A stretch of 64,000 nt of DNA, taken from contig JAADGV010000115.1 of NCBI GenBank assembly GCA_013152205.1, positions 1-64,000 on the forward strand, in the 5' to 3' direction. The DNA comes from Planctomycetota bacterium. GTDB taxonomy: Bacteria > Planctomycetota > Planctomycetia > Pirellulales > Lacipirellulaceae. Below are positions 1 through 64,000 of this stretch, piece after piece. The first letter of the stretch is position 1; the number at the start of each line of letters is the position of its first letter. A program made the translations under genes and the position numbers. The notes beneath the pieces are model-generated. The model was not told the DNA's origin. It ran no database searches and saw nothing but the letters and a program-made list of their open reading frames with translations.

Positions 1-14
1 TCAGGTTACCTCCT

Positions 15-79
15 CGTGAGTGAAGGACTTTAGTCCGAAGCTCACGAAATTTCCGAACCTACCGGCTTCTAGCCGGTAG
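15..79. repeat. Two adjacent hairpins downstream of the response regulator
   Basis: Positions 15-46 fold with CGTGAG/CTCACG at the ends and an inner GGACT-TT-AGTCC. Positions 59-79 form a perfect stem of eight pairs (CTACCGGC/GCCGGTAG) with a five-base loop. They lie beyond the 3' end of the minus-strand regulator gene, so transcript-end or REP-like roles are both possible, but neither is followed by a T-run on the minus strand. I see no supportable gene in 1-282. Confidence 0.5.
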
Positions 80-282
80 TAGTTGAGTTACATATTTGTG
101 CCTGCCAACGAGTAAGTAGCGTGCGAGGTCGTTGGAAAACAGTACGGTCATTTCAGATCGTTAGAGTTGAACTGGTGCTAACGCATTGTTCGCTTGTAAC
201 GCACCAAGGAGACGCCCCCCACAGCGACTTTGCAATCCTTTTGAGTACGAACCCCCCAAGGCTTGCTCACCCGGCCCTCCTA

Positions 283-972
283 TCACTCTAGCAACTCAAA
301 CCGATAGCCCACGTCGCGTACTGTGTGGATAAATGTTGGCTGCCGGGGGTCGGGCTCTATCTTGCTACGCAGGGTGGCGATGCAGCGGTCGACGCTTCGG
401 CCGCTTACGATAATCGAGCGTCCCCAGACATGGTTCATGATTTCATTGCGTGTGAGTGCCCGATTGGGCCGCGACAGAAAAAACGAAAGCATTCGATATT
501 CCTTGGTCGTCAGCGGAACCTCTACGCCGCCCCGCGTTAGCTTGTGCCCCGCGACGTCGAACGTCGCATCCCCAATTGCGTACACTCCGTTTCCGGCAGG
601 CGTTGCGCGGCGCAAAAGGGCCTTCACTCGCGCCAGCAATTCGTGAATGCTAAATGGCTTGGTGACGTAATCGTCGGCGCCCCATTCCAATCCCTCCACA
701 ATCTCGCTTTCCTGGCCCTTGGCAGTAAGCATGATGATCGACACGTCAAGCTGCTGTTGCCGAAGCTGGCGGCAGACCTCGTACCCATTCATTTTGGGAA
801 GCATGATATCGAGCAGGATCAAATCGGGCGGATGTTCTAGCGCTTCCATCAGCCCCGACTTGCCATCGGTGGCCGAACGCACTTCGTAACCCTTCTGGCG
901 AAAATTATCCACAAGACCTCGCATCAGCGTAGGGTCATCCTCCACAATCAAAATCGTTTTGCCCTCAGCCAT
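283..972 (-). CDS. OmpR/PhoB-family response regulator
   Basis: A 229-residue two-component response regulator. The receiver domain spans about residues 5-120, with the acidic pocket ED-D at 11-13, phospho-acceptor Asp55 (LLLDIMLP), Thr83 and the conserved Lys105 (TKPF). A winged-helix DNA-binding domain (Trans_reg_C) fills about 128-229, ending in the usual TVRDVGYRF motif. Length is normal for the family. It is presumably phosphorylated by the kinase encoded upstream at 1492-3147 and acts in the cytoplasm as a transcription factor; its targets cannot be read from the sequence. The ATG at 972 is preceded by GGGAAACC, a weak ribosome site. Unusually, 519 bp of repeat-rich DNA separates it from the kinase gene on the same strand. 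Confidence 0.95.
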   Translation of the reverse strand: MAEGKTILIVEDDPTLMRGLVDNFRQKGYEVRSATDGKSGLMEALEHPPDLILLDIMLPKMNGYEVCRQLRQQQLDVSIIMLTAKGQESEIVEGLEWGADDYVTKPFSIHELLARVKALLRRATPAGNGVYAIGDATFDVAGHKLTRGGVEVPLTTKEYRMLSFFLSRPNRALTRNEIMNHVWGRSIIVSGRSVDRCIATLRSKIEPDPRQPTFIHTVRDVGYRFELLE

Positions 973-1491
973 TTTTTTGGTTTCCCAGCCTTAGCACTGC
1001 TGCATTAAGTAAAAAACCACAACGACACAACGAAAGTGTAAAAACATGGAACCGTTCATGGAATGAAAAAGGTTGAACTACGAAGGACACGAAGAGCACT
1101 AAGGGGTTGGAGGACAAACCGCTTGTTCATACTTGCACCTTTGGCTTTGTCAGAAGGGCTATCGAATTCTGTAACACTCCACTCGAGTGAAGAAGAATAG
1201 AACACAGATGAACGCTGATTTAGCAGATTGTCGCAGATTAAAGACGATTTTAGGCAACCGTCTGTTTCGATCTTTAGCCCCTAGGACTTCAATAATCTTC
1301 TTTTTTGTATCCGTGAAAATCCGTCTAATCTGTGTTCATCCGCGTTCTATTACTTCAGATGGCTGAAATGTTACCGAATTCTATTCTTCGTACCCTTAGT
1401 GATCTTCGTGGTTTAATCCCGTCCATTCCCGTAAATCCTGTCAAAAAATAGGTCACCTGCTCACAGCCAAACCCTACTGATTTCTTTGTGG
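973..1491. repeat. Intergenic fold-back element between kinase and regulator genes
   Basis: No gene is seen here. The stretch holds a nested imperfect inverted repeat, about 1075-1414. From outside in, the arms pair 1075-1106 (CGAAGGACACGAAGAGCACTA) with 1393-1414; 1161-1180 (GAATTCTGTAAC) with about 1369-1382 (GTTACCGAATTC); and about 1195-1225 (GAATAGAACACAGATGAACG) with about 1326-1351 (TCATCCGCGTTCTATT). An additional module, AACCACAACGACACAACGA at about 1016, recurs near 47676 and in the 56250-56431 fold-back. Confidence 0.8.
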
Positions 1492-3147
1492 CTATACACT
1501 CTCATCCAGAGGAAGCGAAATCGAAAAAATGCTACCCACACCGGGCTGGCTCTCGACCGCAACTTCGCCCCCATGCGCTTCCACCAGATATTTCACAATG
1601 CTCAACCCCAACCCGCAACCTCCTTGCGTTCGCGAAAGCCGCTGATCGACCTGATAGAACCTGCCGAACACTTTTTCTGTTGCAGTTGCTGGCAAGCCGA
1701 TGCCGTTGTCTTGTACTGAAATCAGCACGCGTCCATCTTGGCGCTTGCACGAAAGTACCACCCGCTTGTCCTCGCTCGTATATTTCCAAGCATTGTCCAG
1801 AAGGTTGACGACCGAAGTTACCAGCAAGTCGATATCGCCACGCACAGGAGCCGGTTCGTTGGCCTCAACCACGAGTTCAGCATTGTCGGCGGCATCAAAT
1901 CGCTCCTGCATCGCATCGACTGCCTGTGCGATCACCTCACGAGCGTCGAGGGGTTGCAACTCAAGGTGGCGCTTGCCACGTTCCATACGCGAGAAGGTAA
2001 GAAAATTGTCGATGAGTCGGGTAAGCCGGGCGTTTTCGTGCGAGATGAGTTCCAAGTATTCCCGAGTCCGGCCAGGCGCATCTTCATCCTCATCAAGCAA
2101 GGTGTCGACCAACAGCCGAATGGAACTCAAGGGCGTTTTCAGTTCGTGCGAAACTGTGGCCACCAGATCGTTCTTCAGCCGTGCCACCCGCATCTGTTGC
2201 CACCACGATCGAACAACCAGCCAGGTGAGAAAAAGCGTGGCACCAATCACAGCCAAAGCGGTCCAAGCAAACAGGGCCACGCGCTCGCTGCTATTGCGAT
2301 TTCCTAACTGCTGATCGTTGGCCAGTATTGCCAGTCGCCAACCGGGTAGCGCCGGCGCTAGAGAAACCATTTGCATTGCCTCCGAAGAACCCGAGGCCAT
2401 CGAATCCAAAGTCTCGCCCGGCTCCAATGGCTGCAAGACGATTCCTGTGGGCAATGGTTGGTCAGCCAGAAAATTGCTCACCAGTCGCCGGAGTGTCGAG
2501 GTACGAAAAAGGGCCGTTACCTGCTCCGCGGACGAATGAAGACTCCAAACCCCCTCGACCGGCGTCGGTTGGAGGCCAGCCGTAGGTGGTTTTCCATCCG
2601 ACTTGGCCAAAAACTCCGCCGCCAACAATTCGCCTTCCAATGTGGCGAAATGAAACTTACTGGGCCATTGCTCGATAAGTCTACGCATCAAAAAACGGCG
2701 TTGCGGGGCAGAGAGCCGTTGCGAATCATAGCGATTCAATCGACCTCGCAGCTTGTCCGCAACGTCGATCCACTCCTGCGACTGAGGTTCCAAGAGTTCC
2801 AGTTGCCGCAGCTCCGCATTGGCCGGCAGACTTCGCGGCAGCCGATCAGGATACTGCACTTCGCCGGCAACGCCCCACACGATCGCGCTGTCGGCCAGGC
2901 CTTCGGCGATAAACTTAGCAAACAAAATGCTGGCCGGTTCGCCCACGGCCTTTTCGCTCATCTCCGTCAGCCGCTCTTGCCAACGCTGGTCGACGCGCTG
3001 CTGGGCCGATTCTAACTGCAATTGATAAATGTCGGCCAGCCGTTGCCGCACCGCCAGCCGTTCGTTCTCCATCGCTTGGCGCATCATCCAAAGCACGCCC
3101 CCCGAGGGCACAAGCACCGCCAACAGCAGCAAAAGCACAGACCGCAT
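1492..3147 (-). CDS. Membrane-bound sensor histidine kinase
   Basis: A histidine kinase of about 551 residues. A first membrane segment lies near residues 2-20, followed by a roughly 270-residue extracytoplasmic sensor region of no family I recognise, a second membrane segment near 292-312, then the HisKA dimerisation domain with phospho-His about residue 334 (SHELKTPLSS). The HATPase_c domain follows with N box (NLLDNAWKYT), G1 box (QDNGIGLP) and G2 box (GGCGLGLSIVK). The cognate regulator is almost certainly the gene at 283-972. The ATG at 3147 is chosen; a TTG at 3153 is an alternative. Only about 47 bp separate it from the upstream gene at 3195-4652, suggesting co-transcription. The sensed signal is unknown. 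Confidence 0.93.
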   Translation of the reverse strand: MRSVLLLLLAVLVPSGGVLWMMRQAMENERLAVRQRLADIYQLQLESAQQRVDQRWQERLTEMSEKAVGEPASILFAKFIAEGLADSAIVWGVAGEVQYPDRLPRSLPANAELRQLELLEPQSQEWIDVADKLRGRLNRYDSQRLSAPQRRFLMRRLIEQWPSKFHFATLEGELLAAEFLAKSDGKPPTAGLQPTPVEGVWSLHSSAEQVTALFRTSTLRRLVSNFLADQPLPTGIVLQPLEPGETLDSMASGSSEAMQMVSLAPALPGWRLAILANDQQLGNRNSSERVALFAWTALAVIGATLFLTWLVVRSWWQQMRVARLKNDLVATVSHELKTPLSSIRLLVDTLLDEDEDAPGRTREYLELISHENARLTRLIDNFLTFSRMERGKRHLELQPLDAREVIAQAVDAMQERFDAADNAELVVEANEPAPVRGDIDLLVTSVVNLLDNAWKYTSEDKRVVLSCKRQDGRVLISVQDNGIGLPATATEKVFGRFYQVDQRLSRTQGGCGLGLSIVKYLVEAHGGEVAVESQPGVGSIFSISLPLDESV

Positions 3148-3194
3148 TACCAAAACTCATTGGGCCGAAAGGTCAATGTAAACACAGCAGAGCC

Positions 3195-4652
3195 CTATTT
3201 CGCTCGCAACGTGCGAACCACCTCATCGAATTCGCCGCGTGACGCTTCAAATTGATCTGACGGCACTGTGAACCGCAAAGCGATGGCTGATTGCGTTCCA
3301 AACAACGCCACGTTATAGCCGGTCATCGCCTTTTTTCCCTTCTCAAAATCGAACACCACCGTGGCGGCTTCCTGCTCTCCTAACTTGACTTTGCCGATAC
3401 CCTCGTCTCGAACCTTAAAACTCTTCGATCGTTTGGCGCTCTTTTTCAGGGCCAACTCGATCCAGGCCTCCGGCGAAACCTGCTCGTCCTCATCGAGCGA
3501 ATCTTTAGCAACTACCACCAACTCGACCATCGCAATCGCCCGACGATCAAGCAAATGCACAACCCGCTTGTCGTCGCCATCGTCCTCTCGCTTCGGCTCA
3601 TACGAAAACCACCCACCCGGCAGCGTGAGGGCAAACTGGTCGTCAGTCAACTCGACGCTTTCGTCCTGCTTGCGCTGCTCAACGCGAGTCAAGTCGACAA
3701 CGATTCCGCCGGCTTCGAAGTGAACCAAATAGCGATCCGCGTCATCGGAAATCCAAAACGTCTGACCGATGTTCAGCTCCAGCCGGTAGCACTCGAACTG
3801 GCCCGCAGCGGTCGTAATCGTTTCCTTTTTCGGAACGTCCAGCTCCAATGGTATCGCGTTCCCACCTAGAGTGGTGATTACTGTCAATTTAGTGTGAAAG
3901 CCGACTTTCAGCGGCAATCGACGAAACACTTGGGCGGCCTGTTCGTTGTCATAACCGGGAACCGTGAAATCGAGTAGCAGCGGATCGTCGCGGCCGACGA
4001 TGTTAATCGACGCCTTGCCAGCGGCGTACTTTGCGCTGGCCTCGCCCAACATGGATTGTTTCCAATGGCTTGCGAGCGGCGCGAATGTCTGCTTATCGCA
4101 AAACACCTCGCTATAACTATTTCCGCCGTTGAGCGTCACCAATCCACGAGTGGAGCAAAGCCACGCCGGTTGGCCGTCGTACTCGGAAGCGTCGATGCAG
4201 TACACAAATTTCCCTGCTGCCATACCCGTCGGCAGCGTCATCTCCATATGCAACTGCTGGCCATCTTTCCAGGGAACCGGCAGCAGCTTGATGGCACCCG
4301 GCAGACGTTTCTTGGCCAGCGACACGAACTTGGCTTCTTTCGGAAAGTCATCCACCACCGCCTGAAACGCTTCGCGGGCCTTCTTCGTCTCGTCCTGTTT
4401 TTCAAAACAGAGCCCCAGGCGATACTGCGCTTCGGCCCCGATGCTGCTGGCCACCTTGGCTTCGGCAATCACCTGCCCGTAGAGGTCGATGGCTTCGTCC
4501 AAGTTGCCGACCGTTTCCTCGGCGTACACCGCCTTTTCCAACAGATCGCTCGAAGTCTGGGCAGACGCCCAAGCCGGCATTGCAACTACCAACAGGACTA
4601 CCGCAGCCAGTCGCCATTTCGTCATTTGCGGATGGGCAAAAAAATAAAACAT
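3195..4652 (-). CDS. Secreted TPR-containing protein, function unknown
   Basis: A 485-residue exported protein. The N-terminus has a signal peptide (hydrophobic AAVVLLVVAMPAWASA, cleavage near residue 32). Residues about 35-115 look like tetratricopeptide repeats (EAIDLYGQVIAEA, AQYRLGLCFEKQ, KAREAFQAVVDDFP). The rest is a beta-rich region that loosely resembles DUF3108-type domains around residues 135-330, followed by an unassigned C-terminal domain. It precedes the kinase and regulator on the same strand by 47 bp and may act in the same pathway, for instance as an envelope partner of the sensor. The start at 4652 has AGGAGA about 11 bases upstream; an internal ATG at 4625 would give a more standard signal peptide. 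I do not assign a biochemical function. Confidence 0.8.
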   Translation of the reverse strand: MFYFFAHPQMTKWRLAAVVLLVVAMPAWASAQTSSDLLEKAVYAEETVGNLDEAIDLYGQVIAEAKVASSIGAEAQYRLGLCFEKQDETKKAREAFQAVVDDFPKEAKFVSLAKKRLPGAIKLLPVPWKDGQQLHMEMTLPTGMAAGKFVYCIDASEYDGQPAWLCSTRGLVTLNGGNSYSEVFCDKQTFAPLASHWKQSMLGEASAKYAAGKASINIVGRDDPLLLDFTVPGYDNEQAAQVFRRLPLKVGFHTKLTVITTLGGNAIPLELDVPKKETITTAAGQFECYRLELNIGQTFWISDDADRYLVHFEAGGIVVDLTRVEQRKQDESVELTDDQFALTLPGGWFSYEPKREDDGDDKRVVHLLDRRAIAMVELVVVAKDSLDEDEQVSPEAWIELALKKSAKRSKSFKVRDEGIGKVKLGEQEAATVVFDFEKGKKAMTGYNVALFGTQSAIALRFTVPSDQFEASRGEFDEVVRTLRAK

Positions 4653-5009
4653 GATGGGTCTCTCCTAAGCGTTAGTGTAATCGAACTGTACTATGGCCAC
4701 GCAGGAAAGAATACCCAACGCATGTTACCGGCGTGTTACGCCCAGGTCTCCCGTTTGTCCTTTTTCAGTGGTAACTCGAACGGTAAAGAAAAGGGGTCCG
4801 CGAATCATGCGAACAGACGCGAAAAGGCTCATTTTTAGTATTTGCAGAAAGCGGTAAACCTGCCTCCCACAACGGCAAATTGCTGACTTTGCAGCTCCCC
4901 TGAACCAGAGCCACCAAGGCTTGTTCGCAGGATATCCCGGCAGTATCATATTTTTTACACTTGAATACCCACTTCAAAGACACTCGCGCGAGCGAAGGAG
5001 CAACCACCT
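4653..5009. other. Divergent intergenic region
   Basis: This 357-bp gap lies between divergently transcribed genes and must hold promoters for both. I see no gene, repeat family member or clear operator in it. AAGGAG-like sequence GGAGCAACCACCT at its right end serves the gene at 5010. Confidence 0.5.
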
Positions 5010-6662
5010 ATGCGTATTCATTCTGCGGCTCGAATCATTGCCATCGTGACGGCCTTTGGTTGTTGCCCCGCCTTTGGTGCTGATAGCCAAGCCGAAGGGG
5101 CGGCTTCCGAAGCTTATAACGTCAAAACCTACGGCGCCACGGGCGACGGCACCACGAAAGACACGCAATCGCTCCAGAAGGCCATCGACGCAGCAAACCA
5201 AGCGGGCGGCGGCACAGTTTACTTCCCGGCAGGCTCCTATCTGACGGGTACCCTTCGCATGAAAGACCATGTGACGTTGCATCTCGGCGCCGGCGCAACA
5301 TTGCTGGGCAGCACCGATCTCGACGACTACCCGATCATCTGGCCTGCCTTCAAGTCGTTCACCGACAAGTACGTCTGCCAAAGCCTCATCTATGGCGAGG
5401 ATCTCCACGACATCGCCGTCGTCGGGCGGGGTACGATCGATGGTCAAGGCGATGCCGATGTGTTCAAGCCCAGGGGAGCGGTCCCGGAGTATGGCCTGAG
5501 ACACGGACTGCGCCCCTATTTGATACGCTTGGTCACTTGTCGCAAGGTTCTGGTTCGGGGCATCACCCTGCGCGACTCGCCCATGTGGACGCAACATTAT
5601 CTTGCCTGCGACGACCTCACCGTAGACGATATCCATGTCTACGCTCATGTCCACCACAACAACGACATGATCGACATCGACTGCTGCCGTAATGTTCGGA
5701 TCTCCAACTGCACCTCAGACACCACCGACGATGGTATCACACTCAAAAGTACGGCCGGCCGCGTCTGCGAAAACGTAACGATCACCAATTGCGTTGTGAG
5801 TAGTCGTTGCAATGCGATTAAATGCGGCACCGAATCGAGTGGCGGCTTTCGAAACATTACCATCACCAATTGCGCCGTGCGCCCATCACAAATCGACTCG
5901 GGCATCTCGGGAAGGCCCCGAGGATTGGCCGGCTTGGCGTTGGAAATTGTCGACGGCGGCACCCTCGATCGCATTACGGTCTCGAATCTTGTGATCGAAG
6001 GCACCTTGGCACCGATCTTCCTGCGGCTAGGGAATCGGGCACGCTTGTACAAAGACGGTATCCCAAAACCGGGCATCGGGACGTTCCGCAACGTCACGAT
6101 CAGCAACGTCGTCGCCACTGGCGCAAGCATGATCGGCTGCACCATCGCCGGACTTCCCGACCACCCAATCGAGAACGTCACGCTCAGCAACATCCGAGTT
6201 ACGGTTGCCGGTGGCGGAACTCGCGAAGATGCGTTACGAGAGATCCCTGAAGAGCCCCGCAATTATCCCGAAATCATGATGTTCGGTACCCCGCCTGCTT
6301 ATGGGTTATACGCACGCCATGTGAACAATCTTACGCTCGAGAACGTCGAGGTTCGCTGGGCCGAACCAGATCTGCGTCCGTTACTCGTATGCGACGACGT
6401 CCAAAACCTCCGCGTCAACGGACTGGCTGGCCGAGGCATTGAAAATAGCGAACCGACAATTTTCATGAACGATGTTAGGACTGCCCTGGTCCAGGGTTGC
6501 GTCGCCCCAAACGGCATGGAATCGTTCCTCCGCTTGAGTGGGCAGAGCAGCCGAGTCAGTGTGATTGGAAATGACCTAAGTGGCGCAAAGACGCCCTTTG
6601 GGTTCGCAGAAGGAACGCCCGCAAGCATCCTCTATCAGACCGCGAATCGAATGCCGGACTAG
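5010..6662 (+). CDS. Glycoside hydrolase family 28-like exported polygalacturonase
   Basis: A 550-residue protein with a signal peptide (cleaved near residue 24, PAFGA) and a right-handed parallel beta-helix. The N-terminal pectate-lyase-superfamily signature is present (YNVKTYGATGDGTTKDTQ, residues 36-53). GH28-type acidic positions can be seen: NND (217-219) with DID (222-224), and TDDG (239-242) followed by LKS; CNAIKCGTES at 267-276 occupies the place of the usual GHG region but the canonical His is not evident. The probable role is hydrolysis of galacturonan-type or related plant or algal polysaccharides outside the cytoplasm. The ATG is preceded by GGAG at a suitable distance. The divergent position relative to the two-component set gives no direct functional link. 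Confidence 0.87.
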   Translation: MRIHSAARIIAIVTAFGCCPAFGADSQAEGAASEAYNVKTYGATGDGTTKDTQSLQKAIDAANQAGGGTVYFPAGSYLTGTLRMKDHVTLHLGAGATLLGSTDLDDYPIIWPAFKSFTDKYVCQSLIYGEDLHDIAVVGRGTIDGQGDADVFKPRGAVPEYGLRHGLRPYLIRLVTCRKVLVRGITLRDSPMWTQHYLACDDLTVDDIHVYAHVHHNNDMIDIDCCRNVRISNCTSDTTDDGITLKSTAGRVCENVTITNCVVSSRCNAIKCGTESSGGFRNITITNCAVRPSQIDSGISGRPRGLAGLALEIVDGGTLDRITVSNLVIEGTLAPIFLRLGNRARLYKDGIPKPGIGTFRNVTISNVVATGASMIGCTIAGLPDHPIENVTLSNIRVTVAGGGTREDALREIPEEPRNYPEIMMFGTPPAYGLYARHVNNLTLENVEVRWAEPDLRPLLVCDDVQNLRVNGLAGRGIENSEPTIFMNDVRTALVQGCVAPNGMESFLRLSGQSSRVSVIGNDLSGAKTPFGFAEGTPASILYQTANRMPD

Positions 6663-7077
6663 AGAGCAACGCATCAATTTTCTTTCACACAAGACACGCC
6701 ACCACGAGCAGCCATCGTTAGCGCTGGCGGCCACGCCACCACGAATGGGGCACGGACGATTTCAAGGTCACTGTTGCAAGGTCACTGTGGGAGGCGTCTC
6801 TGACGCCGATCGTGAGTCAAAACAAGCACTTTCGGCGTCTGCTCTGAATCCGGCTCGCGACAGCGCGCCATCGAATCGACATCAATACCCACTTCTCTTT
6901 GTCTTTACTTTGAGCAGTCGTGGAAGCTAGAACACGGCCTTATCAGCTGTTTTCTCCGGTATACGGGGGTTTGGCACGGAAGATGCCTATAGGTAGTCCG
7001 TTGCCTGACAAAGCTCCCTAAGCTTTGGTCCCGAAAGGCGAGTCCCGTAAATTGATACGATCGTAAGGAGATCAACC
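6663..7077. repeat. Intergenic region with a dispersed repeat module
   Basis: No gene is seen. Positions about 6717-6750 (GTTAGCGCTGGCGGCCACGC followed by a CACGAATGGGG-type end) belong to a short dispersed family found again at 8670-8697, 11816-11850 and 29328-29360. The tandem phrase CAAGGTCACTGT occurs twice at about 6766-6790. GGCGTCTCTGACGCC at about 6793 is a small palindrome. Confidence 0.6.
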
Positions 7078-7350
7078 ATGAAACGCTTCGCACTGATTCT
7101 TACCACGGTTACCGCGTTGTTCGTGTTTGTGACCCCTTCGGCAGACGCGGCCGATAACTCTTACTGGCGCCCCCATCGCAGCTATGCCGTCCATGCGTAC
7201 ACGGTGCCAGTACACAGGCCAGTACACCGAGTCGTTCATCATAACTACGTGGCACCTGTTTACGGCGGCTACGGCTACAATCGCTCTTACGACCACGGCG
7301 GTGGCTTCCGAATTTCGACGCCTCACTTCAGGCTACGAATCGGTCATTGA
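7078..7350 (+). CDS. Small secreted His/Tyr-rich protein
   Basis: A 90-residue protein with a clear signal peptide (MKRFALILTTVTALFVFVTP, cleavage after ADA near residue 25). The mature part is rich in His, Tyr, Val and Gly (VHRPVHRVVHHNYV, YGGYGYNRSY) and carries no domain I recognise; such composition is seen in small envelope or metal-binding proteins of planctomycetes, but that is inference. The ATG follows AAGGAGATCAACC, one of the best ribosome sites in the window, so the gene is real despite its size. It lies 165 bp upstream of another His/Gly-rich exported protein on the same strand. Confidence 0.8.
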   Translation: MKRFALILTTVTALFVFVTPSADAADNSYWRPHRSYAVHAYTVPVHRPVHRVVHHNYVAPVYGGYGYNRSYDHGGGFRISTPHFRLRIGH

Positions 7351-7382
7351 GGCGCCCACTGCAACATTGATCGCGACAATCG

Positions 7383-7415
7383 GCCCGGGCAGCCCCTCAG
7401 AGGGCTAGTCCGGGC
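7383..7415 (+). terminator. Terminator-like hairpin after the small secreted gene
   Basis: GCCCGGGCAGCCC and GGGCTAGTCCGGGC pair around a short loop. The T-run after it is poor, so an intrinsic terminator is only possible. Confidence 0.4.
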
Positions 7416-7514
7416 TTCCTCGCGTGCGAATAATTATACGAGTAGCGACTTCAAGCGATTCAGAGCCAATCCGGTGATGCCCAAAATTTTTACCAAATGA
7501 AAAAAGGTGTGATC

Positions 7515-8651
7515 ATGACTCGCAAACTCATTGTTCGATCGTTTGTTGGAACAGCCTTCCTGTTGGCCGTGACATCGTTTGCTTTCGCGCAACACGGTGG
7601 TGGACATGGCGGCGGTGGCCACGGCGGTGGTGGGCATGGTGGAGGTGGGCATGGTGGAGGTGGGCATGGTGGAGGTGGGCATGGCTTCGGCGGAGGTCAC
7701 GGCGGTGGCGGGCATGGCTTTGGCGGAGGTCATGGCGGCGGTGGACATGGCTACGGTGGCGGGCACGGTTACGGCGGAGGGCACGGCTTCGGCGGTGGGC
7801 ACGGTTTCAGTGGTGGGCATGGCTTCGGTGGTGGGCATGGTTTCGGCGGCCACGGCTTCGGTCACTTTGACGGTCATTTCGGAGGTCACTATGGCCACGG
7901 ATATCCGTTCTTTGCTTTTTCAGTCAATCCCTGGTACGGCGGCTATTCGCCAGCCTACTATTCCGGTTCGTACACCACAGCCTATCGCGCGGTAGAAAGC
8001 TCGCCCGTTCTCGTTGAGCAAACACTGCCCGACGCAACGCCGCAAAAAACATCAGCGGGCGAAGCTTATCAAAAGAAGGCAGAAGAGGCCTTTCGTAAGG
8101 GAGAATTTCAGCAAGCGGCGAGAATGGCCAATCATGCACTGGTCGAAATGCCGCGAAACGGAAAGCTTCTCTTGTTCACCGCCCAAACGCTATTCGCCGT
8201 AGGCGACTACGGCAACGCGGCCGCAGTGATTCACCAAGCCACCTCGCAGCTCGATTCGCAGCAGTGGGGCTACGTGGTAGAAAACTATCAGAAATACTAC
8301 CGTGGACGCGCTTTCGTCGACCAAATGGACAAACTAAACGAGTACCTCAAAAAGAACCCCAACGCCGCTCATGCCCATTTCCTCCGCGGCTACCAGCACG
8401 GATTTCTCGGCCATAAAAGGTCGGCCCTACGAGACCTGAACAAAGCGTTCGAGTTAGAAAGCCGCGACAAACTAGCCGTGCAGTTGATCGAGCGCTTCGG
8501 CGGAACGCCGCCTGCGGCCACTGACCAACCGGTCCTAGAACTGACCCCAGAGACCGCCCCACTCCCCAGTCCAACGGAGCTGGACAACGGCGACGAGCCA
8601 TTGCCCGAGGCCATCAAGAAGAAAGAACACGCGGGCGATCACGACCACTAA
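7515..8651 (+). CDS. Exported protein with Gly/His tandem repeats and TPR region
   Basis: A 378-residue protein from the ATG at 7515, which follows AAAGGTG; an earlier in-frame ATG at 7497 has no ribosome site. Signal peptide residues 1-25 (AFAQ). Residues about 26-125 are low-complexity HGGGHGGGG/HGFGGG/HGYGGG repeats. At DNA level several 15-bp units (GGTGGGCATGGTGGA) are identical in tandem at about 7630-7685, the kind of array that changes length by slippage. A short aromatic linker (NPWYGGYSPAYYSG) leads to a TPR-like helical part, about residues 175-320 (AEEAFRKGEFQQAARMANHA). The C-terminus is acidic and ends HDH. The His content suggests metal binding or a cell-wall role; this is inferred from composition only. 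Confidence 0.85.
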   Translation: MTRKLIVRSFVGTAFLLAVTSFAFAQHGGGHGGGGHGGGGHGGGGHGGGGHGGGGHGFGGGHGGGGHGFGGGHGGGGHGYGGGHGYGGGHGFGGGHGFSGGHGFGGGHGFGGHGFGHFDGHFGGHYGHGYPFFAFSVNPWYGGYSPAYYSGSYTTAYRAVESSPVLVEQTLPDATPQKTSAGEAYQKKAEEAFRKGEFQQAARMANHALVEMPRNGKLLLFTAQTLFAVGDYGNAAAVIHQATSQLDSQQWGYVVENYQKYYRGRAFVDQMDKLNEYLKKNPNAAHAHFLRGYQHGFLGHKRSALRDLNKAFELESRDKLAVQLIERFGGTPPAATDQPVLELTPETAPLPSPTELDNGDEPLPEAIKKKEHAGDHDH

Positions 8652-8749
8652 AAAGTTACCCAAACTGGATTCGTTAGCGGTGTCGGCCACGACATCCTCC
8701 CGTAGTTCCAAATTTGGTGTGCAAACAGCCCAGGCCGTAAGTCCTTACG

Positions 8750-8956
8750 CCGAAGGCGTTTCACATCGTAGCCCAGGGTCGCCGCACAACGGCGCACCCT
8801 GGGTTGCGAGCCTCCCAAATACCTCAACCCTGAAAGGGTTGCACAATCCTCGTGCTATGTAGAACCCTTTCAGGGTTCTCTTGTTCTCAATCCATGGTTA
8901 CCCAGGGTGGCGCGGCTTCGCCGCTTACCCTGGGCTACGATGTGAAACCCCTTCGG
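8750..8956. repeat. 207-bp nested inverted repeat
   Basis: The arms 8750-8779 and 8927-8956 match in 29 of 30 positions as reverse complements (outer CCGAAGG, inner CGTAGCCCAGGGT). Inside, 8826-8840 (AACCCTGAAAGGGTT) and 8863-8877 are perfect 15-bp inverted copies. ACCCTGGGTT near 8797 pairs with ACCCAGGGT near 8900. The CGTAGCCCAGG and AACCCCTT modules recur in the 63249-63322 element. Confidence 0.9.
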
Positions 8957-8964
8957 GGTACTCC

Positions 8965-9210
8965 CGGGTGGCACCCAACGCCGTTAACCCTTTTCGTAAC
9001 TTGTTGCACAACCACGGTTTCTGTAAAGCACTTACTCAACGCTAACTTTAACCTGGTATTCCAGATGGAAACGCTAGCAGCCATCATGGGTTTCCATTAG
9101 TTCTTCCCGATGACGGAGAACAAAAGATCTACATCGGCCCGTTGCCGAGTTGTAAATACGCTGGAAAACAAGCGGTTTGAAAAGGGTTAACGGCGTTGGG
9201 TGCCACCCGC
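8965..9210. mobile_element. MITE-like element with perfect 30-bp terminal inverted repeats
   Basis: Positions 8965-8994 and 9181-9210 are exact reverse complements over 30 bp (CGGGTGGCACCC at the outer end, GTTAACCCTTTT at the inner end). The 186 bp between them encode nothing recognisable but contain a small hairpin TGGAAAC...GTTTCCA at about 9065-9096. Total length 246 bp fits a non-autonomous element. No target duplication is obvious, so a REP/RAYT-type origin is equally possible. Confidence 0.75.
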
Positions 9211-9352
9211 GTGAAAGACCAAGAGTTCATGTCCGTCTGGTTCTTGTTGTTCTACACCAAGATTTGGTTTATCGCGTTCACCAATGTTTCCAACCCACCC
9301 GTAAACGGGAATAATCAATCTTAGTTTCCCCCTCACTTCATACCTAGCTCAA

Positions 9353-10699
9353 GTGGATAGCTATCGGATGGACGAAAATAGAAACGAAAGTCTCGCGCCT
9401 GACGACACTTGCGAAATGAAACGGATCCTCAAGTTACTTGCTCGCTCTGAGCAGATACTTCAAGCTGGAGGAAACATGGATAGTGTCTACACTGAGCTGA
9501 AAGTAAGCAAAAAGAAATTTGAGAAGTACTTCGACCAATATGCACCACCACCAAACTCGGCGGAATCTCTTTCAGCGACGAAACTATGTCGAGCAGTATT
9601 CCCAATATTCAGAGAAAATGCCGCAGAAGAAAAGGAACATGAGGGGTCGGGTGTTTTGCTGGAGATTGGAGACGAGCTATTTGTACTGTCTGCTGCGCAC
9701 GTATTTGACCATGCCGAAGGCAGCCCTTTGTACATGCCCGCTGCCGATCAGTTAGATCAAATGCACGGATCAATATCGCAAGGCGTTATGCCAGAATGCG
9801 GTAGTCGAAAAGATGACAGAGTTGACATGGCCTATTATCGTCTAGCAACAGAGTGGAAACATAAGCTTCATCCAGACATTACTCCGGCTTCAATATTCGA
9901 CTTACTCCTTACCGATGTAGTAGAAACAGGAAACGTACACACCTTCTGCGGATACCCTTGGAGGAAAACTAAGCGACGTGGAACTACATTCATGGGTGAG
10001 CAAATCACTTACACAGGCCACCTTCAGCCTTCGGACGTCTATCGTAAGTTTGGGTATAGTCGCAAGAGCCATATCGTCATCCGCTTTCGTCGTAATAAGG
10101 CTCATAGTAATGTTCATGGCCCGAACTCACCCGCTGTACGACCAGAGGGCGTTAGCGGTGGAGCCGTCTTCTCATGGCCAACTACCTTCAAAGAGCGGGT
10201 CTCCTCTCCAACTCTCAAGATAGCAGCAATCGCTCACTCGTATCATGAACGTGATCATTGCTTAGCTTCAACTCGAGTGATCTCTGCAATGATGGCAATC
10301 GTGCGCAACAACCCACACTTAGCTTCGCACTTCTTGTACTTAGATGACATGGCCGATGAACTGCGGCTCTTTCTGCACGAAATAATTACAGCCCAAAATA
10401 AGCCTTTCATGCCACCTATAGTCGGCATTGCCTGGTACACCGAAAGCACATATCGTCGTTGCCTTGACATTTTCGACGACGCTTCCGGTTTCCCTGACAC
10501 TTTCGCTGAATGGCTAAAATTGGCTGAATCGACGGAGAATCAGTTGGCAATTGATGGAGTCGAGTCTATTCGTGCAGAGATTGATCCGGAGACGTTTCCA
10601 GATTGGTGCTCAATACGCGGCATTGATAAGCTCGACAGTGATGCAAGGATGGCGTTTGGAAACGAAAAGGCATTCGAGTCTATTCAACATCTCAAATAG
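9353..10699 (+). CDS. Trypsin-like serine protease with N-terminal HTH-like segment
   Basis: A 448-residue protein with no signal peptide, so probably cytoplasmic. The catalytic triad of an S1-type trypsin fold is visible: His116 (VLSAAHVFD), Asp158 (RVDMAYYRL) and Ser268 (PEGVSGGAVF). Residues about 23-64 (RILKLLARSEQIL to KFEKYFDQY) resemble the helix-turn-helix of IS3-type transposase OrfA, where a helical repeat precedes a tyrosine-rich recognition helix. Residues about 320-448 are unassigned. Base composition is lower in GC than its neighbours and the gene sits behind a palindrome block, both suggesting acquisition. The start is uncertain: 9353 has no ribosome site, whereas an in-frame ATG at 9476 follows GGAGG but would remove most of the HTH-like part. 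Single trypsin-like proteins of this sort occur in defence contexts; that link is speculative here. Confidence 0.75.
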   Translation: MDSYRMDENRNESLAPDDTCEMKRILKLLARSEQILQAGGNMDSVYTELKVSKKKFEKYFDQYAPPPNSAESLSATKLCRAVFPIFRENAAEEKEHEGSGVLLEIGDELFVLSAAHVFDHAEGSPLYMPAADQLDQMHGSISQGVMPECGSRKDDRVDMAYYRLATEWKHKLHPDITPASIFDLLLTDVVETGNVHTFCGYPWRKTKRRGTTFMGEQITYTGHLQPSDVYRKFGYSRKSHIVIRFRRNKAHSNVHGPNSPAVRPEGVSGGAVFSWPTTFKERVSSPTLKIAAIAHSYHERDHCLASTRVISAMMAIVRNNPHLASHFLYLDDMADELRLFLHEIITAQNKPFMPPIVGIAWYTESTYRRCLDIFDDASGFPDTFAEWLKLAESTENQLAIDGVESIRAEIDPETFPDWCSIRGIDKLDSDARMAFGNEKAFESIQHLK

Positions 10700-11893
10700 A
10701 CAACCTCGAAAATGACAAGCATAGGTCCGTCACCCCATTGCATTTCGGCGACACGAAAACCCGCGTAGGTTGCATCAGACCGCCAGTGCGAGGGAATCAT
10801 CGTTCGGCGCAGCGGTGTTTTCCACCGACCGCAGCTCAAGGCAGTGAAATGCGTAGTCATACTTGTGGCGCTGGGTAACGCTTGGCGGTCTGCAGAGAGC
10901 TGCGTTTGTGACCAAGGACGAACCGTCCTTGTGCAGTTGGGAAATTGCCCGAAATGACACATGCGTGACCCTCCTTGGGCAGAAACGATAGTGCCGAAGC
11001 TGCGTAGGATTTATCGACCGAAGCACCTCTGGAACGCGCGTCTGTCCGGTCCGTTTGCTCGGTGAAAGTTGAAGATCCAAAAAATAGTCTTTTCGCGTCT
11101 ATTCGCGTAATTCGCGGGCTCCCTTCTTTGCAGTGCCCTTTCTTTTCCGTGGCTGATGCTTAGTCTCCTTTCACCCGGCTGCGTCTGACGACCGCTACAG
11201 AAAAAATCGAAGTGGCCAAAAATGATGGTGGAATTTAACTTGCCATTCCACGATAATCACCACTGCACTTCGATGCCCCTCGATCTTTGACAATTGAAAG
11301 CCAATGAAGAATCCATTCCCGAAGAAGGGGTCGGATAGGTCACCAGGCGATCCAGGCTGACGCTAAAATGATGGTATCAAACCAGCAATTCAAAAGATTT
11401 CCTCCGCTGTCTCTGCGCCTCAGCGAGACAATCCCTTTTTTGTCTTTCCTTTGCGACTTAGCGCCTTTGCAAGAAATTCCTACCTGTTTGGTTACGGCTT
11501 TGCTGCGCTGTGCCCTTGGTGGTGAGAAATTCAGGCTAGCCACACACCAGAAACTAGAGCAGGAAAAGCCAAAACTCCCCTCGCTCTGTTTTTGTATACC
11601 TGAGCAAACCCCTTGAAACGTAGCCCAAGACGCACCACCCAAATCGAAAGAGCACCGAGTTTTGTCCAGTTCACGGCGTTTTCATGATTTTTGGACAATA
11701 CTAACCGCCACAAACGGGCTCTCGCCCCTGCAATAGCAGAGTCAACGACGGCAGCGGCAAAGAGTTTTGGCAAATTTGCGCGGTCAAAACTTCCCAACAC
11801 CCGAAGCAGTGACCCGTTAGCGGTGGCGGCCACGCCATCACGAATGGGGAACGCCTCAAAGCACAGAAAAAAGTAAAACGCTCCAGCAGAAAG
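10700..11893. other. Long intergenic region with relics and repeats
   Basis: No intact gene is seen in about 1.2 kb. A minus-strand frame at 10684-10962 ends in WRSDATYAGFRVAE, reminiscent of the C-terminus of formylglycine-generating-enzyme-like (SUMF) domains, and could be a decayed fragment. TTTTCGCGTCTATTCGCGTA with AATTCGCGGGC following, at 11087-11120, is a repeat shared with 21301-21330. A hairpin at 11207-11273 has TCGAAGTG/CACTTCGA outer and GTGGAAT/ATTCCAC inner stems. The dispersed GTTAGCG-GGCGGCCACGCC module lies at 11816-11850. Confidence 0.6.
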
Positions 11894-13150
11894 CTACTTC
11901 CCCGCGCTGGCCAATTTGTCCGCTCGGCTTTGCTTTTGGGCTTGTTCTTTTTCTGAGGGGGCGGCCTTACCAGGTTCGTTTTCTTGGTAGAAACTGATGA
12001 GGCTGTTGAGATTGCACTGGATGTATGGTTCGTCGCAGGCAGGCGTAAACTTACCGGCGTTGGCAAACCACATATCGAGTGTTTCAGGAGCGAAAACTGC
12101 ATTGTGCAGATTCGACTTCATCGCCACGGGACGTTTGATAATGTCGATCATAACCTGAGCATCGATTTTGCCGTAATTTTCTTGAATGCGTTGGCTAAGC
12201 TTCTTGGCACGACTGCCTGCAGAAAACATCACCGTATCTTCAGGCACTAGCGGCAGCATCTCGCTTTGCTCTCCAGGGGCCAACACCAACACGTCGTCTG
12301 GAGTGCAGTAAAGCCCAGCCATGTTGCCCGACCGATCGCTAAAGACGTAATAGTATTCGCAGGTCCGCGGGGTTTCGCGGACGATTTTTACGGCCTCTTC
12401 GACCGTGGAAGCTCGCTCCATGACATCACGCAACAGGAAGCTCATCGGCATACCATCCCAGAGGCCTTCGCCTTTGCCGCCCATCTCGCCAATGGCCAGC
12501 CCATGTTCGTTCATGGCAGTTACCGTGCCAATGAAACCGGCATAGCCCAGGCTCATCCAATGGTGGTGCTTCTCAGGCATAAACACTACGACCGCAGACA
12601 TGCCCTGTAGGTTGATGTCTCGCATGTAGTCGAGCACCCGAGCATGGTAAACACGCCCATCAAGGCTTGCCTTACCTCGAACGGCAACGCCGCTGCAATG
12701 GAACCGTTCAGGAAAGAGATTCGCATAGCGGACGTCGCGCTGAGACATACCCGCCGCTAGGGCAAGGGCATCGCATTCTTCGAGGAATCGCTCAGGCATG
12801 TGGGGCAACGTGCGACGCTGGATTTCTTCCATCCGGTTAAGAAACCACTTGTTTCCTTGGAGCGATTCGACGCCGCCCACCATGTAAAGCACCCTCTCGG
12901 TGAGCCGGTTCGCTTCTTTGGTCAACAACTCGCCTTGAGCCGTTCCCATTTGGGTCGGTGTTCCCTCGACCAACAGGAAGGGAATCGGATTGCCTTCCAA
13001 ACGGCAAAGCAAGCCGTGGCCGTTGGGGGCCTGCTTAACAATGGTTAGGTTGGACGCCTCGGCGTAGGCAGAATTCGAAACGGCAATTAGGGTCAGGGCG
13101 GCTACACTAAAAACTCTCAGGATGTAGCGAATTGGTTGAGGAGAAGTCAT
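11894..13150 (-). CDS. Exported C45-family acyltransferase/peptidase-like hydrolase
   Basis: A 418-residue protein related to the Ntn-hydrolase family C45 (acyl-CoA:6-aminopenicillanic acid acyltransferase type). The probable autocatalytic nucleophile is Cys152 (FHCSGVAV), followed by the family's RVLDY segment (170-175), AMNEHGLAIGEMGG, and a late CEYYYVFSDRSG segment. A signal peptide covers residues 1-30 (SAYA), which places it outside the cytoplasm. The start at 13150 is set by a 4-base ATGA overlap with the stop of the upstream hydrolase, so translation is likely coupled. Members cleave amide bonds in acyl conjugates or small peptides; the substrate here is unknown. It is the last gene of a four-gene exported-hydrolase operon. 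A Lys/Gln-rich tail follows the domain. Confidence 0.85.
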   Translation of the reverse strand: MTSPQPIRYILRVFSVAALTLIAVSNSAYAEASNLTIVKQAPNGHGLLCRLEGNPIPFLLVEGTPTQMGTAQGELLTKEANRLTERVLYMVGGVESLQGNKWFLNRMEEIQRRTLPHMPERFLEECDALALAAGMSQRDVRYANLFPERFHCSGVAVRGKASLDGRVYHARVLDYMRDINLQGMSAVVVFMPEKHHHWMSLGYAGFIGTVTAMNEHGLAIGEMGGKGEGLWDGMPMSFLLRDVMERASTVEEAVKIVRETPRTCEYYYVFSDRSGNMAGLYCTPDDVLVLAPGEQSEMLPLVPEDTVMFSAGSRAKKLSQRIQENYGKIDAQVMIDIIKRPVAMKSNLHNAVFAPETLDMWFANAGKFTPACDEPYIQCNLNSLISFYQENEPGKAAPSEKEQAQKQSRADKLASAGK

Positions 13151-14931
13151 TCGGTAAACTCCATCGCGAAGTTGAATAGGGAAGCGTAGATCCGTAACAA
13201 GTCTGCCTTGTCGACATCTTCGACAGGGATATCTGGCGGAGGTTGGAATAAGGAGGGGAAGGCAACTGAATTGGATTGCCAACTACGAAAGGTTAGCGTT
13301 CCTTGCATGCCCTCGATATCAAAAGAAATCGACTTAGGTGTTTTCTGGTCTTGCTGGAACGTAATTTGGATTGAGACTCCATCGCTCTTCTTGCGAGGCG
13401 AGACATGGAGGACAAGGGTGCCATCGTCCAAGGTTTCGCTTTCAACCTGAACTAGTTGCTCGAGGAGTGCCGGAGCAAGCGGCAAAGTTGCCATCATGCC
13501 GGTAACCATTTTCACCTTCCCAAGATATCCAGCGTCGGCAAACGTAAGCGGGTCGCGAGATTCAACGCTCCCAGCGGTACTTCCAAGAAAAACGGCCTTA
13601 TCGGTTGCCATCCAAGGATAAGTATCTTGGCCGAAATAGGCTTTCCCTAACATCGGCACATCGAGTTGAATTCGGAAACGATGGTCGGTACCACGAGCAA
13701 ATTGCAGTTTGCCCTCATACGTTTTGCCACCTTTTTCAGCGACTGAGACATCAATATCAGCCAGATGGCAGCGGCCTTCAGCGGGGGTAACCGTGAAAAG
13801 GCCTGCCGCTTGCGAAATAAGGTTGGCTATCTGCTCGACGGGGTCTTTGGGTGCTGTGGCGTCGATCGTCGGGACTTGAATCCCGGGCGGCAGGTCTTGG
13901 GCAAAGAAGTCGACCGTGCGACGCATGATTTCCGGGAGTCTGGCCACAGCGGTGTAATGGCCTAAGCCTTCGAGCCAGAAAACCTGATCCGAAATCCCCA
14001 GGGCCTCGGCTAGTTTTTTAGTCGCCGCAGGTGGGACCACTTTGTCCTGGTCGCCGTTGATCATTAACACACGGCCATCCAGGGCCCGTTCGCGCAAGCC
14101 CGCCGCGTAGGTTAGCGGATCGACCGAAGCGATCGCCTGTTTGATTTCTTCTTGTTCAGCCGCCGGCAAAGACATGAGGTGCTCGTTGAGCGAACTGGTC
14201 TCATCGCTTTCTTGGATAATGCTAAGGAGATCGCCTCCAGACAACAGCAGACCCGTACGATAAAAGCGGTCGTCGCTGCCTGCCGTCGCAGCACTGACAA
14301 AGCTGCCAAGACTAATCCCCGAAATGCCGATCCGCTTGGAATCTATCCCAGGCAAGGCGGCAAGCACATCGAAGGTTCGCTGCGAGTCGAGCATCCCTTG
14401 CGGGAGCGATTCGATAAAGAGTCGACTATTACGCGCAAGTTCACCACGCCCGCCCGGCAAGGCACGTTCGCCGTAGTAGGGCAACTTAAACATGATCGCG
14501 GGCACACCACGTTGGGCGAGTGACGAGCAAAGCATACGCACCAATTCGTAGTTGCCATTGAGAATATGCAGGCAGATTACCGCAGGGCGACCTGGATCGT
14601 CGGGCTCAACCCCATCTGGCAGATAGTAATCGGCTGGCACCGTATTGTTAGGCTCGTGCGCAGTTACAACCGGCGAGGGATAGGTCAGCCGAAAAATACG
14701 GTAGCCACGCTTGGTGGCGGTTTTTCTTATTTGGACGCTAAACGGATCGTTGTTAAACGTCTTTTTAACGAGTATCTCTTTAACCTTCTCCTTAGAGCCA
14801 GCCGCTTTGGTGCCGCTTGCTGATACTTGTCCGGAGGTTTGCTGCACAGCGAGCGTTAAGCAGCAAAGAGATACAACCGCTCCCAAAAAACTTTGCCGAA
14901 GGGTTGGCCAGCCTAGTCTCGAGGTAGTCAT
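13147..14931 (-). CDS. Exported alpha/beta hydrolase with C-terminal extension
   Basis: A 594-residue protein. From the ATG at 14931 there is a signal peptide (residues about 12-34). The alpha/beta-hydrolase domain (dienelactone-hydrolase/acyl-peptidase type) spans about 80-350: nucleophile Ser207 in GISLG, acid Asp294 or Asp296 (INGDQDKVVP), base His325 (GLGHY). The remaining about 220 residues form an unassigned, probably beta-rich C-terminal domain (lipoprotein-carrier-like alternation of strands), which is not part of the hydrolase. Upstream in-frame codons to 15099 are considered non-coding because the signal peptide starts at 14931. The stop overlaps the ATG of the C45 gene. The substrate cannot be assigned; an ester or peptide bond is likely. 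Confidence 0.85.
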   Translation of the reverse strand: MTTSRLGWPTLRQSFLGAVVSLCCLTLAVQQTSGQVSASGTKAAGSKEKVKEILVKKTFNNDPFSVQIRKTATKRGYRIFRLTYPSPVVTAHEPNNTVPADYYLPDGVEPDDPGRPAVICLHILNGNYELVRMLCSSLAQRGVPAIMFKLPYYGERALPGGRGELARNSRLFIESLPQGMLDSQRTFDVLAALPGIDSKRIGISGISLGSFVSAATAGSDDRFYRTGLLLSGGDLLSIIQESDETSSLNEHLMSLPAAEQEEIKQAIASVDPLTYAAGLRERALDGRVLMINGDQDKVVPPAATKKLAEALGISDQVFWLEGLGHYTAVARLPEIMRRTVDFFAQDLPPGIQVPTIDATAPKDPVEQIANLISQAAGLFTVTPAEGRCHLADIDVSVAEKGGKTYEGKLQFARGTDHRFRIQLDVPMLGKAYFGQDTYPWMATDKAVFLGSTAGSVESRDPLTFADAGYLGKVKMVTGMMATLPLAPALLEQLVQVESETLDDGTLVLHVSPRKKSDGVSIQITFQQDQKTPKSISFDIEGMQGTLTFRSWQSNSVAFPSLFQPPPDIPVEDVDKADLLRIYASLFNFAMEFTE

Positions 14932-15106
14932 CCGATTTCGCCTTATTTGAAACAGCAGGGCAGGGGAGCTGCAAAGTTGCAAGTCTCGTTGTAGCAATAT
15001 CTGGCCAAAAAAATCATCCCAATTTTGTTTGATTTGAAGCGAAGGGGTTTTCATCCTCCGGATTTGCCAGCTTTCCAGCAAACAGCCTTGCCCAAACAAC
15101 GCAGAA

Positions 15107-16840
15107 CTACAAACCTGCGTTCAGGTGGTAAGTAAACCCATCACATCCTTTGCTTTTTAGCCAGGCCGTCATGCTCTTAGCTTGCTTTCGAAGCAGCGAT
15201 TGTGGTAGCCAGTGCAGCTCAAGAGTCAGTCCTTTTCGGGAGACTTTCCCCCACTTCTCAGGCGGAGGCGTTTTGAGGGTTGGCCATTTGCCGATAGCCC
15301 AAGGTGGTGCTTTTTCTGCTGTTGGCGGTTTGTTGAAAAACGCAGCCGCTTCTTTTTCGATCGCGAGAGCGTCTTCCTCGTTGGCTGCCGTGCAAGTGAT
15401 CGAAACCGTTGCTGGCTTCGAGACGTCTCGATCAGCAAACGGCAGCGTGTCGGGAAGAACACGTACAGCTGTAGTGAACTTCAACGAGGTGGGTCCTCCA
15501 ACGTCATAGGTCAATTCAACGAAGGCCGCCGTCCAGCCTTCCTGGGGCTCCTCCACTTTGGCCACGTAGACACCATTGCCTTGGTCTTCTAATGGCTGGC
15601 TGGTGTATTTTGGGCCAAGCGACTCAAGGCGGAAATCACGTGCCTCGGGGTTGGTCGCTTGCCAAAGCAAAACTTGAACGGGAGTGTCGACCGTTTTTAC
15701 GCGAATCGAACCATCGTCTTCAAACGACCAAGAGAACTCGGGGCGTTCCTTGTCGTTGATAACCATCCAGAAAAAAGTGGCGATGCTTTCCAACGCATCG
15801 GAATTGTCTAATCCATGGTCTGCATTGGGGACATATCGCAAATGTTTTTCACCCTGCAATTCGTCGAAGTAGAAACGCGAAGAGTCGGGAAGGAAAAACT
15901 GATCGCCCGAGCCACAGACGATAAACTTCGGTAACTTCAGGCGATGGCGATAGGAGTAAGGGTCGACCAACTTGTAGAGTTCGGCCATCCGCGGATGGTC
16001 CATTCGCTCGGTGATCCGATGCGCTACGTAGTCTCCGATCGCAGGAGCCCAGAAACCGTAGGCCGCATGGTGGTGAAGCATCGAAGCTTTGACATTCAAG
16101 ACATCAATAACGATCGGTACAATCGCAACGACACGGTCGTCCACCGCACCCGTCAGCCAAGTGGTCCAGCCTCGCTTCGAGCCGCCAGCGACCACAAACT
16201 TGTCAACGGTTTTTTTCGATTCCGATTGGATGAGAGCGGTAATCGTATCCATCGCCCGCACAGCACTCTTCACCATCGGGTTGCGGGCAGGCCAATTGTC
16301 GTCACCTGTTTTTAGATATTGAGCCCACGTGTAGCCTACCAAGTCGTCTTCGGCGCGTTTCTGGCCATCCTGATGAAAAATGAGGGGCTGGTTAGGTACC
16401 ATTTTTAGTTCGGCAACCACCGCGCCAGTCGCTTTCGCGATGCGGAGCGTAATATCCGACGGCTTATTCGGAGGGGTCCCGCCGTTTTTGCCGCCGCCGA
16501 TGAACAGAAAACCCGTATCAGAACTCACATTGTCGGGAACAACCACCGTCAGCCAATGTTGCCATTCAGTGCGATCAACTTCTTCGCTACTTCGCCATGT
16601 TTGAGAGATCATGTCGACAACATAAGCCTTGCCACCAGGCAGCGAGACGGTCTCGACGATTTTCCAAGAATAACTCGAATCGGGTTTGGCGATGTAGCGG
16701 TCCAGAGCAGTTTGCTTTGGGAGAGCTTCTTCGGCGCTGGCTAAGGGCAGGCCAAGCAGGGAAACGAAAATGGCAGCAACGAACAAACTGAAATGTTTAA
16801 TGCCCACGTTGTTCCAGAACCGCACTTTGTGAATAGTCAT
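15107..16840 (-). CDS. PhoPQ-activated pathogenicity-related (PqaA-type) family protein
   Basis: A protein of about 577 residues matching the PhoPQ-related family, an alpha/beta-hydrolase-like group: ALDRYIAKPDSSYSWKIVET opens the domain, then TVVVPD, IGGGKNGG, and the nucleophile elbow GGSKRGWTTW, with CGSGDQFF and NADHGLDN later in place of acid and His regions. A signal peptide is clear (VAAIFVSLLGLPLASA). The chosen ATG at 16840 lies in the same TACGACATGAC context as the start of the upstream esterase; an ATG at 16861 is the alternative. It is the second gene of the exported-hydrolase operon, 60 bp after the esterase. Family function is poorly known; in enterobacteria it is PhoPQ-regulated, which is not shown for this organism. 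Confidence 0.87.
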   Translation of the reverse strand: MTIHKVRFWNNVGIKHFSLFVAAIFVSLLGLPLASAEEALPKQTALDRYIAKPDSSYSWKIVETVSLPGGKAYVVDMISQTWRSSEEVDRTEWQHWLTVVVPDNVSSDTGFLFIGGGKNGGTPPNKPSDITLRIAKATGAVVAELKMVPNQPLIFHQDGQKRAEDDLVGYTWAQYLKTGDDNWPARNPMVKSAVRAMDTITALIQSESKKTVDKFVVAGGSKRGWTTWLTGAVDDRVVAIVPIVIDVLNVKASMLHHHAAYGFWAPAIGDYVAHRITERMDHPRMAELYKLVDPYSYRHRLKLPKFIVCGSGDQFFLPDSSRFYFDELQGEKHLRYVPNADHGLDNSDALESIATFFWMVINDKERPEFSWSFEDDGSIRVKTVDTPVQVLLWQATNPEARDFRLESLGPKYTSQPLEDQGNGVYVAKVEEPQEGWTAAFVELTYDVGGPTSLKFTTAVRVLPDTLPFADRDVSKPATVSITCTAANEEDALAIEKEAAAFFNKPPTAEKAPPWAIGKWPTLKTPPPEKWGKVSRKGLTLELHWLPQSLLRKQAKSMTAWLKSKGCDGFTYHLNAGL

Positions 16841-16902
16841 GTCGTATTTGGCTTTCTTCATCGAGTAGAAATTGTAAAGGGCCGGTTAGATATGCTAGCG
16901 TG

Positions 16903-17943
16903 TTATTTCGATAACGTACCAGACGATTCTTTGCTTAGGTGTTTTTCAAAAAATGCACTCATTACCTTGAAGCAGTATTCATTGACCGGAGCGGCGACGT
17001 CCATCGTGTGTGGCCAGCCTTCGAGGCGATGGTACTCATGAGGCACATTGTTGTCGGTCAGTTGTTGGTCGAGTTGATCCGACTGAGCAATCGGCACAAT
17101 TTTATCGATTGTGCCGTGCAGAATAAGCGTGGGCGGATCATCCGATGAAATATGCGAGAAAGGCGAGGCCAGTCGGTACACCTCGGGCGATTCTTCAATC
17201 GACCTGCCATCAAGAAATTCGACAACCGATTCTCTCACCGAGGCTTCGGGAGTAGTCAGATCGCTAGGGCCATAAAGATTAACAACAGCTCGGACGCGGC
17301 TGCTGACGTCTTGGTGGCCGCCGTTTCCTTCTAGCTCGGGCTTGTCAGACGAATAGCCCACCATCATAGAAAGATGCCCGCCGGCTGACCCTCCGAGGAT
17401 GGCAATGCGGTCTGGGTCGACGCCAATTTCCTTCGCGCTACTGCGCATCCAACGAACTGCGCACTTGGCGTCCTCGACTGCCGCAGGAAACGGAGCTACA
17501 TCACGCAGTCGATAGCTGATTGTCGCTACGACATAACCTTGCTCGGCGAATTTAATGCAGTAGTAACGATAATCATTCCGATGGCCTTTCTTCCAGCCAC
17601 CGCCATGAACAAAGATCAAGCCGGGAACGTCTTTCGTAAGTTCCTTCGGCGAATAAAGATCTAGCTGTAGTGAGACGTCTTGCCCGCGGCCATATTCGAT
17701 GTCTTTCTCTACGGTCACCGACTCGGGAACGGCCAGTTCACGATCCACCGATTTTAGTTGCCCCGTGAACCAGGCGAGCTTGATCATCTCGAGTGAGGGA
17801 TAGCCCGCCGGAGGTTTGAGAGTCTGGTTTTCACTGCTCTCTTCACCATGGCTGGCGACAGTTAGAAGTACAACAATGCACAAACCGTACAGGCACTTCG
17901 AAAGGAAAAAACTAGCCGAGAAACGAAGGCTTCGAATCGTCAT
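16903..17943 (-). CDS. Exported alpha/beta hydrolase, acetyl-esterase (BD-FAE) type
   Basis: A 346-residue esterase. Signal peptide about residues 1-34. The HGGGW oxyanion motif is at 113-117, nucleophile Ser186 in GGSAGGH, acid Asp280 (HGTIDKIVP) and catalytic His312 (GWPHTMD). This arrangement matches carbohydrate esterases such as bifunctional feruloyl/acetylxylan esterases, so removal of acyl groups from polysaccharides is the likely role. The ATG at 17943 is preferred to the in-frame TTG at 17955. It is the first gene of a minus-strand run with the PhoPQ-related protein, the larger alpha/beta hydrolase and the C45 hydrolase, all with signal peptides. Confidence 0.88.
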   Translation of the reverse strand: MTIRSLRFSASFFLSKCLYGLCIVVLLTVASHGEESSENQTLKPPAGYPSLEMIKLAWFTGQLKSVDRELAVPESVTVEKDIEYGRGQDVSLQLDLYSPKELTKDVPGLIFVHGGGWKKGHRNDYRYYCIKFAEQGYVVATISYRLRDVAPFPAAVEDAKCAVRWMRSSAKEIGVDPDRIAILGGSAGGHLSMMVGYSSDKPELEGNGGHQDVSSRVRAVVNLYGPSDLTTPEASVRESVVEFLDGRSIEESPEVYRLASPFSHISSDDPPTLILHGTIDKIVPIAQSDQLDQQLTDNNVPHEYHRLEGWPHTMDVAAPVNEYCFKVMSAFFEKHLSKESSGTLSK

Positions 17944-18160
17944 GTCGTAGTCCAACCAAAAATCAGGTGGGGGCCGCTAAGTGGCAGCGGCAGCGAAGGC
18001 GGGGAAAGTAATTCGTCATTTACTTTCACTGCATTGTATGCCGGGCAAGGTAGCTCTGCCACTGCTTCGTAAGAAAAACGCGAGAGATCCGTAGGGCGAA
18101 ACAAGCTTGCAGTTCCGGCGATGCGTGGCCGACACCTTCGGCCAAACGATACTGCAAACC

Positions 18161-18209
18161 AAAAAATAGGGGGCATTCCGACTTTCTTTTCAGAAAGCAG
18201 AATGCCCCC
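18161..18209 (-). terminator. Intrinsic terminator of the large PEP-CTERM gene
   Basis: On the minus strand a GC-rich hairpin (GGGGGCATTC / GAATGCCCCC with TTTCTTTTCAGAAA in the loop) is followed by TATTTTTTGG. It lies about 40 bp beyond the stop of the gene at 18250-20214 and upstream of the hydrolase operon. The rest of 17944-18160 holds an imperfect palindrome GAAAGTA...TACTTTC at 18004-18027 and no gene. Confidence 0.75.
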
Positions 18210-18249
18210 ATTTTCTTCAAGTTAAAAGCTACTTGCTTTCAAACTACCG

Positions 18250-20214
18250 CTAGCGGACACGCCTACGACGGCGAACCGAAGCAAATGCTGGAATACCCAA
18301 AACGGCTAGCAGTAAGCTAGAGGGTTCAGGGACGGCAAAGGCAGCCCCACTCAGCTCACCCGTGACGAGGATGTTGTCAACGGCCCAGTAGTCAGTACGC
18401 TCAGAGCGGAACTGCCAAGCGAAATAGACGTTGCTTACTCCCGCCGCAGAAGCGGTGACGTCAATCCGACGGCGTTCGAAGATCGGATCGTCACCCCCCG
18501 CAAATGCACCGCCAGCGAATTGATCGTAGGGTAGATACGGATCGTAGGTACCGGCAAGCTTGTCGGGCTCGTTGAGTATGGTATCCCCATTGGAAGGACC
18601 GGGGGTAAGATCGTCGTCCAGCATCACCACGACACTCGCGACCGAGCCCGCGAACGGAGTACCATCAAAGATCGTCTCATCTTCCCACTCCAGGATGACC
18701 GTGTCATAGGCGGTCAAATCAAACACTGGCGTGTACATCCGCTCGCTTTGCCTCGAGCCGCCACCGCCCGGTACTTGTATCTCAGACTGAGGGTCGATAA
18801 TCGCAAAAGGAACCTCGCCATTTGGTCCTTCCGCCACGGGGTGACCAAGATTGTTGACGTTCTTGTTTCCCACCACGCCCACGTCATAACGACCGGTGGT
18901 GTTGAGGACTGGTGGGCCTTGGAGCGGGTCAATGGACCCGTCGCTTCCTTCATCCGAGTAAGAGATGGTTGTTCGATCCTGGGCACCCCAGGAAAATCCT
19001 GATCTCGATCCACCGCCACCGAGATCATTCCCGAAGAGGAAAGTGGTAGGGTCAGTGAATTCATAAACCCCCATTTGGCCAAGGCCAAAACCTGCCGACC
19101 CTAAGGTGAGCAAGTCGTTAAAGTCTTCCGAGAAAATCGTCACGCTCGCGCTACCCGGTGGTGCAACCTCGCTGACCACGACGTTGTCGATAGCGATAAA
19201 CTCGTCGTCCCTCGATTCAAACTGCCGGAAACGAACCCTTACGTCAGTCGCTCCACCCAAGTTTCCTAGATCCAAGCCAAGCTCACCGTGGAGGCCACCG
19301 GCGTTCTTAGCAGCAGTCGTAGCCACGACTGGCGTGTAGACGCCTTGAAATGCCTTTTCCCAGTCTGAGAATCGTTGATCCGTAGGTCGTCGATTGGAAT
19401 CAAGGTCATGTGGATCTACACTTGCACTTCCACCTGGCCCGCAGGTCAAGCAATCGGCAAAATTCATAAGTCGCTGTTGGCTGAGGAAATCAGCTCCATC
19501 AACATCCAGATCCGAGTCGAAGTCGCCGTTTGCAATATCGCGGCCAGATCCTGGAGCGATACGGCGAAGCCTGTTCACCCATGTCACGCCACCATCGGTG
19601 CTGACATCAATGTCAAAGATGGCCTGCCCGCCATCGTTCAGGTTTGCAGAAATAGAAGCACTCAGCCAGACATTGCCCGTGGCACCAGCCGTCGAGAAAC
19701 TCGGGGTAATAATATCGTTGGAAGCGCCGGTATAGGTGCCATTGTCGATTCTGTTTTCATATTCGGTACCGCCGGGTAGCTGGGGGTCCAGGGGCACGGA
19801 GCCTCCGGGGAGTGTAGGAAACCCGGAACCTGGAAGTACGACAGGTGGAATCCCGTCGGCTCGCGATATCATGAAACGCCCGCCGGGCGCCGCACCGGTT
19901 GGGTCATAGCCAGGGGTGGTCGTGCCTCCGACAGTTGCCGGGCCGAAGTTCACCTCTGAAGGCAGGCCGAAGGCGGTAGCCGTACTCTTGGTATCGACCA
20001 GGTACCACTGGCCCTCTGTTTCGACCGTTGCAGCCGTGTTACTGATCGTCCACGGGGTACCTGTTCCGGGATTAAATGTGCCTGCAACATCGGGGTCCAA
20101 CGCGTACGACTCAAAATCTTCAGAAAAGAATACTGTTGATCCGCCTGCGGCAAAGGTCACGGCTGACGGCAAGAGTGCCACCAATGCGATTGCCAGTAAA
20201 AATCGATAGTTCAC
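18250..20214 (-). CDS. PEP-CTERM surface protein with dockerin-like insert
   Basis: A 654-residue exported protein. The signal peptide is residues 1-22. The C-terminus has a PEP-CTERM sorting signal: PEPSS, hydrophobic LLLAVLGIPAFASV, then RRRRRVR, which directs exosortase-type processing and surface retention. Residues 229-290 hold a dockerin-like calcium motif (NGDFDSDLDVDGADFL and later DSNRRPTDQRFSDWEKAF), common in planctomycete PEP-CTERM proteins. Flanking regions are beta-rich, with two FFSEDFE/IFSEDFND repeats suggesting a duplicated lectin-like module (about 28-220 and 355-640). The start is GTG at 20214, preceded by AAGGAG at ideal spacing. A terminator follows. Binding of carbohydrate or matrix is likely but not demonstrated. 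Confidence 0.88.
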   Translation of the reverse strand: MNYRFLLAIALVALLPSAVTFAAGGSTVFFSEDFESYALDPDVAGTFNPGTGTPWTISNTAATVETEGQWYLVDTKSTATAFGLPSEVNFGPATVGGTTTPGYDPTGAAPGGRFMISRADGIPPVVLPGSGFPTLPGGSVPLDPQLPGGTEYENRIDNGTYTGASNDIITPSFSTAGATGNVWLSASISANLNDGGQAIFDIDVSTDGGVTWVNRLRRIAPGSGRDIANGDFDSDLDVDGADFLSQQRLMNFADCLTCGPGGSASVDPHDLDSNRRPTDQRFSDWEKAFQGVYTPVVATTAAKNAGGLHGELGLDLGNLGGATDVRVRFRQFESRDDEFIAIDNVVVSEVAPPGSASVTIFSEDFNDLLTLGSAGFGLGQMGVYEFTDPTTFLFGNDLGGGGSRSGFSWGAQDRTTISYSDEGSDGSIDPLQGPPVLNTTGRYDVGVVGNKNVNNLGHPVAEGPNGEVPFAIIDPQSEIQVPGGGGSRQSERMYTPVFDLTAYDTVILEWEDETIFDGTPFAGSVASVVVMLDDDLTPGPSNGDTILNEPDKLAGTYDPYLPYDQFAGGAFAGGDDPIFERRRIDVTASAAGVSNVYFAWQFRSERTDYWAVDNILVTGELSGAAFAVPEPSSLLLAVLGIPAFASVRRRRRVR

Positions 20215-20648
20215 TTGGTTTCTCCTTCAACTCGAAAAAAAGACCCTCTAGACACGACACCTCCCGCTGGGGCAAGAGAACGGCTATCAGGAAAAGCTTG
20301 ACGCTACCTTTTGGCCATCTCACCCAGGTCGTGTTAGAGCTAAAAAGCTCATCTCATGAGCAACAAATCCAGCCCAACTAGGGCAGATTCCCACCAGTAT
20401 AAACGGAATAATCCCACTAACTGCGGCAGCTAGTGCCTACCACTACTGTAACCGGTTCAGAAGAGATTGCCAGCGTTTGGTAATGGGAAAAGGGGAAATA
20501 AGTAAATATTTATTTATAAATTGGGGGTAGCCGAAAGATGGCTCGTCTTGCGGCGCATGCAATGACCATCCACCGATCTTTATTTACTCATTTACTCTGT
20601 GGGAAATAGCAATTTCAGCGACGGTCACTAGCCAAGATTTCTCCTCAC

Positions 20649-20776
20649 TAGAGCAGTTCCTTCAATTGTGTAGCCACAGAGTTCACAGAGAACACTGAGA
20701 TAAGGTTACTTGCTTCAGTATTTTCTCTGAGACCTCCGGTGTGCTCTGTGGCTATGCTTTTATAGGAAATGCTCTA
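20649..20776 (+). mobile_element. MITE-like element, copy 1
   Basis: A 128-bp unit with imperfect terminal inverted repeats TAGAGCAGTTCC / GGAAATGCTCTA (11 of 12 pair). The inner part contains a second inverted pair, TAGCCACAGAG...CTCTGTGGCTA. A nearly identical copy in opposite orientation lies at 29470-29588, differing by a few substitutions and a roughly 10-bp deletion near one end. It has no coding capacity. Confidence 0.8.
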
Positions 20777-20882
20777 ACGTGTTTGCGATGGCCAATCTAA
20801 TGTCATGGTTCGCTTTGTGAACCACTACTACACGACATTTATTCTTGTGCCCTGGTCCTAAGAGCAACAAAGAACCCAGCGT

Positions 20883-21062
20883 GGCAAAGCCGCAACCAAG
20901 CAGGTGAAATTTGACAGGATAGTCAGGATAAACCAGATGAGCGACATTTCGTCTATCACAAGAATCGATTGAAACAACGCTAATTGGCGCTGATCTTCGC
21001 TAATCAGATCAGCGAAGATTAGCGTTCCAACTCAAATTGACAACTGTTGCAATTCCTCTGCG
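20883..21062 (+). repeat. Dispersed ~180-bp repeat, copy A
   Basis: This begins GCAAAGCCGCAACCAAGCAG, continues GTGAAATTTGACAGGAT and ends with CCAACTCAAATTGACAACTG and nearby bases. The partner at 58000-58178 has the same order and orientation, about 80% identical by eye. The second half folds into a hairpin built from GCTAATC/GATTAGC phrases. Confidence 0.85.
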
Positions 21063-21130
21063 CCTTATACGATGAGATTGCCAACTTGGTACCGGGAGAG
21101 TTCAATGAATCTACCTCCTCGAACCAGGAC

Positions 21131-21246
21131 GATTGCAAAGTCGCATAGTTCAAAAAATAGATAAGCCACGGAGAATCCCGTAATTTCAGTACTCGGTGTT
21201 CTCTGTGGCTAGATCCTTATCGGGCCGAATTTATGACTTTGCAATC
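21131..21246. repeat. Fold-back element with GATTGCAAAGTC arms
   Basis: The outer arms GATTGCAAAGTC (21131-21142) and GACTTTGCAATC (21235-21246) are perfect inverted copies. Inner arms AGCCACGGAGAA (21164-21175) and TTCTCTGTGGCT (21199-21210) pair with one mismatch. Single copies of the outer arm occur near 224-238 and 61550-61563. Confidence 0.8.
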
Positions 21247-21814
21247 CTCCGGCTTCCTCGAACTTGCTACAAGTCGAAAGTCGAATATCCTGAAATCAAG
21301 TTTTTCGCGTTTATTCGCGTAATTCGCGGGCGTCGTTCTTTCTTTTCAGTTTGAGTAGTTCCAAATTCGAGCCGTGGCAGACTTGGGGGGGCCGGGTTAG
21401 ATTGCCGAAGTTACCCCGGCCTTTTCGCCAACACGCGACCGGCAACTACCCCCAGGATGTGGCAACTACTAAGGTGGACCCCATTGTGTCTGACAGCTGA
21501 CAGCCAGTAGATTGCAATTTTTTTGAAAATAAGTAAATAATTGTTTATTTAACCGTTGCGGTTTTGGCAATTTAGCTGACAATGGTTGGGAGACGAGTAT
21601 AATTTGGTCGATGCGTGGCTGTGCTGCGCCGACTACTTGATAGAACACTAATCACTGCTCTGGTATAGGCAACTTTTCCGAGACGGGCCGACTGGAGGTT
21701 GAGGTTTGATGCGGAATCTCATGGGACGTTTTATTTTTTTTCGTAAAGGTTATCGCATTATTTCGATAACCGATCTTTTTCATGTACCGTTTTTTTCGCC
21801 GCCGAGGTAATTAC

Positions 21815-22951
21815 ATGTTCACCAACTGTTCTGCACACGGGTTGCAATCCGACAGATGCGATGCCGGCGTTTTCCGGCTGGTCCAGGGGAGAAGGAACCA
21901 TGCTCGACCGCACTCCCCCGCTCGACGGAGCTTCGGTGCGATTCGTGGTTTCACACTGGTCGAGTTGCTGGTTGTCATTGCCATTATTGGCGTGTTGGTA
22001 GCCCTTTTGCTTCCTGCCATTCAGGCAGCCCGCGAGGCGGCTCGCCGGTCGCAGTGCGTCAATAATATGAGGCAGATAGGCCTCGGGCAGCAAAACTTTT
22101 ATTCGGCACAGCAAACATTTCCCGCAGGGACGACCGTTGTGGTTGGGTCCGGCACCGATATCGGTGTTTTCCAAAATGCCCTGGTCGACACGCTGCCTTA
22201 TTTAGAGCAGGCGAATGTGCAGGATCTCTACAATTTCTCAGTGCAATGGCCAGACCAGGGAGCGGTCGTCACGGCGACTCCGATTCCAGTTTTCGATTGC
22301 CCCTCCTCTCAGGAAGATAACCCCAAAGTTGACCCGATCTTAGGCGGTCTTGTCGCCAACAGCACCTACGGAACGACCGATTATGCCTTGTCGAAAGGGC
22401 GCACCAACCAGATTTGTGTTGCAACGGGGTTTCAGGGGGGAGGGCCTAGTACCCTCATTGCCGATGTGGATCGAGGCCTGTTTGGTTACAATTGGGGCAG
22501 CGAGGTCAGGCAGATCACCGATGGCACAAGCAATACTTTCGCGATGGGCGAATCGGCCACCTCGACGAACTGGCCTGTGTGCCAGGGGCTCGGGTGTGCC
22601 GAACCAGTGGACACCCAAGAAGGTATAGCCACCGCATGGATAGGCTGGATCATTTCTACCCCGAACTTCTCTGGGGTTCCTGGCCTGATAGTTACCAACA
22701 TCTATTGCTCCACGGTTGAACCGATAAACAAATACCCAGTGACAGAAACAAAACTCTCGATCGCGGAGGTGTTCGTATGCAATCTCGTTGGATCGACTAC
22801 GGTGAGCAACTTCCATAGCGACCACCCCGGCGGCTGCAATTTTCTGTACGCCGATGGTTCGGTTCACTACCTCAACGATAGCCTGGACCTCATCACTTAC
22901 CAAGCTTTATCGACAATCCGAGGAGAGGAAGTCGTTGGAGGCACTCCTTAA
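21815..22951 (+). CDS. DUF1559 prepilin-like protein
   Basis: A 378-residue type II pseudopilin-like protein of the DUF1559 family, hugely expanded in planctomycetes. The N-terminal methylation signature GFTLVELLVVIAIIG (about residues 47-61) is preceded by a basic leader and followed by the LLPAIQAAREAARRSQC helix. The C-terminal family signature FHSDHPGGCNFLYADGSV lies near 350. Cleavage by prepilin peptidase would occur after the Gly before FTL. The leader is longer than usual (about 46 residues). The ATG at 21815 is selected because GAGG lies seven bases upstream; the ATG at 21782 has none. A small lipoprotein gene follows by 90 bp. The cellular role of DUF1559 proteins is not established. 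Confidence 0.9.
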   Translation: MFTNCSAHGLQSDRCDAGVFRLVQGRRNHARPHSPARRSFGAIRGFTLVELLVVIAIIGVLVALLLPAIQAAREAARRSQCVNNMRQIGLGQQNFYSAQQTFPAGTTVVVGSGTDIGVFQNALVDTLPYLEQANVQDLYNFSVQWPDQGAVVTATPIPVFDCPSSQEDNPKVDPILGGLVANSTYGTTDYALSKGRTNQICVATGFQGGGPSTLIADVDRGLFGYNWGSEVRQITDGTSNTFAMGESATSTNWPVCQGLGCAEPVDTQEGIATAWIGWIISTPNFSGVPGLIVTNIYCSTVEPINKYPVTETKLSIAEVFVCNLVGSTTVSNFHSDHPGGCNFLYADGSVHYLNDSLDLITYQALSTIRGEEVVGGTP

Positions 22952-23041
22952 AGGATTTGCTTCGTTCCGCGCAGAAGTTTAGGAGTGTATTGGTTGCGAT
23001 GCACGGCTGACGCGTACTGTAGAATTTTCTATAAGATAACT

Positions 23042-23344
23042 ATGTCGAAACTGCTCTTTGGATTATTGATGATTTTGGTTTTCGCTGGTTGCGACAAAGG
23101 ACCAGTGCCGGCTGAGCGATCGCCGGAAACAACCCCTTGGTTTTATCCTGAACCGCAAATCGAGCTCCTAACGGCACCCGATTTTAAGACGAGGGCAGTG
23201 GCGGCAAGGAACTTGGGGAAAATGGGCGCCAAGGCTGAGGCCGCGATCCCCGAATTGGAAAAGCTGCTAGAGGACAAGAATGAAAAGGTGAGGGAAATCG
23301 CCAAGGAGGCACTGGAAAAGATCCGTGCTGAAACCGGCGGCTAG
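23042..23344 (+). CDS. Small lipoprotein with HEAT-like repeat
   Basis: A 100-residue lipoprotein. The lipobox VFAGC places the lipidated Cys at about residue 17 (MSKLLFGLLMILVFAGC). The mature part holds one HEAT/armadillo-like helical pair (TRAVAARNLGKMGAKAEAAI, then PELEKLLEDKNEKVREIAKE). The start at 23042 is set by the signal peptide; upstream in-frame codons from 22985 look non-coding. It follows the DUF1559 gene on the same strand, an arrangement frequent in planctomycetes, and is probably co-transcribed. The function is unknown. Confidence 0.75.
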   Translation: MSKLLFGLLMILVFAGCDKGPVPAERSPETTPWFYPEPQIELLTAPDFKTRAVAARNLGKMGAKAEAAIPELEKLLEDKNEKVREIAKEALEKIRAETGG

Positions 23345-23647
23345 TCGGGGCAAATTGAGTAATTTTTCTACCCCATTGCGCTAGCGAGGTACCCCTTCGC
23401 TGGATATTCCCTCGCTGGCGAATCGGCTTGGCCTTATGTCCGATTTCTTTGGATGCGGCTAATAAGCCGCCGGAGAAAAAGTAGAGAAAATAGTCAGGTT
23501 AGATACAAAAAACTTGCAATCTGGGTAAGGCCGGTTATGCTAATTGATACGGATGAACTGTGGCTGACGGAAAGTAAGTAAACGATTACTTCCCCCAGCA
23601 TTTGTTTTTTTGCCTCTTATTTCGTTGTTTTTTTGAAAGGTAAGCTA
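23345..23647. other. Intergenic region with promoter-proximal palindrome
   Basis: No gene is seen. GCGCTAGCGAGG...CCCTCGCTGGCG at about 23379-23425 is a diverged relative of the 24495-24545 palindrome. GGAAAGTAA...TTACTTCC at 23569-23593 is an imperfect inverted repeat about 55 bp upstream of the PEP-CTERM start. Confidence 0.5.
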
Positions 23648-24382
23648 ATGTGTAGATCAAAAGTGTCCCTTGCCATCGGCGCTATTGCCATGGCCTCACT
23701 CGTCTTGGGCGTAGCAACGTCCGCATCTGCGACGCCGTTGCCAACTTTCTCGTACACTTCTAACAACTTTCAGGGCGCTGGCGCTGATCCGGCTATTCCG
23801 TTCGGTGTTTCGACTAGTGTCGCTGGCTCTGATGTGACGGTTGATTCGTCGGTGGTTGTAAGTACACCCTACCCGTCCCCCATACCAGGTGACCCCAATC
23901 CGTTTTTAGTGGTGGGTGGTTTGGAATTTGTTTCGTTCTCGATCAGTTCGGATGATAGTGGATACATCAATGCCAGCGCTCCTGCCCACAGTCAGTGGAT
24001 TATCTCGGGTTGGGCAGATCCTACTGCGGTCGCTACTCGTATCGTTTGGCTTTCCTTTACTGCCGATGGCGTTGGTGTACCTTTGGACGGGACGGTGCTA
24101 GGTCTTCCAGTTTTTCCCCATCCGACTACCGGGATAGATGCGTTTCCAATCGATATCACTGGCGATCCGGCGGAAACTGGCACTTTCTTCGATACCCTGT
24201 CGTTAACAGGCCAGACGTTGCTCGTTACTTTGCAGCTCGCCGGCTTGACTTTAGGGGAGGCTGCTGCAGTTGACAGCATGCAGGTTGGACTTGAGGTAGC
24301 ACATATTCCTGAGCCAGCCACGATGGCCCTCATGGGATTTGGCCTCTGCTCAACGTTGTTGATCCGTCGTAGAAAGCGGTAG
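23648..24382 (+). CDS. Small PEP-CTERM protein
   Basis: A 244-residue exported protein. Signal peptide residues 1-28 (SASA). The C-terminal sorting signal is PEPATMALMGFGLCSTLL followed by IRRRKR, the hallmark for exosortase handling. The central region, about 30-215, is beta-rich, with no catalytic motif; it resembles adhesin or matrix modules in composition only. The ATG at 23648 follows GAAAGG at seven bases and is preferred to a TTG at 23633. It is followed at once by a strong intrinsic terminator, so it is probably monocistronic. Confidence 0.88.
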   Translation: MCRSKVSLAIGAIAMASLVLGVATSASATPLPTFSYTSNNFQGAGADPAIPFGVSTSVAGSDVTVDSSVVVSTPYPSPIPGDPNPFLVVGGLEFVSFSISSDDSGYINASAPAHSQWIISGWADPTAVATRIVWLSFTADGVGVPLDGTVLGLPVFPHPTTGIDAFPIDITGDPAETGTFFDTLSLTGQTLLVTLQLAGLTLGEAAAVDSMQVGLEVAHIPEPATMALMGFGLCSTLLIRRRKR

Positions 24383-24414
24383 TTTCCAACTTGAACTGAA
24401 GTTTAACAAACGAT

Positions 24415-24449
24415 GCCGCCGGTCTATCCACTAGACCGGCGGCTTTTTG
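24415..24449 (+). terminator. Strong intrinsic terminator
   Basis: GCCGCCGGTCTA and TAGACCGGCGGC form a perfect stem with a short loop, followed by TTTTTGTTTG. It lies 33 bp after the stop of the small PEP-CTERM gene. Confidence 0.9.
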
Positions 24450-24494
24450 TTTGCGCCAAGCGTCCTCTTCAAGCTAGGCAAAGTGCATGCAAAA

Positions 24495-24545
24495 CTAGCC
24501 CGACGCGCTAGCGAGGGATTCCCTCGCTAGCGCGTCGGGCTAGTG
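24495..24545. repeat. Perfect 51-bp palindrome
   Basis: Two 25-bp arms are exact reverse complements about a single central base (ACTAGCCCGACGCGCTAG at the left end). A shortened relative, with the same flanking TGAATT...ATGCTTCG... text, is at about 38707-38755, and a diverged one is near 23379. This is REP-like rather than a simple terminator, since an efficient terminator lies 46 bp upstream. Confidence 0.9.
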
Positions 24546-24596
24546 AATTCACGATGCTTCGTACGGTGAGAAAGTAAACGGCCTGTGCCTAGCCTG

Positions 24597-25238
24597 CTAA
24601 GGCATGCAGAAATAGGTGACGGCAACCTTCTTGATATGCTTCAGCCATACTTCTGCGAACTCAGGGTCGCCCAGCTTTGCCCCGAGGGCATGACCTGTGG
24701 AGCCTTGGTTGGAGAAGAAGTGCCCACACAAGGTAACGCAAGTAAGAACAACCATCAGGCCCTCGTCGAAACTAGCCGGCTTGCCTTGCTGTTGGCTGAG
24801 TGCATGACAGGCCGCCCCAACGTAGCGATTGCGGAAGTCGTCTAGATCGAGCTGGCGAATACCCTTCGCGCCAGAGGCATTTTCCCAACGAAGAATAGCA
24901 ACAAACTCTGGGTTTGCCAGTAGAAAGCGAAAATAGAGTTCAATGATCGTCTCGATGTACTCAGCCAGAGATCGCGACTCGGCGTCGGCTGTCAACGCAA
25001 TTTCGCTGATACGGCCGTAGACGTTCTCTAAAACGGCCATATATAGGCCGTCCTTACTTCCAAAGTAATGATAGATCATCCGGCAGTTAACGCCCGATGC
25101 TTGGCAAATATCACCAACGCTCGTCCCGTCACGCCCTTTTTCCGCAAACAGCTTTTCAGATGCTTTCATCAAGCGCCGGCGCGTTAGTTCTGGGTTACGC
25201 TTTGTTACGGTTAATACTTCCGCCGATTCTGATTTCAT
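24597..25238 (-). CDS. TetR-family transcriptional regulator
   Basis: A 213-residue regulator. The N-terminal TetR DNA-binding domain is about residues 15-65: TRRRLMKASEKLFAEKG, then the helix-turn-helix TSVGDICQASGVNCRMIYHYF, ending FGSKDGLY. The rest is an all-helical ligand domain. The ATG at 25238 is chosen; a TTG at 25262 is less likely. It is transcribed divergently from the ceramidase-like gene at 25570, and a candidate operator (25311-25346) lies between them, 73 bp upstream of this start, consistent with autoregulation and control of the neighbour. The inducer is unknown. Confidence 0.9.
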   Translation of the reverse strand: MKSESAEVLTVTKRNPELTRRRLMKASEKLFAEKGRDGTSVGDICQASGVNCRMIYHYFGSKDGLYMAVLENVYGRISEIALTADAESRSLAEYIETIIELYFRFLLANPEFVAILRWENASGAKGIRQLDLDDFRNRYVGAACHALSQQQGKPASFDEGLMVVLTCVTLCGHFFSNQGSTGHALGAKLGDPEFAEVWLKHIKKVAVTYFCMP

Positions 25239-25310
25239 ATCGAGTAATTCCGCGATGTGCAACTAGGGCTAGGGTCAGATCGGTTTGAAGTCAAAACTTT
25301 TTTTCTAAAT

Positions 25311-25346
25311 CGTTGCAGAAACCTAGTTTAAGCCAGTTCTGCAACG
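25311..25346. promoter_or_regulatory. Candidate TetR operator
   Basis: CGTTGCAGAA and TTCTGCAACG are perfect 10-bp inverted half-sites separated by 16 bp, inside the divergent region between the TetR gene and the ceramidase-like gene. The rest of 25239-25569 shows nothing else notable. Confidence 0.55.
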
Positions 25347-25569
25347 ACCGCAAGCTTGTAAACTGAATAGTTGTGGTGCAGTTTTTCTTAAATAGTGATA
25401 TCTCGACCCTAGTGCTGGGCAATTCCTCGAATTGAGATGTGTCAAAGCACTAGTGGGTTGCCGTGTTCCCCTGGAATTGCAACAAAACCGGTTGGATTAG
25501 GTTCCAAACAACGTCTATGATGACCTTAGACTCGCCTTGGTACGACATGGCCTCTAGGTACGTATTCCT

Positions 25570-26871
25570 ATGAAAATCACCGCTGTTATCCTTGGTTTCG
25601 TCTTAGCATTACAAATCTTTGGGATATCTCCAACTTTTTCGGCTGAAGAGCCTACTGGCATCGAAATCGGTGTTGGTAAGCGGAGCATTGTTCCCAGCAA
25701 ATTACTGCCTATCTCTGGCGGGGTAGGCGAACCGAGCCCTGCAAAAGGGAAACGTGGGGAGATTGACGCACGAGCCATGGTGCTGCGACGGGGGAGCACA
25801 ACGGTAGCAATCGTAAGTCTCGATCTACTTGGGTTCCCCATGGTTCTTGGTGATCGGGTACGCAAACAAGTTCCAGGGCTCGCTGCCGAGAATATTCTCA
25901 TTGGTGCGTCGCATACCCACAGTGCCCCCGATTGCTACGGAATGCCTGACGGCAAGGGGGGCTACACGGGCGATTTGGAGTATATGGACTTCGTCTGCAA
26001 ACAAGCTGCCGAGGCAATCCAAGAAGCAATAAGCAATTTGAAACCCGCTTGGCTCAAAGTGGCAACCGACGAAGCAAAAGGGAAAATCGCTTACAACTAC
26101 TACGCGCCCGACCTGTACGACCGTCGAATGAGTGTCGTTCAAGCGATTGATCACCATGGGGCAACGATTGCCACCTTGGTGAATTATGCCACTCACCCAG
26201 AGGTTCTTGGCACCGGTGCTGGCTTTATCAGCCCCGATGTCATCGGTCCGATGCGTGACCAAATCGAATCGCAAACGGGCGGCATGGCGATATTTATGAA
26301 TGGTGCCCAGGGCGGGATGATCACCGCCGACAACCGCAATCTCGACCAGCCGAAAGAGGGGGGCCGAGGCTATTGGCAAGATTCGCGATCGTGGGACGAA
26401 TGCCTACGTATCGGCAAAACCATGGCGGACGAAAGTTTGCGTATAATTGAGCCGGCACCTACGCAAAAGAACCCAGCATTGTTTTGCGATGCAATCGAGG
26501 TTCGATTCCCTGTGGAGTCGGACTTGATGTGGGCGATCATCGCCGGTTCTCCCTTAAAATATCCTCGCAACAACGACCAAACCATCACGGCAAGAATCAA
26601 CCTGGTAAATCTTGGGGATGCACAGATACTGACCATCCCCGGCGAAGCGCTGCCGAATATTGGCTTCTATTTGAAGCGAAAGATGAAAGGAAAACACAAC
26701 CTGCTGTTTGGGCTGACAAACGATGCCTTTGGCTACATTCTCACAAAGGTCGATTTTAAGAGTTTCCCGCGATACGACTACATATCGCGGACGTCGTTGG
26801 GCGAAATGACGGGTGAAATTCTAATCGAGGAGTCTTTGAAATTGGTCGAAAAGAGTCCTGTCCCTGAGTGA
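25570..26871 (+). CDS. Neutral/alkaline ceramidase-like exported protein
   Basis: A 433-residue protein with a signal peptide (residues 1-25, TFSA). It matches the N-terminal domain of the neutral/alkaline non-lysosomal ceramidase family: GVGKRSIVP, zinc-ligand motif GASHTHSAPD (His115, His117), and NYATHPEVLG (His209). The segment where characterised ceramidases carry the nucleophile Ser in a GD-S-P context reads MNGAQGGMITADN (243-255) here, with no Ser, and the C-terminal immunoglobulin-like domain is missing. So this is either a different hydrolase on the same scaffold or a non-catalytic protein. Divergent TetR control is likely. Confidence 0.83.
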   Translation: MKITAVILGFVLALQIFGISPTFSAEEPTGIEIGVGKRSIVPSKLLPISGGVGEPSPAKGKRGEIDARAMVLRRGSTTVAIVSLDLLGFPMVLGDRVRKQVPGLAAENILIGASHTHSAPDCYGMPDGKGGYTGDLEYMDFVCKQAAEAIQEAISNLKPAWLKVATDEAKGKIAYNYYAPDLYDRRMSVVQAIDHHGATIATLVNYATHPEVLGTGAGFISPDVIGPMRDQIESQTGGMAIFMNGAQGGMITADNRNLDQPKEGGRGYWQDSRSWDECLRIGKTMADESLRIIEPAPTQKNPALFCDAIEVRFPVESDLMWAIIAGSPLKYPRNNDQTITARINLVNLGDAQILTIPGEALPNIGFYLKRKMKGKHNLLFGLTNDAFGYILTKVDFKSFPRYDYISRTSLGEMTGEILIEESLKLVEKSPVPE

Positions 26872-27218
26872 CATCAAGTAGTTGCAACGGGATCGGGTAG
26901 TTTTAGGTATTCAAGGTGAAAATGCGGGCTCCTTTCTTTTCAGTAGGAGTTAGGTACTCAAAGTGAAAAGAGAATAACCACCGAGTCACGGAGGACACTG
27001 AGAAAACAGCCACAAAGTCCAATTTGAAGTAGAGTATATTTCGACATTTTTTGATTCAAAATACTCGGTGTCCCCCGTGGCTCCGTGGTGAAATTCCTTC
27101 TTGTTTTCAGTTTGAGTTAGGTAGTATTTGGGGTCGTGCAGAAGTTAGTAAAGTACGAGGGGTTGGTGTTTGGTTGAAAAAGTGTTTTACGTTTTGCTTT
27201 AGCATAGAGGTGAAAAAC
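26872..27218. repeat. Intergenic region with CCACGGAG-type fold-back
   Basis: No gene is seen. About 26976-27002 and 27064-27090 are inverted copies with 22 of 27 matches (ACCACCGAGTCACGGAGG / CCCCGTGGCTCCGTGG). The phrase CTTTCTTTTCAGT-GAGTTAGGTA occurs twice in the same direction, at about 26932 and 27101, bracketing the fold-back. A diverged AGTTTGAGTTAGGTAGTATT module at about 27110-27140 is related to the one at 21356-21386. Confidence 0.75.
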
Positions 27219-29297
27219 ATGTCGTACCGAATGATCCTTCCCCTGCTAGGTTGCTTGTCCGTTTGTGGGTGTGCCGAACGCCAAGATCGTTCTTCGGACC
27301 AAATTCCCGACTTAAACCAGTCGTCCCAAGTGGCTCCTGATCATTCAGGCGACAGCTTCATCCGCTTAGTAAGTACGGCACCGCCCGCAAAAGATGCGGT
27401 GCCTATTGGCCGAAAAGTAGAAGATTTCAGCCTGCTTGATTTTCGAGGCAAAGAACACTCGCTGGCGGACTATAAGAAGTTCCCGATTCTAGTGGTCGCC
27501 TATTTAGGGACTGAGTGCCCCTTGGCTAAATTGTACGGCCCGCGACTTGCCGCCATGGCGACTCAGTATGCGTCCAAGGGGGTCGGGTTCCTGGGGATCT
27601 ACGCGAATAGCCAAGACTCCATGACCGAGATTGCCAATTTCTCTCGGCGGCATGAGATAGGTTTTCCATTGTTGAAGGATGTTGGAAATCGAGTTGCCGA
27701 CCAGATGGGAGCGCTTCGAACGCCCGAAATCTTTGTTCTTGATAAGGATCGTATTGTCCGCTACTGGGGGCGTGTTGACGACCAGTATGGCGTCGGTTAC
27801 TTACGGTCGGAAGCAGAAACACACGATCTGCAAATTGCACTCGACGAGTTACTCAAAGGCAAAGAAGTTAGCACGCCCGTTACTCCAGCAGTTGGTTGCA
27901 TCATCGGCAGAATACGAAAACCAGACGAGACTGCCACGGTGACCTACTCGAATCAAATCGCCCGCGTGTTGCAAAAGCACTGCGTCGAATGCCATCGCGA
28001 AGGGGAAATCGCACCGTTTGAACTGGCCGAATACGATGAAGTTTCTGGATGGGCAGGCATGATCGAAGAAGTGGTTCGCCAGGAACGCATGCCACCTTGG
28101 TTTGCTAGTAAAGAGTATGGCCATTTCAAAAACGATCGCCGGATGAGCGACAAAGATAAACAGCTGATCTACGATTGGGTCGAAGCAGGAGCCCCCGAGG
28201 GAGATCCAAGCGAACTGCCCGAACCGCAAACCTGGGTCACAGGCTGGCAGTTGCCGAAAGAGCCTGACTTTGTCGCACCAATCTGCGAAGAACCGTTTAC
28301 GGTACCTGCAGAAGGAGTCGTCGAATATCAATACTTCACGATCGATCCTGGGTTCAAAGAAGATAAATGGATTCAAGCGATGGAGATTCAACCCGGTAAC
28401 CGAGCCGTGGTTCACCATGTGCTAATGTTTAGCGCTTCGCCCGACAATCCAAGGAGAGATATCGGCAGAAAGTTTCGCGGAGGGTTGGGGGGCTACGACG
28501 GCCTTTATGTTCCCGGATATCGCCTGAAGCCTTACCCGCCAGGAACCGCCAAACGTATTTCTGCTGGTACACAGTTAATTTTCCAGGTTCACTACACCCC
28601 CATTGGCTCGGAACAACTGGACCAGAGTCGGATCGGCATGGTGTTTGCCGATCCAGAAGAAGTTCAATACGAGGTGCGTACTGCGAGTGCCGCCAACACT
28701 GCACTTAGAATCCCGCCTCACGCAAAAAATCATCGCAGCGAAGCTGGGAGCCCGCGACTGCCAGAGTCGGCTCGCCTTCTCTCCTTTTTGCCACACCTAC
28801 ACCTGCGCGGTAAATCGTTTTTCTATGAGCTTGTTTATCCCGGCGGGAAAAGAAAACCGCTGCTCGACATTCCGCAGTACGACTTCAACTGGCAGTTGGC
28901 CTACGTGCTGGAGGAGCCAATGGAAGTACCCGTTGGGACCCGTGTCCACTGCGTGGCCCACTTCGACAATTCCGCAGAGAATCCGGTCAACCCAGATCCC
29001 ACCAGAACGGTTCGTTGGGGCGATCAAACCTGGGAGGAAATGCTAATCGGCTACTTTAATTATGTAGTGCCCGTGAAAGCGAGCAATCCGGCCGAAGGCA
29101 AAAATCGCTCGCAAGATCGCATCACCGAACTTTTCGATCATTTAGATAGGAATTTTGACGAGTATCTTACCAAAGAAGAAGTCCCAAAGAAATTTCGGTT
29201 TATGTTTGATCAAATCGACGCAAACGACGACGACAAAATCGACTTTGAAGAAATGAAATCCTTGAAGCCTTTCTTCAAGGCCATGTCTCCGCAATAG
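27219..29297 (+). CDS. Lipoprotein fusing redoxin, cytochrome c, copper monooxygenase and EF-hand modules
   Basis: A 692-residue lipoprotein (Cys18, LSVCGC). A redoxin/AhpC-type thioredoxin fold spans about 62-210 with a single Cys100 (LGTECPLAKL). A c-type heme site CVECH is at 255-259 with PPWFA as a possible distal region. A copper type II ascorbate-dependent monooxygenase-like region spans about 365-620: the paired His of VVHHVLMF (399-400), VHY (458), and PHLHLRG. The C-terminus has EF-hand-like loops (DRNFDEYLTKEE, DANDDDKIDFEE). The ATG at 27219 has GAGGTG upstream. Together these suggest an envelope oxidoreductase that hydroxylates or oxidises a small substrate with electrons passed via heme. 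The architecture recurs in planctomycetes but lacks a known function. Confidence 0.87.
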   Translation: MSYRMILPLLGCLSVCGCAERQDRSSDQIPDLNQSSQVAPDHSGDSFIRLVSTAPPAKDAVPIGRKVEDFSLLDFRGKEHSLADYKKFPILVVAYLGTECPLAKLYGPRLAAMATQYASKGVGFLGIYANSQDSMTEIANFSRRHEIGFPLLKDVGNRVADQMGALRTPEIFVLDKDRIVRYWGRVDDQYGVGYLRSEAETHDLQIALDELLKGKEVSTPVTPAVGCIIGRIRKPDETATVTYSNQIARVLQKHCVECHREGEIAPFELAEYDEVSGWAGMIEEVVRQERMPPWFASKEYGHFKNDRRMSDKDKQLIYDWVEAGAPEGDPSELPEPQTWVTGWQLPKEPDFVAPICEEPFTVPAEGVVEYQYFTIDPGFKEDKWIQAMEIQPGNRAVVHHVLMFSASPDNPRRDIGRKFRGGLGGYDGLYVPGYRLKPYPPGTAKRISAGTQLIFQVHYTPIGSEQLDQSRIGMVFADPEEVQYEVRTASAANTALRIPPHAKNHRSEAGSPRLPESARLLSFLPHLHLRGKSFFYELVYPGGKRKPLLDIPQYDFNWQLAYVLEEPMEVPVGTRVHCVAHFDNSAENPVNPDPTRTVRWGDQTWEEMLIGYFNYVVPVKASNPAEGKNRSQDRITELFDHLDRNFDEYLTKEEVPKKFRFMFDQIDANDDDKIDFEEMKSLKPFFKAMSPQ

Positions 29298-29622
29298 GGC
29301 ACTTTCTAATTTATGCGCCAAGTCGCAATCGTTAGAGATGGTGGCCACGCCACTGCGAGAGCAATTACCTTACGGAACTGCGAGAGCCCAAGTTTGCCAC
29401 GATTCAAATTTGCAACTGCTTAACCTATTTTTACGTCTGCGATTACTCATCAGCGTGTATTTGCACTGATTAGAGAAAAGCATAGCCACAGAGCACACCG
29501 AGGTCTCAGAGGAAATACTGAAGTGAGTAACCTTATCTCAGTGTTCTCTGTGAACTCTGTGGCTACATAATTGAAGGAACTGCTCTAGCGTAGCAATCGC
29601 CGATGGCCAACTCGAACTGCTG
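29298..29622. repeat. Intergenic region with dispersed modules
   Basis: No intact gene is seen. 29328-29360 is the GTTAGAGATGGTGGCCACGCC module. 29387-29418 is the reverse complement of the TTCAAATTTGAATCGTGGCA module found at 63076-63110 and 21356-21386. 29470-29588 is MITE-like copy 2. Confidence 0.75.
29470..29588 (-). mobile_element. MITE-like element, copy 2
   Basis: An inverted, nearly identical copy of 20649-20776. Its left end reads TTAGAG-AAAAGCATAGCC, showing a deletion of about 10 bp relative to copy 1, and its right end GGAACTGCTCTAG is intact. It abuts the transposase relic at 29623-29730. Confidence 0.8.
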
Positions 29623-29730
29623 TCAGTCGATGCGCTCGGCCAACACGTAGAGCGGATGATCGGGGTTGAGCATCTCGCTCAACTGAAAGCCAAAGAGTTC
29701 TCGCTGCGGAATACGACTTTTCGGTTTCAT
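29623..29730 (-). pseudogene. Relic of an IS1182/IS5-type transposase N-terminus
   Basis: A 35-codon minus-strand frame starts at ATG 29730 and reads MKPKSR, PQRELFGFQLSEML, HPLYVLAERID, then a stop. This is the conserved N-terminus of IS1182-like transposases, which continue RIDW. Here the Trp codon position is TGA, and the next codons (QQFE) still fit the family before similarity is lost at the MITE-like copy 2. So it is a nonsense-mutated, truncated remnant rather than a gene. Confidence 0.7.
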
Positions 29731-29773
29731 TTTTTGCCAGCTTTCGGAACCAAAGGAATCAAAACTTGGCAAA

Positions 29774-30061
29774 TTATAGCGCCCGTGAATAAATTATGCA
29801 CCCGCTATTTGTAGCACCTCGAAGATTTGGCAGGGACGATGAGATATACTCAGGAGCCATATCCGCACCACTTGGCCAAGTAATCGTTTTCAGTTCTTTA
29901 TCCACGATGAGGGCTGGAAATTCTGACTTATTTCTTAACGGTTCAAACATTGGCCCCTTCAGGGCATCGGCGAGATCGGCCACGCCTTCTCGGCCATTAT
30001 CAAATGACACGGCTACTTTGTAATCTTCCAAATACCTAGCATTCGTAATATGAAGAAACAT
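29774..30061 (-). CDS. DUF2442-domain protein
   Basis: A 95-residue protein of the DUF2442 family: YKVAVSFDNGREGVADLADAL, then GPMFEPLRNKSEF, and KTITWPSGADMAPEYI, the typical core. These small proteins usually pair with DUF4160, as here: the DUF4160 gene lies upstream with only 6 bp between them. The pair is often regarded as a possible toxin-antitoxin-like or mobile module, without proven activity. The C-terminus extends about 15 residues beyond the usual end (NLRGATNSGCIIYSRAL), possibly from frame drift. GC content is lower than in the flanking genes. Confidence 0.8.
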   Translation of the reverse strand: MFLHITNARYLEDYKVAVSFDNGREGVADLADALKGPMFEPLRNKSEFPALIVDKELKTITWPSGADMAPEYISSSLPNLRGATNSGCIIYSRAL

Positions 30062-30067
30062 GATAAT

Positions 30068-30286
30068 TTACTCCAGTGGCTCTATGGGTATTAGTGTTTT
30101 CTTCCTTTGACATAATTCCCAATTCTTGGCTAGCTCATCTTTGTGCAACTCATACCATTCCAGCACATGCCGTAGCGATCGTTTTGGGAATTTCCCCTCA
30201 ACTACACCAGTGAGAATATTCACAGTAATCTCATACTCTGCATATTTTGCATGAAAATGCGGCGGAGCATGATCCTCCCAATACAT
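30068..30286 (-). CDS. DUF4160-domain protein with damaged N-terminus
   Basis: A 72-residue protein from an internal ATG: MYWEDHAPPHFHAKYAEYE is the DUF4160 core. The family normally begins MP-x-x-SRF-x-GI. The codons just upstream in this frame read SRFFGIIIA, preceded by a stop, while ATGCCCGTCC occurs one frame away at 30326-30317. Removing a single A from the run in CTAAAGTAGA would restore MPVLSRFFGIIIAMYW. So the gene appears frameshifted near codon 4 and may restart at 30286 or be inactive. The original ATG would directly abut the stop of the upstream TatD-family gene. Confidence 0.7.
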   Translation of the reverse strand: MYWEDHAPPHFHAKYAEYEITVNILTGVVEGKFPKRSLRHVLEWYELHKDELAKNWELCQRKKTLIPIEPLE

Positions 30287-30326
30287 GGCGATGATGATCC
30301 CAAAAAATCTACTTTAGGACGGGCAT

Positions 30327-31148
30327 TTAGCTTCTTACCTCTGGCGGGTCGAAAACAAAACCGCGGCTTTGGCTGAAAAACTTGATTGGGTTGTCGTAGA
30401 CCACTCGGCGGATAGCTTGTTCGGTGTGGCCGCGGCGGCGCATTTCTAAAATGAAGTCGGGCACGGCGGTTGGTTTCGAAGGGCCCCAATCGCCAGCGGA
30501 GTTTACCAAAAGGCGTTCGGCGCCGTACATTTCGATCATGTCGACCGCTCGAGCAGGCGTACATTTGCTGACGGGGTAGAGGGTCATGCCGGCCCAAAAA
30601 CCTTCGTTTAGCACAAGCTCGACCGTGTGTTCTTCGACATGGTCGACGAGAACTCGCGACCGGTCGATGCGGCTATCGTTAGTGAGCATGTCGAGAATCA
30701 TCCGTGTGCCCTGAAATTTATCTTCCAGGTGCGGCGTGTGAATGAGAATCTGCTCGCCCGTCTTCATGGCGAGGTCGAGATGTTCGAGAAACACGATCGA
30801 TTCGTTGCGAGTGTTTTTGTTGAGGCCGATCTCACCAATGCCGAGTACGCCGGGGCGATCTAGGAACTCAGGAATCATTGCGATCACTTCGCGCGAAAGC
30901 TCGACATTCTCGGCCTCCTTTGCGTTGATGCAAAGCCATGTGAAATGCTGGATCCCGTAGTCGCTGGCCCGTTTCGGCTCGAATGCGGTTAGCTGCTCGA
31001 AATAGTCGCGAAAACCCTCGACGCTACCGCGGTCGTAGCCTGCCCAAAAGGCCGGTTCGCTCATCGCGACGCAGCCCATCTTGGCCAGTGTCTCGTAGTC
31101 GTCGGTCGTACGCGACACCATGTGAATATGAGGATCGATGTAATACAT
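30327..31148 (-). CDS. TatD-like metal-dependent hydrolase
   Basis: A 273-residue amidohydrolase-superfamily protein: metal-binding DPHIHM (Asp5, His7, His9), GIGEIGL with its Glu, LIHTPH, VLVDH and the late SAGDWG Asp. The opening [15 protein letters not shown] and PAFWAG are distinctive of the TatD-like branch that accompanies ebo-type gene clusters (eustigmatophyte/bacterial endosymbiont operon) rather than of TatD nuclease; I saw no other ebo genes here. It is predicted to be cytoplasmic. A small unknown gene lies 50 bp upstream, and the damaged DUF4160 gene begins right at its stop codon, so the four genes from 31459 to 29774 could be one transcript. Confidence 0.82.
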
Positions 31149-31198
31149 GGGTTAGGGGCGGTCTCTCTTTTTCAAAGCGGTCGGACGATCTCCAACGA

Positions 31199-31459
31199 TC
31201 ATCGGGTAATATCTAATGCGTCTCGCCATTGCTGCTGGTAGGGGCGGCTAAACAAAAGTTGAATCTGCTCCGCCCGATCGGAATCCTCAGCCAAGAGTTT
31301 ATTGATTGCCGTATGCAACTGCTGCAAACGCGGATCCCCGGCAACGTCGTCCGGGGCACGTTGCATTCGATCCAACGAAGCGGCGATTTCTAGTATTTTA
31401 GCCCGAACGGGCAAGAATTCTCGGTCGAGGATTTCGTGGCTCGACAATTCGGTCGACAT
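31199..31459 (-). CDS. Small helical protein of unknown function
   Basis: An 86-residue protein I cannot assign. It is highly charged and predicted all-helical (HEILDREFLPVRAKILEIAA, DPRLQQLHTAINKLL), without signal peptide or membrane segment. The ATG at 31459 has AAAGAG upstream. The position 50 bp ahead of the TatD-like hydrolase on the same strand suggests they are expressed and perhaps act together. Confidence 0.65.
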   Translation of the reverse strand: MSTELSSHEILDREFLPVRAKILEIAASLDRMQRAPDDVAGDPRLQQLHTAINKLLAEDSDRAEQIQLLFSRPYQQQWRDALDITR

Positions 31460-31789
31460 TTCAAACTCTTTCTTACAAATCTAAGTGGCTCCCCCCCAAC
31501 CGGTTCGCAGCGAGCGGAACTGTTCAGGTTGTACGACTTATGCCAGTTTCGCCGCCAGCTAGCCCGATGGCAAGCATATCTAAGCGGATAGCCAGCTATT
31601 TTGCCCAAGAATAAGCTGTCGAAACAGACCCAACATGGTGCTTTTACGACCTAGTATTGATTCTAGAGGACCAAAACTAGTACAAGTGGCATACCCATCG
31701 AGGTCATAATTTGCCATTTTGCAATAGTTTCTTGAGATAGCTCAATCACACATTTTCAGAAAAGTTGCTCTAACACAAGGTGCAGTAAG
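31460..31789. other. Divergent intergenic region
   Basis: About 330 bp between the small helical gene (minus) and the HEAT gene (plus). I see no repeat-family member or operator apart from TTGCTCTAACACAAGG at about 31765, which resembles the end of the MITE-like element. Confidence 0.4.
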
Positions 31790-33388
31790 TTGGCAGCCGC
31801 TCTAGAGAAAACCTATGAAGTGCTAATTGGTAGTCGGAACGAATCGGCTGGGCCAGTGCTTATGGCCGCCTTAGAGAGCGACGATAGCGTTGTCTTCGAA
31901 GGGGCCCTCAAAGCCATTGTGGCAAGGCGAAGCAAAGCAGGCCATTTGGCCGTTCTCGAACGTTGGCATCAACTTTCGCCAGACCAACGCAAACTGGTAC
32001 ACGAAGGTCGCGGCAGACTGTCTGGCGCGATCCGCGACTCCGTACTCTCAGACGATACCCAACTGTTCGAGAATGCCTGCGAGTTGGTCCGCGAGTTCTC
32101 TGAATTCGATTTGGTGCCGACACTCGTCACACTCGCCGAAAACCAGAAAAGCAACCATGCCCAGGCTGCCACAGAATTGGTACTGCAACAAGTTGATCGG
32201 TTGAGCGAAATGGTTCGCGGACCGCGTGACTACAGCGATCGCCGCGACCCGGAATCAATCCGCCGCTATGTTCTCGAAAGTTTGGAGCGTAGTGTCGAGC
32301 GTTTCCGTAGCCACAAGCGTCCGGAACTTATCGAGGCGTTTGTGGTGCTAGGTGGTCCTTCCTGCGGCTTACTACGGGATATCCTAGAAGATACTCGCCA
32401 CGCTTGCTATAAAACGGTGACAAATACTTTGGAGACCAGTGAGAGCGCTGGGGTTATCGATCTTTTGCTTAGCTTCTTGAAAACAAATGGCACTTCGCTA
32501 AATGTGTTGAATATCATCAGCCGTCGTGCGGATAAGCCATTTGTTACCCAGCTACTGGAATGCACCGAAGACGACGTCTTTTCGAAAATCACAAAAAATT
32601 TGGGCCGAATGCGTTCGCTTGCATGGTTGACGCCAGAAGAGTCGGTTGCTGCCCGCTTCGACGAGCAGGACCAAGCTCGCTGTGTCAAGCTAGCGGTCGC
32701 TTTGGGAACAAAGCAGGGCGATCTGATCGAGCTACTGAAAATTTTCTTAGAGCTGGGTGAGCCAGCCTCAAGACTTGCCGTGTGCGAAGCACTCATCTCG
32801 ATCCCTGGCGATCAAGCGAATCGCATGGTTTTAGATTCGATTCGAGACAACGACCCGCTCGTACAAGCGTCGGCAACTCGACAGTTGCGAGATCGTCATG
32901 TGCCTGGGGCGATGGCGATTCTTCTTAAACAACTTGATAGCACCCACGGGGCAGTTCAGAAATCTGCGAGAGAAGCACTCTCGGAATTCTCATTCAAGAA
33001 CTTTCTGATTAGCTTTGACTCGCTTCCTGAAGACGCTCGCCAAAGCACCGGCCGTCTGGTTTGCAAGGTCGACCCAGAAACGGTTCCCGGCTTAGCTAGC
33101 GAAATGGAATCGAAATCTCGAAAGTGCCGGATGCGTGCTATCGAAATGATCGAGGTCATGGGTTTAATTTCAGCTATGAGCAAAAACCTTGTCGAATTGC
33201 TGGATGACGAAGATCACCTGGTTCGGGTGGCATCGGCAGATGCGTTGCAGTTTAGTCCAACGGCGGAAGTCCAGGAGGCTTTGCAGCACGCTCTCACCGA
33301 TCGCAGCGGCGCGGTTCAGAATGCGGCTCGTGCCAGCTTAGCTAGTATTGAAGAACAGTTAACAGGCCTACCAACTGGCGGGCAATAA
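31790..33388 (+). CDS. HEAT-repeat protein
   Basis: A 532-residue all-helical protein composed of HEAT/PBS-lyase-like repeats. Good examples are DNDPLVQASATRQLRDRHVP, HGAVQKSAREALSEF, EDHLVRVASADALQF and DRSGAVQNAARASLASI in the last 180 residues; earlier repeats are more diverged. No signal peptide or catalytic motif is seen, so a scaffold role is likely. The start is uncertain: the frame opens at a TTG at 31790 with AAGG nine bases upstream, and the frame remains open further upstream without an ATG. A small membrane protein gene follows by 19 bp on the same strand, arguing for a functional pair. Confidence 0.78.
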   Translation: MAAALEKTYEVLIGSRNESAGPVLMAALESDDSVVFEGALKAIVARRSKAGHLAVLERWHQLSPDQRKLVHEGRGRLSGAIRDSVLSDDTQLFENACELVREFSEFDLVPTLVTLAENQKSNHAQAATELVLQQVDRLSEMVRGPRDYSDRRDPESIRRYVLESLERSVERFRSHKRPELIEAFVVLGGPSCGLLRDILEDTRHACYKTVTNTLETSESAGVIDLLLSFLKTNGTSLNVLNIISRRADKPFVTQLLECTEDDVFSKITKNLGRMRSLAWLTPEESVAARFDEQDQARCVKLAVALGTKQGDLIELLKIFLELGEPASRLAVCEALISIPGDQANRMVLDSIRDNDPLVQASATRQLRDRHVPGAMAILLKQLDSTHGAVQKSAREALSEFSFKNFLISFDSLPEDARQSTGRLVCKVDPETVPGLASEMESKSRKCRMRAIEMIEVMGLISAMSKNLVELLDDEDHLVRVASADALQFSPTAEVQEALQHALTDRSGAVQNAARASLASIEEQLTGLPTGGQ

Positions 33389-33407
33389 GCCCTAGGGATG
33401 CCGAACG

Positions 33408-33818
33408 ATGAATTCCACACTCTACGCCCAAAATTTATTGGCACAATTTTCCAATTGGGAGCGCCTAGGCGATGGTCTACATGGCTCTCGGGGACGTGCT
33501 AATCTTGTCGAGGTACTGCCCTATCTGATTGGCCTTGCGCTGGTCGCCGCCATTATTTTTGCGGTGGTGAAGTACATTAAGTACAACGATCTAAGCAAGC
33601 CGTGCGACGATCCCCAAAAGCTATTTCGAGAAATTAGCAAAGCACACGGGCTTGATCGCAGCAGTCAGCGGCTGCTGCGGCAGCTGGCAGACGCGTTGGG
33701 ATATGTCCAGCCAGCTGAGGTGTTCGTTACGCCTTCGGCATTTGAGGCAAATCAGTTGCCCGAAGAGTTGCGCGATGAAGAAGCAAGGATTCGCGAACTT
33801 CGAGAGCGACTGTTCTAG
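33408..33818 (+). CDS. Small single-pass membrane protein
   Basis: A 136-residue protein with one membrane segment (about 37-57, LPYLIGLALVAAIIFAVV) followed by a cytoplasmic helical region (LFREISKAHGLDRSSQRLLR, about 72-91) and a charged C-terminal coiled segment. The helical part weakly resembles the region preceding PilZ domains in some proteins, but no PilZ domain is present. The ATG follows AGGGATG. It is probably translated with the HEAT protein 19 bp upstream and may anchor it at the membrane. Its stop TAG overlaps the convergent stop of the cytochrome biogenesis gene in a shared CTAG. Confidence 0.75.
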   Translation: MNSTLYAQNLLAQFSNWERLGDGLHGSRGRANLVEVLPYLIGLALVAAIIFAVVKYIKYNDLSKPCDDPQKLFREISKAHGLDRSSQRLLRQLADALGYVQPAEVFVTPSAFEANQLPEELRDEEARIRELRERLF

Positions 33819-36800
33819 TGCGAGGTGCTGGAAGTCAGTGTATCGTTTGAAGGTGGTCGACGAGAGTCGCTTCCTGGCAGACACCCCAGCATCATGATGA
33901 GGATTTGGCTCACGGCGAACACGATGAGCCAAAATGCCATGCCTGCCCGAAACCCATAGGCATGCAACCCGACACCCATCTGGTTCACTCCGAACCAAGA
34001 CCAGGCGGTGATGACACAGCCAAAGGTGGCAAGCACGGCAATTCCCGTTTGGCGGATCATCCCACCCCAACGGGCATGTAGCACGAGTACGTTCCAGAGC
34101 ACAATCATCAAGGCGCCGTTTTCTTTTGGATCCCACCCCCAAAATCTTCCCCACGAATCGTCTGCCCATAGTCCCCCCAGCACAGTGCCAACAAAGCTGA
34201 AAAACGTGGCAAAGCAGATGGTGCCATAGGCCATTCGAATTAGCTGCTTTTGTTGAAGTTCGTCAAGGCGTTTGGTGAATCGAGTCATCAGCAAGTACGC
34301 TGCTCCCAATGCGCCAGCCAGCAGTGTGGTCGAGTAGCCCAGGGTAATGCAGACCACATGGGTTGCTAGCCAAAACTGCGTGTCGAGCACCGCTTGCAGC
34401 ACGCTAAAAGTATCTCCGTCGCCCGCCAGATTATAAGCAATAAACAGCGTCGGAAATCCAACCACGGCGGCAAGCAAATTGCCGATACCAAAGCGGTAGA
34501 TTCGTTCTGAAACCAAGGCAAACAGCACAGCCCCCCAACCGATGAACACAGCCGACGAATAAAGGTTTGTCACTGGGGGCCGACCGGAAATGTAGATCCG
34601 AGCAACCAGCGCAAAGGTGTGCAGCACAAAGGTGAAGCAGAGTAACCAGTTTGCAGACCGATTGAGAGTCGCCGTCCAACCCAACCATGCCCCAGCCGCC
34701 AAAACAAAGGCGACCAAATAGAGTGCCATGGCCAGCACAAACGGGTTGAAGTGGTTGAAAAAGGCCTCGAATTGCACCCGTGCTAGCCGCAACCGCTCCG
34801 ATTCTTTTCGTTCGCCTAGCTGACCAGCAGCTAGAAGCTCTGCGGCGTGTTCGATGTCCGCAGCAGATCGCTTTTCAACAATTTTTCGATAAGCGATAAG
34901 CTCGCCGTTAAATTTTGGTACGTCGCCCGACCGATAGGCATCGAGCAATGTTCGCATAGCCACAGTCGCTTCGTCGATTTCCATCTTCTGGACACGTTGG
35001 AGGATCAGATGTAGCTCGGCTTCAAGCATCGTTCTCCATTGGCCTGACTCGGCATCGGTCGGCGGAATGGCACGAGGTCCACTTTGGTTGAGCCTCTGAA
35101 TCTGTTGGGCTACGATCTGAAATCCTTCTTTCAACGTCTCCATCGATTTCGTGTCGATCGCAGGCGACATAAACGAGGCTTGCAGGACTTGCATTAGAAT
35201 GATCTTGTCGCCCAATTCCTTGAACTTCTGCTGAACCAAGGTTCGCTCGTCTTGCGGCACTTCACTGGCCAAAATCGCTTGTTCTATGCACAGTTCACGA
35301 TGCTCCAGCACTTCGGCGCGGCTATATCGGAACCCATCTCGACGCGGCAACCCCAGGGCATCTAGCACTTCTAAATTGTCGATGCGAATCATGCGATGCT
35401 TGTTCGACGCGGGGCTACCGGCAATCAGGTCTAAAAGCCAGGTAATCGCTGGCGTCTTTGCCTCGTCGTCGATCTTCCCATGCCCTGAAAGTATGGTGAG
35501 CGTATTTCGAGCCATCGTATCAAAAGGTTTGACTCGACCGTTGTAGGCAATTGGCAAAGCGCCAAACTGATGAACCTGCATCTCTGCGGCAGGCAGTTTG
35601 GGGATTCTCGCTTTTCCTATTACCCACCCGGCAAAGACAAACAAGATGAGCGCCGGTACCCAAACCGAGGGCGAACGCCAGTTAGCCCGCAGTTGACCGA
35701 ACGATAATGACTGGACATAGGTGGTTGGCGCCGTCTGCCGCTGTGCAAATCGGAAAAACACGATGCCAAAATGGGCAAGCATTCCGGTAGCAACCAACAT
35801 GCAGGCGACATACGGAATCATCCAGCCAGCGTTGGTCACAACTTGCAAAATGGTGAGATTCGGATTGTTTGGATCAAAACTAGATTGGTAGATGGTGTCG
35901 CCGCCATAGCGAAGCGGGTTGTTCATCCAAATCTTCACCGGACGATTGACATTATGAGCAGCGTCTACGAGTTGCACTTCCGACGAGAAATTCTTTGGCG
36001 TATTGGTCCCGACGTAGAGATCGTGATGAAACTCGCGTAATGTCAACGAATACGGCTTGTAAACTCTTTTGAATCGAAAGGAAAGTTCGTAGAGTTTGCC
36101 ATCAACTTGAACTATTTCTCGAGAAAGCAGTGGGGAGAATAGATAGGTTCCCAAAGACGTTCCGTCGGAGAGTAACTCTAAGTACACCGAGGGGACATCG
36201 ACCTGTTGTTGCTTTCCTACTCCGGTTCCTGTCCGTTGGGGGATGGCGATATGCAGTGTGCCAGCGCCTTTTGTTGCGGGGCTCTTTTCACCGGGTTGAG
36301 CAAGCCTTGTTCGGGAGTTCTGCAAATAGTCGACCACACGGATTGCGAAAGGTAGAGCATCGTCTTGAACTTTTTTTTTCGACTTCCAGGCATCCACCAG
36401 CAGCGTTCCTGGCACAGTGGTGATGGCATCTTGTTTGTCATCCGATTTATCGACAACCGCCAGTTCCAGCGAACGATTATCTTCGGCATAGTTGACTGTC
36501 TGCCCTTTGACAATCTGCATGTTGGCCTCTTCGGCGGCCAAGCCGGTGAACAATTCGCTAAACATGATTAGCGCAATGCCTCCGTGAAGCAACACAATGC
36601 CAGCGCGACGGCCAAACACAAAGTAGCAGCCTGTTAACAGCACGACGCCAGCCGCTCCGCTTTTGATCAAGTGCCACATGATCCGCAGCCCCGAGGGATC
36701 GAGGCGCACTTCGGGATTCAAGAAAAGCCAGAGAGTAAGCCCCGCTAACAAGGCACAGGTAGTCGCCCCCATCCACCACAACCAAGCCGCCGGAGAGTGA

Positions 36801-37294
36801 CGTTGTTTGCTAAAGCTCAAGGCCAACAAGTAGCCCAACGACAGGGTTCCGCCGCCAATCGCAGCACGAAGGCCGTGCCAGAGGCCATTGCAAAACTCGG
36901 GCGAAAGTTCGCTCTCTAAAGAGCCCCCCAGGCCACTTTGCACAACAAAGTAGGTCAGGGCGATGCCTGCGGCGATCAAGGCTACGCCCATTTGCAACGA
37001 ACGCCCTGCGCCTGACACCTTGAAACGAACAGAATGCGCAGCCAGCAAGTTGAGGCCGAGGGCTGCGCCGAGCATCCATCCCCCTGGGAAAGGAACGGTA
37101 CCAGGAATACTCCAAGCTCGCGGGAAGAAAACCTTCAGCTCGATCCAAGCAATCCAAGTCCGAAAATACTCGCCGATAACATGCCAGATGTCGTAGTCAA
37201 TTTGAGCCAACGTGCCGGCCAGAACCAGTACGATCGAAAAAGCAAAGAGCACGACCGTCAATCGCAACGACGCCAACGGCGACAAGACCGTCAT
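33815..37294 (-). CDS. Fused ResB-CcsA cytochrome c biogenesis protein
   Basis: A roughly 1159-residue System II cytochrome c maturation protein. The N-terminal ResB (Ccs1-like) part begins SPLASLRLTVVLFAF and has several membrane spans with a large extracytoplasmic domain; the C-terminal CcsA (ResC) part carries the heme-handling WGWDPKENG motif at about 1052-1060 and conserved His residues (LHAYGFRAG). A long soluble linker, about 560-830 with a helical region, separates the two. The machinery moves heme across the membrane and attaches it to CxxCH apocytochromes, several of which (27219, 43409, 61408 genes) are in this window. The ATG at 37294 fits the ResB N-terminus; GTG 37378 and TTG 37423 are alternatives. 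Confidence 0.92.
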   Translation of the reverse strand: MTVLSPLASLRLTVVLFAFSIVLVLAGTLAQIDYDIWHVIGEYFRTWIAWIELKVFFPRAWSIPGTVPFPGGWMLGAALGLNLLAAHSVRFKVSGAGRSLQMGVALIAAGIALTYFVVQSGLGGSLESELSPEFCNGLWHGLRAAIGGGTLSLGYLLALSFSKQRHSPAAWLWWMGATTCALLAGLTLWLFLNPEVRLDPSGLRIMWHLIKSGAAGVVLLTGCYFVFGRRAGIVLLHGGIALIMFSELFTGLAAEEANMQIVKGQTVNYAEDNRSLELAVVDKSDDKQDAITTVPGTLLVDAWKSKKKVQDDALPFAIRVVDYLQNSRTRLAQPGEKSPATKGAGTLHIAIPQRTGTGVGKQQQVDVPSVYLELLSDGTSLGTYLFSPLLSREIVQVDGKLYELSFRFKRVYKPYSLTLREFHHDLYVGTNTPKNFSSEVQLVDAAHNVNRPVKIWMNNPLRYGGDTIYQSSFDPNNPNLTILQVVTNAGWMIPYVACMLVATGMLAHFGIVFFRFAQRQTAPTTYVQSLSFGQLRANWRSPSVWVPALILFVFAGWVIGKARIPKLPAAEMQVHQFGALPIAYNGRVKPFDTMARNTLTILSGHGKIDDEAKTPAITWLLDLIAGSPASNKHRMIRIDNLEVLDALGLPRRDGFRYSRAEVLEHRELCIEQAILASEVPQDERTLVQQKFKELGDKIILMQVLQASFMSPAIDTKSMETLKEGFQIVAQQIQRLNQSGPRAIPPTDAESGQWRTMLEAELHLILQRVQKMEIDEATVAMRTLLDAYRSGDVPKFNGELIAYRKIVEKRSAADIEHAAELLAAGQLGERKESERLRLARVQFEAFFNHFNPFVLAMALYLVAFVLAAGAWLGWTATLNRSANWLLCFTFVLHTFALVARIYISGRPPVTNLYSSAVFIGWGAVLFALVSERIYRFGIGNLLAAVVGFPTLFIAYNLAGDGDTFSVLQAVLDTQFWLATHVVCITLGYSTTLLAGALGAAYLLMTRFTKRLDELQQKQLIRMAYGTICFATFFSFVGTVLGGLWADDSWGRFWGWDPKENGALMIVLWNVLVLHARWGGMIRQTGIAVLATFGCVITAWSWFGVNQMGVGLHAYGFRAGMAFWLIVFAVSQILIMMLGCLPGSDSRRPPSNDTLTSSTSH

Positions 37295-37511
37295 CAGCAA
37301 AGTCTCAGAACTGGCTGACCTGTCACGAGGAATTGGAGACGGTACAGATGAAATAGGACCAATATCAGTACTAGCCACGGCATTGAGGTGGGGAAGGAGG
37401 GGGCGGGTTAGAAAGCATGCCAAGGTGGCACAACTTCTCTCCCTTCTAGCATACCGTCGGCAAGGCCAATATGTAACGGTGATAGAATCACAGAAAGTGG
37501 AAGATCCGCCG

Positions 37512-38618
37512 CTATTTGAAACGAATGGAGTCTAGGAACTCGCGGAAGGCCTCTTTTTGCGCTGTCACCAGGGCCGAAGGGCCACTCATTTTGATAAACC
37601 AGACCTTTCCCTCCCGCTCGATCATTGCTACCAGCATTGCATCATGTCGACTGGCACCCTCAGGGCCCATTAGCTCGGCATAGCTTCCTTCGGCCCCATC
37701 CACAGTGACCTTCCGCACGAGTTTGCCAATCGCCTCGGCATCGGTGGCAAGCCCCACTTGGCCTGCCCAACGCAGCATATTGGCTTCGACATCAGCGACC
37801 TGCCCACCACCAGAAGTAGGAAGATCGATTACGGTCACTTCGCCCTCCGACTCCGCCACGACGACTCGAAATGCTGCCTTGCGCATCGTCGACATTCGAC
37901 CAGGTAACCATCCTTCAGGAGTGTCGAAGTCGAGAAAGGCATTTTCGGTGTTGGCAGGAGCTTTTTCTTGCGGTCGAGCAGCCGGTGGTTGTTCTTTGCC
38001 GTGCGCCATCCCGGCGTGCGGATTCGCTCCCGCTGGCCGCTGCATGATGCCTACCAATTCAAAGAACGTAGCCTTGGCTCCGTTAGTTGGTATTTCTTTG
38101 GCTAGTTTCTTGACGGTTTCAGACCGCATCGGCCCTTGCTTCAATTGGCCTAGCCAACGATTCACGTTGCTGGTGAGGTACTCGTCCCAATCCCCGGAGA
38201 GCGGCAAACCTGAGACCGACAATTCCAGGGGACCATCTTTGTCGGGGATCACCAGCGTAGCGAGTCGCATTTCTGAAGCGGGCCGTTCTTCCCATCCTTC
38301 AGGCGTCTTCCAAGTCGGTGGTTTTTTGCCCGACTCGTCGAGCGTGACCGTCGCAAAAAATTTGATGATCGAGTCGCGATGTCGATCAACGACCGTAGCA
38401 GAACCGGTAAGCTTAAAAAACCAAGCTTGATCTCCCTGGGGCACAATGGCTGCGACCATGTGATCAAGTTGATTGGCAACCTCCTGGGGGCTCATGGGCT
38501 GGCGCGGCGGGGTCGTTCTTGGGATTGTGTAGGTGCTAATCTCTTCTTGAGGTTTGCACCCGGGTTGCAACGTACAGAGGAGCCCTAGAACCAGGGCATT
38601 GGTCAATTGATTTGGCAT
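37512..38618 (-). CDS. Putative lipoprotein with duplicated domain
   Basis: A 368-residue protein from the ATG at 38618 (MPNQLTNALVLGLLCTLQPGC); the Cys at about 21 could be lipidated although the lipobox is weak. Two similar segments can be recognised, each with a TPEGW motif (about 98 and 245) and a WFK/WFI-KMSG strand (FKLTGSATVVDRHRDSIIKF near 67; FIKMSGPSALVTAQKEAFRE near 345), suggesting an internal duplication of a PsbP-like fold. A Pro/Ala-rich linker lies between. It is adjacent to the ResB-CcsA gene on the same strand, so it may be an envelope component related to cytochrome biogenesis, but this is inference from position only. Confidence 0.75.
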   Translation of the reverse strand: MPNQLTNALVLGLLCTLQPGCKPQEEISTYTIPRTTPPRQPMSPQEVANQLDHMVAAIVPQGDQAWFFKLTGSATVVDRHRDSIIKFFATVTLDESGKKPPTWKTPEGWEERPASEMRLATLVIPDKDGPLELSVSGLPLSGDWDEYLTSNVNRWLGQLKQGPMRSETVKKLAKEIPTNGAKATFFELVGIMQRPAGANPHAGMAHGKEQPPAARPQEKAPANTENAFLDFDTPEGWLPGRMSTMRKAAFRVVVAESEGEVTVIDLPTSGGGQVADVEANMLRWAGQVGLATDAEAIGKLVRKVTVDGAEGSYAELMGPEGASRHDAMLVAMIEREGKVWFIKMSGPSALVTAQKEAFREFLDSIRFK

Positions 38619-38842
38619 GGGGAGTCGCAAAAGGCAAGAGGAAAGGTGGGAAAGAGTGCAGCGTCAGGGCTTTTAACTTTCCCACGTTTGGCAAGCGATA
38701 TACCGCACTAGCCCGACGCGCTAGTGAATTTTCTATGCTTCGCACCGCGAAAAAATAAAAACCATGACCGTAGCGTGACCGATTGGCCGTGGGACTGCAA
38801 TCCCTTGGCTTTGCCATCGGTGCTTCAAGAAAGCTACGGAAC
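38619..38842. repeat. Intergenic region with partial palindrome relative
   Basis: ACTAGCCCGACGCGCTAGTG and the following AATT-TATGCTTCGCACC at about 38707-38745 repeat the left end and right flank of the 24495-24545 palindrome, with the central part deleted. No gene is seen. Confidence 0.6.
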
Positions 38843-40432
38843 CTAGAAGATGTTCAGGATCGCGTCGATTACCGTGCTATTGATGGTGTAGGGTTCGTTC
38901 CAACTCCAGATATGGCGGACCATATCCATCATCATCACCCCACCCAGGGCCAGGAAAGTAACACAGGCACCCAACCCAACGATTTGTACTACTGAATAAG
39001 GCACCTCGGTAGCTGCCGCTGCTCCACCAACGCCGGCGTAAGCTCCCACCCCTAAGCCATCAGCAGGCGCTTCGCTGAAATCGTCGGCTAGCATCACGCC
39101 ATCGCCCACGTCCTCGGTCATCCCGACGTCGTCGAGAACGCCAACATCGTCTCCTAGATCTTCGTCTTCCAGGCCTTCAATGCCGGCATCCAGCGCGATC
39201 ACTTGTGAGCTACTGTCTCCATCGTCGTCAGGAGCGCCTTCGCTGAGCGGGGTGAGTTGAAAATCATCATCAACTTGCAACTCGGCGGCCGGTTCGTCAG
39301 CAATCTCTGAGATGTCGGAGATATCCGAAACATCCGACCCGCCACCGACGAGAGAAATTTCGGGGTCCGAGGTGGCCCCCAAGTCCAAAGAACTCAAAAT
39401 TGCCGAACCGCCCATTTCCAGGGGGATGTCGTCTAGTGCCAATCCACTGTCGACCGGGGCAAGGTTAATTCCGCTATCGCCGCTTTCAAGCGTGATGTCG
39501 CTACCTTCGGTGTCGCCCAAAACCAAATCGTCGTCGTCCACCGACAATTCGATTTCTGAACCCGATCCCGAACTGGAAGGAGCTTCCGCAGATTCAAGCG
39601 ATTGAAGTGGGACGTCAGTCGATCCCATGTTGCTATCGCCCTCGGCAAGGGGCGAGCTATCGTCTAGCGACAAATCGCTCTCACCGACCAACTCGCCGGC
39701 GGCTGCTCGGGCTTTGGTGATGTCGTCGGGCCCCAAAATACGACTCGACTCCGCAGCGAGGTCGATCTCCAACTCTTCGAGATCTTCAAACGCACTCGCC
39801 CCACCAGAGTTGCTATCAAATTCTAATTCAAGAGCGTCTTCGTCGTCAGAAGAAAGCACGTCCGACGCGCCTGAGGAGGCAAGCCTCACATCACTCTGAC
39901 CCGCCGACTCATCATCATCGCCATCATCATCCAAGCTAAGTTCTAAGTCAGCATCGGCAGCCTCTAGTTCACTCTTACCTATAATTGTGCTACCTGCTGG
40001 GCTGACCGATTCGCCCAACTCTTCTTCGCTTAGCAAGATGGAATCGGAGGAATCGCCGGGTACATCCAGCGCTGCAATGGCTAAGTCGCTCGCCCCCGCA
40101 GTGACGGTGTCCTCGAGATTGTCGAGTTCCAGTTCGCTACCGACGGCCGGATCGGCCTCGTCATCTGGCAAAATCTCTAAGCTCGACTCTTCAGGTTCCG
40201 GCGAAAGGGGCACGAGATCATCAACGTCTGCTACTAAGTCAAAATCGCTAGCAGGTGGTGGATCTGGCACTCCTTCCAAAACCATCTTTTCGATTTCTTC
40301 CGTGCGAAACTTCCAGCTCGTGCCGTCGCGATAAGCGCGTAACTGCCCATGTTCGCGCAACTCATTCAAGCGATCCGCCGAGATGCCAAGCTTTTCGATC
40401 GCGTCTTCCATCTTTACAAACTTCTGTTCCAT
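38843..40432 (-). CDS. HTH protein with acidic linker and C-terminal membrane anchor
   Basis: A 529-residue protein in three parts. Residues 1-53 are an excisionase/MerR-like helix-turn-helix (KMEDAIEKLGISADRLNELR, then RAYRDGTSWKFRTEEIEKM). Residues about 60-450 are a highly acidic, Ser/Asp/Glu-rich, probably disordered region with repeated LEL/LSLDD motifs. The C-terminus has a membrane helix, about 480-503 (VQIVGLGACVTFLALGGVMM). The ATG at 40432 follows GAGAGG and gives the expected HTH start. This suggests a membrane-tethered DNA-binding or DNA-mimicking protein; the family appears widespread in Pirellulales but its role is unknown. It lies 172 bp downstream of another small membrane protein gene. 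Confidence 0.8.
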   Translation of the reverse strand: MEQKFVKMEDAIEKLGISADRLNELREHGQLRAYRDGTSWKFRTEEIEKMVLEGVPDPPPASDFDLVADVDDLVPLSPEPEESSLEILPDDEADPAVGSELELDNLEDTVTAGASDLAIAALDVPGDSSDSILLSEEELGESVSPAGSTIIGKSELEAADADLELSLDDDGDDDESAGQSDVRLASSGASDVLSSDDEDALELEFDSNSGGASAFEDLEELEIDLAAESSRILGPDDITKARAAAGELVGESDLSLDDSSPLAEGDSNMGSTDVPLQSLESAEAPSSSGSGSEIELSVDDDDLVLGDTEGSDITLESGDSGINLAPVDSGLALDDIPLEMGGSAILSSLDLGATSDPEISLVGGGSDVSDISDISEIADEPAAELQVDDDFQLTPLSEGAPDDDGDSSSQVIALDAGIEGLEDEDLGDDVGVLDDVGMTEDVGDGVMLADDFSEAPADGLGVGAYAGVGGAAAATEVPYSVVQIVGLGACVTFLALGGVMMMDMVRHIWSWNEPYTINSTVIDAILNIF

Positions 40433-40604
40433 CGATACCTCTCGCGTTCCAAACCGATCTTGGTTTACTGCACGTCCCAAAACAGTTTGGTCGTGCAGAC
40501 TTCCCTGGCCGCTGGACACCTCCAAGCGGGTTCCGGAAGGCTCCTAGTAAAACTCGTGGCGTCGACCTCCTTGCTGGTCCGCGAGCCAATGTTATTCCAA
40601 TTTC

Positions 40605-40964
40605 TTACTGCTGCCGTTCTAGTGCTTTCTGGATGTCCTCTACCGAGACTCCAGCATTGTTAAACTCTAGCATCTGCAAGTCTGCCGTGAGCTTGCGAAC
40701 ACTCTTCAACTCAATTTCACCACTGTCCCGACTAATGTCGTACACCCCCATCACTTGAAGACGAGGGTCGATAATGATTGCTCTCGTCGGTCTACCTTCA
40801 GTCTCCACTATGTGGGTAATCAACCCATCCGACGCTATCCCATGTGTTCTTGGTTGATTGCCTAGGGCTTGCTGAGTTGTGTCAGGCCAAAATTGCAGGC
40901 CAGCCGCCAACGCAACAGCTATGGCGAAAGACAAGTAAGCCGCACGGCTAATGTACTCACCCAT
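40605..40964 (-). CDS. Small membrane-anchored protein of unknown function
   Basis: A 119-residue protein with an N-terminal membrane helix (about 9-26, AYLSFAIAVALAAGLQFW) and an exported soluble part (RAIIIDPRLQVMGVYDISRD, SGEIELKSVRKLTADLQM). I recognise no family. The ATG at 40964 with GGAGG-AGGAAC upstream is favoured over earlier in-frame codons to 41024. It is encoded directly upstream of the HTH-acidic-anchor protein on the same strand. Confidence 0.7.
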   Translation of the reverse strand: MGEYISRAAYLSFAIAVALAAGLQFWPDTTQQALGNQPRTHGIASDGLITHIVETEGRPTRAIIIDPRLQVMGVYDISRDSGEIELKSVRKLTADLQMLEFNNAGVSVEDIQKALERQQ

Positions 40965-41279
40965 TGTTCCTAACTCCTCCCAATGCCGCCCATCAGCGGC
41001 AACTCTGGGAGTGGCAACCCTCACACTCTATTCTAAGAGCACCACTCCGCGGTTCAAGCAAAAATCATCCCATCCTGCTTCGGCAGCCCCGCTTATCCAG
41101 GCAGCATAACCGCCAAATTCCGTCTGGCGGGATGGAAAATACCTGTGCAGAGACCCTCAAACACAGTATTTAACGATTGAGGCAGTGTAGCTGCCAACCC
41201 TGCCCGAGAACAGCAAGGGAGCAGAGCTGGCAAGAAGAGAGCTGTATCGAACACCAGCTTACTCTGGTAATTTGAGGCT

Positions 41280-42095
41280 ATGATGACTACTCCAGAATCC
41301 TCGCAACTCCAGTCCCGGCTTGATTTTGCCGTAAAAATAGCCCGCCTAGCGGGAGAGCAGACCCTCGAGCTTTTCCGGACCACTGATCTAGAAATAATCC
41401 GAAAATCGGACGGATCGCCCGTCACCGCCGCAGATCGCGGGGCAGAGCAGTTGCTACGCGACCAGATTGGCCAGCAATTTCCGGAAGACGCCATCTTGGG
41501 CGAGGAATTCGGCGAAACGACCGGCACGAGCGGCTATCGCTGGGTACTCGACCCAATCGACGGAACCAAGGCTTTTATCGCGGGAGTGCCGCTCTACACG
41601 ACGTTGGTGGCCGTCATGCTGGACGACGAGCCAAAAATCGGCGTGATTTTCGCCCCTGCTGCCAGAGAAATAGTCTACGCTGCCTGCGAACTTGGCTGTT
41701 GGCATGTTATTGGCGATGGTACCCCACAACCTGCTCGGGTCTCGCAAGTCGACAATCTGGCAGAAGCGGTGGTCGTCACCAGTTCGGTCAAATCGTTTAC
41801 CACCGAGCGAGGAGTCGACGCCCGACCGGTATTCGACCAACTTCAGACCAAATGTCGGGTAACGCGAACCTGGGGCGACGCATTCGGCTACCTACTGGTC
41901 GCAACCGGTCGAGCCGAAGTTGCGATCGACCCAGCCATGAGCCTCTGGGACACAGCCGCCTTGCTACCCGTGATCGAAGAGGCAGGCGGTAAATTCTTCG
42001 ATTGGCAGGGCCGGGCGACCGTTCACAACGGCGAATCAGTCGCCACAAATCCCCAGCTAGCCGATCGAGTTCTAGCGATTATCCAGAATGGCTAA
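41280..42095 (+). CDS. Inositol-monophosphatase family phosphatase, histidinol-phosphatase-like
   Basis: A 271-residue lithium-sensitive phosphatase-family enzyme. The metal-binding signatures are intact: KSDGSPVTAAD near 42-52, GEEFGE (Glu75, Glu76), DPIDGTKAFI (Asp91, Asp94), and the C-terminal WDTAAL (Asp224). The IDGTKAFI form and the overall length favour the HisN-type histidinol-phosphate phosphatase or 3'-phosphoadenosine phosphatase subgroup over plain inositol phosphatase, though substrate cannot be fixed from sequence. It is predicted cytoplasmic. Two consecutive ATG codons open the gene (41280 and 41283). It is a single gene between unrelated neighbours. Confidence 0.9.
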   Translation: MMTTPESSQLQSRLDFAVKIARLAGEQTLELFRTTDLEIIRKSDGSPVTAADRGAEQLLRDQIGQQFPEDAILGEEFGETTGTSGYRWVLDPIDGTKAFIAGVPLYTTLVAVMLDDEPKIGVIFAPAAREIVYAACELGCWHVIGDGTPQPARVSQVDNLAEAVVVTSSVKSFTTERGVDARPVFDQLQTKCRVTRTWGDAFGYLLVATGRAEVAIDPAMSLWDTAALLPVIEEAGGKFFDWQGRATVHNGESVATNPQLADRVLAIIQNG

Positions 42096-42205
42096 CGATG
42101 GTTATACGGGGGGTACGCCCTATCCGCTAGGATGAGGGTGTTTGGGAGGTATCCGGCGATCTTGGGTTACCACAAAGGTGTATACTGCTCCTTTGTTGGA
42201 TATCG

Positions 42206-42316
42206 GATGGAAAGGCGGCCGCTTCCGTTTCAACTCCCGAGCCGACTAGCTTGCTGCTGGCTCTTGTCGGTATTCCAACGCTTGCTTTAGCTCGACGCCG
42301 TATGCGTACTCGCTAA
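42206..42316 (+). pseudogene. Relic PEP-CTERM tail
   Basis: A short plus-strand frame encodes DGKAAASVSTPEPTS, a hydrophobic stretch LLLALVGIPTLALA, then RRRMRTR and a stop at 42314-42316. This is a complete PEP-CTERM sorting signal, very close in sequence to the tail of the gene at 18250-20214 (LLLAVLGIPAFASV). Upstream the frame has no start codon, signal peptide or plausible coding sequence, so it is probably the 3' end of a deleted gene. It is too short to function alone. Confidence 0.7.
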
Positions 42317-42346
42317 CGCAAAAACATGCTGCTGTCCGGAAAAAAG

Positions 42347-43165
42347 CTATACATAGGCAATGGAATCTTCGTGGCCGGGCCGCCAGCGCGTATTAACGTG
42401 CTTAGCGGCACCGTCAATGTCTGGGAATAGTGTCATGTGGTTGATGTTCATTTTGTTCAACGTAACCAAGCAGTCATCACGGTCGTCATTTGGGATCTTG
42501 ATTTTCTTGAAGGTGGCATTGCGGTTTTCCTTGGGGAAGTGCTTTGCCACGTAGTCCTCAAGTTTGGTTTTTCGCGGCATCCGAATGAATAGCGCTGCCT
42601 GACTGATTAAACGGTAATTCGCGTCTGATTCCGGTGACAATATGCGAACCGCAAAGGTGTCATCTTTTGCAGCGTCTTCGATTGTGTTTGTAGACAAGAC
42701 GTAAACGCCCCGATATTCAGGTTCGCCCCATTTGCCGTCAGCATGCAAACATTCCTCTTCTTCAAATGCAAAGAAGAGGGCGACAAACGGAGATCGCGTC
42801 CAGTCTAGTAGGGGTGTCGCAAGCCCGTGGTGTTGACCGAGCGCCCAGTAATCGTCCTCTGATAAAGCACCGGGGTTTGGCCCCCGTCGTCCGCGGATAG
42901 CACGTTTGAATGCGTTTAGGTGCTGTTCTTCGGTAAACGGCGGACGTTCAAAGAATTCGGGAATGCTGCCGCAGAGATTCTTGCGTTTCGGATATTTCGA
43001 TTCCAGACGGTCGATACTGGATTCGAGTGGCCAATCGTAGGCCGTTTGCCCGCGAAATACGAACGCCGGGCCAGTGGCGAACGAATCGACCGTAAGGTCG
43101 AAGAATTCCCGCCACGAGTCCAAGCAGATTTCCTCGACGCTGTTCTTGACCGGGTTTTTTTCCAT
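42347..43165 (-). CDS. FRG-domain protein
   Basis: A 272-residue protein with an FRG domain: the diagnostic FRG triplet at 37-39 (VFRGQTAYDWPLESS) and QHHGLATPLLDWT at 111-123, followed by SPFVALFFAFEE. The domain is named for this triplet and is found in phage- and plasmid-associated proteins and some toxins; biochemical activity is not established. No signal peptide. It lies alone with 240 bp upstream to a divergent gene and no partner on its strand, so a complete toxin-antitoxin or defence system cannot be identified. GC is moderate to low compared with the neighbouring genes, suggesting transfer. Confidence 0.85.
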   Translation of the reverse strand: MEKNPVKNSVEEICLDSWREFFDLTVDSFATGPAFVFRGQTAYDWPLESSIDRLESKYPKRKNLCGSIPEFFERPPFTEEQHLNAFKRAIRGRRGPNPGALSEDDYWALGQHHGLATPLLDWTRSPFVALFFAFEEEECLHADGKWGEPEYRGVYVLSTNTIEDAAKDDTFAVRILSPESDANYRLISQAALFIRMPRKTKLEDYVAKHFPKENRNATFKKIKIPNDDRDDCLVTLNKMNINHMTLFPDIDGAAKHVNTRWRPGHEDSIAYV

Positions 43166-43408
43166 AGGTGAGTGCTACCCGTTGCGCTGCCCAAGTGCAC
43201 CTAGCGATAAATGGACAGAAAAAAACTCATCGAACTGCCCCAGTAAACTACCGTACCTCGCCTCGTAAAAACAATGATTGTGATGGTTTTGCCCGGGCTA
43301 TTCGACCGAAATTTGCATAACTTGCAGACGGCGCGTGATCTGAGATAATGGGCAACCATAGAATTGTCTCAATTCGATCGTTTTCAGAGCCTACAGGGAA
43401 ATTGCAAC

Positions 43409-46400
43409 ATGCGAAGTCTATCCAAAATCCTCTGCCCTAAAGTTAGTCGCCTTGCCGCCGGCAGCCTGATATTGTTGGCGGTCGCGGTCGCCATGGTGCC
43501 CGGCGATGCTGCCGCCAAAGATGATCCTAGCGTGCTTATTTACAACGCTGCCAAAGAATCGGCCAACGGGCGGCATTTGGTTTTTCTGGCTGGTGATGAG
43601 GAATATCGTTCGGAAGAAGGGCTGGTGCAGTTAGCTCGCATTCTTTCGGTGCGACATGGTTTTAAGTGTTCGGTGCTGTTTTCGCTCGATTCAAAGACAG
43701 GCACCATCGACCCGAATGCCAGCCATAGTCTGGGTGGTGCTGAAGCGATGGATACGGCGGATGCGATTATCTTGGGGTTGCGATTTCGTGAGTACCCGGA
43801 CGAGACGATGAAGCACTTTGTCGATGCCTACTTGGCGGGCAAGCCGTTTATTGCTTTGCGGACTAGCACCCATGCGTTTAAGTACAGCGACGATTCGAAA
43901 TCGAAATATCGGCAGTATTCGTTTCGAAGCAAAGATTGGCCCGGCGGTTTTGGTCGGCAAGTGCTTGGCGAAACTTGGGTTAGCCACCTTGGCACCAACA
44001 ACAAAGAGGCAACACGGGGCCTTATCGAGCCTTCGGCCAAAGACCACCCGGTGCTTCGTGGTGTAGGCGAGATGTTTGGCGAAACGGGAGTTTACTTTGT
44101 CCAGCCGCCCAAGGATTGTACGATCTTGGTTCACGGGCAAGTGCTTGATGGCACGACTCCCACATCGCCGCCGCTTGCAGGCGAGAAGAACGAGCCGATG
44201 CAGCCAGTGGCTTGGGTGCGAACGCACAAGAATGCTGCTGGCAAAACGAACAAGGTGCTTTGCACGACGATGGGTTCGGCGGTAGATCTGCTCGACGAAA
44301 ACTTACGCCGATTGTTGGTCAACGGTGTGTATTGGGCACTTGAAGAAGAGGTGCCAGCGAAGGCTGATGTAACATTGGTGGGCGACTACCGGCCTTCGAA
44401 GTTTGGCACCAATGGTTTTCGCCGAGGCGTCCATCCGGCTGACTTGCAACTGAACGGCGATAAGGACGAGGCTGCCGACAAATCGGGACAGCTCGAATTG
44501 AATCGGGGCGAACGAATCGCGTTTGTGGGTGGCGTGTTGCTGCCACGGATGGCCCTTTATGGTCATTTCGAAACCGTGCTGCACACACGTTTTCCTGAGA
44601 AAGAGTTGGTCGTGCGGAATTTTGGCTGGCCTGCGGACGAAGCGGGCAACCAGCAACGGCCGAACGATTACACGACGCTGGACGACCCGCTCCAGGTGTT
44701 TGGGCCAACCTTGTTGGTTTGTTTCTTTGGCGGCAACGAATCGTTTGCTGGTCCGGTGGGAATCGAAAAATTCAAGAGCGATCTTGCTGCGTTTGTTAAG
44801 TCGAAAGGCTCTTCTTTGGCTAAGGATGGCAAGCAACCTCGGTTTGTGTTTGTGTCGCCCGCCGCTTTTGAGGATACGGGGAATCGTTCGCTGCCAGATG
44901 GCAAGGCAGAGAACAAGAACTTAAAACTTTATAGCGAAGCTTTGCTAGAAACGGCTACCAAGCTTGGCATCCCGGTGGTCGATCTGTTTTCGCCCACGGC
45001 AAAAACTTTTGCCGCCGAATTGGGTGGTCAGTACACGATTAACGGTCTGCATATCAACGAAGCAGGTGCCAAAGTCGTTGCTGCGGAGTTGGATCGCGGT
45101 TTGTTTGGATCGGCCCTTGAAGCGGCGACCTCTGGCGAAGGTTATGAGCGATTGCGAACCGCCGTCGTCGATAAAACCTGGCATCATCAAAACGACTATC
45201 ACATGCTCAACGGTTGGTATGTGTATGGCGGTCGCAGCACCCCTTTTGGTGTGACGAATTTCCCGGAAGAATTTGCCAAACTACGAAAGATGGTTGCTGT
45301 TCGCGATCGGTACGTTTGGGATATCGTTCAAGGCAAGCAGGTCGCTGCCACTGTCGACGACAGCTCAACCGGCACACTAGCAACGGTGGACTCGACATTC
45401 GGCACCAAGGAATACTCAGAGCCGGACGAGTTGCGATACCTTAGCCCCAAAGAAGCGGAAGAGGCAATGGAAGTGGCCCCGGGCTATCGCCTGCAGACGT
45501 TTGCTTCGGAAGAGCAGTTCCCTGAGTTGACCAACCCGGTACAAATCCAGTTCGACAATCGCGGACGTTTATGGGCAGTCTGTATGCCCACCTACCCGCA
45601 GTGGAAGCCGGGCGACCCAAAACCAAACGATCGGCTCTTGATTTTTGAAGATACCGATCAGGATGGGGTGGCCGACAAAGTAAAAGTGTTTTGCGACGAC
45701 TTGCATGTGCCCACTTCGTTCGAGTTTTACAACGGCGGGGTATTGGTCGTTAATCAGCCGCAGCTAGTGTTCTTGAAAGATACGGACGGCGACGATCGTG
45801 CCGATGTACGGGAAGTATTGTTCGAGGGATTTGCCTCGGACGACACGCACCATGCGGTTTGTTCGTTTGAGTGGACTCCGGGCGGCGAGTTGGTCATGCT
45901 TGAGGGTATCTCGATGCTGACGACGCTCGAAACCCCCTGGGGCCCGTTCCGCAATCGCAATCGATCGAGCGCCTATCGGCTTGACCCGCGGACGTGGAAA
46001 GTGGCTCTTCACATGTCGCCATGCTTTCCGAATCCCTGGTGCTATACCCATAACGACTGGGGGCAAGGGTTTGTTGGCGATGGCACCACAGCCGCTCAGC
46101 ATTGGGCAACTCCGCTGACCGGCAGGGCCTACACCGGACGTGGCGGGACCGATCAATTTGTGAAGTACGAAGGCCAACGGATGCGACCTGCTGGCGGCAA
46201 CGAGTTTGTTTCTAGCGGCCAGTTCCCGGACAGCGCTCAGGGCAACTTTTTGTACTCCTGCGTTATCAACACGAACGCGATTTTGCAGTTCACTGTTGCC
46301 GAGAAAGGGGCGGGCTACGAGGGAAAACGGATTGAAGATTTGGTGCGTTCGACCGACGACAACTTCCGCCCAATGTCGCCCCATTTTGGGCCGGATGGGG

Positions 46401-47653
46401 CGTTGTATTTTGCCGATTGGCATAACCCGTTGATTGGCCACATGCAGTATTCGCAGCGAGACCCCAATCGGGATCATCGTCATGGGCGCATCTACCGCCT
46501 GTCGGCGAAAGATCGTCCGCCGGTAACGCCGGTCATTCAGGCAGGCAAATCGGTTGAAGAATTGCTTGAACAACTTCGGGCGACGGAACTCCGAACTCGC
46601 TATCGAGTTCGCCGCGAGCTTCGAGATCGTCCGACGGATGAAGTGCTGGCGGTGATGGGCAACTGGTTGGGCAAGCTCGACAAGGCTGACCCGCAGTACG
46701 ATCGTCTTGTGATGGAATCGCTTTGGGTACAGCAAGGCCATCATGCAACCGATGGCCGATTGATAGAAAAAGTCATGCAGGCCAAGGCGCCCAATGCCCG
46801 GGCGGCAGCCGCCAATGTGATTGGAAGCGAATTTGCCGACCATCCCGGGGCACTTGCTTGGCTAAAGCAGTTGGTTCACGATTCGCATCCGCGTGTACGG
46901 CTAGAAGCCGTGCGGGCGCTGAGTTTTGTGGGCACTCCGGCAGCAATCGCCTTGGCATTGGAGGTGGTCGATCATGATTTGGATACGGAGATCAGCTACA
47001 CACTCACGAGCACACTTGGTGCATTGAAGCCGTTAATCGCAAGAGAATTGGCGGCTGGTCGTTCGCTCGCAGGCAACCGAGAACTTGCTCAAACATTTGT
47101 CGAAAAGCTGCTTCATGGATCTGCGTATGGCGCCAAGGCCCACATGCTGTTGCTAGAACTATCGGCGCAGCCAGGCCCCAACGAAAAACGTGTCCATAAA
47201 GTGATGAGTTCGCTTGGCAGCTTGCAGGGCGACGTCAATGTTGGTGCAAAAGTATTTGAACGTACTTGCGTTGCTTGCCACAAAATTGGCGACAAAGGTG
47301 CCGACTTTGGGCCCAACCTTTCCGATGCGGGTCTTCGTCTGAAACCGGAGGAAATCGTGCTGTCGATTCTCGAACCGAATGCCAAACTCGACCCAAAGTA
47401 TCAAACCATTCTGGTTCTTACCGACGACGGAAAAACCTACAGCGGCTTGATTGCCAAAGAGACGCCCGAGTTGCTAACCATGGTCATCGGCGCAGGCAAG
47501 CTGCAAGAAATACCTATCGAGGAGATCGAAGACCGCCGCAAGGTGGACGTTTCGAGCATGCCTGCGAATCTCCACGAGGCGATTTCGGCCAAGGAGTTTG
47601 TCGATCTACTGCACTACTTGAAGTCGCAGAAGACCAAACTTGAGACGCTTTAG
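43409..47653 (+). CDS. ThuA-SGNH-PVC dehydrogenase-cytochrome c fusion protein
   Basis: A 1414-residue exported protein. After a signal peptide (residues 1-36), domains are: ThuA-like (about 40-325; LVFLAGDEEYRSEEG, ALRTSTHAF), a GDSL/SGNH-type lipase-like domain (about 355-580; VRNFGWPADEAG, FFGGNESF, GLHINEAG), a PVC-type membrane-bound dehydrogenase beta-propeller (about 690-1060; FASEEQFPELTNPVQIQFDN), HEAT repeats (about 1080-1250), and a cytochrome c domain with heme site CVACH at 1287-1291. The start at 43409 follows AGGG and gives the signal peptide; the frame opens earlier at a TTG. Components suggest oxidation of a sugar or other polyol with electrons delivered to heme. Length is near the upper end for the family. 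Confidence 0.9.
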   Translation: MRSLSKILCPKVSRLAAGSLILLAVAVAMVPGDAAAKDDPSVLIYNAAKESANGRHLVFLAGDEEYRSEEGLVQLARILSVRHGFKCSVLFSLDSKTGTIDPNASHSLGGAEAMDTADAIILGLRFREYPDETMKHFVDAYLAGKPFIALRTSTHAFKYSDDSKSKYRQYSFRSKDWPGGFGRQVLGETWVSHLGTNNKEATRGLIEPSAKDHPVLRGVGEMFGETGVYFVQPPKDCTILVHGQVLDGTTPTSPPLAGEKNEPMQPVAWVRTHKNAAGKTNKVLCTTMGSAVDLLDENLRRLLVNGVYWALEEEVPAKADVTLVGDYRPSKFGTNGFRRGVHPADLQLNGDKDEAADKSGQLELNRGERIAFVGGVLLPRMALYGHFETVLHTRFPEKELVVRNFGWPADEAGNQQRPNDYTTLDDPLQVFGPTLLVCFFGGNESFAGPVGIEKFKSDLAAFVKSKGSSLAKDGKQPRFVFVSPAAFEDTGNRSLPDGKAENKNLKLYSEALLETATKLGIPVVDLFSPTAKTFAAELGGQYTINGLHINEAGAKVVAAELDRGLFGSALEAATSGEGYERLRTAVVDKTWHHQNDYHMLNGWYVYGGRSTPFGVTNFPEEFAKLRKMVAVRDRYVWDIVQGKQVAATVDDSSTGTLATVDSTFGTKEYSEPDELRYLSPKEAEEAMEVAPGYRLQTFASEEQFPELTNPVQIQFDNRGRLWAVCMPTYPQWKPGDPKPNDRLLIFEDTDQDGVADKVKVFCDDLHVPTSFEFYNGGVLVVNQPQLVFLKDTDGDDRADVREVLFEGFASDDTHHAVCSFEWTPGGELVMLEGISMLTTLETPWGPFRNRNRSSAYRLDPRTWKVALHMSPCFPNPWCYTHNDWGQGFVGDGTTAAQHWATPLTGRAYTGRGGTDQFVKYEGQRMRPAGGNEFVSSGQFPDSAQGNFLYSCVINTNAILQFTVAEKGAGYEGKRIEDLVRSTDDNFRPMSPHFGPDGALYFADWHNPLIGHMQYSQRDPNRDHRHGRIYRLSAKDRPPVTPVIQAGKSVEELLEQLRATELRTRYRVRRELRDRPTDEVLAVMGNWLGKLDKADPQYDRLVMESLWVQQGHHATDGRLIEKVMQAKAPNARAAAANVIGSEFADHPGALAWLKQLVHDSHPRVRLEAVRALSFVGTPAAIALALEVVDHDLDTEISYTLTSTLGALKPLIARELAAGRSLAGNRELAQTFVEKLLHGSAYGAKAHMLLLELSAQPGPNEKRVHKVMSSLGSLQGDVNVGAKVFERTCVACHKIGDKGADFGPNLSDAGLRLKPEEIVLSILEPNAKLDPKYQTILVLTDDGKTYSGLIAKETPELLTMVIGAGKLQEIPIEEIEDRRKVDVSSMPANLHEAISAKEFVDLLHYLKSQKTKLETL

Positions 47654-47764
47654 CATTGCAACGTAGTCAGCTTAACCACAACGACATACCTATAGGCCCC
47701 TGTCGGCTGTTTGCTGAATGTATCGAATTCAACATACCGAATTACCAATCGAGGAATTAACACG

Positions 47765-48748
47765 ATGATTCGCTCTGCTTTTATTACCTCTTTAATTGTT
47801 ATTCTTGCCTTGATGTTTACTGCCAAGAGTGTTGCTGAAGACAAAGCCATCGGCATTATCGGTTTGGATACCTCCCACGCAATCGCCTTCACCAAGGACA
47901 TAAACGGTTCGCCAGAGAAGCCGGGCATCAAGGGCTACCGAGTGGTAGCCGTCTATCCGAAGGGGAGTCCAGATATTGAGTCGAGCCTTAGCCGAGTCCC
48001 TGGCTATACGGTTCAGATGAAAGAGATGGGCATCGAGATTGTACCGACGATCGACGAATTGCTTGAGAAAGTCGACTACGTGCTATTGGAAACCAACGAT
48101 GGTCGCCCCCATCTGGAACAAGTGCTGCCAGTGATTGCCGCTGGGAAACCCGTGTTTGTTGATAAGCCGATCGCAGGTTCGTTGGTTGATGCCGTGGCGA
48201 TTTTCGCAGCGGCAGAGAAGGCCAACGTCCCGCTGTTTTCTTCCAGCAGTTTGCGCTATGGCAAAGATTCGCAGGCCGTCCGCGGCGGATCGATTGGCGA
48301 AGTTCAGCATTGCGAAACCCACAGCCCTTGTAAGATCGAGAAAAATCACCCCGACCTGTTTTGGTACGGAATCCATGGCGTCGAATCGCTTTTCACGGTG
48401 ATGGGCACTGGCTGCGAAACGGTGCAGCGACGTACTGAGGATGGCAAGGTGGTTGTCGAAGGCACTTGGAAGGGCGGACGTACCGGCATCTATCGCGAAG
48501 GCAAAGGCTACGGCGGGTCGGCCAAAGGTGCCAAAGGCGAGGCAACGGTTGGTTCTTACGATGGCTATCGCCCGTTGGTTGTAGAAATTATTAAGTTCTT
48601 TGGCACAGGTAAACCACCGGTGAGTGCTGAAGAGACACTCGAAATTTACACTTTCATGGAAGCTGCCGACGAGAGTAAACGGCAGGGCGGCAAAGCAGTG
48701 AGCATGAGCGAAGTGCTCGAGAAGGCCAAGAAAGAAGCCGCCAAGTGA
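47765..48748 (+). CDS. Gfo/Idh/MocA-family oxidoreductase, secreted variant
   Basis: A 327-residue protein with a Sec-type signal peptide (IVILALMFTAKSVAE). The Rossmann part starts AIGIIGLDTSHAIAF, where the usual GxGxxG is replaced by GIIGLDTSHA, and has VDKPIAGS in place of the common EKP motif. The C-terminal domain contains KNHPDLFWYGIHGVESLFTV. Family members oxidise or reduce sugars and cyclitols with tightly bound NAD(P); the altered nucleotide-binding loop leaves activity uncertain. The ATG at 47765 follows GAGGAA. It lies 111 bp downstream of the dehydrogenase-cytochrome fusion on the same strand and is probably expressed with it. Confidence 0.85.
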   Translation: MIRSAFITSLIVILALMFTAKSVAEDKAIGIIGLDTSHAIAFTKDINGSPEKPGIKGYRVVAVYPKGSPDIESSLSRVPGYTVQMKEMGIEIVPTIDELLEKVDYVLLETNDGRPHLEQVLPVIAAGKPVFVDKPIAGSLVDAVAIFAAAEKANVPLFSSSSLRYGKDSQAVRGGSIGEVQHCETHSPCKIEKNHPDLFWYGIHGVESLFTVMGTGCETVQRRTEDGKVVVEGTWKGGRTGIYREGKGYGGSAKGAKGEATVGSYDGYRPLVVEIIKFFGTGKPPVSAEETLEIYTFMEAADESKRQGGKAVSMSEVLEKAKKEAAK

Positions 48749-48774
48749 ACTGCAAAAATCAACAGGCTTTTTCG

Positions 48775-48832
48775 TAGCTGCGAGCGGAAGCCGCAGCCGA
48801 GTCTGAAAAACCGCAGCTTCCGCCTGCGGCTA
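48775..48832. terminator. Palindrome between convergent genes
   Basis: TAGCTGCGAGCGGAAGCCGC and the reverse complement-like CCGCAGCTTCCGCCTGCGGC pair imperfectly (about 18 of 22) in the 98-bp gap between two convergent genes. It may act as a bidirectional terminator or be a REP-type unit. Confidence 0.5.
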
Positions 48833-48846
48833 GTATGACTTCGACT

Positions 48847-50178
48847 TCATAGTTCCCAGCCTGGGCGGTATTCTCGGCGGACTAATTGGTTGGCGGCGTC
48901 GTAGTTGAACGTCAGATCTGCGCTATTCCAGGCGAGTTCTTCGCCGGGGAAGCGAGTGGCGATGGTTCCTACCAGCACGGCTTCGGTGACCGCGCAGCCG
49001 TAAGAGAAAGGAGTCGTTACCTGGCCTTCCCCGCGGCAGACGTCGGCCCATTCGTGGTAATGATTCTTGCTTGGCAATTCCTCAATGCTTATTTCCATCG
49101 GCTTGCCTTGGCTGTAGAACCTAGGCATGTCGATATGCGGCAGTACCATCACCCCTTTTTCGCCAACCATAAACAGCCCGTTGCTGGGCAATTCGACGCC
49201 CTCGGGCAACTGGGCCCGGCTGATATCGGGGCGACTGCCATTGGTTCCATCCGTCCAACGGCAAGTGATCTGGCCATCGGTAAAACGGGTGCCAGCAAAA
49301 TGGTAGACGACGTCGGTGTCTGGGGAGTAAGTTTCTTCGTGGCACTTCGGACCGCGCGAAATTGCCTTGGTTGGTGCGCCTAATTCAAGGCACGAAAACA
49401 CGGGATCAAAAATATGGCAGCCCATGTCGCCAAGTGTTCCGGTACCAAAGTCGGTCCAGCGTCGCCATTCATGCGGGTGGTAAGTTTTCTCGGCATAAGG
49501 ACGCTCGGGAGCCGAGCCTAGCCACAGATTCCAATCGAAGTGTTCGGGCACCGGATCGGTACGGTCTGGGCGACCTGACGCGGGGCCGTCCCAGCTTTTT
49601 GCAACCCACATATGTACTTCACGAACCTTACCGATCGCTCCAGACTGGAGCATTGCTACCCCCGTGCGGTAAGCAGCGTGGCTATGGGCCTGGGTACCCA
49701 TTTGCGTAACCAGCTGCTTGTTCTTGGCAGCCATGTCTTGCATCGCCCGGCATTCAAACAAATTGTGGGCAAGCGGTTTCTGGCAATAAACATGCTTACC
49801 AAGTTCCATCGCCGCCGATGCGATCGGGCCATGCATGTGGTCGGGGGTAGAAATCATCACCGCATCGATGTCGTCGGCTATCTCGTCGAACATCCGGCGG
49901 TAGTCGCTAAAGTTTTTCGTGCCAGGAAATTCTTCGGTCGCTGCTTTGAGATACTCGGCGTCAACATCGCACATGGCAGCTAAACGGACTCGCGGCGAGC
50001 CTGTGATATTTGCCAAATCGTGTCGACCAATCATCCCCCCTACGCCAACCGAGGCAACCTGCAATAACTCATTGCCCGAAGCGGCTTGTACGATTGCTGG
50101 GCCTAGCAGTGATGTCGCGGCAAGTGTGCCGGTCGCATTACGCAAAAAGTCACGACGGGTAGGATGGCTGCGAGACAT
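48847..50178 (-). CDS. Tat-exported Gfo/Idh/MocA-family oxidoreductase
   Basis: A 443-residue protein with a twin-arginine signal (TRRDFLRNATGTLAATSLLG, residues 7-26). The Rossmann motif reads VASVGVGGMIGRHD and the family motif CQKPLAHN (with the catalytic-region Lys) is present; HPHEWRRWTDFGTGTLGDMG is typical of the planctomycete NagA/inositol dehydrogenase-like branch. Export in the folded state fits a protein with pre-bound NAD(P). The ATG at 50178 is selected since the Tat signal starts there. The upstream neighbour is a PhyH-family oxygenase 55 bp away on the same strand. The substrate is probably a sugar or cyclitol. Confidence 0.92.
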   Translation of the reverse strand: MSRSHPTRRDFLRNATGTLAATSLLGPAIVQAASGNELLQVASVGVGGMIGRHDLANITGSPRVRLAAMCDVDAEYLKAATEEFPGTKNFSDYRRMFDEIADDIDAVMISTPDHMHGPIASAAMELGKHVYCQKPLAHNLFECRAMQDMAAKNKQLVTQMGTQAHSHAAYRTGVAMLQSGAIGKVREVHMWVAKSWDGPASGRPDRTDPVPEHFDWNLWLGSAPERPYAEKTYHPHEWRRWTDFGTGTLGDMGCHIFDPVFSCLELGAPTKAISRGPKCHEETYSPDTDVVYHFAGTRFTDGQITCRWTDGTNGSRPDISRAQLPEGVELPSNGLFMVGEKGVMVLPHIDMPRFYSQGKPMEISIEELPSKNHYHEWADVCRGEGQVTTPFSYGCAVTEAVLVGTIATRFPGEELAWNSADLTFNYDAANQLVRREYRPGWEL

Positions 50179-50233
50179 AAGAGACTTTCTAAAGCAGACG
50201 TTAGTGTAGGGAAGGCAAACCGCCAAAGTTGCT

Positions 50234-51082
50234 TTAACTGGCGGCAATCAGAAGGTTGATATCGGAGTTAATCGTATTTCCAACCTCGATGCCGGGGCAC
50301 CATTTTTCGCGGTCGTATTCCTGATTGGGGTTTGCAGGTTCCTGCAAGGTCATCTCATGATCCATGTAGATAACCGTCAGCACTTCGCGGCGTTGGTCCG
50401 TTTGGTTAGCGCCAGCTCGGTGGAAATTCCAACCTTCGTGGAAACTAACTTCGCCAAGTTGATAGGGTGCTGTCACAACAGGATAGCCAGCCTCGGCTAG
50501 ACGGGCCTCCACTACGGCTTCGTCTTGCTGCACGAGTTCGGCGTTTCGGCCGTAGTCGAGCTTATGGCTCCCGAGGGCAAAGTCGAGCGGCCCCATCTCG
50601 GCGGTTATCTCGACCAACGGAATCCATGCAGTAAGCACTTTTTCGGTGGCAAGTGGCCAGTAGTAGTGGTCGACATGCCCCGGGGTTGCCACCCCGCCAG
50701 GCTCTTTGATGAGCGCTTGATCGTGATAGATCCGTACCCCCGATACCCCCATTAGTTCGGCGGCGATTTTCGCCAAGCGGCCAACGACGAACGACCTGAT
50801 CAAATCGCTATGTGTCCAAAGGTTGAACACTTGGGTAAACGCTTTTCGATAAAGGTCGACATCTTCGCTGGGGTACTCTTCGTCGCGATTCTCGTTGTCG
50901 ACCGACGATCCTAATCGCGTTACGTTCTGAATCACTTCACGACGCAGTATGTCCATCGTCTCGGCAGAAAACACCCCTTTGATCTTGGCGACACCTTCGT
51001 CTTGATATGCTTGGACATGGGAGGCCCCCAAAGCGAGCGGAGTTTCCCACTCTCGAATGGCTTGGTCGTTTTGCAATGTCAT
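50234..51082 (-). CDS. Phytanoyl-CoA dioxygenase (PhyH) family protein
   Basis: A 282-residue Fe(II)/2-oxoglutarate-dependent oxygenase-like protein. The iron triad is visible as His136-x-Asp138 (PGHVDHYYW) and His221 (GWNFHRAGANQ), with Arg231 or Arg232 (QRREVLTV) as the 2-oxoglutarate anchor. No signal peptide, so it is cytoplasmic. The ATG at 51082 gives a normal family length; the ATG at 51178 would add 32 atypical residues. It precedes a Tat-exported Gfo/Idh/MocA gene and is divergent from a sugar isomerase, so a role in breakdown of a hydroxylated or methylated small molecule is plausible but unproven. Confidence 0.88.
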   Translation of the reverse strand: MTLQNDQAIREWETPLALGASHVQAYQDEGVAKIKGVFSAETMDILRREVIQNVTRLGSSVDNENRDEEYPSEDVDLYRKAFTQVFNLWTHSDLIRSFVVGRLAKIAAELMGVSGVRIYHDQALIKEPGGVATPGHVDHYYWPLATEKVLTAWIPLVEITAEMGPLDFALGSHKLDYGRNAELVQQDEAVVEARLAEAGYPVVTAPYQLGEVSFHEGWNFHRAGANQTDQRREVLTVIYMDHEMTLQEPANPNQEYDREKWCPGIEVGNTINSDINLLIAAS

Positions 51083-51343
51083 GGCTGGCGATCTTCCTTT
51101 TTGCAAGAAAAAAGTAGTGTTGGCCTTGTCTTTTTCTCTTGGGTAGAACCGGTTCAAGATATCACGCTTCGTTTGCATGGTCCACCGAAAGGGGAACGTG
51201 CGGAGGATAAAGTCGGCCTTTGCCCTCGAACGCGAGAAGAGAAATGGTTGTTTTGGCGAGCAGAGGCAGCTAAACTGTGGGCTGGTTCGAGGGTGGTGCC
51301 GCCCTGATCGTTTCTAGTCAGAAAATCTCGAAGGAGTTGTGTT

Positions 51344-52201
51344 ATGCCTGCTGCTTGGTCACGTCGTCGGTTTCTTGGAACTACTGCAGCAACGGCAGCG
51401 GCGGCTACGTTGGGGCATCCCCTGAGTGCGTTAGCGAAGCCTGCCCAATCGGGCAACGTCGGTCGATTTTCGATCGGTATTCAAAGCTACTCCTTGCGAG
51501 GTTATTCGGCGGAGGATGCGATTCGCCATGCCCACGATTTGGGATTTGCCCACATGGAATTCTATCCGGCTCATTTCAGCCCCAAGGCGACACCAGCTGA
51601 AATCGATGCGATGAAGAAAACCATGAGCGATGCCGGCATGAAGATGCTGGGGCACGGCGTGCATAGTTTTTCGGCCAACCATGAAGCGAACCGTAAATTG
51701 TTTGTATTCGCCAAAGCAGCCGGGGTACGTTGCTTGTCGGCAGACCCTGCCCCTGATTCCTTTGAGAGTCTGGATAAGTTGGTTAAAGAGTTTGATATTC
51801 GTATCGCGATTCATAACCACGGTCCACGCCATCGATACAACAAAGCGTTAGACGTATTGGGAGCGGTCGAGCCTTACGACGTTCGGATTGGCGCTTGTGC
51901 CGACTTGGGTCACTTCATTCGCTCGGGCGAAGATGCGGTGCAGGTGATACGTCTGCTTGGCAAGCGGCTGTACGGCATCCATCTCAAAGACTTTGCTGAG
52001 ATGAAGGATAAAACCGAAGGGGTGATTTTAGGTGAAGGTCACCTCGACGTCGAAGGCGTGTTTGCAGCACTGGCTGCCGTGGACTTCCCGGCAGATGGCT
52101 GCCTTTCGCTTGAGTACGAGGAAAACAAGGACGACCCGATCGACGACATCCGTCGTTGTATGGATATCGCCCGTAAGGCCGCGGCCAAGGTTTCGGGGTG
52201 A
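51344..52201 (+). CDS. Tat-exported sugar phosphate isomerase/epimerase-like TIM barrel
   Basis: A 285-residue xylose-isomerase-like TIM barrel. The Tat signal is SRRRFLGTTAATAAAA (residues 6-21). Metal-site residues in the expected order are Glu (AHMEFYPAH), Asp-Leu-Gly-His (ACADLGHF), His (GIHLKDF) and Glu near the end (LEYEEN); IAIHNHG supplies another His. Family members isomerise or epimerise keto-sugars and cyclitols. The ATG is preceded by AAGGAG. It is divergent from the PhyH gene and probably takes part in the same catabolic locus as the two Gfo/Idh/MocA proteins. Confidence 0.9.
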   Translation: MPAAWSRRRFLGTTAATAAAATLGHPLSALAKPAQSGNVGRFSIGIQSYSLRGYSAEDAIRHAHDLGFAHMEFYPAHFSPKATPAEIDAMKKTMSDAGMKMLGHGVHSFSANHEANRKLFVFAKAAGVRCLSADPAPDSFESLDKLVKEFDIRIAIHNHGPRHRYNKALDVLGAVEPYDVRIGACADLGHFIRSGEDAVQVIRLLGKRLYGIHLKDFAEMKDKTEGVILGEGHLDVEGVFAALAAVDFPADGCLSLEYEENKDDPIDDIRRCMDIARKAAAKVSG

Positions 52202-52253
52202 ACTTCTCTAGGTCGGTGATGCTTCCTACAAGATGAAAAAATGAACAGGTTTG

Positions 52254-53732
52254 CTACTTCTGGTTCGTGAAACGGATCGAGTAGAGGTCGGCATCGTTTA
52301 GCACGGCCCGGATGCGAATGGGTTTGCCGGCGAGCGACGAGACATCGGCGCCTTGCTCCCATTGGACTATGCGTTCGATTTCGTTGCCGATCTGCTCGCG
52401 GGCATCGGCCAAGGTAAAACCGGGGATCGGTTTGCCGTGGGCGTCTTGGATTTCAAAGCGGATGCCGCCTGCGGCTGAGGTACCAAAGTTGATCGACAAT
52501 CGATTGCCGCTGAACGTAAACGGCTTGGTCAGAAGTTCGCCACCCTCGTAGCCCGCTTGAGCCGAGGCAAAACCGTCTAGTCGCATGGAGTAACGCCGCA
52601 GGTGGGCCGTTGGTTGGGCGTAATCTTGATTCAGGTAGACTGACATCTGGGTGGGGCCGGTTTGTACGACGTTCAGGGCAGGGTAATTGGTACGGGAAAC
52701 CCAGTTTTGGGCTCCGATCGCTGGTCGAATGTAGCCGCTCAAAAAGGTGCGGTCGTAGATATTGCCGCCACGCGAGGTCATGAGAATTGCGTCGGACGTA
52801 TCCTTGAAATACTTTGGATTTACGTTGATCGCAAGGGCCTCTTCGTCGGTGAGCACTTGCCTACCGGGCATGAACCGGGCGGCAATCGCCAGATAGATAT
52901 GCGGTGCACGGTAGTAGGGGTGTGTTTGGTTCGTATAGAGATGCTCGATCGGCGCGTCTGAGTCGTTGTGGCGATATTCCATCAACACCTGATTCGTCCA
53001 ATGGATAAAGTCGTCGCTCTCGGCCCGGCTGATTCGGCGAAATCCGTCTTCGAACACTCGGAAAAAGCAAAGATATTTTTCTTCGGCGGCGGACCAAAAC
53101 ACCAGGTTCTGTGAATCGAACATGTGTTTGTAGGGGACCACCTCCGTAGTGAGCAGAGGCTTGTCGTGTAGCGGTTTCCAATGGATGCCATCGGCCGACT
53201 TCCAGGCCATCAGCCCGCTGGTTACTGTGCCACCAATCGCTTTGAATCTCTGATCCGCAGGCACGCCGGGCCGCGTGTCGAGCATCGGGCAAAAATTGTG
53301 CGTTACCGGGCCGGCATCGGCCAGGATGACGTTGTTGGTCTTGTGCCCACGGACCTCGAAGAGATCCAGCTCTGGCTTCGTCCAATGGATGCCGTCCGAC
53401 GACTCGGCGTAGCAATAGACTTCGCCTGGGGTGCCATCGGCTCCGACTTCGGGTCGTCCTCGATAGTAAAGCCGATACAGGTCGCCGTCTTTGATGACCG
53501 TGCAGTAACCGCAAAACAGGCCCTCCCACGGCTTGTCGAACTTGATGGCCACGCCTTCGTCGCGCGGCCGGTTGAGCACCAGCCGGACGTTGTCCAACTT
53601 GTCGATAAGGTAATGGTCGACGAAAAGTTCAAGACGACTGCCAATGTCAATCGCGGCAGGCTCTTCTGCCTGGACTCTGACGGCAGCCAATGCGACTAGA
53701 ATAAACAATGCTCGAAGGGAGAACAATTTCAT
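52254..53732 (-). CDS. Exported five-bladed beta-propeller, GH32/GH43-like
   Basis: A 492-residue protein with a signal peptide (about 1-22, VRVQA). The repeated SSDGIHWTKPEL / KSADGIHWKPLHD phrases and YCTVIKDGDLYRLYYRG are typical of beta-propeller glycosidase-like proteins of families GH32, GH43 or GH117-type. Acidic residues exist at plausible positions, but I cannot fix the catalytic triad. The C-terminal about 120 residues form a beta-sandwich (GGIRFEIQDAHGKPIPGF). It belongs to a family abundant in planctomycetes, often called a hypothetical glycosyl hydrolase. It follows the sugar isomerase convergently and is expressed independently. Confidence 0.82.
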   Translation of the reverse strand: MKLFSLRALFILVALAAVRVQAEEPAAIDIGSRLELFVDHYLIDKLDNVRLVLNRPRDEGVAIKFDKPWEGLFCGYCTVIKDGDLYRLYYRGRPEVGADGTPGEVYCYAESSDGIHWTKPELDLFEVRGHKTNNVILADAGPVTHNFCPMLDTRPGVPADQRFKAIGGTVTSGLMAWKSADGIHWKPLHDKPLLTTEVVPYKHMFDSQNLVFWSAAEEKYLCFFRVFEDGFRRISRAESDDFIHWTNQVLMEYRHNDSDAPIEHLYTNQTHPYYRAPHIYLAIAARFMPGRQVLTDEEALAINVNPKYFKDTSDAILMTSRGGNIYDRTFLSGYIRPAIGAQNWVSRTNYPALNVVQTGPTQMSVYLNQDYAQPTAHLRRYSMRLDGFASAQAGYEGGELLTKPFTFSGNRLSINFGTSAAGGIRFEIQDAHGKPIPGFTLADAREQIGNEIERIVQWEQGADVSSLAGKPIRIRAVLNDADLYSIRFTNQK

Positions 53733-54195
53733 GTGGAGATCCGAAATGTTTGATGTGGGATTTTTGATTTGGCTAAGCCGCTAGCGGCTGGGGGGACGGG
53801 GGAAAGCCGAAAGCGGTTGTTTTGACTTTGTGATTGGTTGGTTTGTTGACTTTAATGGACAAAACTATGTTGCTTGGCGCTTCTATGACAGTGTTTGGTG
53901 GGTTAATTTTGGCACGAATTGCGGGGGGGCCCCATTGGAGTGGACAAAAGAGAGTTCGGAATGCGGAAATCGGAGTGCGGAATGGGGTAATATTGTCATT
54001 TTTGGTTTGTAGTTGTTGGGCACTAGGCGCTAGTTTGTTGGATTTCGAAAGCTAACTGCTAATCGCTAACTGCTGAGCATTCTCTCAGAAGTGGTGGCAC
54101 AATTTCAACTAAAAAATTGGCTATTTTTTTCAGGACCTGCACAGTGGTCCCTACTTGGATAGTTGTACGTGCCAACCGCCGGTGTTTGTCCGTAC
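53733..54195. repeat. Intergenic region with short-repeat text
   Basis: No gene is seen in about 460 bp. GTTCGGAATGCGGAAATCGG with following AGTGCGGAATGGGG at about 53955-53988 is a direct internal repeat, and GCTAACTGCTAATCGCTAAC at about 54052-54071 is another. Both have the style of the short dispersed modules seen elsewhere in the window. Confidence 0.5.
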
Positions 54196-56214
54196 CTATT
54201 TCAGCAAGCCAATCTTCTCGACCGGAATTTGCTGAAACCCTTGCTCTAAGGCGGGCGAATCTGGCCGCAAACGGAAGTCGAGGATCGTTGATGTGGGCGA
54301 GCGAGGGTCGCCCACGAAGTGTGGGTCTTGGTCGATCAAGTTATGTTCGAATGTGACCAAGGGCTTGGCTTCGGCTTGGAGACTCAACCAGTTGCCTCCC
54401 CACGAGATGTTTTGACGCACGACATTGTATTTTGGCTTGCCTGGCTCGTCGTCTAGCAAAGTGAGAAGCTGTGGGTAGCGTTCTTTCCAAGGGGAGTCGA
54501 GATAGGGCATTTTATTCAGGCGCTCAGGCAGAGTGCCCTTGATGGTTTCGTGCATCCAGCCAATGCCCCGGGCATCGACATGCACCGAGGGTTTGCAGTC
54601 GACGAAGATATTGTTTTCGACCAAGTTATCACGCCCGCCCCCGATAAATGCGGCTCGGCCAGCACGATTAAACACGTTTCCGATGATTTTGATACCGCTG
54701 GCTGCGTCGTCGAGATAGACCGCCATCGCACCGTGAAGGCCTGGTCCACGGATGTCGTGGAAATAGTTGTGCCGGATGACAGTACCGCGTGCGGTCCAAT
54801 CACGTCCCATGTAGAAAGCGCCTACGTCGCCCGTCTCGAAACAGACGTTGTGAATTTCGTTGAACTCGATGCGATGTTCGTTGCCGACCAGTTGGATTGC
54901 ATTGTGGGGGCCATCGTGAAGCAGATTGTGGGCCACGAGTTGGCCGACCCCAGAAACGGAAACGGCAGGGCGATAAGTGCGATAAAGACGACCGAAGTGG
55001 TGGATGTGATTGCTAACACACTCATGGCCCGATGGCTCAAGAGTCTTGCGGTCGCCTCCGCCCAACGAGATGCCCCCTTCGCCCAAGTTGTAGAGATTTG
55101 AGTGCCGTACTTTGCAGAGTTTTCCGCCACGAATAACGATCCCCCGACTGCCTGTATTACGAACGGTACAGTTTTCGATAATGCAAGCTTGCGAGTTAAG
55201 AATTCGGATCGCCGTGGCTCGGGTTCCTGAGAAAATGATGCCTTGAAATACCACCGACTGACAGTCGTCTATGCTTAGTAGTTGGGGAAGAACCGAAACG
55301 GTGACCGCGTTATCTTCGATCGGCGCAGGTGGCCAGAAGTAGAGCAGGCCGGCCTTGCGATCGACATACCATTCGCCGGGTTGGTCGAGTTCGCAAAGGA
55401 GATTGAGCGCGTAGTAACGCTGGTTCTTTCGATAGCCGTAGCCATGATAGGGAGGAGTGAGTCGGATGATCTTGGCAGCAGTGTCGATCTCGGAAATGCG
55501 CTCGAACGAATCTGACCAATCCCAAAACCAGTAACCATGAAGCCAAACATCAGGCTCGCCTGACCAACGGGCCGGGCGGTCGTCGTTGTAGGTGAAGTCA
55601 CCTTCTTTGGTGCCTGGGATGCCATGTATTTTTTTCGGTGTTTTCCCCACGACCTCGACGATTTTGGCAAACCCCTCGTTGGGCCAACGAGCGAGCAGCA
55701 TGGGTTTGTCGTTAAAGAAGACCTCAATCCGTTTGCCTTGGGTAGCAACCTCGCCAAAATCTTCTACGCCGTTGGCACGGAGATCGGCGACGACAATTTT
55801 ATCTCGAGCCGCTGGGTCGAGTCGTTCGAGAATTTCAGCATTCGCCACCGGCTGGAAACCGGTAATCGGGCGGGAGCCGAGTAACTCGACTTCTTCTCCG
55901 TCGGCAGCACGGTAGACGATTGGGCCGTTGTCGGTGCCTGTGTCTTGACGTTCAAGAACGAATGGTTCGGCAAGCTGGTACTTGCCACCGCGGAGGGTGA
56001 CCGTTGCGCCTTGTTCAGGAAAGTTGCCAGCCGAGCGGATTTCTCGGAGTGCATCACGCGCAGCGGTTAAGCTGGCGTATGGTTTTTCACGAGTCCCCGG
56101 GTTTTGATCGTTGCCGTCGGTTGCAACAAAAAACTCCAGTGAATGGCCAACTTCAGCGAAAGTGAAGACGAATAAGGCCGTACCTACTATCATCGCAAGC
56201 GAAGTTTTATGCAT
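54196..56214 (-). CDS. Exported right-handed parallel beta-helix protein
   Basis: A 672-residue protein with a signal peptide (about 1-24). It opens with the EFFVATDGNDQNPGTREKPY motif of planctomycete beta-helix proteins, has a beta-sandwich-like N-terminal region, then PbH1 repeats, about residues 300-560 (IIENCTVRNTGSRGIVIRGG, VSNHIHHFGRLYRTYRPAVS, VIRHNYFHDIRGPG, LVENNIFVDCKPSVHV). Such proteins include lyases and hydrolases of polysaccharides and non-catalytic binders; no catalytic set is evident. The ATG at 56214 follows GGAGGG and is preferred to 56238. Confidence 0.88.
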   Translation of the reverse strand: MHKTSLAMIVGTALFVFTFAEVGHSLEFFVATDGNDQNPGTREKPYASLTAARDALREIRSAGNFPEQGATVTLRGGKYQLAEPFVLERQDTGTDNGPIVYRAADGEEVELLGSRPITGFQPVANAEILERLDPAARDKIVVADLRANGVEDFGEVATQGKRIEVFFNDKPMLLARWPNEGFAKIVEVVGKTPKKIHGIPGTKEGDFTYNDDRPARWSGEPDVWLHGYWFWDWSDSFERISEIDTAAKIIRLTPPYHGYGYRKNQRYYALNLLCELDQPGEWYVDRKAGLLYFWPPAPIEDNAVTVSVLPQLLSIDDCQSVVFQGIIFSGTRATAIRILNSQACIIENCTVRNTGSRGIVIRGGKLCKVRHSNLYNLGEGGISLGGGDRKTLEPSGHECVSNHIHHFGRLYRTYRPAVSVSGVGQLVAHNLLHDGPHNAIQLVGNEHRIEFNEIHNVCFETGDVGAFYMGRDWTARGTVIRHNYFHDIRGPGLHGAMAVYLDDAASGIKIIGNVFNRAGRAAFIGGGRDNLVENNIFVDCKPSVHVDARGIGWMHETIKGTLPERLNKMPYLDSPWKERYPQLLTLLDDEPGKPKYNVVRQNISWGGNWLSLQAEAKPLVTFEHNLIDQDPHFVGDPRSPTSTILDFRLRPDSPALEQGFQQIPVEKIGLLK

Positions 56215-56249
56215 AAACAATCCCTCCTGGTAGTGCAACTTTGAGACAA

Positions 56250-56431
56250 GTTAACCACAACGGCACAACGGCCACGACGTGAATCCAGCATGGAACATTT
56301 TATTTGCCCCCAGTCAATTCAATTGGAAGACATCTCTTACAGAAACAACATTTGTGGCATTCTAGCAGGTTGCGGAACACCTGAAACACGGACTTCTTTC
56401 GTCGTGTTCGTTGTGTCGTCGTGGTTCAACC
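56250..56431. repeat. Fold-back element with ACCACAACGGCACAACG arms
   Basis: Arms 56250-56279 and 56401-56431 are inverted copies with roughly 26 of 31 matches (GTTAACCACAACGGCACAAC and GTTGTGTCGTCGTGGTTCAA). The module also appears singly at about 1016-1033 and 47676-47690. It lies between the DUF1501 and beta-helix genes. Confidence 0.8.
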
Positions 56432-56455
56432 TTGTGTAGTAGTACCAGGGCGATG

Positions 56456-57919
56456 CTATACGAGGGCAGGGGAGGGGTTGGCGAGAATCTCTTTGACCAC
56501 GCGGCATTCTCGACCGTTGGTTAGTTGCTGGTCTCGTGCGTTGTAGCGGTAGGTGAGTTTGTTGTAGTCGAAACCAAATTGGTGCAACAGCGTCGCTTGA
56601 ATATCGTTGGGAGTTACCTTGTCTACGACTGCACGGTGACCGAACTCATCGGTTTCGCCATAGGTGATGCCGCCTTGAATGCCGCCGCCTGCAAACCAAC
56701 TGCTGAAGCCTTGGCCATTGTGGTCGCGTCCGGCCTGCCCAGGCGCACCTTGATTCTCTACGACTGGCAAACGGCCGATTTCGCCACCCCAATGAACGAT
56801 TGTGGTATCGAGGAGGCCTCGCTGTTTGAGATCGAGGATGAGGGCAGCGGACGGTTGGTCGGTCCGGCGGCAGATACCGGGAAGGCTTTTCTGGATACTA
56901 TTGTGGTTATCCCAAGGCTGACCGCCGAGGAACAGTTGCACAAAGCGAACGCCCCGTTCGACCAACCGACGGGCAAGCAAACATCGCGTGCCGTATTCTT
57001 TGGTTTCGGGTTTGTCGATGCCGTACATTTTGAGGGTGCTTTTCGACTCGCCAGAAATGTCGAGCGCTTCGGTAGCTGCCACTTGCATGCGTGCTGCTAG
57101 CTCGTAACTCGCAATGCGAGCCTCTAAGTCGGCTTCGCCCGGGTGGCGTTCTAGATGGTTCCGATTGAGTTTGGCAAGCAGTGCTAAATTTTTGGTTTGC
57201 AGCTCACCTTTTAAATGTGCGGGCGGCTGGAGGTTTAAGATTCGAGGCTCCTTGGGCCTGAGAACCGTACCTTGGAATAGAGGGGGCATCCAACCGTTGG
57301 TCCAGTTATGAACGCCATCGACGGGGGGCCCGCCTGGGTCGGTGAGTACCATGTACGCAGGAAGATCCTGGCTTTCGCAACCAAGGGCGTAGGTCACCCA
57401 AGCACCAAGCGTTGGCCGTCCCAGGACTGCGGGGATGCCGCTATGCCAATAGCGAATAGAAACCTCATGGCCGTTGAAGCCGGTGTGCATCGAGCGGACG
57501 AGGCAGATGTCGTCGACGATGTTCGACAGATGAGGGAGCAGTTCGGAAATTTCGGTGCCGCATTGTCCCTGGGGCGCAAATTTCCAAGGGCTTCCCATCA
57601 GCGTTTTGCTCGCCCGTTTGACAAAGCTGTATTGGATGTCGCCCTTGAACTCGGTGCCGTCGTATTTGGTAAGTTCGGGCTTGGGATCCATGAGATCGAC
57701 GTGCGACGGGCCACCGTGCATGAACATCGAGATCATTGCGTTGGCCTGTGGCGCGAAATGCGTTTGCCGCGGCTTCATGTCGAGCGCCGATGGTGGCGTC
57801 GCTACGTCTGCCGGATTGGCTAGTAGTTGCTCCTGCTTGAGTAGCCAAGCAAGAGCGACTCCACCCACCCCCATCGCATTTTGGGCCAAAAATTCACGTC
57901 GAGATTGGTTGCCAAACAT
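56456..57919 (-). CDS. DUF1501 protein, Tat-exported
   Basis: A 487-residue DUF1501 protein. The Tat signal SRREFLAQNAMGVGGVALAW is at 6-25. FMHGGPSHVDLMDPKPEL at 66-83 and HWGGEIGRLP near 400, plus DHNGQGF, are family hallmarks; the fold is related to alkaline-phosphatase/sulfatase-type enzymes. The gene is normally the downstream partner of a PSCyt/PSD1 gene in planctomycetes; here the partner is the next gene upstream on the same strand, but 369 bp of repeat DNA lies between them. The joint role is unknown and may concern extracellular degradation and electron transfer. Confidence 0.93.
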   Translation of the reverse strand: MFGNQSRREFLAQNAMGVGGVALAWLLKQEQLLANPADVATPPSALDMKPRQTHFAPQANAMISMFMHGGPSHVDLMDPKPELTKYDGTEFKGDIQYSFVKRASKTLMGSPWKFAPQGQCGTEISELLPHLSNIVDDICLVRSMHTGFNGHEVSIRYWHSGIPAVLGRPTLGAWVTYALGCESQDLPAYMVLTDPGGPPVDGVHNWTNGWMPPLFQGTVLRPKEPRILNLQPPAHLKGELQTKNLALLAKLNRNHLERHPGEADLEARIASYELAARMQVAATEALDISGESKSTLKMYGIDKPETKEYGTRCLLARRLVERGVRFVQLFLGGQPWDNHNSIQKSLPGICRRTDQPSAALILDLKQRGLLDTTIVHWGGEIGRLPVVENQGAPGQAGRDHNGQGFSSWFAGGGIQGGITYGETDEFGHRAVVDKVTPNDIQATLLHQFGFDYNKLTYRYNARDQQLTNGRECRVVKEILANPSPALV

Positions 57920-58288
57920 TTGAGACTCGTTTGATGGTACGGTTCAGAGGAAATTTTTTAGTTCTGGATTTACCACGGAGACGCGGAGAACACGGGGGCA
58001 GCAAAGCCACAACCAAGCAGGTGAAATTTGACAGGATAACAGGATGAACCAGATGAGAGACATCTCGTCGATCACAAAAATTGATTGAAAGAACACTAAT
58101 CTTCACTAATCAGATTAGCGCCGATTAACGAAGATCAGTGTTCCAACTCAAATTGATAATTGTTGCCATTTCTTTGCGAGAATATTTTGTCTAATTTGGT
58201 TTTGGCGTTGGGTTGCTCTGTGTCTTCGGTTGTTTATGCCAGCAGGGAAATGTCGTAGTTATTCTGGAGTCGTTTTTTTGCTAGGAGA
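57920..58288. repeat. Repeat insertion between PSD1 and DUF1501 genes
   Basis: No gene is seen. TACCACGGAGACGCGGAGAA at about 57971-57990 is a CCACGGAG module. 58000-58178 is copy B of the roughly 180-bp dispersed repeat whose copy A is at 20883-21062, same orientation; it includes GTGAAATTTGACAGGAT and the GCTAATC-type hairpin. Confidence 0.85.
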
Positions 58289-61200
58289 TTAATCGACGTA
58301 GAGGAATTCGTTTGAGCTTAATAAGACCTGACAAAGATTCGTCATTGCCTGTTGGCGTGGGTTGATGTCTTTGGCTTTGCTACGCGTTGCCGACAAAATG
58401 GGGATTTGCTCGGCTAAGAACTTTAAGGCGATAAGATACTCGTCGGCGGTTGGTGGGCGTCCGTAGGCCAAGTGCCAGGCTTGGACGACTTGCTTGGGCA
58501 ACGGTGTTTGCTGATCCTGCGGCCCGTGGAAGTCGGCTGCGGTGCTCCAGGTGGTTGTCGGTGCGTCTGCTGTGTGTAGATCGATAGTTACTGTCCAATG
58601 AAAGCTATCCGAGTTTTCGTTGCTGCGGCAACCAAGATGCAAGTCGAGAACGTCGCCCGCTTCGACTTCAATTTCTGCGACTGATGTCTCTTGCTCGCTG
58701 TGTTGAGCCTGCCAGTGGCCGACGACTCCTAGCCGACTGGAAACAACGCGTGCTTCGACGCCGTCGCCACTTTCGGAGGGGTGTTTTAGGTGCCCATGGA
58801 TGCTGACCTTGCCGGCAAACGGTGCGGTCCAGCGTCGGATGGCTGCCCGATTGCTATCTCCGCCGGGATGGCCCCCCGTGGCGTTGAGCGCAACCCAGCC
58901 GAGGGTAGGATCGCTGCGCTCTTTGCCTCCTTGCCATTGCGAGCCAGTCCAATGCGGCAGCGGGGTAAAGCTAATCACTCGTTGTTGCTCTGCGTCAAAC
59001 CGACCATAACCGTACTTCCAAGCATCCGTGGGGTCGGCAAATCGGGCCAGGTCAAACTCGACGGCAGGTAGCTCGACGTTTGCCGCATCTTTCGATATCC
59101 GTTCGGCGAAGCTTTTCGCTTGCCTGAGAATGAACTCGCTATTCATCAACATCAGCGATTGAGTAGCAACCGTCGACGAAGGACGAGACTCGCAGTTGAC
59201 TTCCATCACCGGAGCATCGAACGACTTTAGCAGCGCGACCGGCTGAGTTCTTTTTACCTTGACGTAGACGCCGCGACGTTTGGAATCTGCGCTGACAATT
59301 GTTTGCCCGGTGTCGTCGGTGGTGATTGCGGCCGGGGGGCCGTAGAGTTGGTGTTCTAAGACCCCGCTGGTTGCTAGGATACGATCGTAGAGGGCCTCGG
59401 CACTGAGCCGAACTACGGGTTTTTTCCAATAGAGGAGGTTTGCGCCGTCAACGGCGAACTTGGCGGGGTCGGATTTGGACGACTGGCGATAAACGGTCGA
59501 GAGCATTATCCGACGGTGTAGGCTCTTGAGGCTCCAGCCGTTTTCGGCAAACTCGACAGCCAACCAATCGAGCAGCTTTGGGTGGGTTGGCTTCTGGCCA
59601 AGTAGGCCAAAGTCGGACGGTGTGCCGACAATCCCTCGTCCGAAATGATGCATCCAGACACGGTTGGCGAGAACACGACCTACCAACGGGTGGGTGCCAC
59701 TGAAGAGCCAGCGTGCAAACGCAAGGCGTCGACCGGTGGAAGGTAGCTTTTCGTTGTTGTCGGGGATTTCGAATCGTTTTCCTGGCGGGGCGCTGATCGT
59801 CAGCGAAGCGGGGGTGACGGTCTGCTTTGGCTGTTTATATTCGCCTCGATAAAACAGATGGCTGACGGGTACTTGCCCTGGGGTTTCGGTCAGCGCGCGA
59901 ATGAACTTTTGCACGGGCTTCTTGGCACGGATTTCGGCGATTTTCTTGTCAAACTCTTTCAGTGCGTCGGCTGAGGCCTTGTTGTATTGATACAGCGTGC
60001 CTCCAGAGATGTTGACGCTAGGGTTTTCTTTGAGCAATTGTTTTTGCTCCTCGGTACGTTTGTCGCCGGGAGTGTCGTAAGCGGTACGAAGGTTTTTGCG
60101 TAGAGCTTCCTCGTATTTCGCGAGTTCTTTGACCAGCTCTTCCTCGATGTACTTTTTCTGTTGAACATTTTTTTCGTCGATAACTTTTTTGACTTCTGCT
60201 TCAATCTCGTTCGCAGTGGTGCGCTGCTCGTCGGTATACAGCGAGATCAGCCGTTGTGGCGGGGTACGCCATTTCTTCCAGTCCAAAGCTGGCTCGAAAA
60301 TAGACCGTAGTTGGTAGTAGTCGGTGTGTGGGATCGGGTCGTAGCGATGATCGTGACACTGTGCGCAACCGACGCTTAGCCCTAGCAAGGACGTCGAAAC
60401 AATTTTCACCGTGTCCGAAATTGTATGGTTGCGGGCATCGTCGTCATTTGCTCCGCTACCGGTGCCATCGCCGGCCATTCGCAGAAAACCTGTGGCTGTG
60501 AGTTTGTCGATTTGCTGCTCGTTAAGATTTTTGTAGGGGGGGGCGACCAACTCGTCGCCTGCTAGCTGCTCTTGCAAAAATTCGTCGAACGGTTTGTCTG
60601 CGTTGATCGCCTTAATCACGTAGTCGCGATAGCGATACGCCCAAGGACGATCGGCGTCGGCGGTTGTGTAGCCTTCGGTATCGGCGTAGCCAGCGACATC
60701 AAGCCAATGGCGTGCCCAGCGCTCGCCATAACGGGGTGAAGCAAGTAACTCGTCGAGGAGCGTTTCGTATTTAGTGGGCGATTCGTTAGCAAGATAAGCA
60801 GCGACGTCGGCAGGCGAGGGGGGGAGGCCGGTTAGATCGAAGTATGCCCGTTGGAGGAGCGTGAGGTCGTCTGCGTCAGGCGAAAACCCTATTCCCTTTT
60901 TTTGTAACTCGGCAAGAATAAATGCGTCGATCGGGGTGCGAACGCGGTCGCTGCCCGGTGTATCGGGCACCGCGGGTCGGGTGAGTGGCTGGAACGACCA
61001 GAACTCGCGTTCCTCGGGAGTAATTGCTAGTCCGCTGTCGAGTTCTTCGGGTTCGTCTCGGGCCGTGATCGCGCCGGCGGCAATCCATTTTTCGAGGGTT
61101 GCCAATTCGTCGGACGAAACCTTTTTGTCGCCCGGCGGCATTTCGTGGCTACGGATTCTTTCCAGTAGATAGCTGGCGTCAGAGTCGCCAGGCTTGATGG

Positions 61201-61408
61201 CTGGTCCGCTCTCGCCGCCGCGGACCATAAAACGCCGCAACCGAAGATCGAGTTCGCCTTCAAGCTCGGCGTTTGCGCCATGGCAATCCAAGCAGTGAGC
61301 TTTTAGGATCGGACGGATGTGGCGTTCAAACGTCAGGGGCTCGTCGCCACTTGCGCTGGTGGCGAACGGCAGCAACGCCGCTACGAGATAGGGGATGCAA
61401 CGAGGCAC
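58289..61408 (-). CDS. PSCyt1-DUF1549-DUF1553 (PSD1) cytochrome protein
   Basis: A 1039-residue exported protein. Signal peptide about 1-20. The PSCyt1 cytochrome c domain has heme motif CLDCH at 39-43 and MPPGDKK as the distal region. DUF1549 (PSCyt2) spans about 155-380 (TPIDAFILAELQKKGI; RYGERWARHWLDVAGYADTE). A charged coiled region, about 400-520, follows. DUF1553 (PSD1) starts near 575 (LAFARWLFSGTHPLVGRVL) and is interrupted by a roughly 170-residue beta-rich insert (about 800-965) before its end near LAYGRPPTADEYLIALKFL. The start codon is GTG at 61408. It is paired with DUF1501 downstream. The function is unknown but probably envelope redox or polymer turnover. Confidence 0.93.
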   Translation of the reverse strand: MPRCIPYLVAALLPFATSASGDEPLTFERHIRPILKAHCLDCHGANAELEGELDLRLRRFMVRGGESGPAIKPGDSDASYLLERIRSHEMPPGDKKVSSDELATLEKWIAAGAITARDEPEELDSGLAITPEEREFWSFQPLTRPAVPDTPGSDRVRTPIDAFILAELQKKGIGFSPDADDLTLLQRAYFDLTGLPPSPADVAAYLANESPTKYETLLDELLASPRYGERWARHWLDVAGYADTEGYTTADADRPWAYRYRDYVIKAINADKPFDEFLQEQLAGDELVAPPYKNLNEQQIDKLTATGFLRMAGDGTGSGANDDDARNHTISDTVKIVSTSLLGLSVGCAQCHDHRYDPIPHTDYYQLRSIFEPALDWKKWRTPPQRLISLYTDEQRTTANEIEAEVKKVIDEKNVQQKKYIEEELVKELAKYEEALRKNLRTAYDTPGDKRTEEQKQLLKENPSVNISGGTLYQYNKASADALKEFDKKIAEIRAKKPVQKFIRALTETPGQVPVSHLFYRGEYKQPKQTVTPASLTISAPPGKRFEIPDNNEKLPSTGRRLAFARWLFSGTHPLVGRVLANRVWMHHFGRGIVGTPSDFGLLGQKPTHPKLLDWLAVEFAENGWSLKSLHRRIMLSTVYRQSSKSDPAKFAVDGANLLYWKKPVVRLSAEALYDRILATSGVLEHQLYGPPAAITTDDTGQTIVSADSKRRGVYVKVKRTQPVALLKSFDAPVMEVNCESRPSSTVATQSLMLMNSEFILRQAKSFAERISKDAANVELPAVEFDLARFADPTDAWKYGYGRFDAEQQRVISFTPLPHWTGSQWQGGKERSDPTLGWVALNATGGHPGGDSNRAAIRRWTAPFAGKVSIHGHLKHPSESGDGVEARVVSSRLGVVGHWQAQHSEQETSVAEIEVEAGDVLDLHLGCRSNENSDSFHWTVTIDLHTADAPTTTWSTAADFHGPQDQQTPLPKQVVQAWHLAYGRPPTADEYLIALKFLAEQIPILSATRSKAKDINPRQQAMTNLCQVLLSSNEFLYVD

Positions 61409-61673
61409 GGCACTAAGATGGGTTGGAGAGACGGGGGTGGGTTGGAGAGGCGGGAATGAGACATCAACGGCTGTCGAATCGCATGTCCTGCGAGTTTACC
61501 AGAATTTATCTGAAAGAGCAAAATTTGCTTTTCATTGCTCAGGGCGATTGCAAAGTCGCAATTGCACGAAATTTACCGTAACAAATTGAACCACAGAGGA
61601 CGCGGAGCACCTAGCGTGGCGGTAGGCCGCAACCCAAAAAAGTGTGGAAGGTGAAACGAAAGTAACCGTCAGT

Positions 61674-62936
61674 TTAGCTTCGGGCGAACTGCGACTGCTT
61701 GGAAACTTGGTATTCAACAGCCAGATGGGGTGTCTCGATGCGGTTTTGGCCATTGGCTAGCGACTCGACACAAGCTGCCAGAATACCGGACGTTAGCAGC
61801 GTACGCTCGACCGGATAGGGCGCAACGCCGGTTAGAAATGTCTCTTCAACCTTGGACATCAATGCCGCAGAATAGGTGACATTGGGCGTTGAGGGCAAAT
61901 AGAACAATGTAGAAAGAGGTTTCGACTTATCTTTCAATCTGGCGGCGAACGTGAAGTCGCCGACCAAGCCATTCATCAGCATCATCGTAGCCTTAGTGCC
62001 GTCGAGATACTGCACGCGGTAAACAATCGGATCTTTTACCCACTTGCGCATCTGCCCAGCCGTTGGGTAGCGGTGGCTGAAGGTCTCGGGTTGTGCGAGC
62101 GTTTGGCTGCGGCAGAGGCAAGCGTGAAAAAGTTCGGGATCCCAGCCGCCGTTTTGCCAATTGTCGGTGTCCATTGCTTTCCAAACCGATTCGCCGCGTA
62201 GAGCTTCTACGGAAGCGACTCCGGTTTCGCCGCCCCGTCGGCGTTCGGCCATGCACTGGATTGCTTCCAGCGCATGAAAATCGTAGCTGTCGACCCCGCC
62301 CATCGCGACGCACATCAACTCCTCGACTTCTGCGCCAAAAGGCATCTCGATAGCCGGCATTCGCCAGGTGACTGGCAACGACGAGCCTGCCAGATAGGGA
62401 ATCTTCATCTCGCGGGCCGTATCGGCCATCTCTTTGGCCCATTCCCATTTCCACGAGAGGTGTTTGTCGTTAAACATCGGAACCACACGGCCATCCTGCT
62501 TAAAGACGTCGACAATCTGCTTGAAAAACTCGTAACGCGGGTACTGCGTTTGCCCAAGGTCGTTGACGTGATAATCACCATGCTCGCCGATGACAAGCAC
62601 GGCATCGACAGCCAGCTTGTTGCCGCCACAGCGAAGAGTTTCGGCTATCGTCGGATAAATAGGAAAACCAAACTCACGCGAACGGCTAACGCTTAAATCG
62701 TTCTCGGGTTTTTGATCGACGTAAGCCGCAACGACATCAAATGGCGGTTGGTGCCACTTGCCCTGCGAGGGATAGCCGACAAGAAACCTTTCGCCCATGT
62801 GCCAAGCATGTGAATGATATCGCCACTCGGTGGTAATAATCGCCATGCGACGCCGTTGGTTAGTCTGCGCCCAACCTAGAGACGACGAAGTCAAACCACC
62901 GCCAATGGCACCAAGAAACAATCGTCTTGAGATCAT
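61674..62936 (-). CDS. Tat-exported protein of unknown function
   Basis: A 420-residue protein with a Tat-type signal (MISRRLFLGAIGGG). The mature part contains RRRMAIITTEWRYHSHAWHM, FPIYPTIAETLRCGG, DAVLVIGEHGDYHVNDLGQT and RYEFFKQIVDVF. The pattern is a Rossmann-like alpha/beta protein conserved in planctomycetes, but I know no biochemical function. The ATG at 62936 follows GGAGAGAAG. It lies upstream of the PSD1 gene on the same strand with a 265-bp gap that contains a partial repeat module, so co-transcription is uncertain. Confidence 0.8.
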   Translation of the reverse strand: MISRRLFLGAIGGGLTSSSLGWAQTNQRRRMAIITTEWRYHSHAWHMGERFLVGYPSQGKWHQPPFDVVAAYVDQKPENDLSVSRSREFGFPIYPTIAETLRCGGNKLAVDAVLVIGEHGDYHVNDLGQTQYPRYEFFKQIVDVFKQDGRVVPMFNDKHLSWKWEWAKEMADTAREMKIPYLAGSSLPVTWRMPAIEMPFGAEVEELMCVAMGGVDSYDFHALEAIQCMAERRRGGETGVASVEALRGESVWKAMDTDNWQNGGWDPELFHACLCRSQTLAQPETFSHRYPTAGQMRKWVKDPIVYRVQYLDGTKATMMLMNGLVGDFTFAARLKDKSKPLSTLFYLPSTPNVTYSAALMSKVEETFLTGVAPYPVERTLLTSGILAACVESLANGQNRIETPHLAVEYQVSKQSQFARS

Positions 62937-63381
62937 TTTACTTCTCTCCGGGGGCAACTTACTAAAATGGGGATGCCAGACAGCTTAGCGCGGCCTTTGG
63001 CTGCAAACAAAAAAAGGGAACCGCTAATCAGCGCTAATACACGCTAATGGGTAATAACAGGCGAAAAAAAGGTTCAGTAGTTTCAAATTTGAATCGTGGC
63101 AAACTTGGGAGGTTTGAAATTAGTGCTTATCAGCGCTGATTAGCGGTTCCCTTCTTCCTAAAAAAGTGTGTCAAGAAAACAAGCTTTTATGGGTTTGTTT
63201 CCAGACAGCATAAGGCGACCGAACAGCCCGGTGCAAATGTTTTTTTGCCGAAGGGGTTCTGTATCGTAGTCCAGAGTGGCTCAGTATTGCTGCTTGCCCT
63301 GGGCTACGAAGTGTAACCCCTTTGGGGTATAGTCTTTGGGTTAGGGATCTCTGTTTGGCCACATATGGAACTACTGAAATT
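62937..63381. repeat. Intergenic region with two fold-back elements
   Basis: No gene is seen. 63014-63035 and 63132-63153 are perfect 22-bp inverted copies (AAGGGAACCGCTAATCAGCG plus CT), enclosing the AGTTTCAAATTTGAATCGTG module at 63076-63110. A second inverted repeat, about 63249-63322, pairs AAGGGGTT...CGTAGTCCAG with CTGGGCTACG...AACCCCTT, related to the 8750-8956 element. Confidence 0.85.
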
Positions 63382-64000
63382 ATGGAACTATTTTTTGCGG
63401 ATCAACCTAGCTGGGCACTGGTGGTTGAGATTATTGCGATTCTTGTGGTGCTTGGTAAAGCGGCTGATTGGCTGGTGGGCGAGGCGGTGGTTCTCTCTGA
63501 ACGGTCGGGGTTGCCCAAAGTTATTATTGGCGCGACCGTTGTTAGTCTGGGGACAACGGCCCCCGAAGCTGCCGTCTCGGTGTTGGCTGCCTTGCAAGGT
63601 AACCCTGACTTGGCGCTTGGCAATGCGGTGGGCTCGATTATCTGCGACACCGGTCTGATCCTCGGTATCGCTTGTCTCATTTTACCGCTGAAGTTGCCGC
63701 GACTTATTGTGAATCGGCAAGGTTGGCTTCAATTCGGTGCTGGTTGGTTGCTGGTTGCCGCCTGCTGGCCTTGGCAAGAGGGGACGAATCCCTTCAAAAC
63801 AGGTGGTGTGTTACCTCAGTGGATGGGATTTGTCTTTCTGGTGCTGTTGGTCGGATATTTATTTCTTTCTGTGCGTTGGGCCAAGCTGGCGGGGAGTGCA
63901 CCGGAGTTAGAGGAATTTGAGAGCGACGCCTCGGCATCGATGCCTTACGTCGTAGGGAAATTGCTCGTTGCCATTTCGCTGGTTGTAGGCAGTAGCCATG
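63382..64000 (+). CDS. Na+/Ca2+ exchanger (CaCA family), 3' end beyond the window
   Basis: An open frame runs from ATG 63382 to the window end, giving 206 residues with several membrane helices. The alpha-1 repeat is clear: GATVVSLGTTAPEAAVS (about residues 48-64), then NAVGSIICDTGLILG, where the usual GSN-x-x-N is replaced by GSIICD. Further helices (GAGWLLVAACWPW, MGFVFLVLLVGYLFLSV) and an acidic loop follow. The family exchanges Na+ or H+ for Ca2+ or similar cations across the inner membrane. The second alpha repeat lies outside the window, so completeness is unknown. Confidence 0.88.
   Translation, partial: MELFFADQPSWALVVEIIAILVVLGKAADWLVGEAVVLSERSGLPKVIIGATVVSLGTTAPEAAVSVLAALQGNPDLALGNAVGSIICDTGLILGIACLILPLKLPRLIVNRQGWLQFGAGWLLVAACWPWQEGTNPFKTGGVLPQWMGFVFLVLLVGYLFLSVRWAKLAGSAPELEEFESDASASMPYVVGKLLVAISLVVGSSH

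Follow-up and report, generated by a model that had tools for sequence, protein, structure and literature searches.

What are the short words that recur in mirrored form between the genes of this planctomycete DNA, and what could have spread them? The window, by which we mean the whole 64-kb stretch that was analysed, had been described in a sequence-only reading as containing fold-backs built from a small set of modules, and all of the listed modules were located in the sequence. With pairs no more than 500 nt apart and a local alignment score of at least 26, 14 inverted pairs were found in the window. Ten dinucleotide shuffles of the window searched in the same way gave 2, 0, 4, 2, 3, 0, 1, 0, 1, and 1 pairs, respectively, which bears out the suspicion that mirrored pairs exceed chance. 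A stricter search (score of at least 34, seed 9) gave 5 pairs in the window and zero in each of ten shuffles. The modules had also been said to lie only between genes; for the mirrored pairs this is correct, as 0/14 overlap coding sequence, and the non-coding share of the window is 19%. Both values use a gene list in which the start of the ORF at 27051 was reset to 27118; had the TTG start of the list been kept, the 26977/27064 pair would have one coding arm.

Genome-wide, the tandem CCACRGAGN(1-3)CACRGAG has 61+62 copies compared with 0+0 for a reversed control, and CCACAGAG has 160+155 copies compared with 46+42 for its control. Within 864 kb of the genome, GGCCACGCC and AAATTTGAATCGTGG have 22 and 2 exact copies, respectively, and no inverted pair was found among these copies. 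The modules are therefore mostly mirrored, as had been supposed, but not all of them are. The notion of one shared vocabulary that is combined freely was not upheld. The list of modules mixes several unrelated repeat types (Table 1), and the varied combinations look like elements nested in other elements. The statement that no named element explains the modules stands in so far as none covering the words was found, and Rfam covariance models gave 0 matches above the gathering score in the window; some other fold-backs are of the described Y1 hairpin type.

Table 1. Modules and repeat features of the window (own, gene of the same genome)
Feature	Position	Strand	Match or remark
CCACAGAG-type module	20649-20776, 21165-21214, 26977-27089, 29483-29565, 57972, 61590		
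TTCGCG-type module	4798, 11092, 21304		
GCTAAT-type module	20976-21026, 63011-63156		
ACAACG-type module	1015, 56253-56426		
AGGAT-type module	near 20910 and 58026		
GATTGCAAAGTC module	21121-21256, 61546		
GGCCACGCC-type module	6716, 8672, 11815, 29330		
Single arm, ACAACG word	1015..1034	+	word shared with own GxxExxY G000:C89:79521; arm match 35
Mirrored pair, ACGAAG word	1088-1105 / 1393-1410		own GxxExxY C13:82281; pair score 31; arm match 1385-1413, score 38
Mirrored pair, ACAGAT/CGCGGAT word	1189-1238 / 1309-1356		own GxxExxY C60:58327; arm matches 61 and 63
Single arm, GCGAAT (TTCGCG) word	4798..4823	+	own GxxExxY C30:14410; arm match 42
Fold-back, other type	8746..8960		copy of hairpin family adjoining own Y1 transposase gene L011 (C65:33159)
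Single arm, GCGAAT word	11092..11119	-	arm match 51
Arm, CGCTAAGGCGCAAAG word	11449..11468	-	own GxxExxY C5:28264; arm match 35
Arms-only element, CCACAGAG word	20649..20776		ends TAGAGCA
AGGAT-type repeat, then GCTAAT mirrored pair	20910..21026		pair at 20976-20996 / 21006-21026
GATTGCAAAGTC mirrored pair around CCACGGAG/CTCTGTGG pair	21121..21256		inner pair 21165-21214; no GxxExxY match for GATTGCAAAGTC
Single arm, GCGAAT word	21304..21331	-	arm match 46
Arms-only element, CCACGGAG word	arms 26977-27002 / 27064-27089		own GxxExxY C23:6694
Arms-only element, CCACAGAG word	29483..29587		reverse orientation relative to 20649-20776
Fold-back, L012 hairpin family (own Y1 gene)	about 48747-48833		
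Arms-only element, ACAACG/ACGACG word	arms 56246-56279 / 56400-56435		arm match 54
Succession of CCACGGAG arm, AGGAT arm, GCTAAT block	57972..58178		arms 57972-57993 and 58026-58045
Half composite (left), GATTGCAAAGTC + CCACAGAG arm	61546..61607	+	CCACAGAG arm 61590-61607
GCTAAT mirrored pair	63011-63048 / 63119-63156		weaker match to GCGAAT/GCTAAT arm of C30:14410, score 33
Y1-associated hairpin family, second copy	63271..63329		as 8902-8960

Several of these features occur within or beside one another. The ACAGAT/CGCGGAT pair (1189..1356) is nested within the ACGAAG pair (1088..1410), the AGGAT and GCTAAT block of 20910..21026 has a second copy at 58001-58178, and complete composites of GATTGCAAAGTC and CCACAGAG are found on contigs C27 and C21. 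The family of 20649-20776 includes, besides 29483-29587, copies on C1 and C23. The CGCTAAGGCGCAAAG arm lies within a high-copy region (11399-11503). A CCAGACAGC direct repeat considered around 62981-63240 was given up, as it occurs once and the nested copy on C23 lends it no support.

The origin of most words is indicated by genes elsewhere in the genome. No GxxExxY gene was found inside the window, and PF13366 hits give nine (TIGR04256/PF13366) in the whole genome; the four proteins tested all match the TIGR04256 profile (E 1e-37 to 1e-45). All nine genes have inverted arms (scores 34-48), each composed of two or three short units at a spacing of 8-10 nt. Arms from eight of the nine match sites in the window, and one shuffled window gave 0 matches. 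Five of the eight listed modules (the CCACGGAG, GCTAAT, TTCGCG, AGGAT, and ACAACG types) match arms of the genome's own GxxExxY genes, GCTAAT being matched by arms of GxxExxY genes in relatives as well, and GATTGCAAAGTC, GGCCACGCC, and AAATTTGAATCGTGG have no such match. GATTGCAAAGTC was considered as an outer GxxExxY end and rejected, for it is missing at eight own loci (the ninth, L019, was left out) and at 110 scanned loci. The arm consensus judged by eye is CRCnRAK-like. We believe that the repeated words of the window are probably the mirrored ends of tiny, putatively mobile elements, of which complete copies carry one gene of the GxxExxY nuclease family.

For this protein family we found almost nothing, and for the tandem words no paper, in a literature search that mostly lay outside subscription journals and preprints. 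When CCACAGAG was used as a literature query, the matches listed were mostly primers. By sequence, no PDB relative of GxxExxY was found at E ≤1. In the alignment A1 the residues D, E, K, Q, and Y do not vary, in the arrangement D, ExK, QxxxY. The AF2 model, based on an alignment of 32 of 40 chosen sequences (L334, which has a stop, and seven others were left out), has a pLDDT of 95.3, and its best named Foldseek matches are SSO0001, AddAB, LHK-Exo, and lambda exonuclease, all of them weak (best E 0.022). From the model and the residues, GxxExxY is probably a minimal PD-(D/E)XK nuclease with a single domain, in the class of Cas4, RecB, and lambda exonuclease. A role in defence was considered and dropped, with PADLOC giving one weak hit (E 1e-4) among 5 proteins.

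We consider it likely that most of the mirrored modules of the window are the arms that terminate small selfish elements, whether complete or decayed, and that these work as follows. A complete element, about 0.4-0.6 kb long, consists of one GxxExxY gene between a left arm and a right arm, the latter being the left arm in reverse complement. Each arm holds three or so slightly varying copies of a 7-nt unit, in many cases CRCnRAK, spaced 8-10 nt or roughly one DNA turn. As a multimer, the GxxExxY protein would bind its own word in both arms and cut at the edges of the arms; repair by the host would then copy the unit into a spacer and leave no target duplication to be seen. Gene-less copies that keep both arms could be moved in trans and give rise to arms-only elements, different word families would correspond to different GxxExxY proteins, and the nesting of elements in elements would produce the combinatorial layout. 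DNA binding, cutting, mobility including movement in trans, and the route of movement are what we infer from the observations on genes and arms.

The association between gene and arms is general and spans many bacterial phyla. Arms with a score of at least 29 were found at 102/110 GxxExxY loci of the family (67/71 and 35/39) and at 66/79 loci of other genomes, the latter sample leaning toward the query because it consists of the best-scoring 80 of at least 564 tblastn-confirmed loci. Shifted-window controls gave 1/145 and 1/54, and ParE toxin genes gave 1/30. The remaining 8/110 family loci and 13/79 loci among the best 80 of at least 564 elsewhere scored below 29, and L219 has no arms. One too-short locus was removed from each set (80 to 79 and 40 to 39). 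Because every inverted match lying up to 300 nt from the gene enters the score, the top match is in a few cases something other than the tri-repeat (L198, whose arms are visible by eye but are outscored by another repeat, L222, and L347). The upstream neighbour is co-oriented with the GxxExxY element in 31/31 clear calls and in 45/52 elsewhere. DNA transposition alone does not predict such a sense-strand bias, which counts against the element model.

This bias would suit a cis-acting RNA, in which the arms would pair into a stem once the operon is transcribed and serve as an attenuator, a stabiliser, or a processing site, with GxxExxY as a resident regulator or an enzyme that processes this RNA. 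The elements sit in operons with their strand following the upstream gene, arms are retained where the GxxExxY gene is lost, and the related-looking 23S rRNA IVS is excised as RNA by RNase III according to an excerpt of one source (PMC4990558). We nevertheless regard this explanation as unlikely. G-U-compatible mismatches of the arms on the sense strand show no excess (155 v 189 at 168 loci; 16 v 32 at 23 IVP loci), which favours duplex DNA over an RNA stem. Hundreds of copies of one word per genome and varied words at one spacer fit a conserved regulator poorly, and the predicted GxxExxY fold resembles DNA nucleases, albeit with a weak match.

The element model links each word to its protein, and across 111 loci protein identity correlates with word similarity (Pearson 0.50; maximum of 2000 permutations 0.149). 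These loci were taken from 151, those with a score below 29, arms beyond 160 nt, or stop codons being dropped. Among 102 within-genome pairs, which are not independent, rho was 0.28. The same pattern would arise if gene and arms were inherited together. In genomes with and without the gene of a given word, the median numbers of its arms were 51 v 11, 73 v 7, and 57 v 3 (p 0.0015, 0.0012, and 0.0004, respectively). There are exceptions: G004 has 123 CGCCAAG tandems and a sole GxxExxY gene with a different word, and G024 has 20 CGCCAAG and 13 CACGACG tandems without a PF13366 hit. Over 43 genomes, with kinship ignored, CCACRGAG tandems correlate with the PF13366 count at rho 0.67, compared with 0.40 for Y1, 0.36 for IVP, and 0.03 for genome size.

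The weaker correlation with Y1 bears on our first hypothesis, that every module is moved by the genome's own Y1 (HUH) transposases through REPIN/RAYT or TIRtron logic. This genome does have 6 Y1 genes with adjoining hairpins, two fold-backs of the window fall into the L011 family and one, at about 48747-48833, into that of L012, and inverted arms of at least 29 were found at 35/62 Y1 loci tested. Most repeats flanking Y1 genes are GC-rich hairpins that carry other words, and the REPIN/RAYT arrangement of a tri-repeat flanking the Y1_Tnp gene was absent from the 75 loci scanned with two exceptions, a CCACRGAG-type tandem at one locus, 1.4 kb from the gene, and L092, where a CGCCAGG tri-repeat pair surrounds a Y1 gene together with that gene's own terminal repeats. 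As owner of all modules, Y1/RAYT is quite improbable; we dropped it for the tri-repeat words and kept it for the GC-rich hairpins.

Presence and absence at an orthologous site, the general mark of a mobile element, was found between species at pyrH-frr. In 29 of 30 genomes read, this spacer holds a GxxExxY gene in 3, arms-only CCACRGAG in 4, and other tri-repeat words in 5, and several short spacers have no pair; the comparison is between species only, and the 4-nt spacer of L382 looks misparsed. Both presence or absence and the word itself therefore change at one orthologous spacer. No transposition event of a GxxExxY element was seen, no target duplication of at least 5 nt was found at 20 elements of a relative (direct repeats of 5-9 nt, offsets 0-8), and the cargo ORFs within four arms-only units of relatives had no Pfam match. 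That the arms are MITE ends of a DDE transposon, for example of a TA-target family, with GxxExxY as a passenger, is suggested by the TA-target-like TAGAGCA...TGCTCTA ends of the commonest own family (20649-20776), and is highly improbable given the lack of target duplication at those 20 elements, the tie of the arms to GxxExxY across many phyla, and the absence of a DDE gene inside the pairs read.

Taken with the nuclease-element model, these data permit a wider reading, which in our judgement could go either way. GxxExxY genes with mirrored tri-repeat arms might form a domain-wide, nuclease-only mobile class, in which a solitary Cas4/RecB-like enzyme recognises a word that recurs with every turn of the DNA and differs from lineage to lineage. 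No transposase would be needed for it to spread, along with copies lacking the gene, from one intergenic site to another. The S23p/IVP elements, with the 23S rRNA IVS among them, would form a sister class whose code is 7 nt long, and much unexplained CCACAGAG- and CGCAAAG-type bacterial text would be the remains. The element model itself unites two puzzles, the repetitive intergenic text of many phyla and an orphan multi-copy protein family, and its natural protein-word pairs are material from which a DNA-recognition code could be read. Should the S23p parallel hold, the origin of the intervening sequences in 23S rRNA could be approached through it as well.

Among known systems, MITEs and insertion sequences have terminal inverted repeats, non-autonomous copies, and nesting in common with the GxxExxY units, which differ in that a classical transposase is absent from the units read and target duplication was 0/20 in those tested. 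With Cas4/RecB-like nucleases, GxxExxY shares the invariant residues and a similar predicted fold (weak score); it has about 120 aa and one domain, and A1 has no invariant iron-sulphur cysteines. The 23S rRNA IVS with S23p is likewise a small unit with inverted ends and a single small ORF, and an excerpt of PMC4990558 describes three tandem heptameric repeats ahead of the ORF in the Coxiella IVS. Free-standing S23p/IVP genes have mirrored 7-nt tandem arms, with scores of at least 29 at 22/27 compared with 0/53 shifted windows. In contrast, GxxExxY elements have another protein fold and another repeat period, the sites read are intergenic, and their inverted ends do not enclose an S23p/IVP ORF, the IVP genes being a separate set. 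REPIN-RAYT/REPtron systems and TIRtrons also have many short mirrored intergenic repeats, an enzyme gene flanked by the same repeat, and several specific repeat-enzyme families side by side. Their repeats are a GTAG-tagged hairpin or a GGGGWSAS-type TIR (PMC3733652, PMC6006769), unlike the three spaced direct repeats of the GxxExxY arms, and their enzyme is an HUH/Tyr transposase, whereas that of the GxxExxY elements is a PD-(D/E)XK nuclease-like protein.

The 64-kb window opens contig C80 of a draft genome of 4.6 Mb and 130 contigs. It contains 14 inverted pairs, all non-coding by our gene list, compared with 0 to 4 in ten shuffles, and the mirrored intergenic modules of the sequence-only reading are therefore beyond chance. 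No Rfam family matches the window. The further claim of one shared module vocabulary is not supported. Three kinds of repeat are mixed: GC-rich hairpins flanking Y1 (HUH) transposase genes; modules assigned to no gene (GATTGCAAAGTC pairs, GGCCACGCC hairpins and AAATTTGAATCGTGG); and tri-repeat arms, to which most of the listed modules belong. In the same genome, both CCACAGAG and GGGAGGCGTCT pairs are found nested within GATTGCAAAGTC pairs, with 7 inward pairs in 864 kb.

The words of the tri-repeat arms are best read as the ends of GxxExxY elements. By profile search, 39 of the 43 genomes compared in the bacterial family carry PF13366, with nine genes in the genome of the window, and TIGR04256 (NCBI, GxxExxY) was matched by all four proteins tested. 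Inverted arms within 300 nt scored at least 29 at 67/71 family GxxExxY loci and at 35/39 loci of a further family set. Among reference bacterial and archaeal genomes (best 80 of at least 564 loci), the thresholds of 29 and 25 were reached at 66/79 and 72/79, respectively; by record title, these 80 include Bacteroidota, Verrucomicrobia, Lentisphaerae, Acidobacteria, Cyanobacteria, Chloroflexi, several proteobacterial classes, Desulfobacteria, Geobacter, Armatimonadetes, SAR324, KSB1 and Nitrospiria, among others. Both GxxExxY genes found on viral contigs carry arms (scores 47 and 33). With the same code, scores of at least 29 occurred in 1/145 and 1/54 shifted windows and at 1/30 ParE toxin genes. 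We are highly confident that gene and arms belong together.

Within arms, similarity was highest at lags 8, 9 and 10 (0.42, 0.37 and 0.35, respectively), the remaining lags lying at about 0.24-0.29. The words include CCACAGAG/CACGGAG, CCGCCAAG/CGCCAAG, CCACGAAG, CACGACG, CGCAAAG, CGCGGAT, GCGAAT, GCTAAT and CAGGAT; three genes of relatives (L411, L420, L429) bear GCTAAT. Arms of 8/9 GxxExxY genes of the window's genome match window sites at scores of at least 32, and one shuffled window gave none. Among twenty CCACAGAG pairs picked from two relatives, the words mark the outer limits of units whose interiors differ, and two pairs hold a decaying GxxExxY gene; a further locus of relative G002 (L174) has an open one. 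Small ORFs inside four CCACAGAG units of relatives G001 and G002 (L164, L165, L171, L172) have no Pfam match and are possibly cargo or decayed genes.

Word and protein vary together. Over 111 loci, protein identity correlated with word similarity (Pearson 0.50; 2000 permutations reach at most 0.149), and the same word occurred in 38% of protein pairs at 60-80% identity and in no pair below 40%. CCACRGAG tandems per genome followed PF13366 gene count with rho 0.67, versus 0.40 for Y1 and 0.36 for IVP genes, all three uncorrected for kinship. For three words in 34 genomes with partial gene inventories, the median number of arms was 51, 73 and 57 where a gene of that word was seen, versus 11, 7 and 3 elsewhere. 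There are counter-cases: genome G004 has 123 CGCCAAG tandems but its sole GxxExxY gene bears a different word, and genome G024 has tandems without a PF13366 match. As a guess, these tandems may be orphans left by a lost gene.

In 24 sequences, G, G, E, Y, D64, E74, K76, Q88 and Y92 are invariant, which, judged from the residues, is the PD-(D/E)XK site plus QxxxY. QxxxY is typical of RecB/Cas4 nucleases. Foldseek with the AF2 model (pLDDT 95.3) gave no match at E <=0.001; the top names, at E 0.02-0.08, were SSO0001 (which we take to be Cas4), AddAB, LHK-Exo and lambda exonuclease. A tool paper reports a GxxExxY match where another program called cas4 (PMC8934634). That the nuclease itself reads and cuts the arms is an even bet.

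Over 168 loci, 155 arm mismatches are G-U-compatible against 189 of the mirror kind, and nothing here suggests selection for a stem in the sense RNA. Most arm differences swap one purine for another, as would fit recognition of each arm as DNA. The gene lies on the strand of its upstream neighbour in 31/31 clear family calls and in 45/52 calls from other genomes, compared with 9/15 for ParE. We infer that this bias reflects survival of copies transcribed by read-through.

The pyrH-frr spacer was compared across 30 genomes, 29 of which were parsed. It holds a GxxExxY element in three genomes, an arms-only CCACRGAG pair in four (the window's genome included), one CGGAT pair, one ACGACG-type pair inside a CCACGGAG remnant, three outward-order CGCAAAG pairs and two 7-nt-type pairs; it is pair-free (38-64 bp) in at least four, and the rest show solo arms, other hairpins or unclear states. 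In one genus (L377, L378, L383), the outward CGCAAAG arms have a short spacer, like a circle junction or two adjoining elements. On contig C23, a CCACAGAG element that is intact elsewhere is split by a GCTAAT unit; since its edges run past the GCTAAT arms, another mover possibly inserted it. Target duplication was found in 0/20 elements of two relatives. Spacer states that differ among species indicate that elements come and go between species, the act of movement not being witnessed. We consider it probable that GxxExxY elements are mobile, and the joint statement, that the words are ends of mobile GxxExxY elements whose arms are read and cut by the nuclease, reasonably likely.

Repeat features and related loci (window coordinates unless a contig is named)
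Position	Feature	Remark
6784-6850	text like GGGAGGCGTCT	GGGAGGCGTCT bounds Y1 genes L093 and L094 as terminal inverted repeats
7595-7849	tandem repeats, 15-18 bp	Gly/His-rich part of ORF 7497-8651
8746-8960; 63271-63329	hairpin family adjacent to L011	beside Y1 gene of the window's genome
8965-9209	perfect 31-bp inverted repeat CGGGTGGCACCCAACGCC..., arms 183 nt apart	enrichment of a GGGTGCCACTG family in this genome
21121-21256; also C8, C21, C27, C96	CAGGACGATTGCAAAGTC ... GACTTTGCAATCGTCCTG pairs	surround other mirrored elements, nesting up to 3 levels
35874-35894	match to GxxExxY arms of this genome	within coding region; may be chance
48747-48833	resembled by repeat upstream of L012 (Y1)	
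53952-54095	7-nt-type tandem repeats (GGAATGC..., GCTAACTGCTAATCGCTAAC...)	resemble IVP/S23p arms
C1:44277	IVP gene of this genome	adjoining text similar to 53952-54095
62981-63240; C23:72828-73128	unit of 215-260 bp, unlike hairpin ends, carrying GCTAAT pair	CCAGACAGC on either side of window copy
G009:C1:938014-941931	L092, Y1 gene with own terminal repeats	inside CGCCAGG tri-repeat pair

A hairpin repeat adjoins each of the six Y1 genes of the window's genome, and these hairpins are of the REPtron/TIRtron kind already described in two papers (PMC3733652, PMC6006769). A design sister to that of the GxxExxY elements is seen at IVP/S23p genes (PF05635) of the same genomes, whose mirrored arms repeat strictly every 7 nt (similarity 0.72 at lag 7 and 0.75 at lag 14) and score at least 29 at 22/27 loci versus 0/53 shifted windows. 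According to PMC4990558, the Coxiella 23S rRNA IVS encodes S23p, three tandem heptamers precede the ORF, and its origin is unclear. By analogy between those heptamers and the 7-nt mirrored arms of the free-standing IVP/S23p genes, we suggest that the free-standing elements may be linked to the 23S rRNA IVS.
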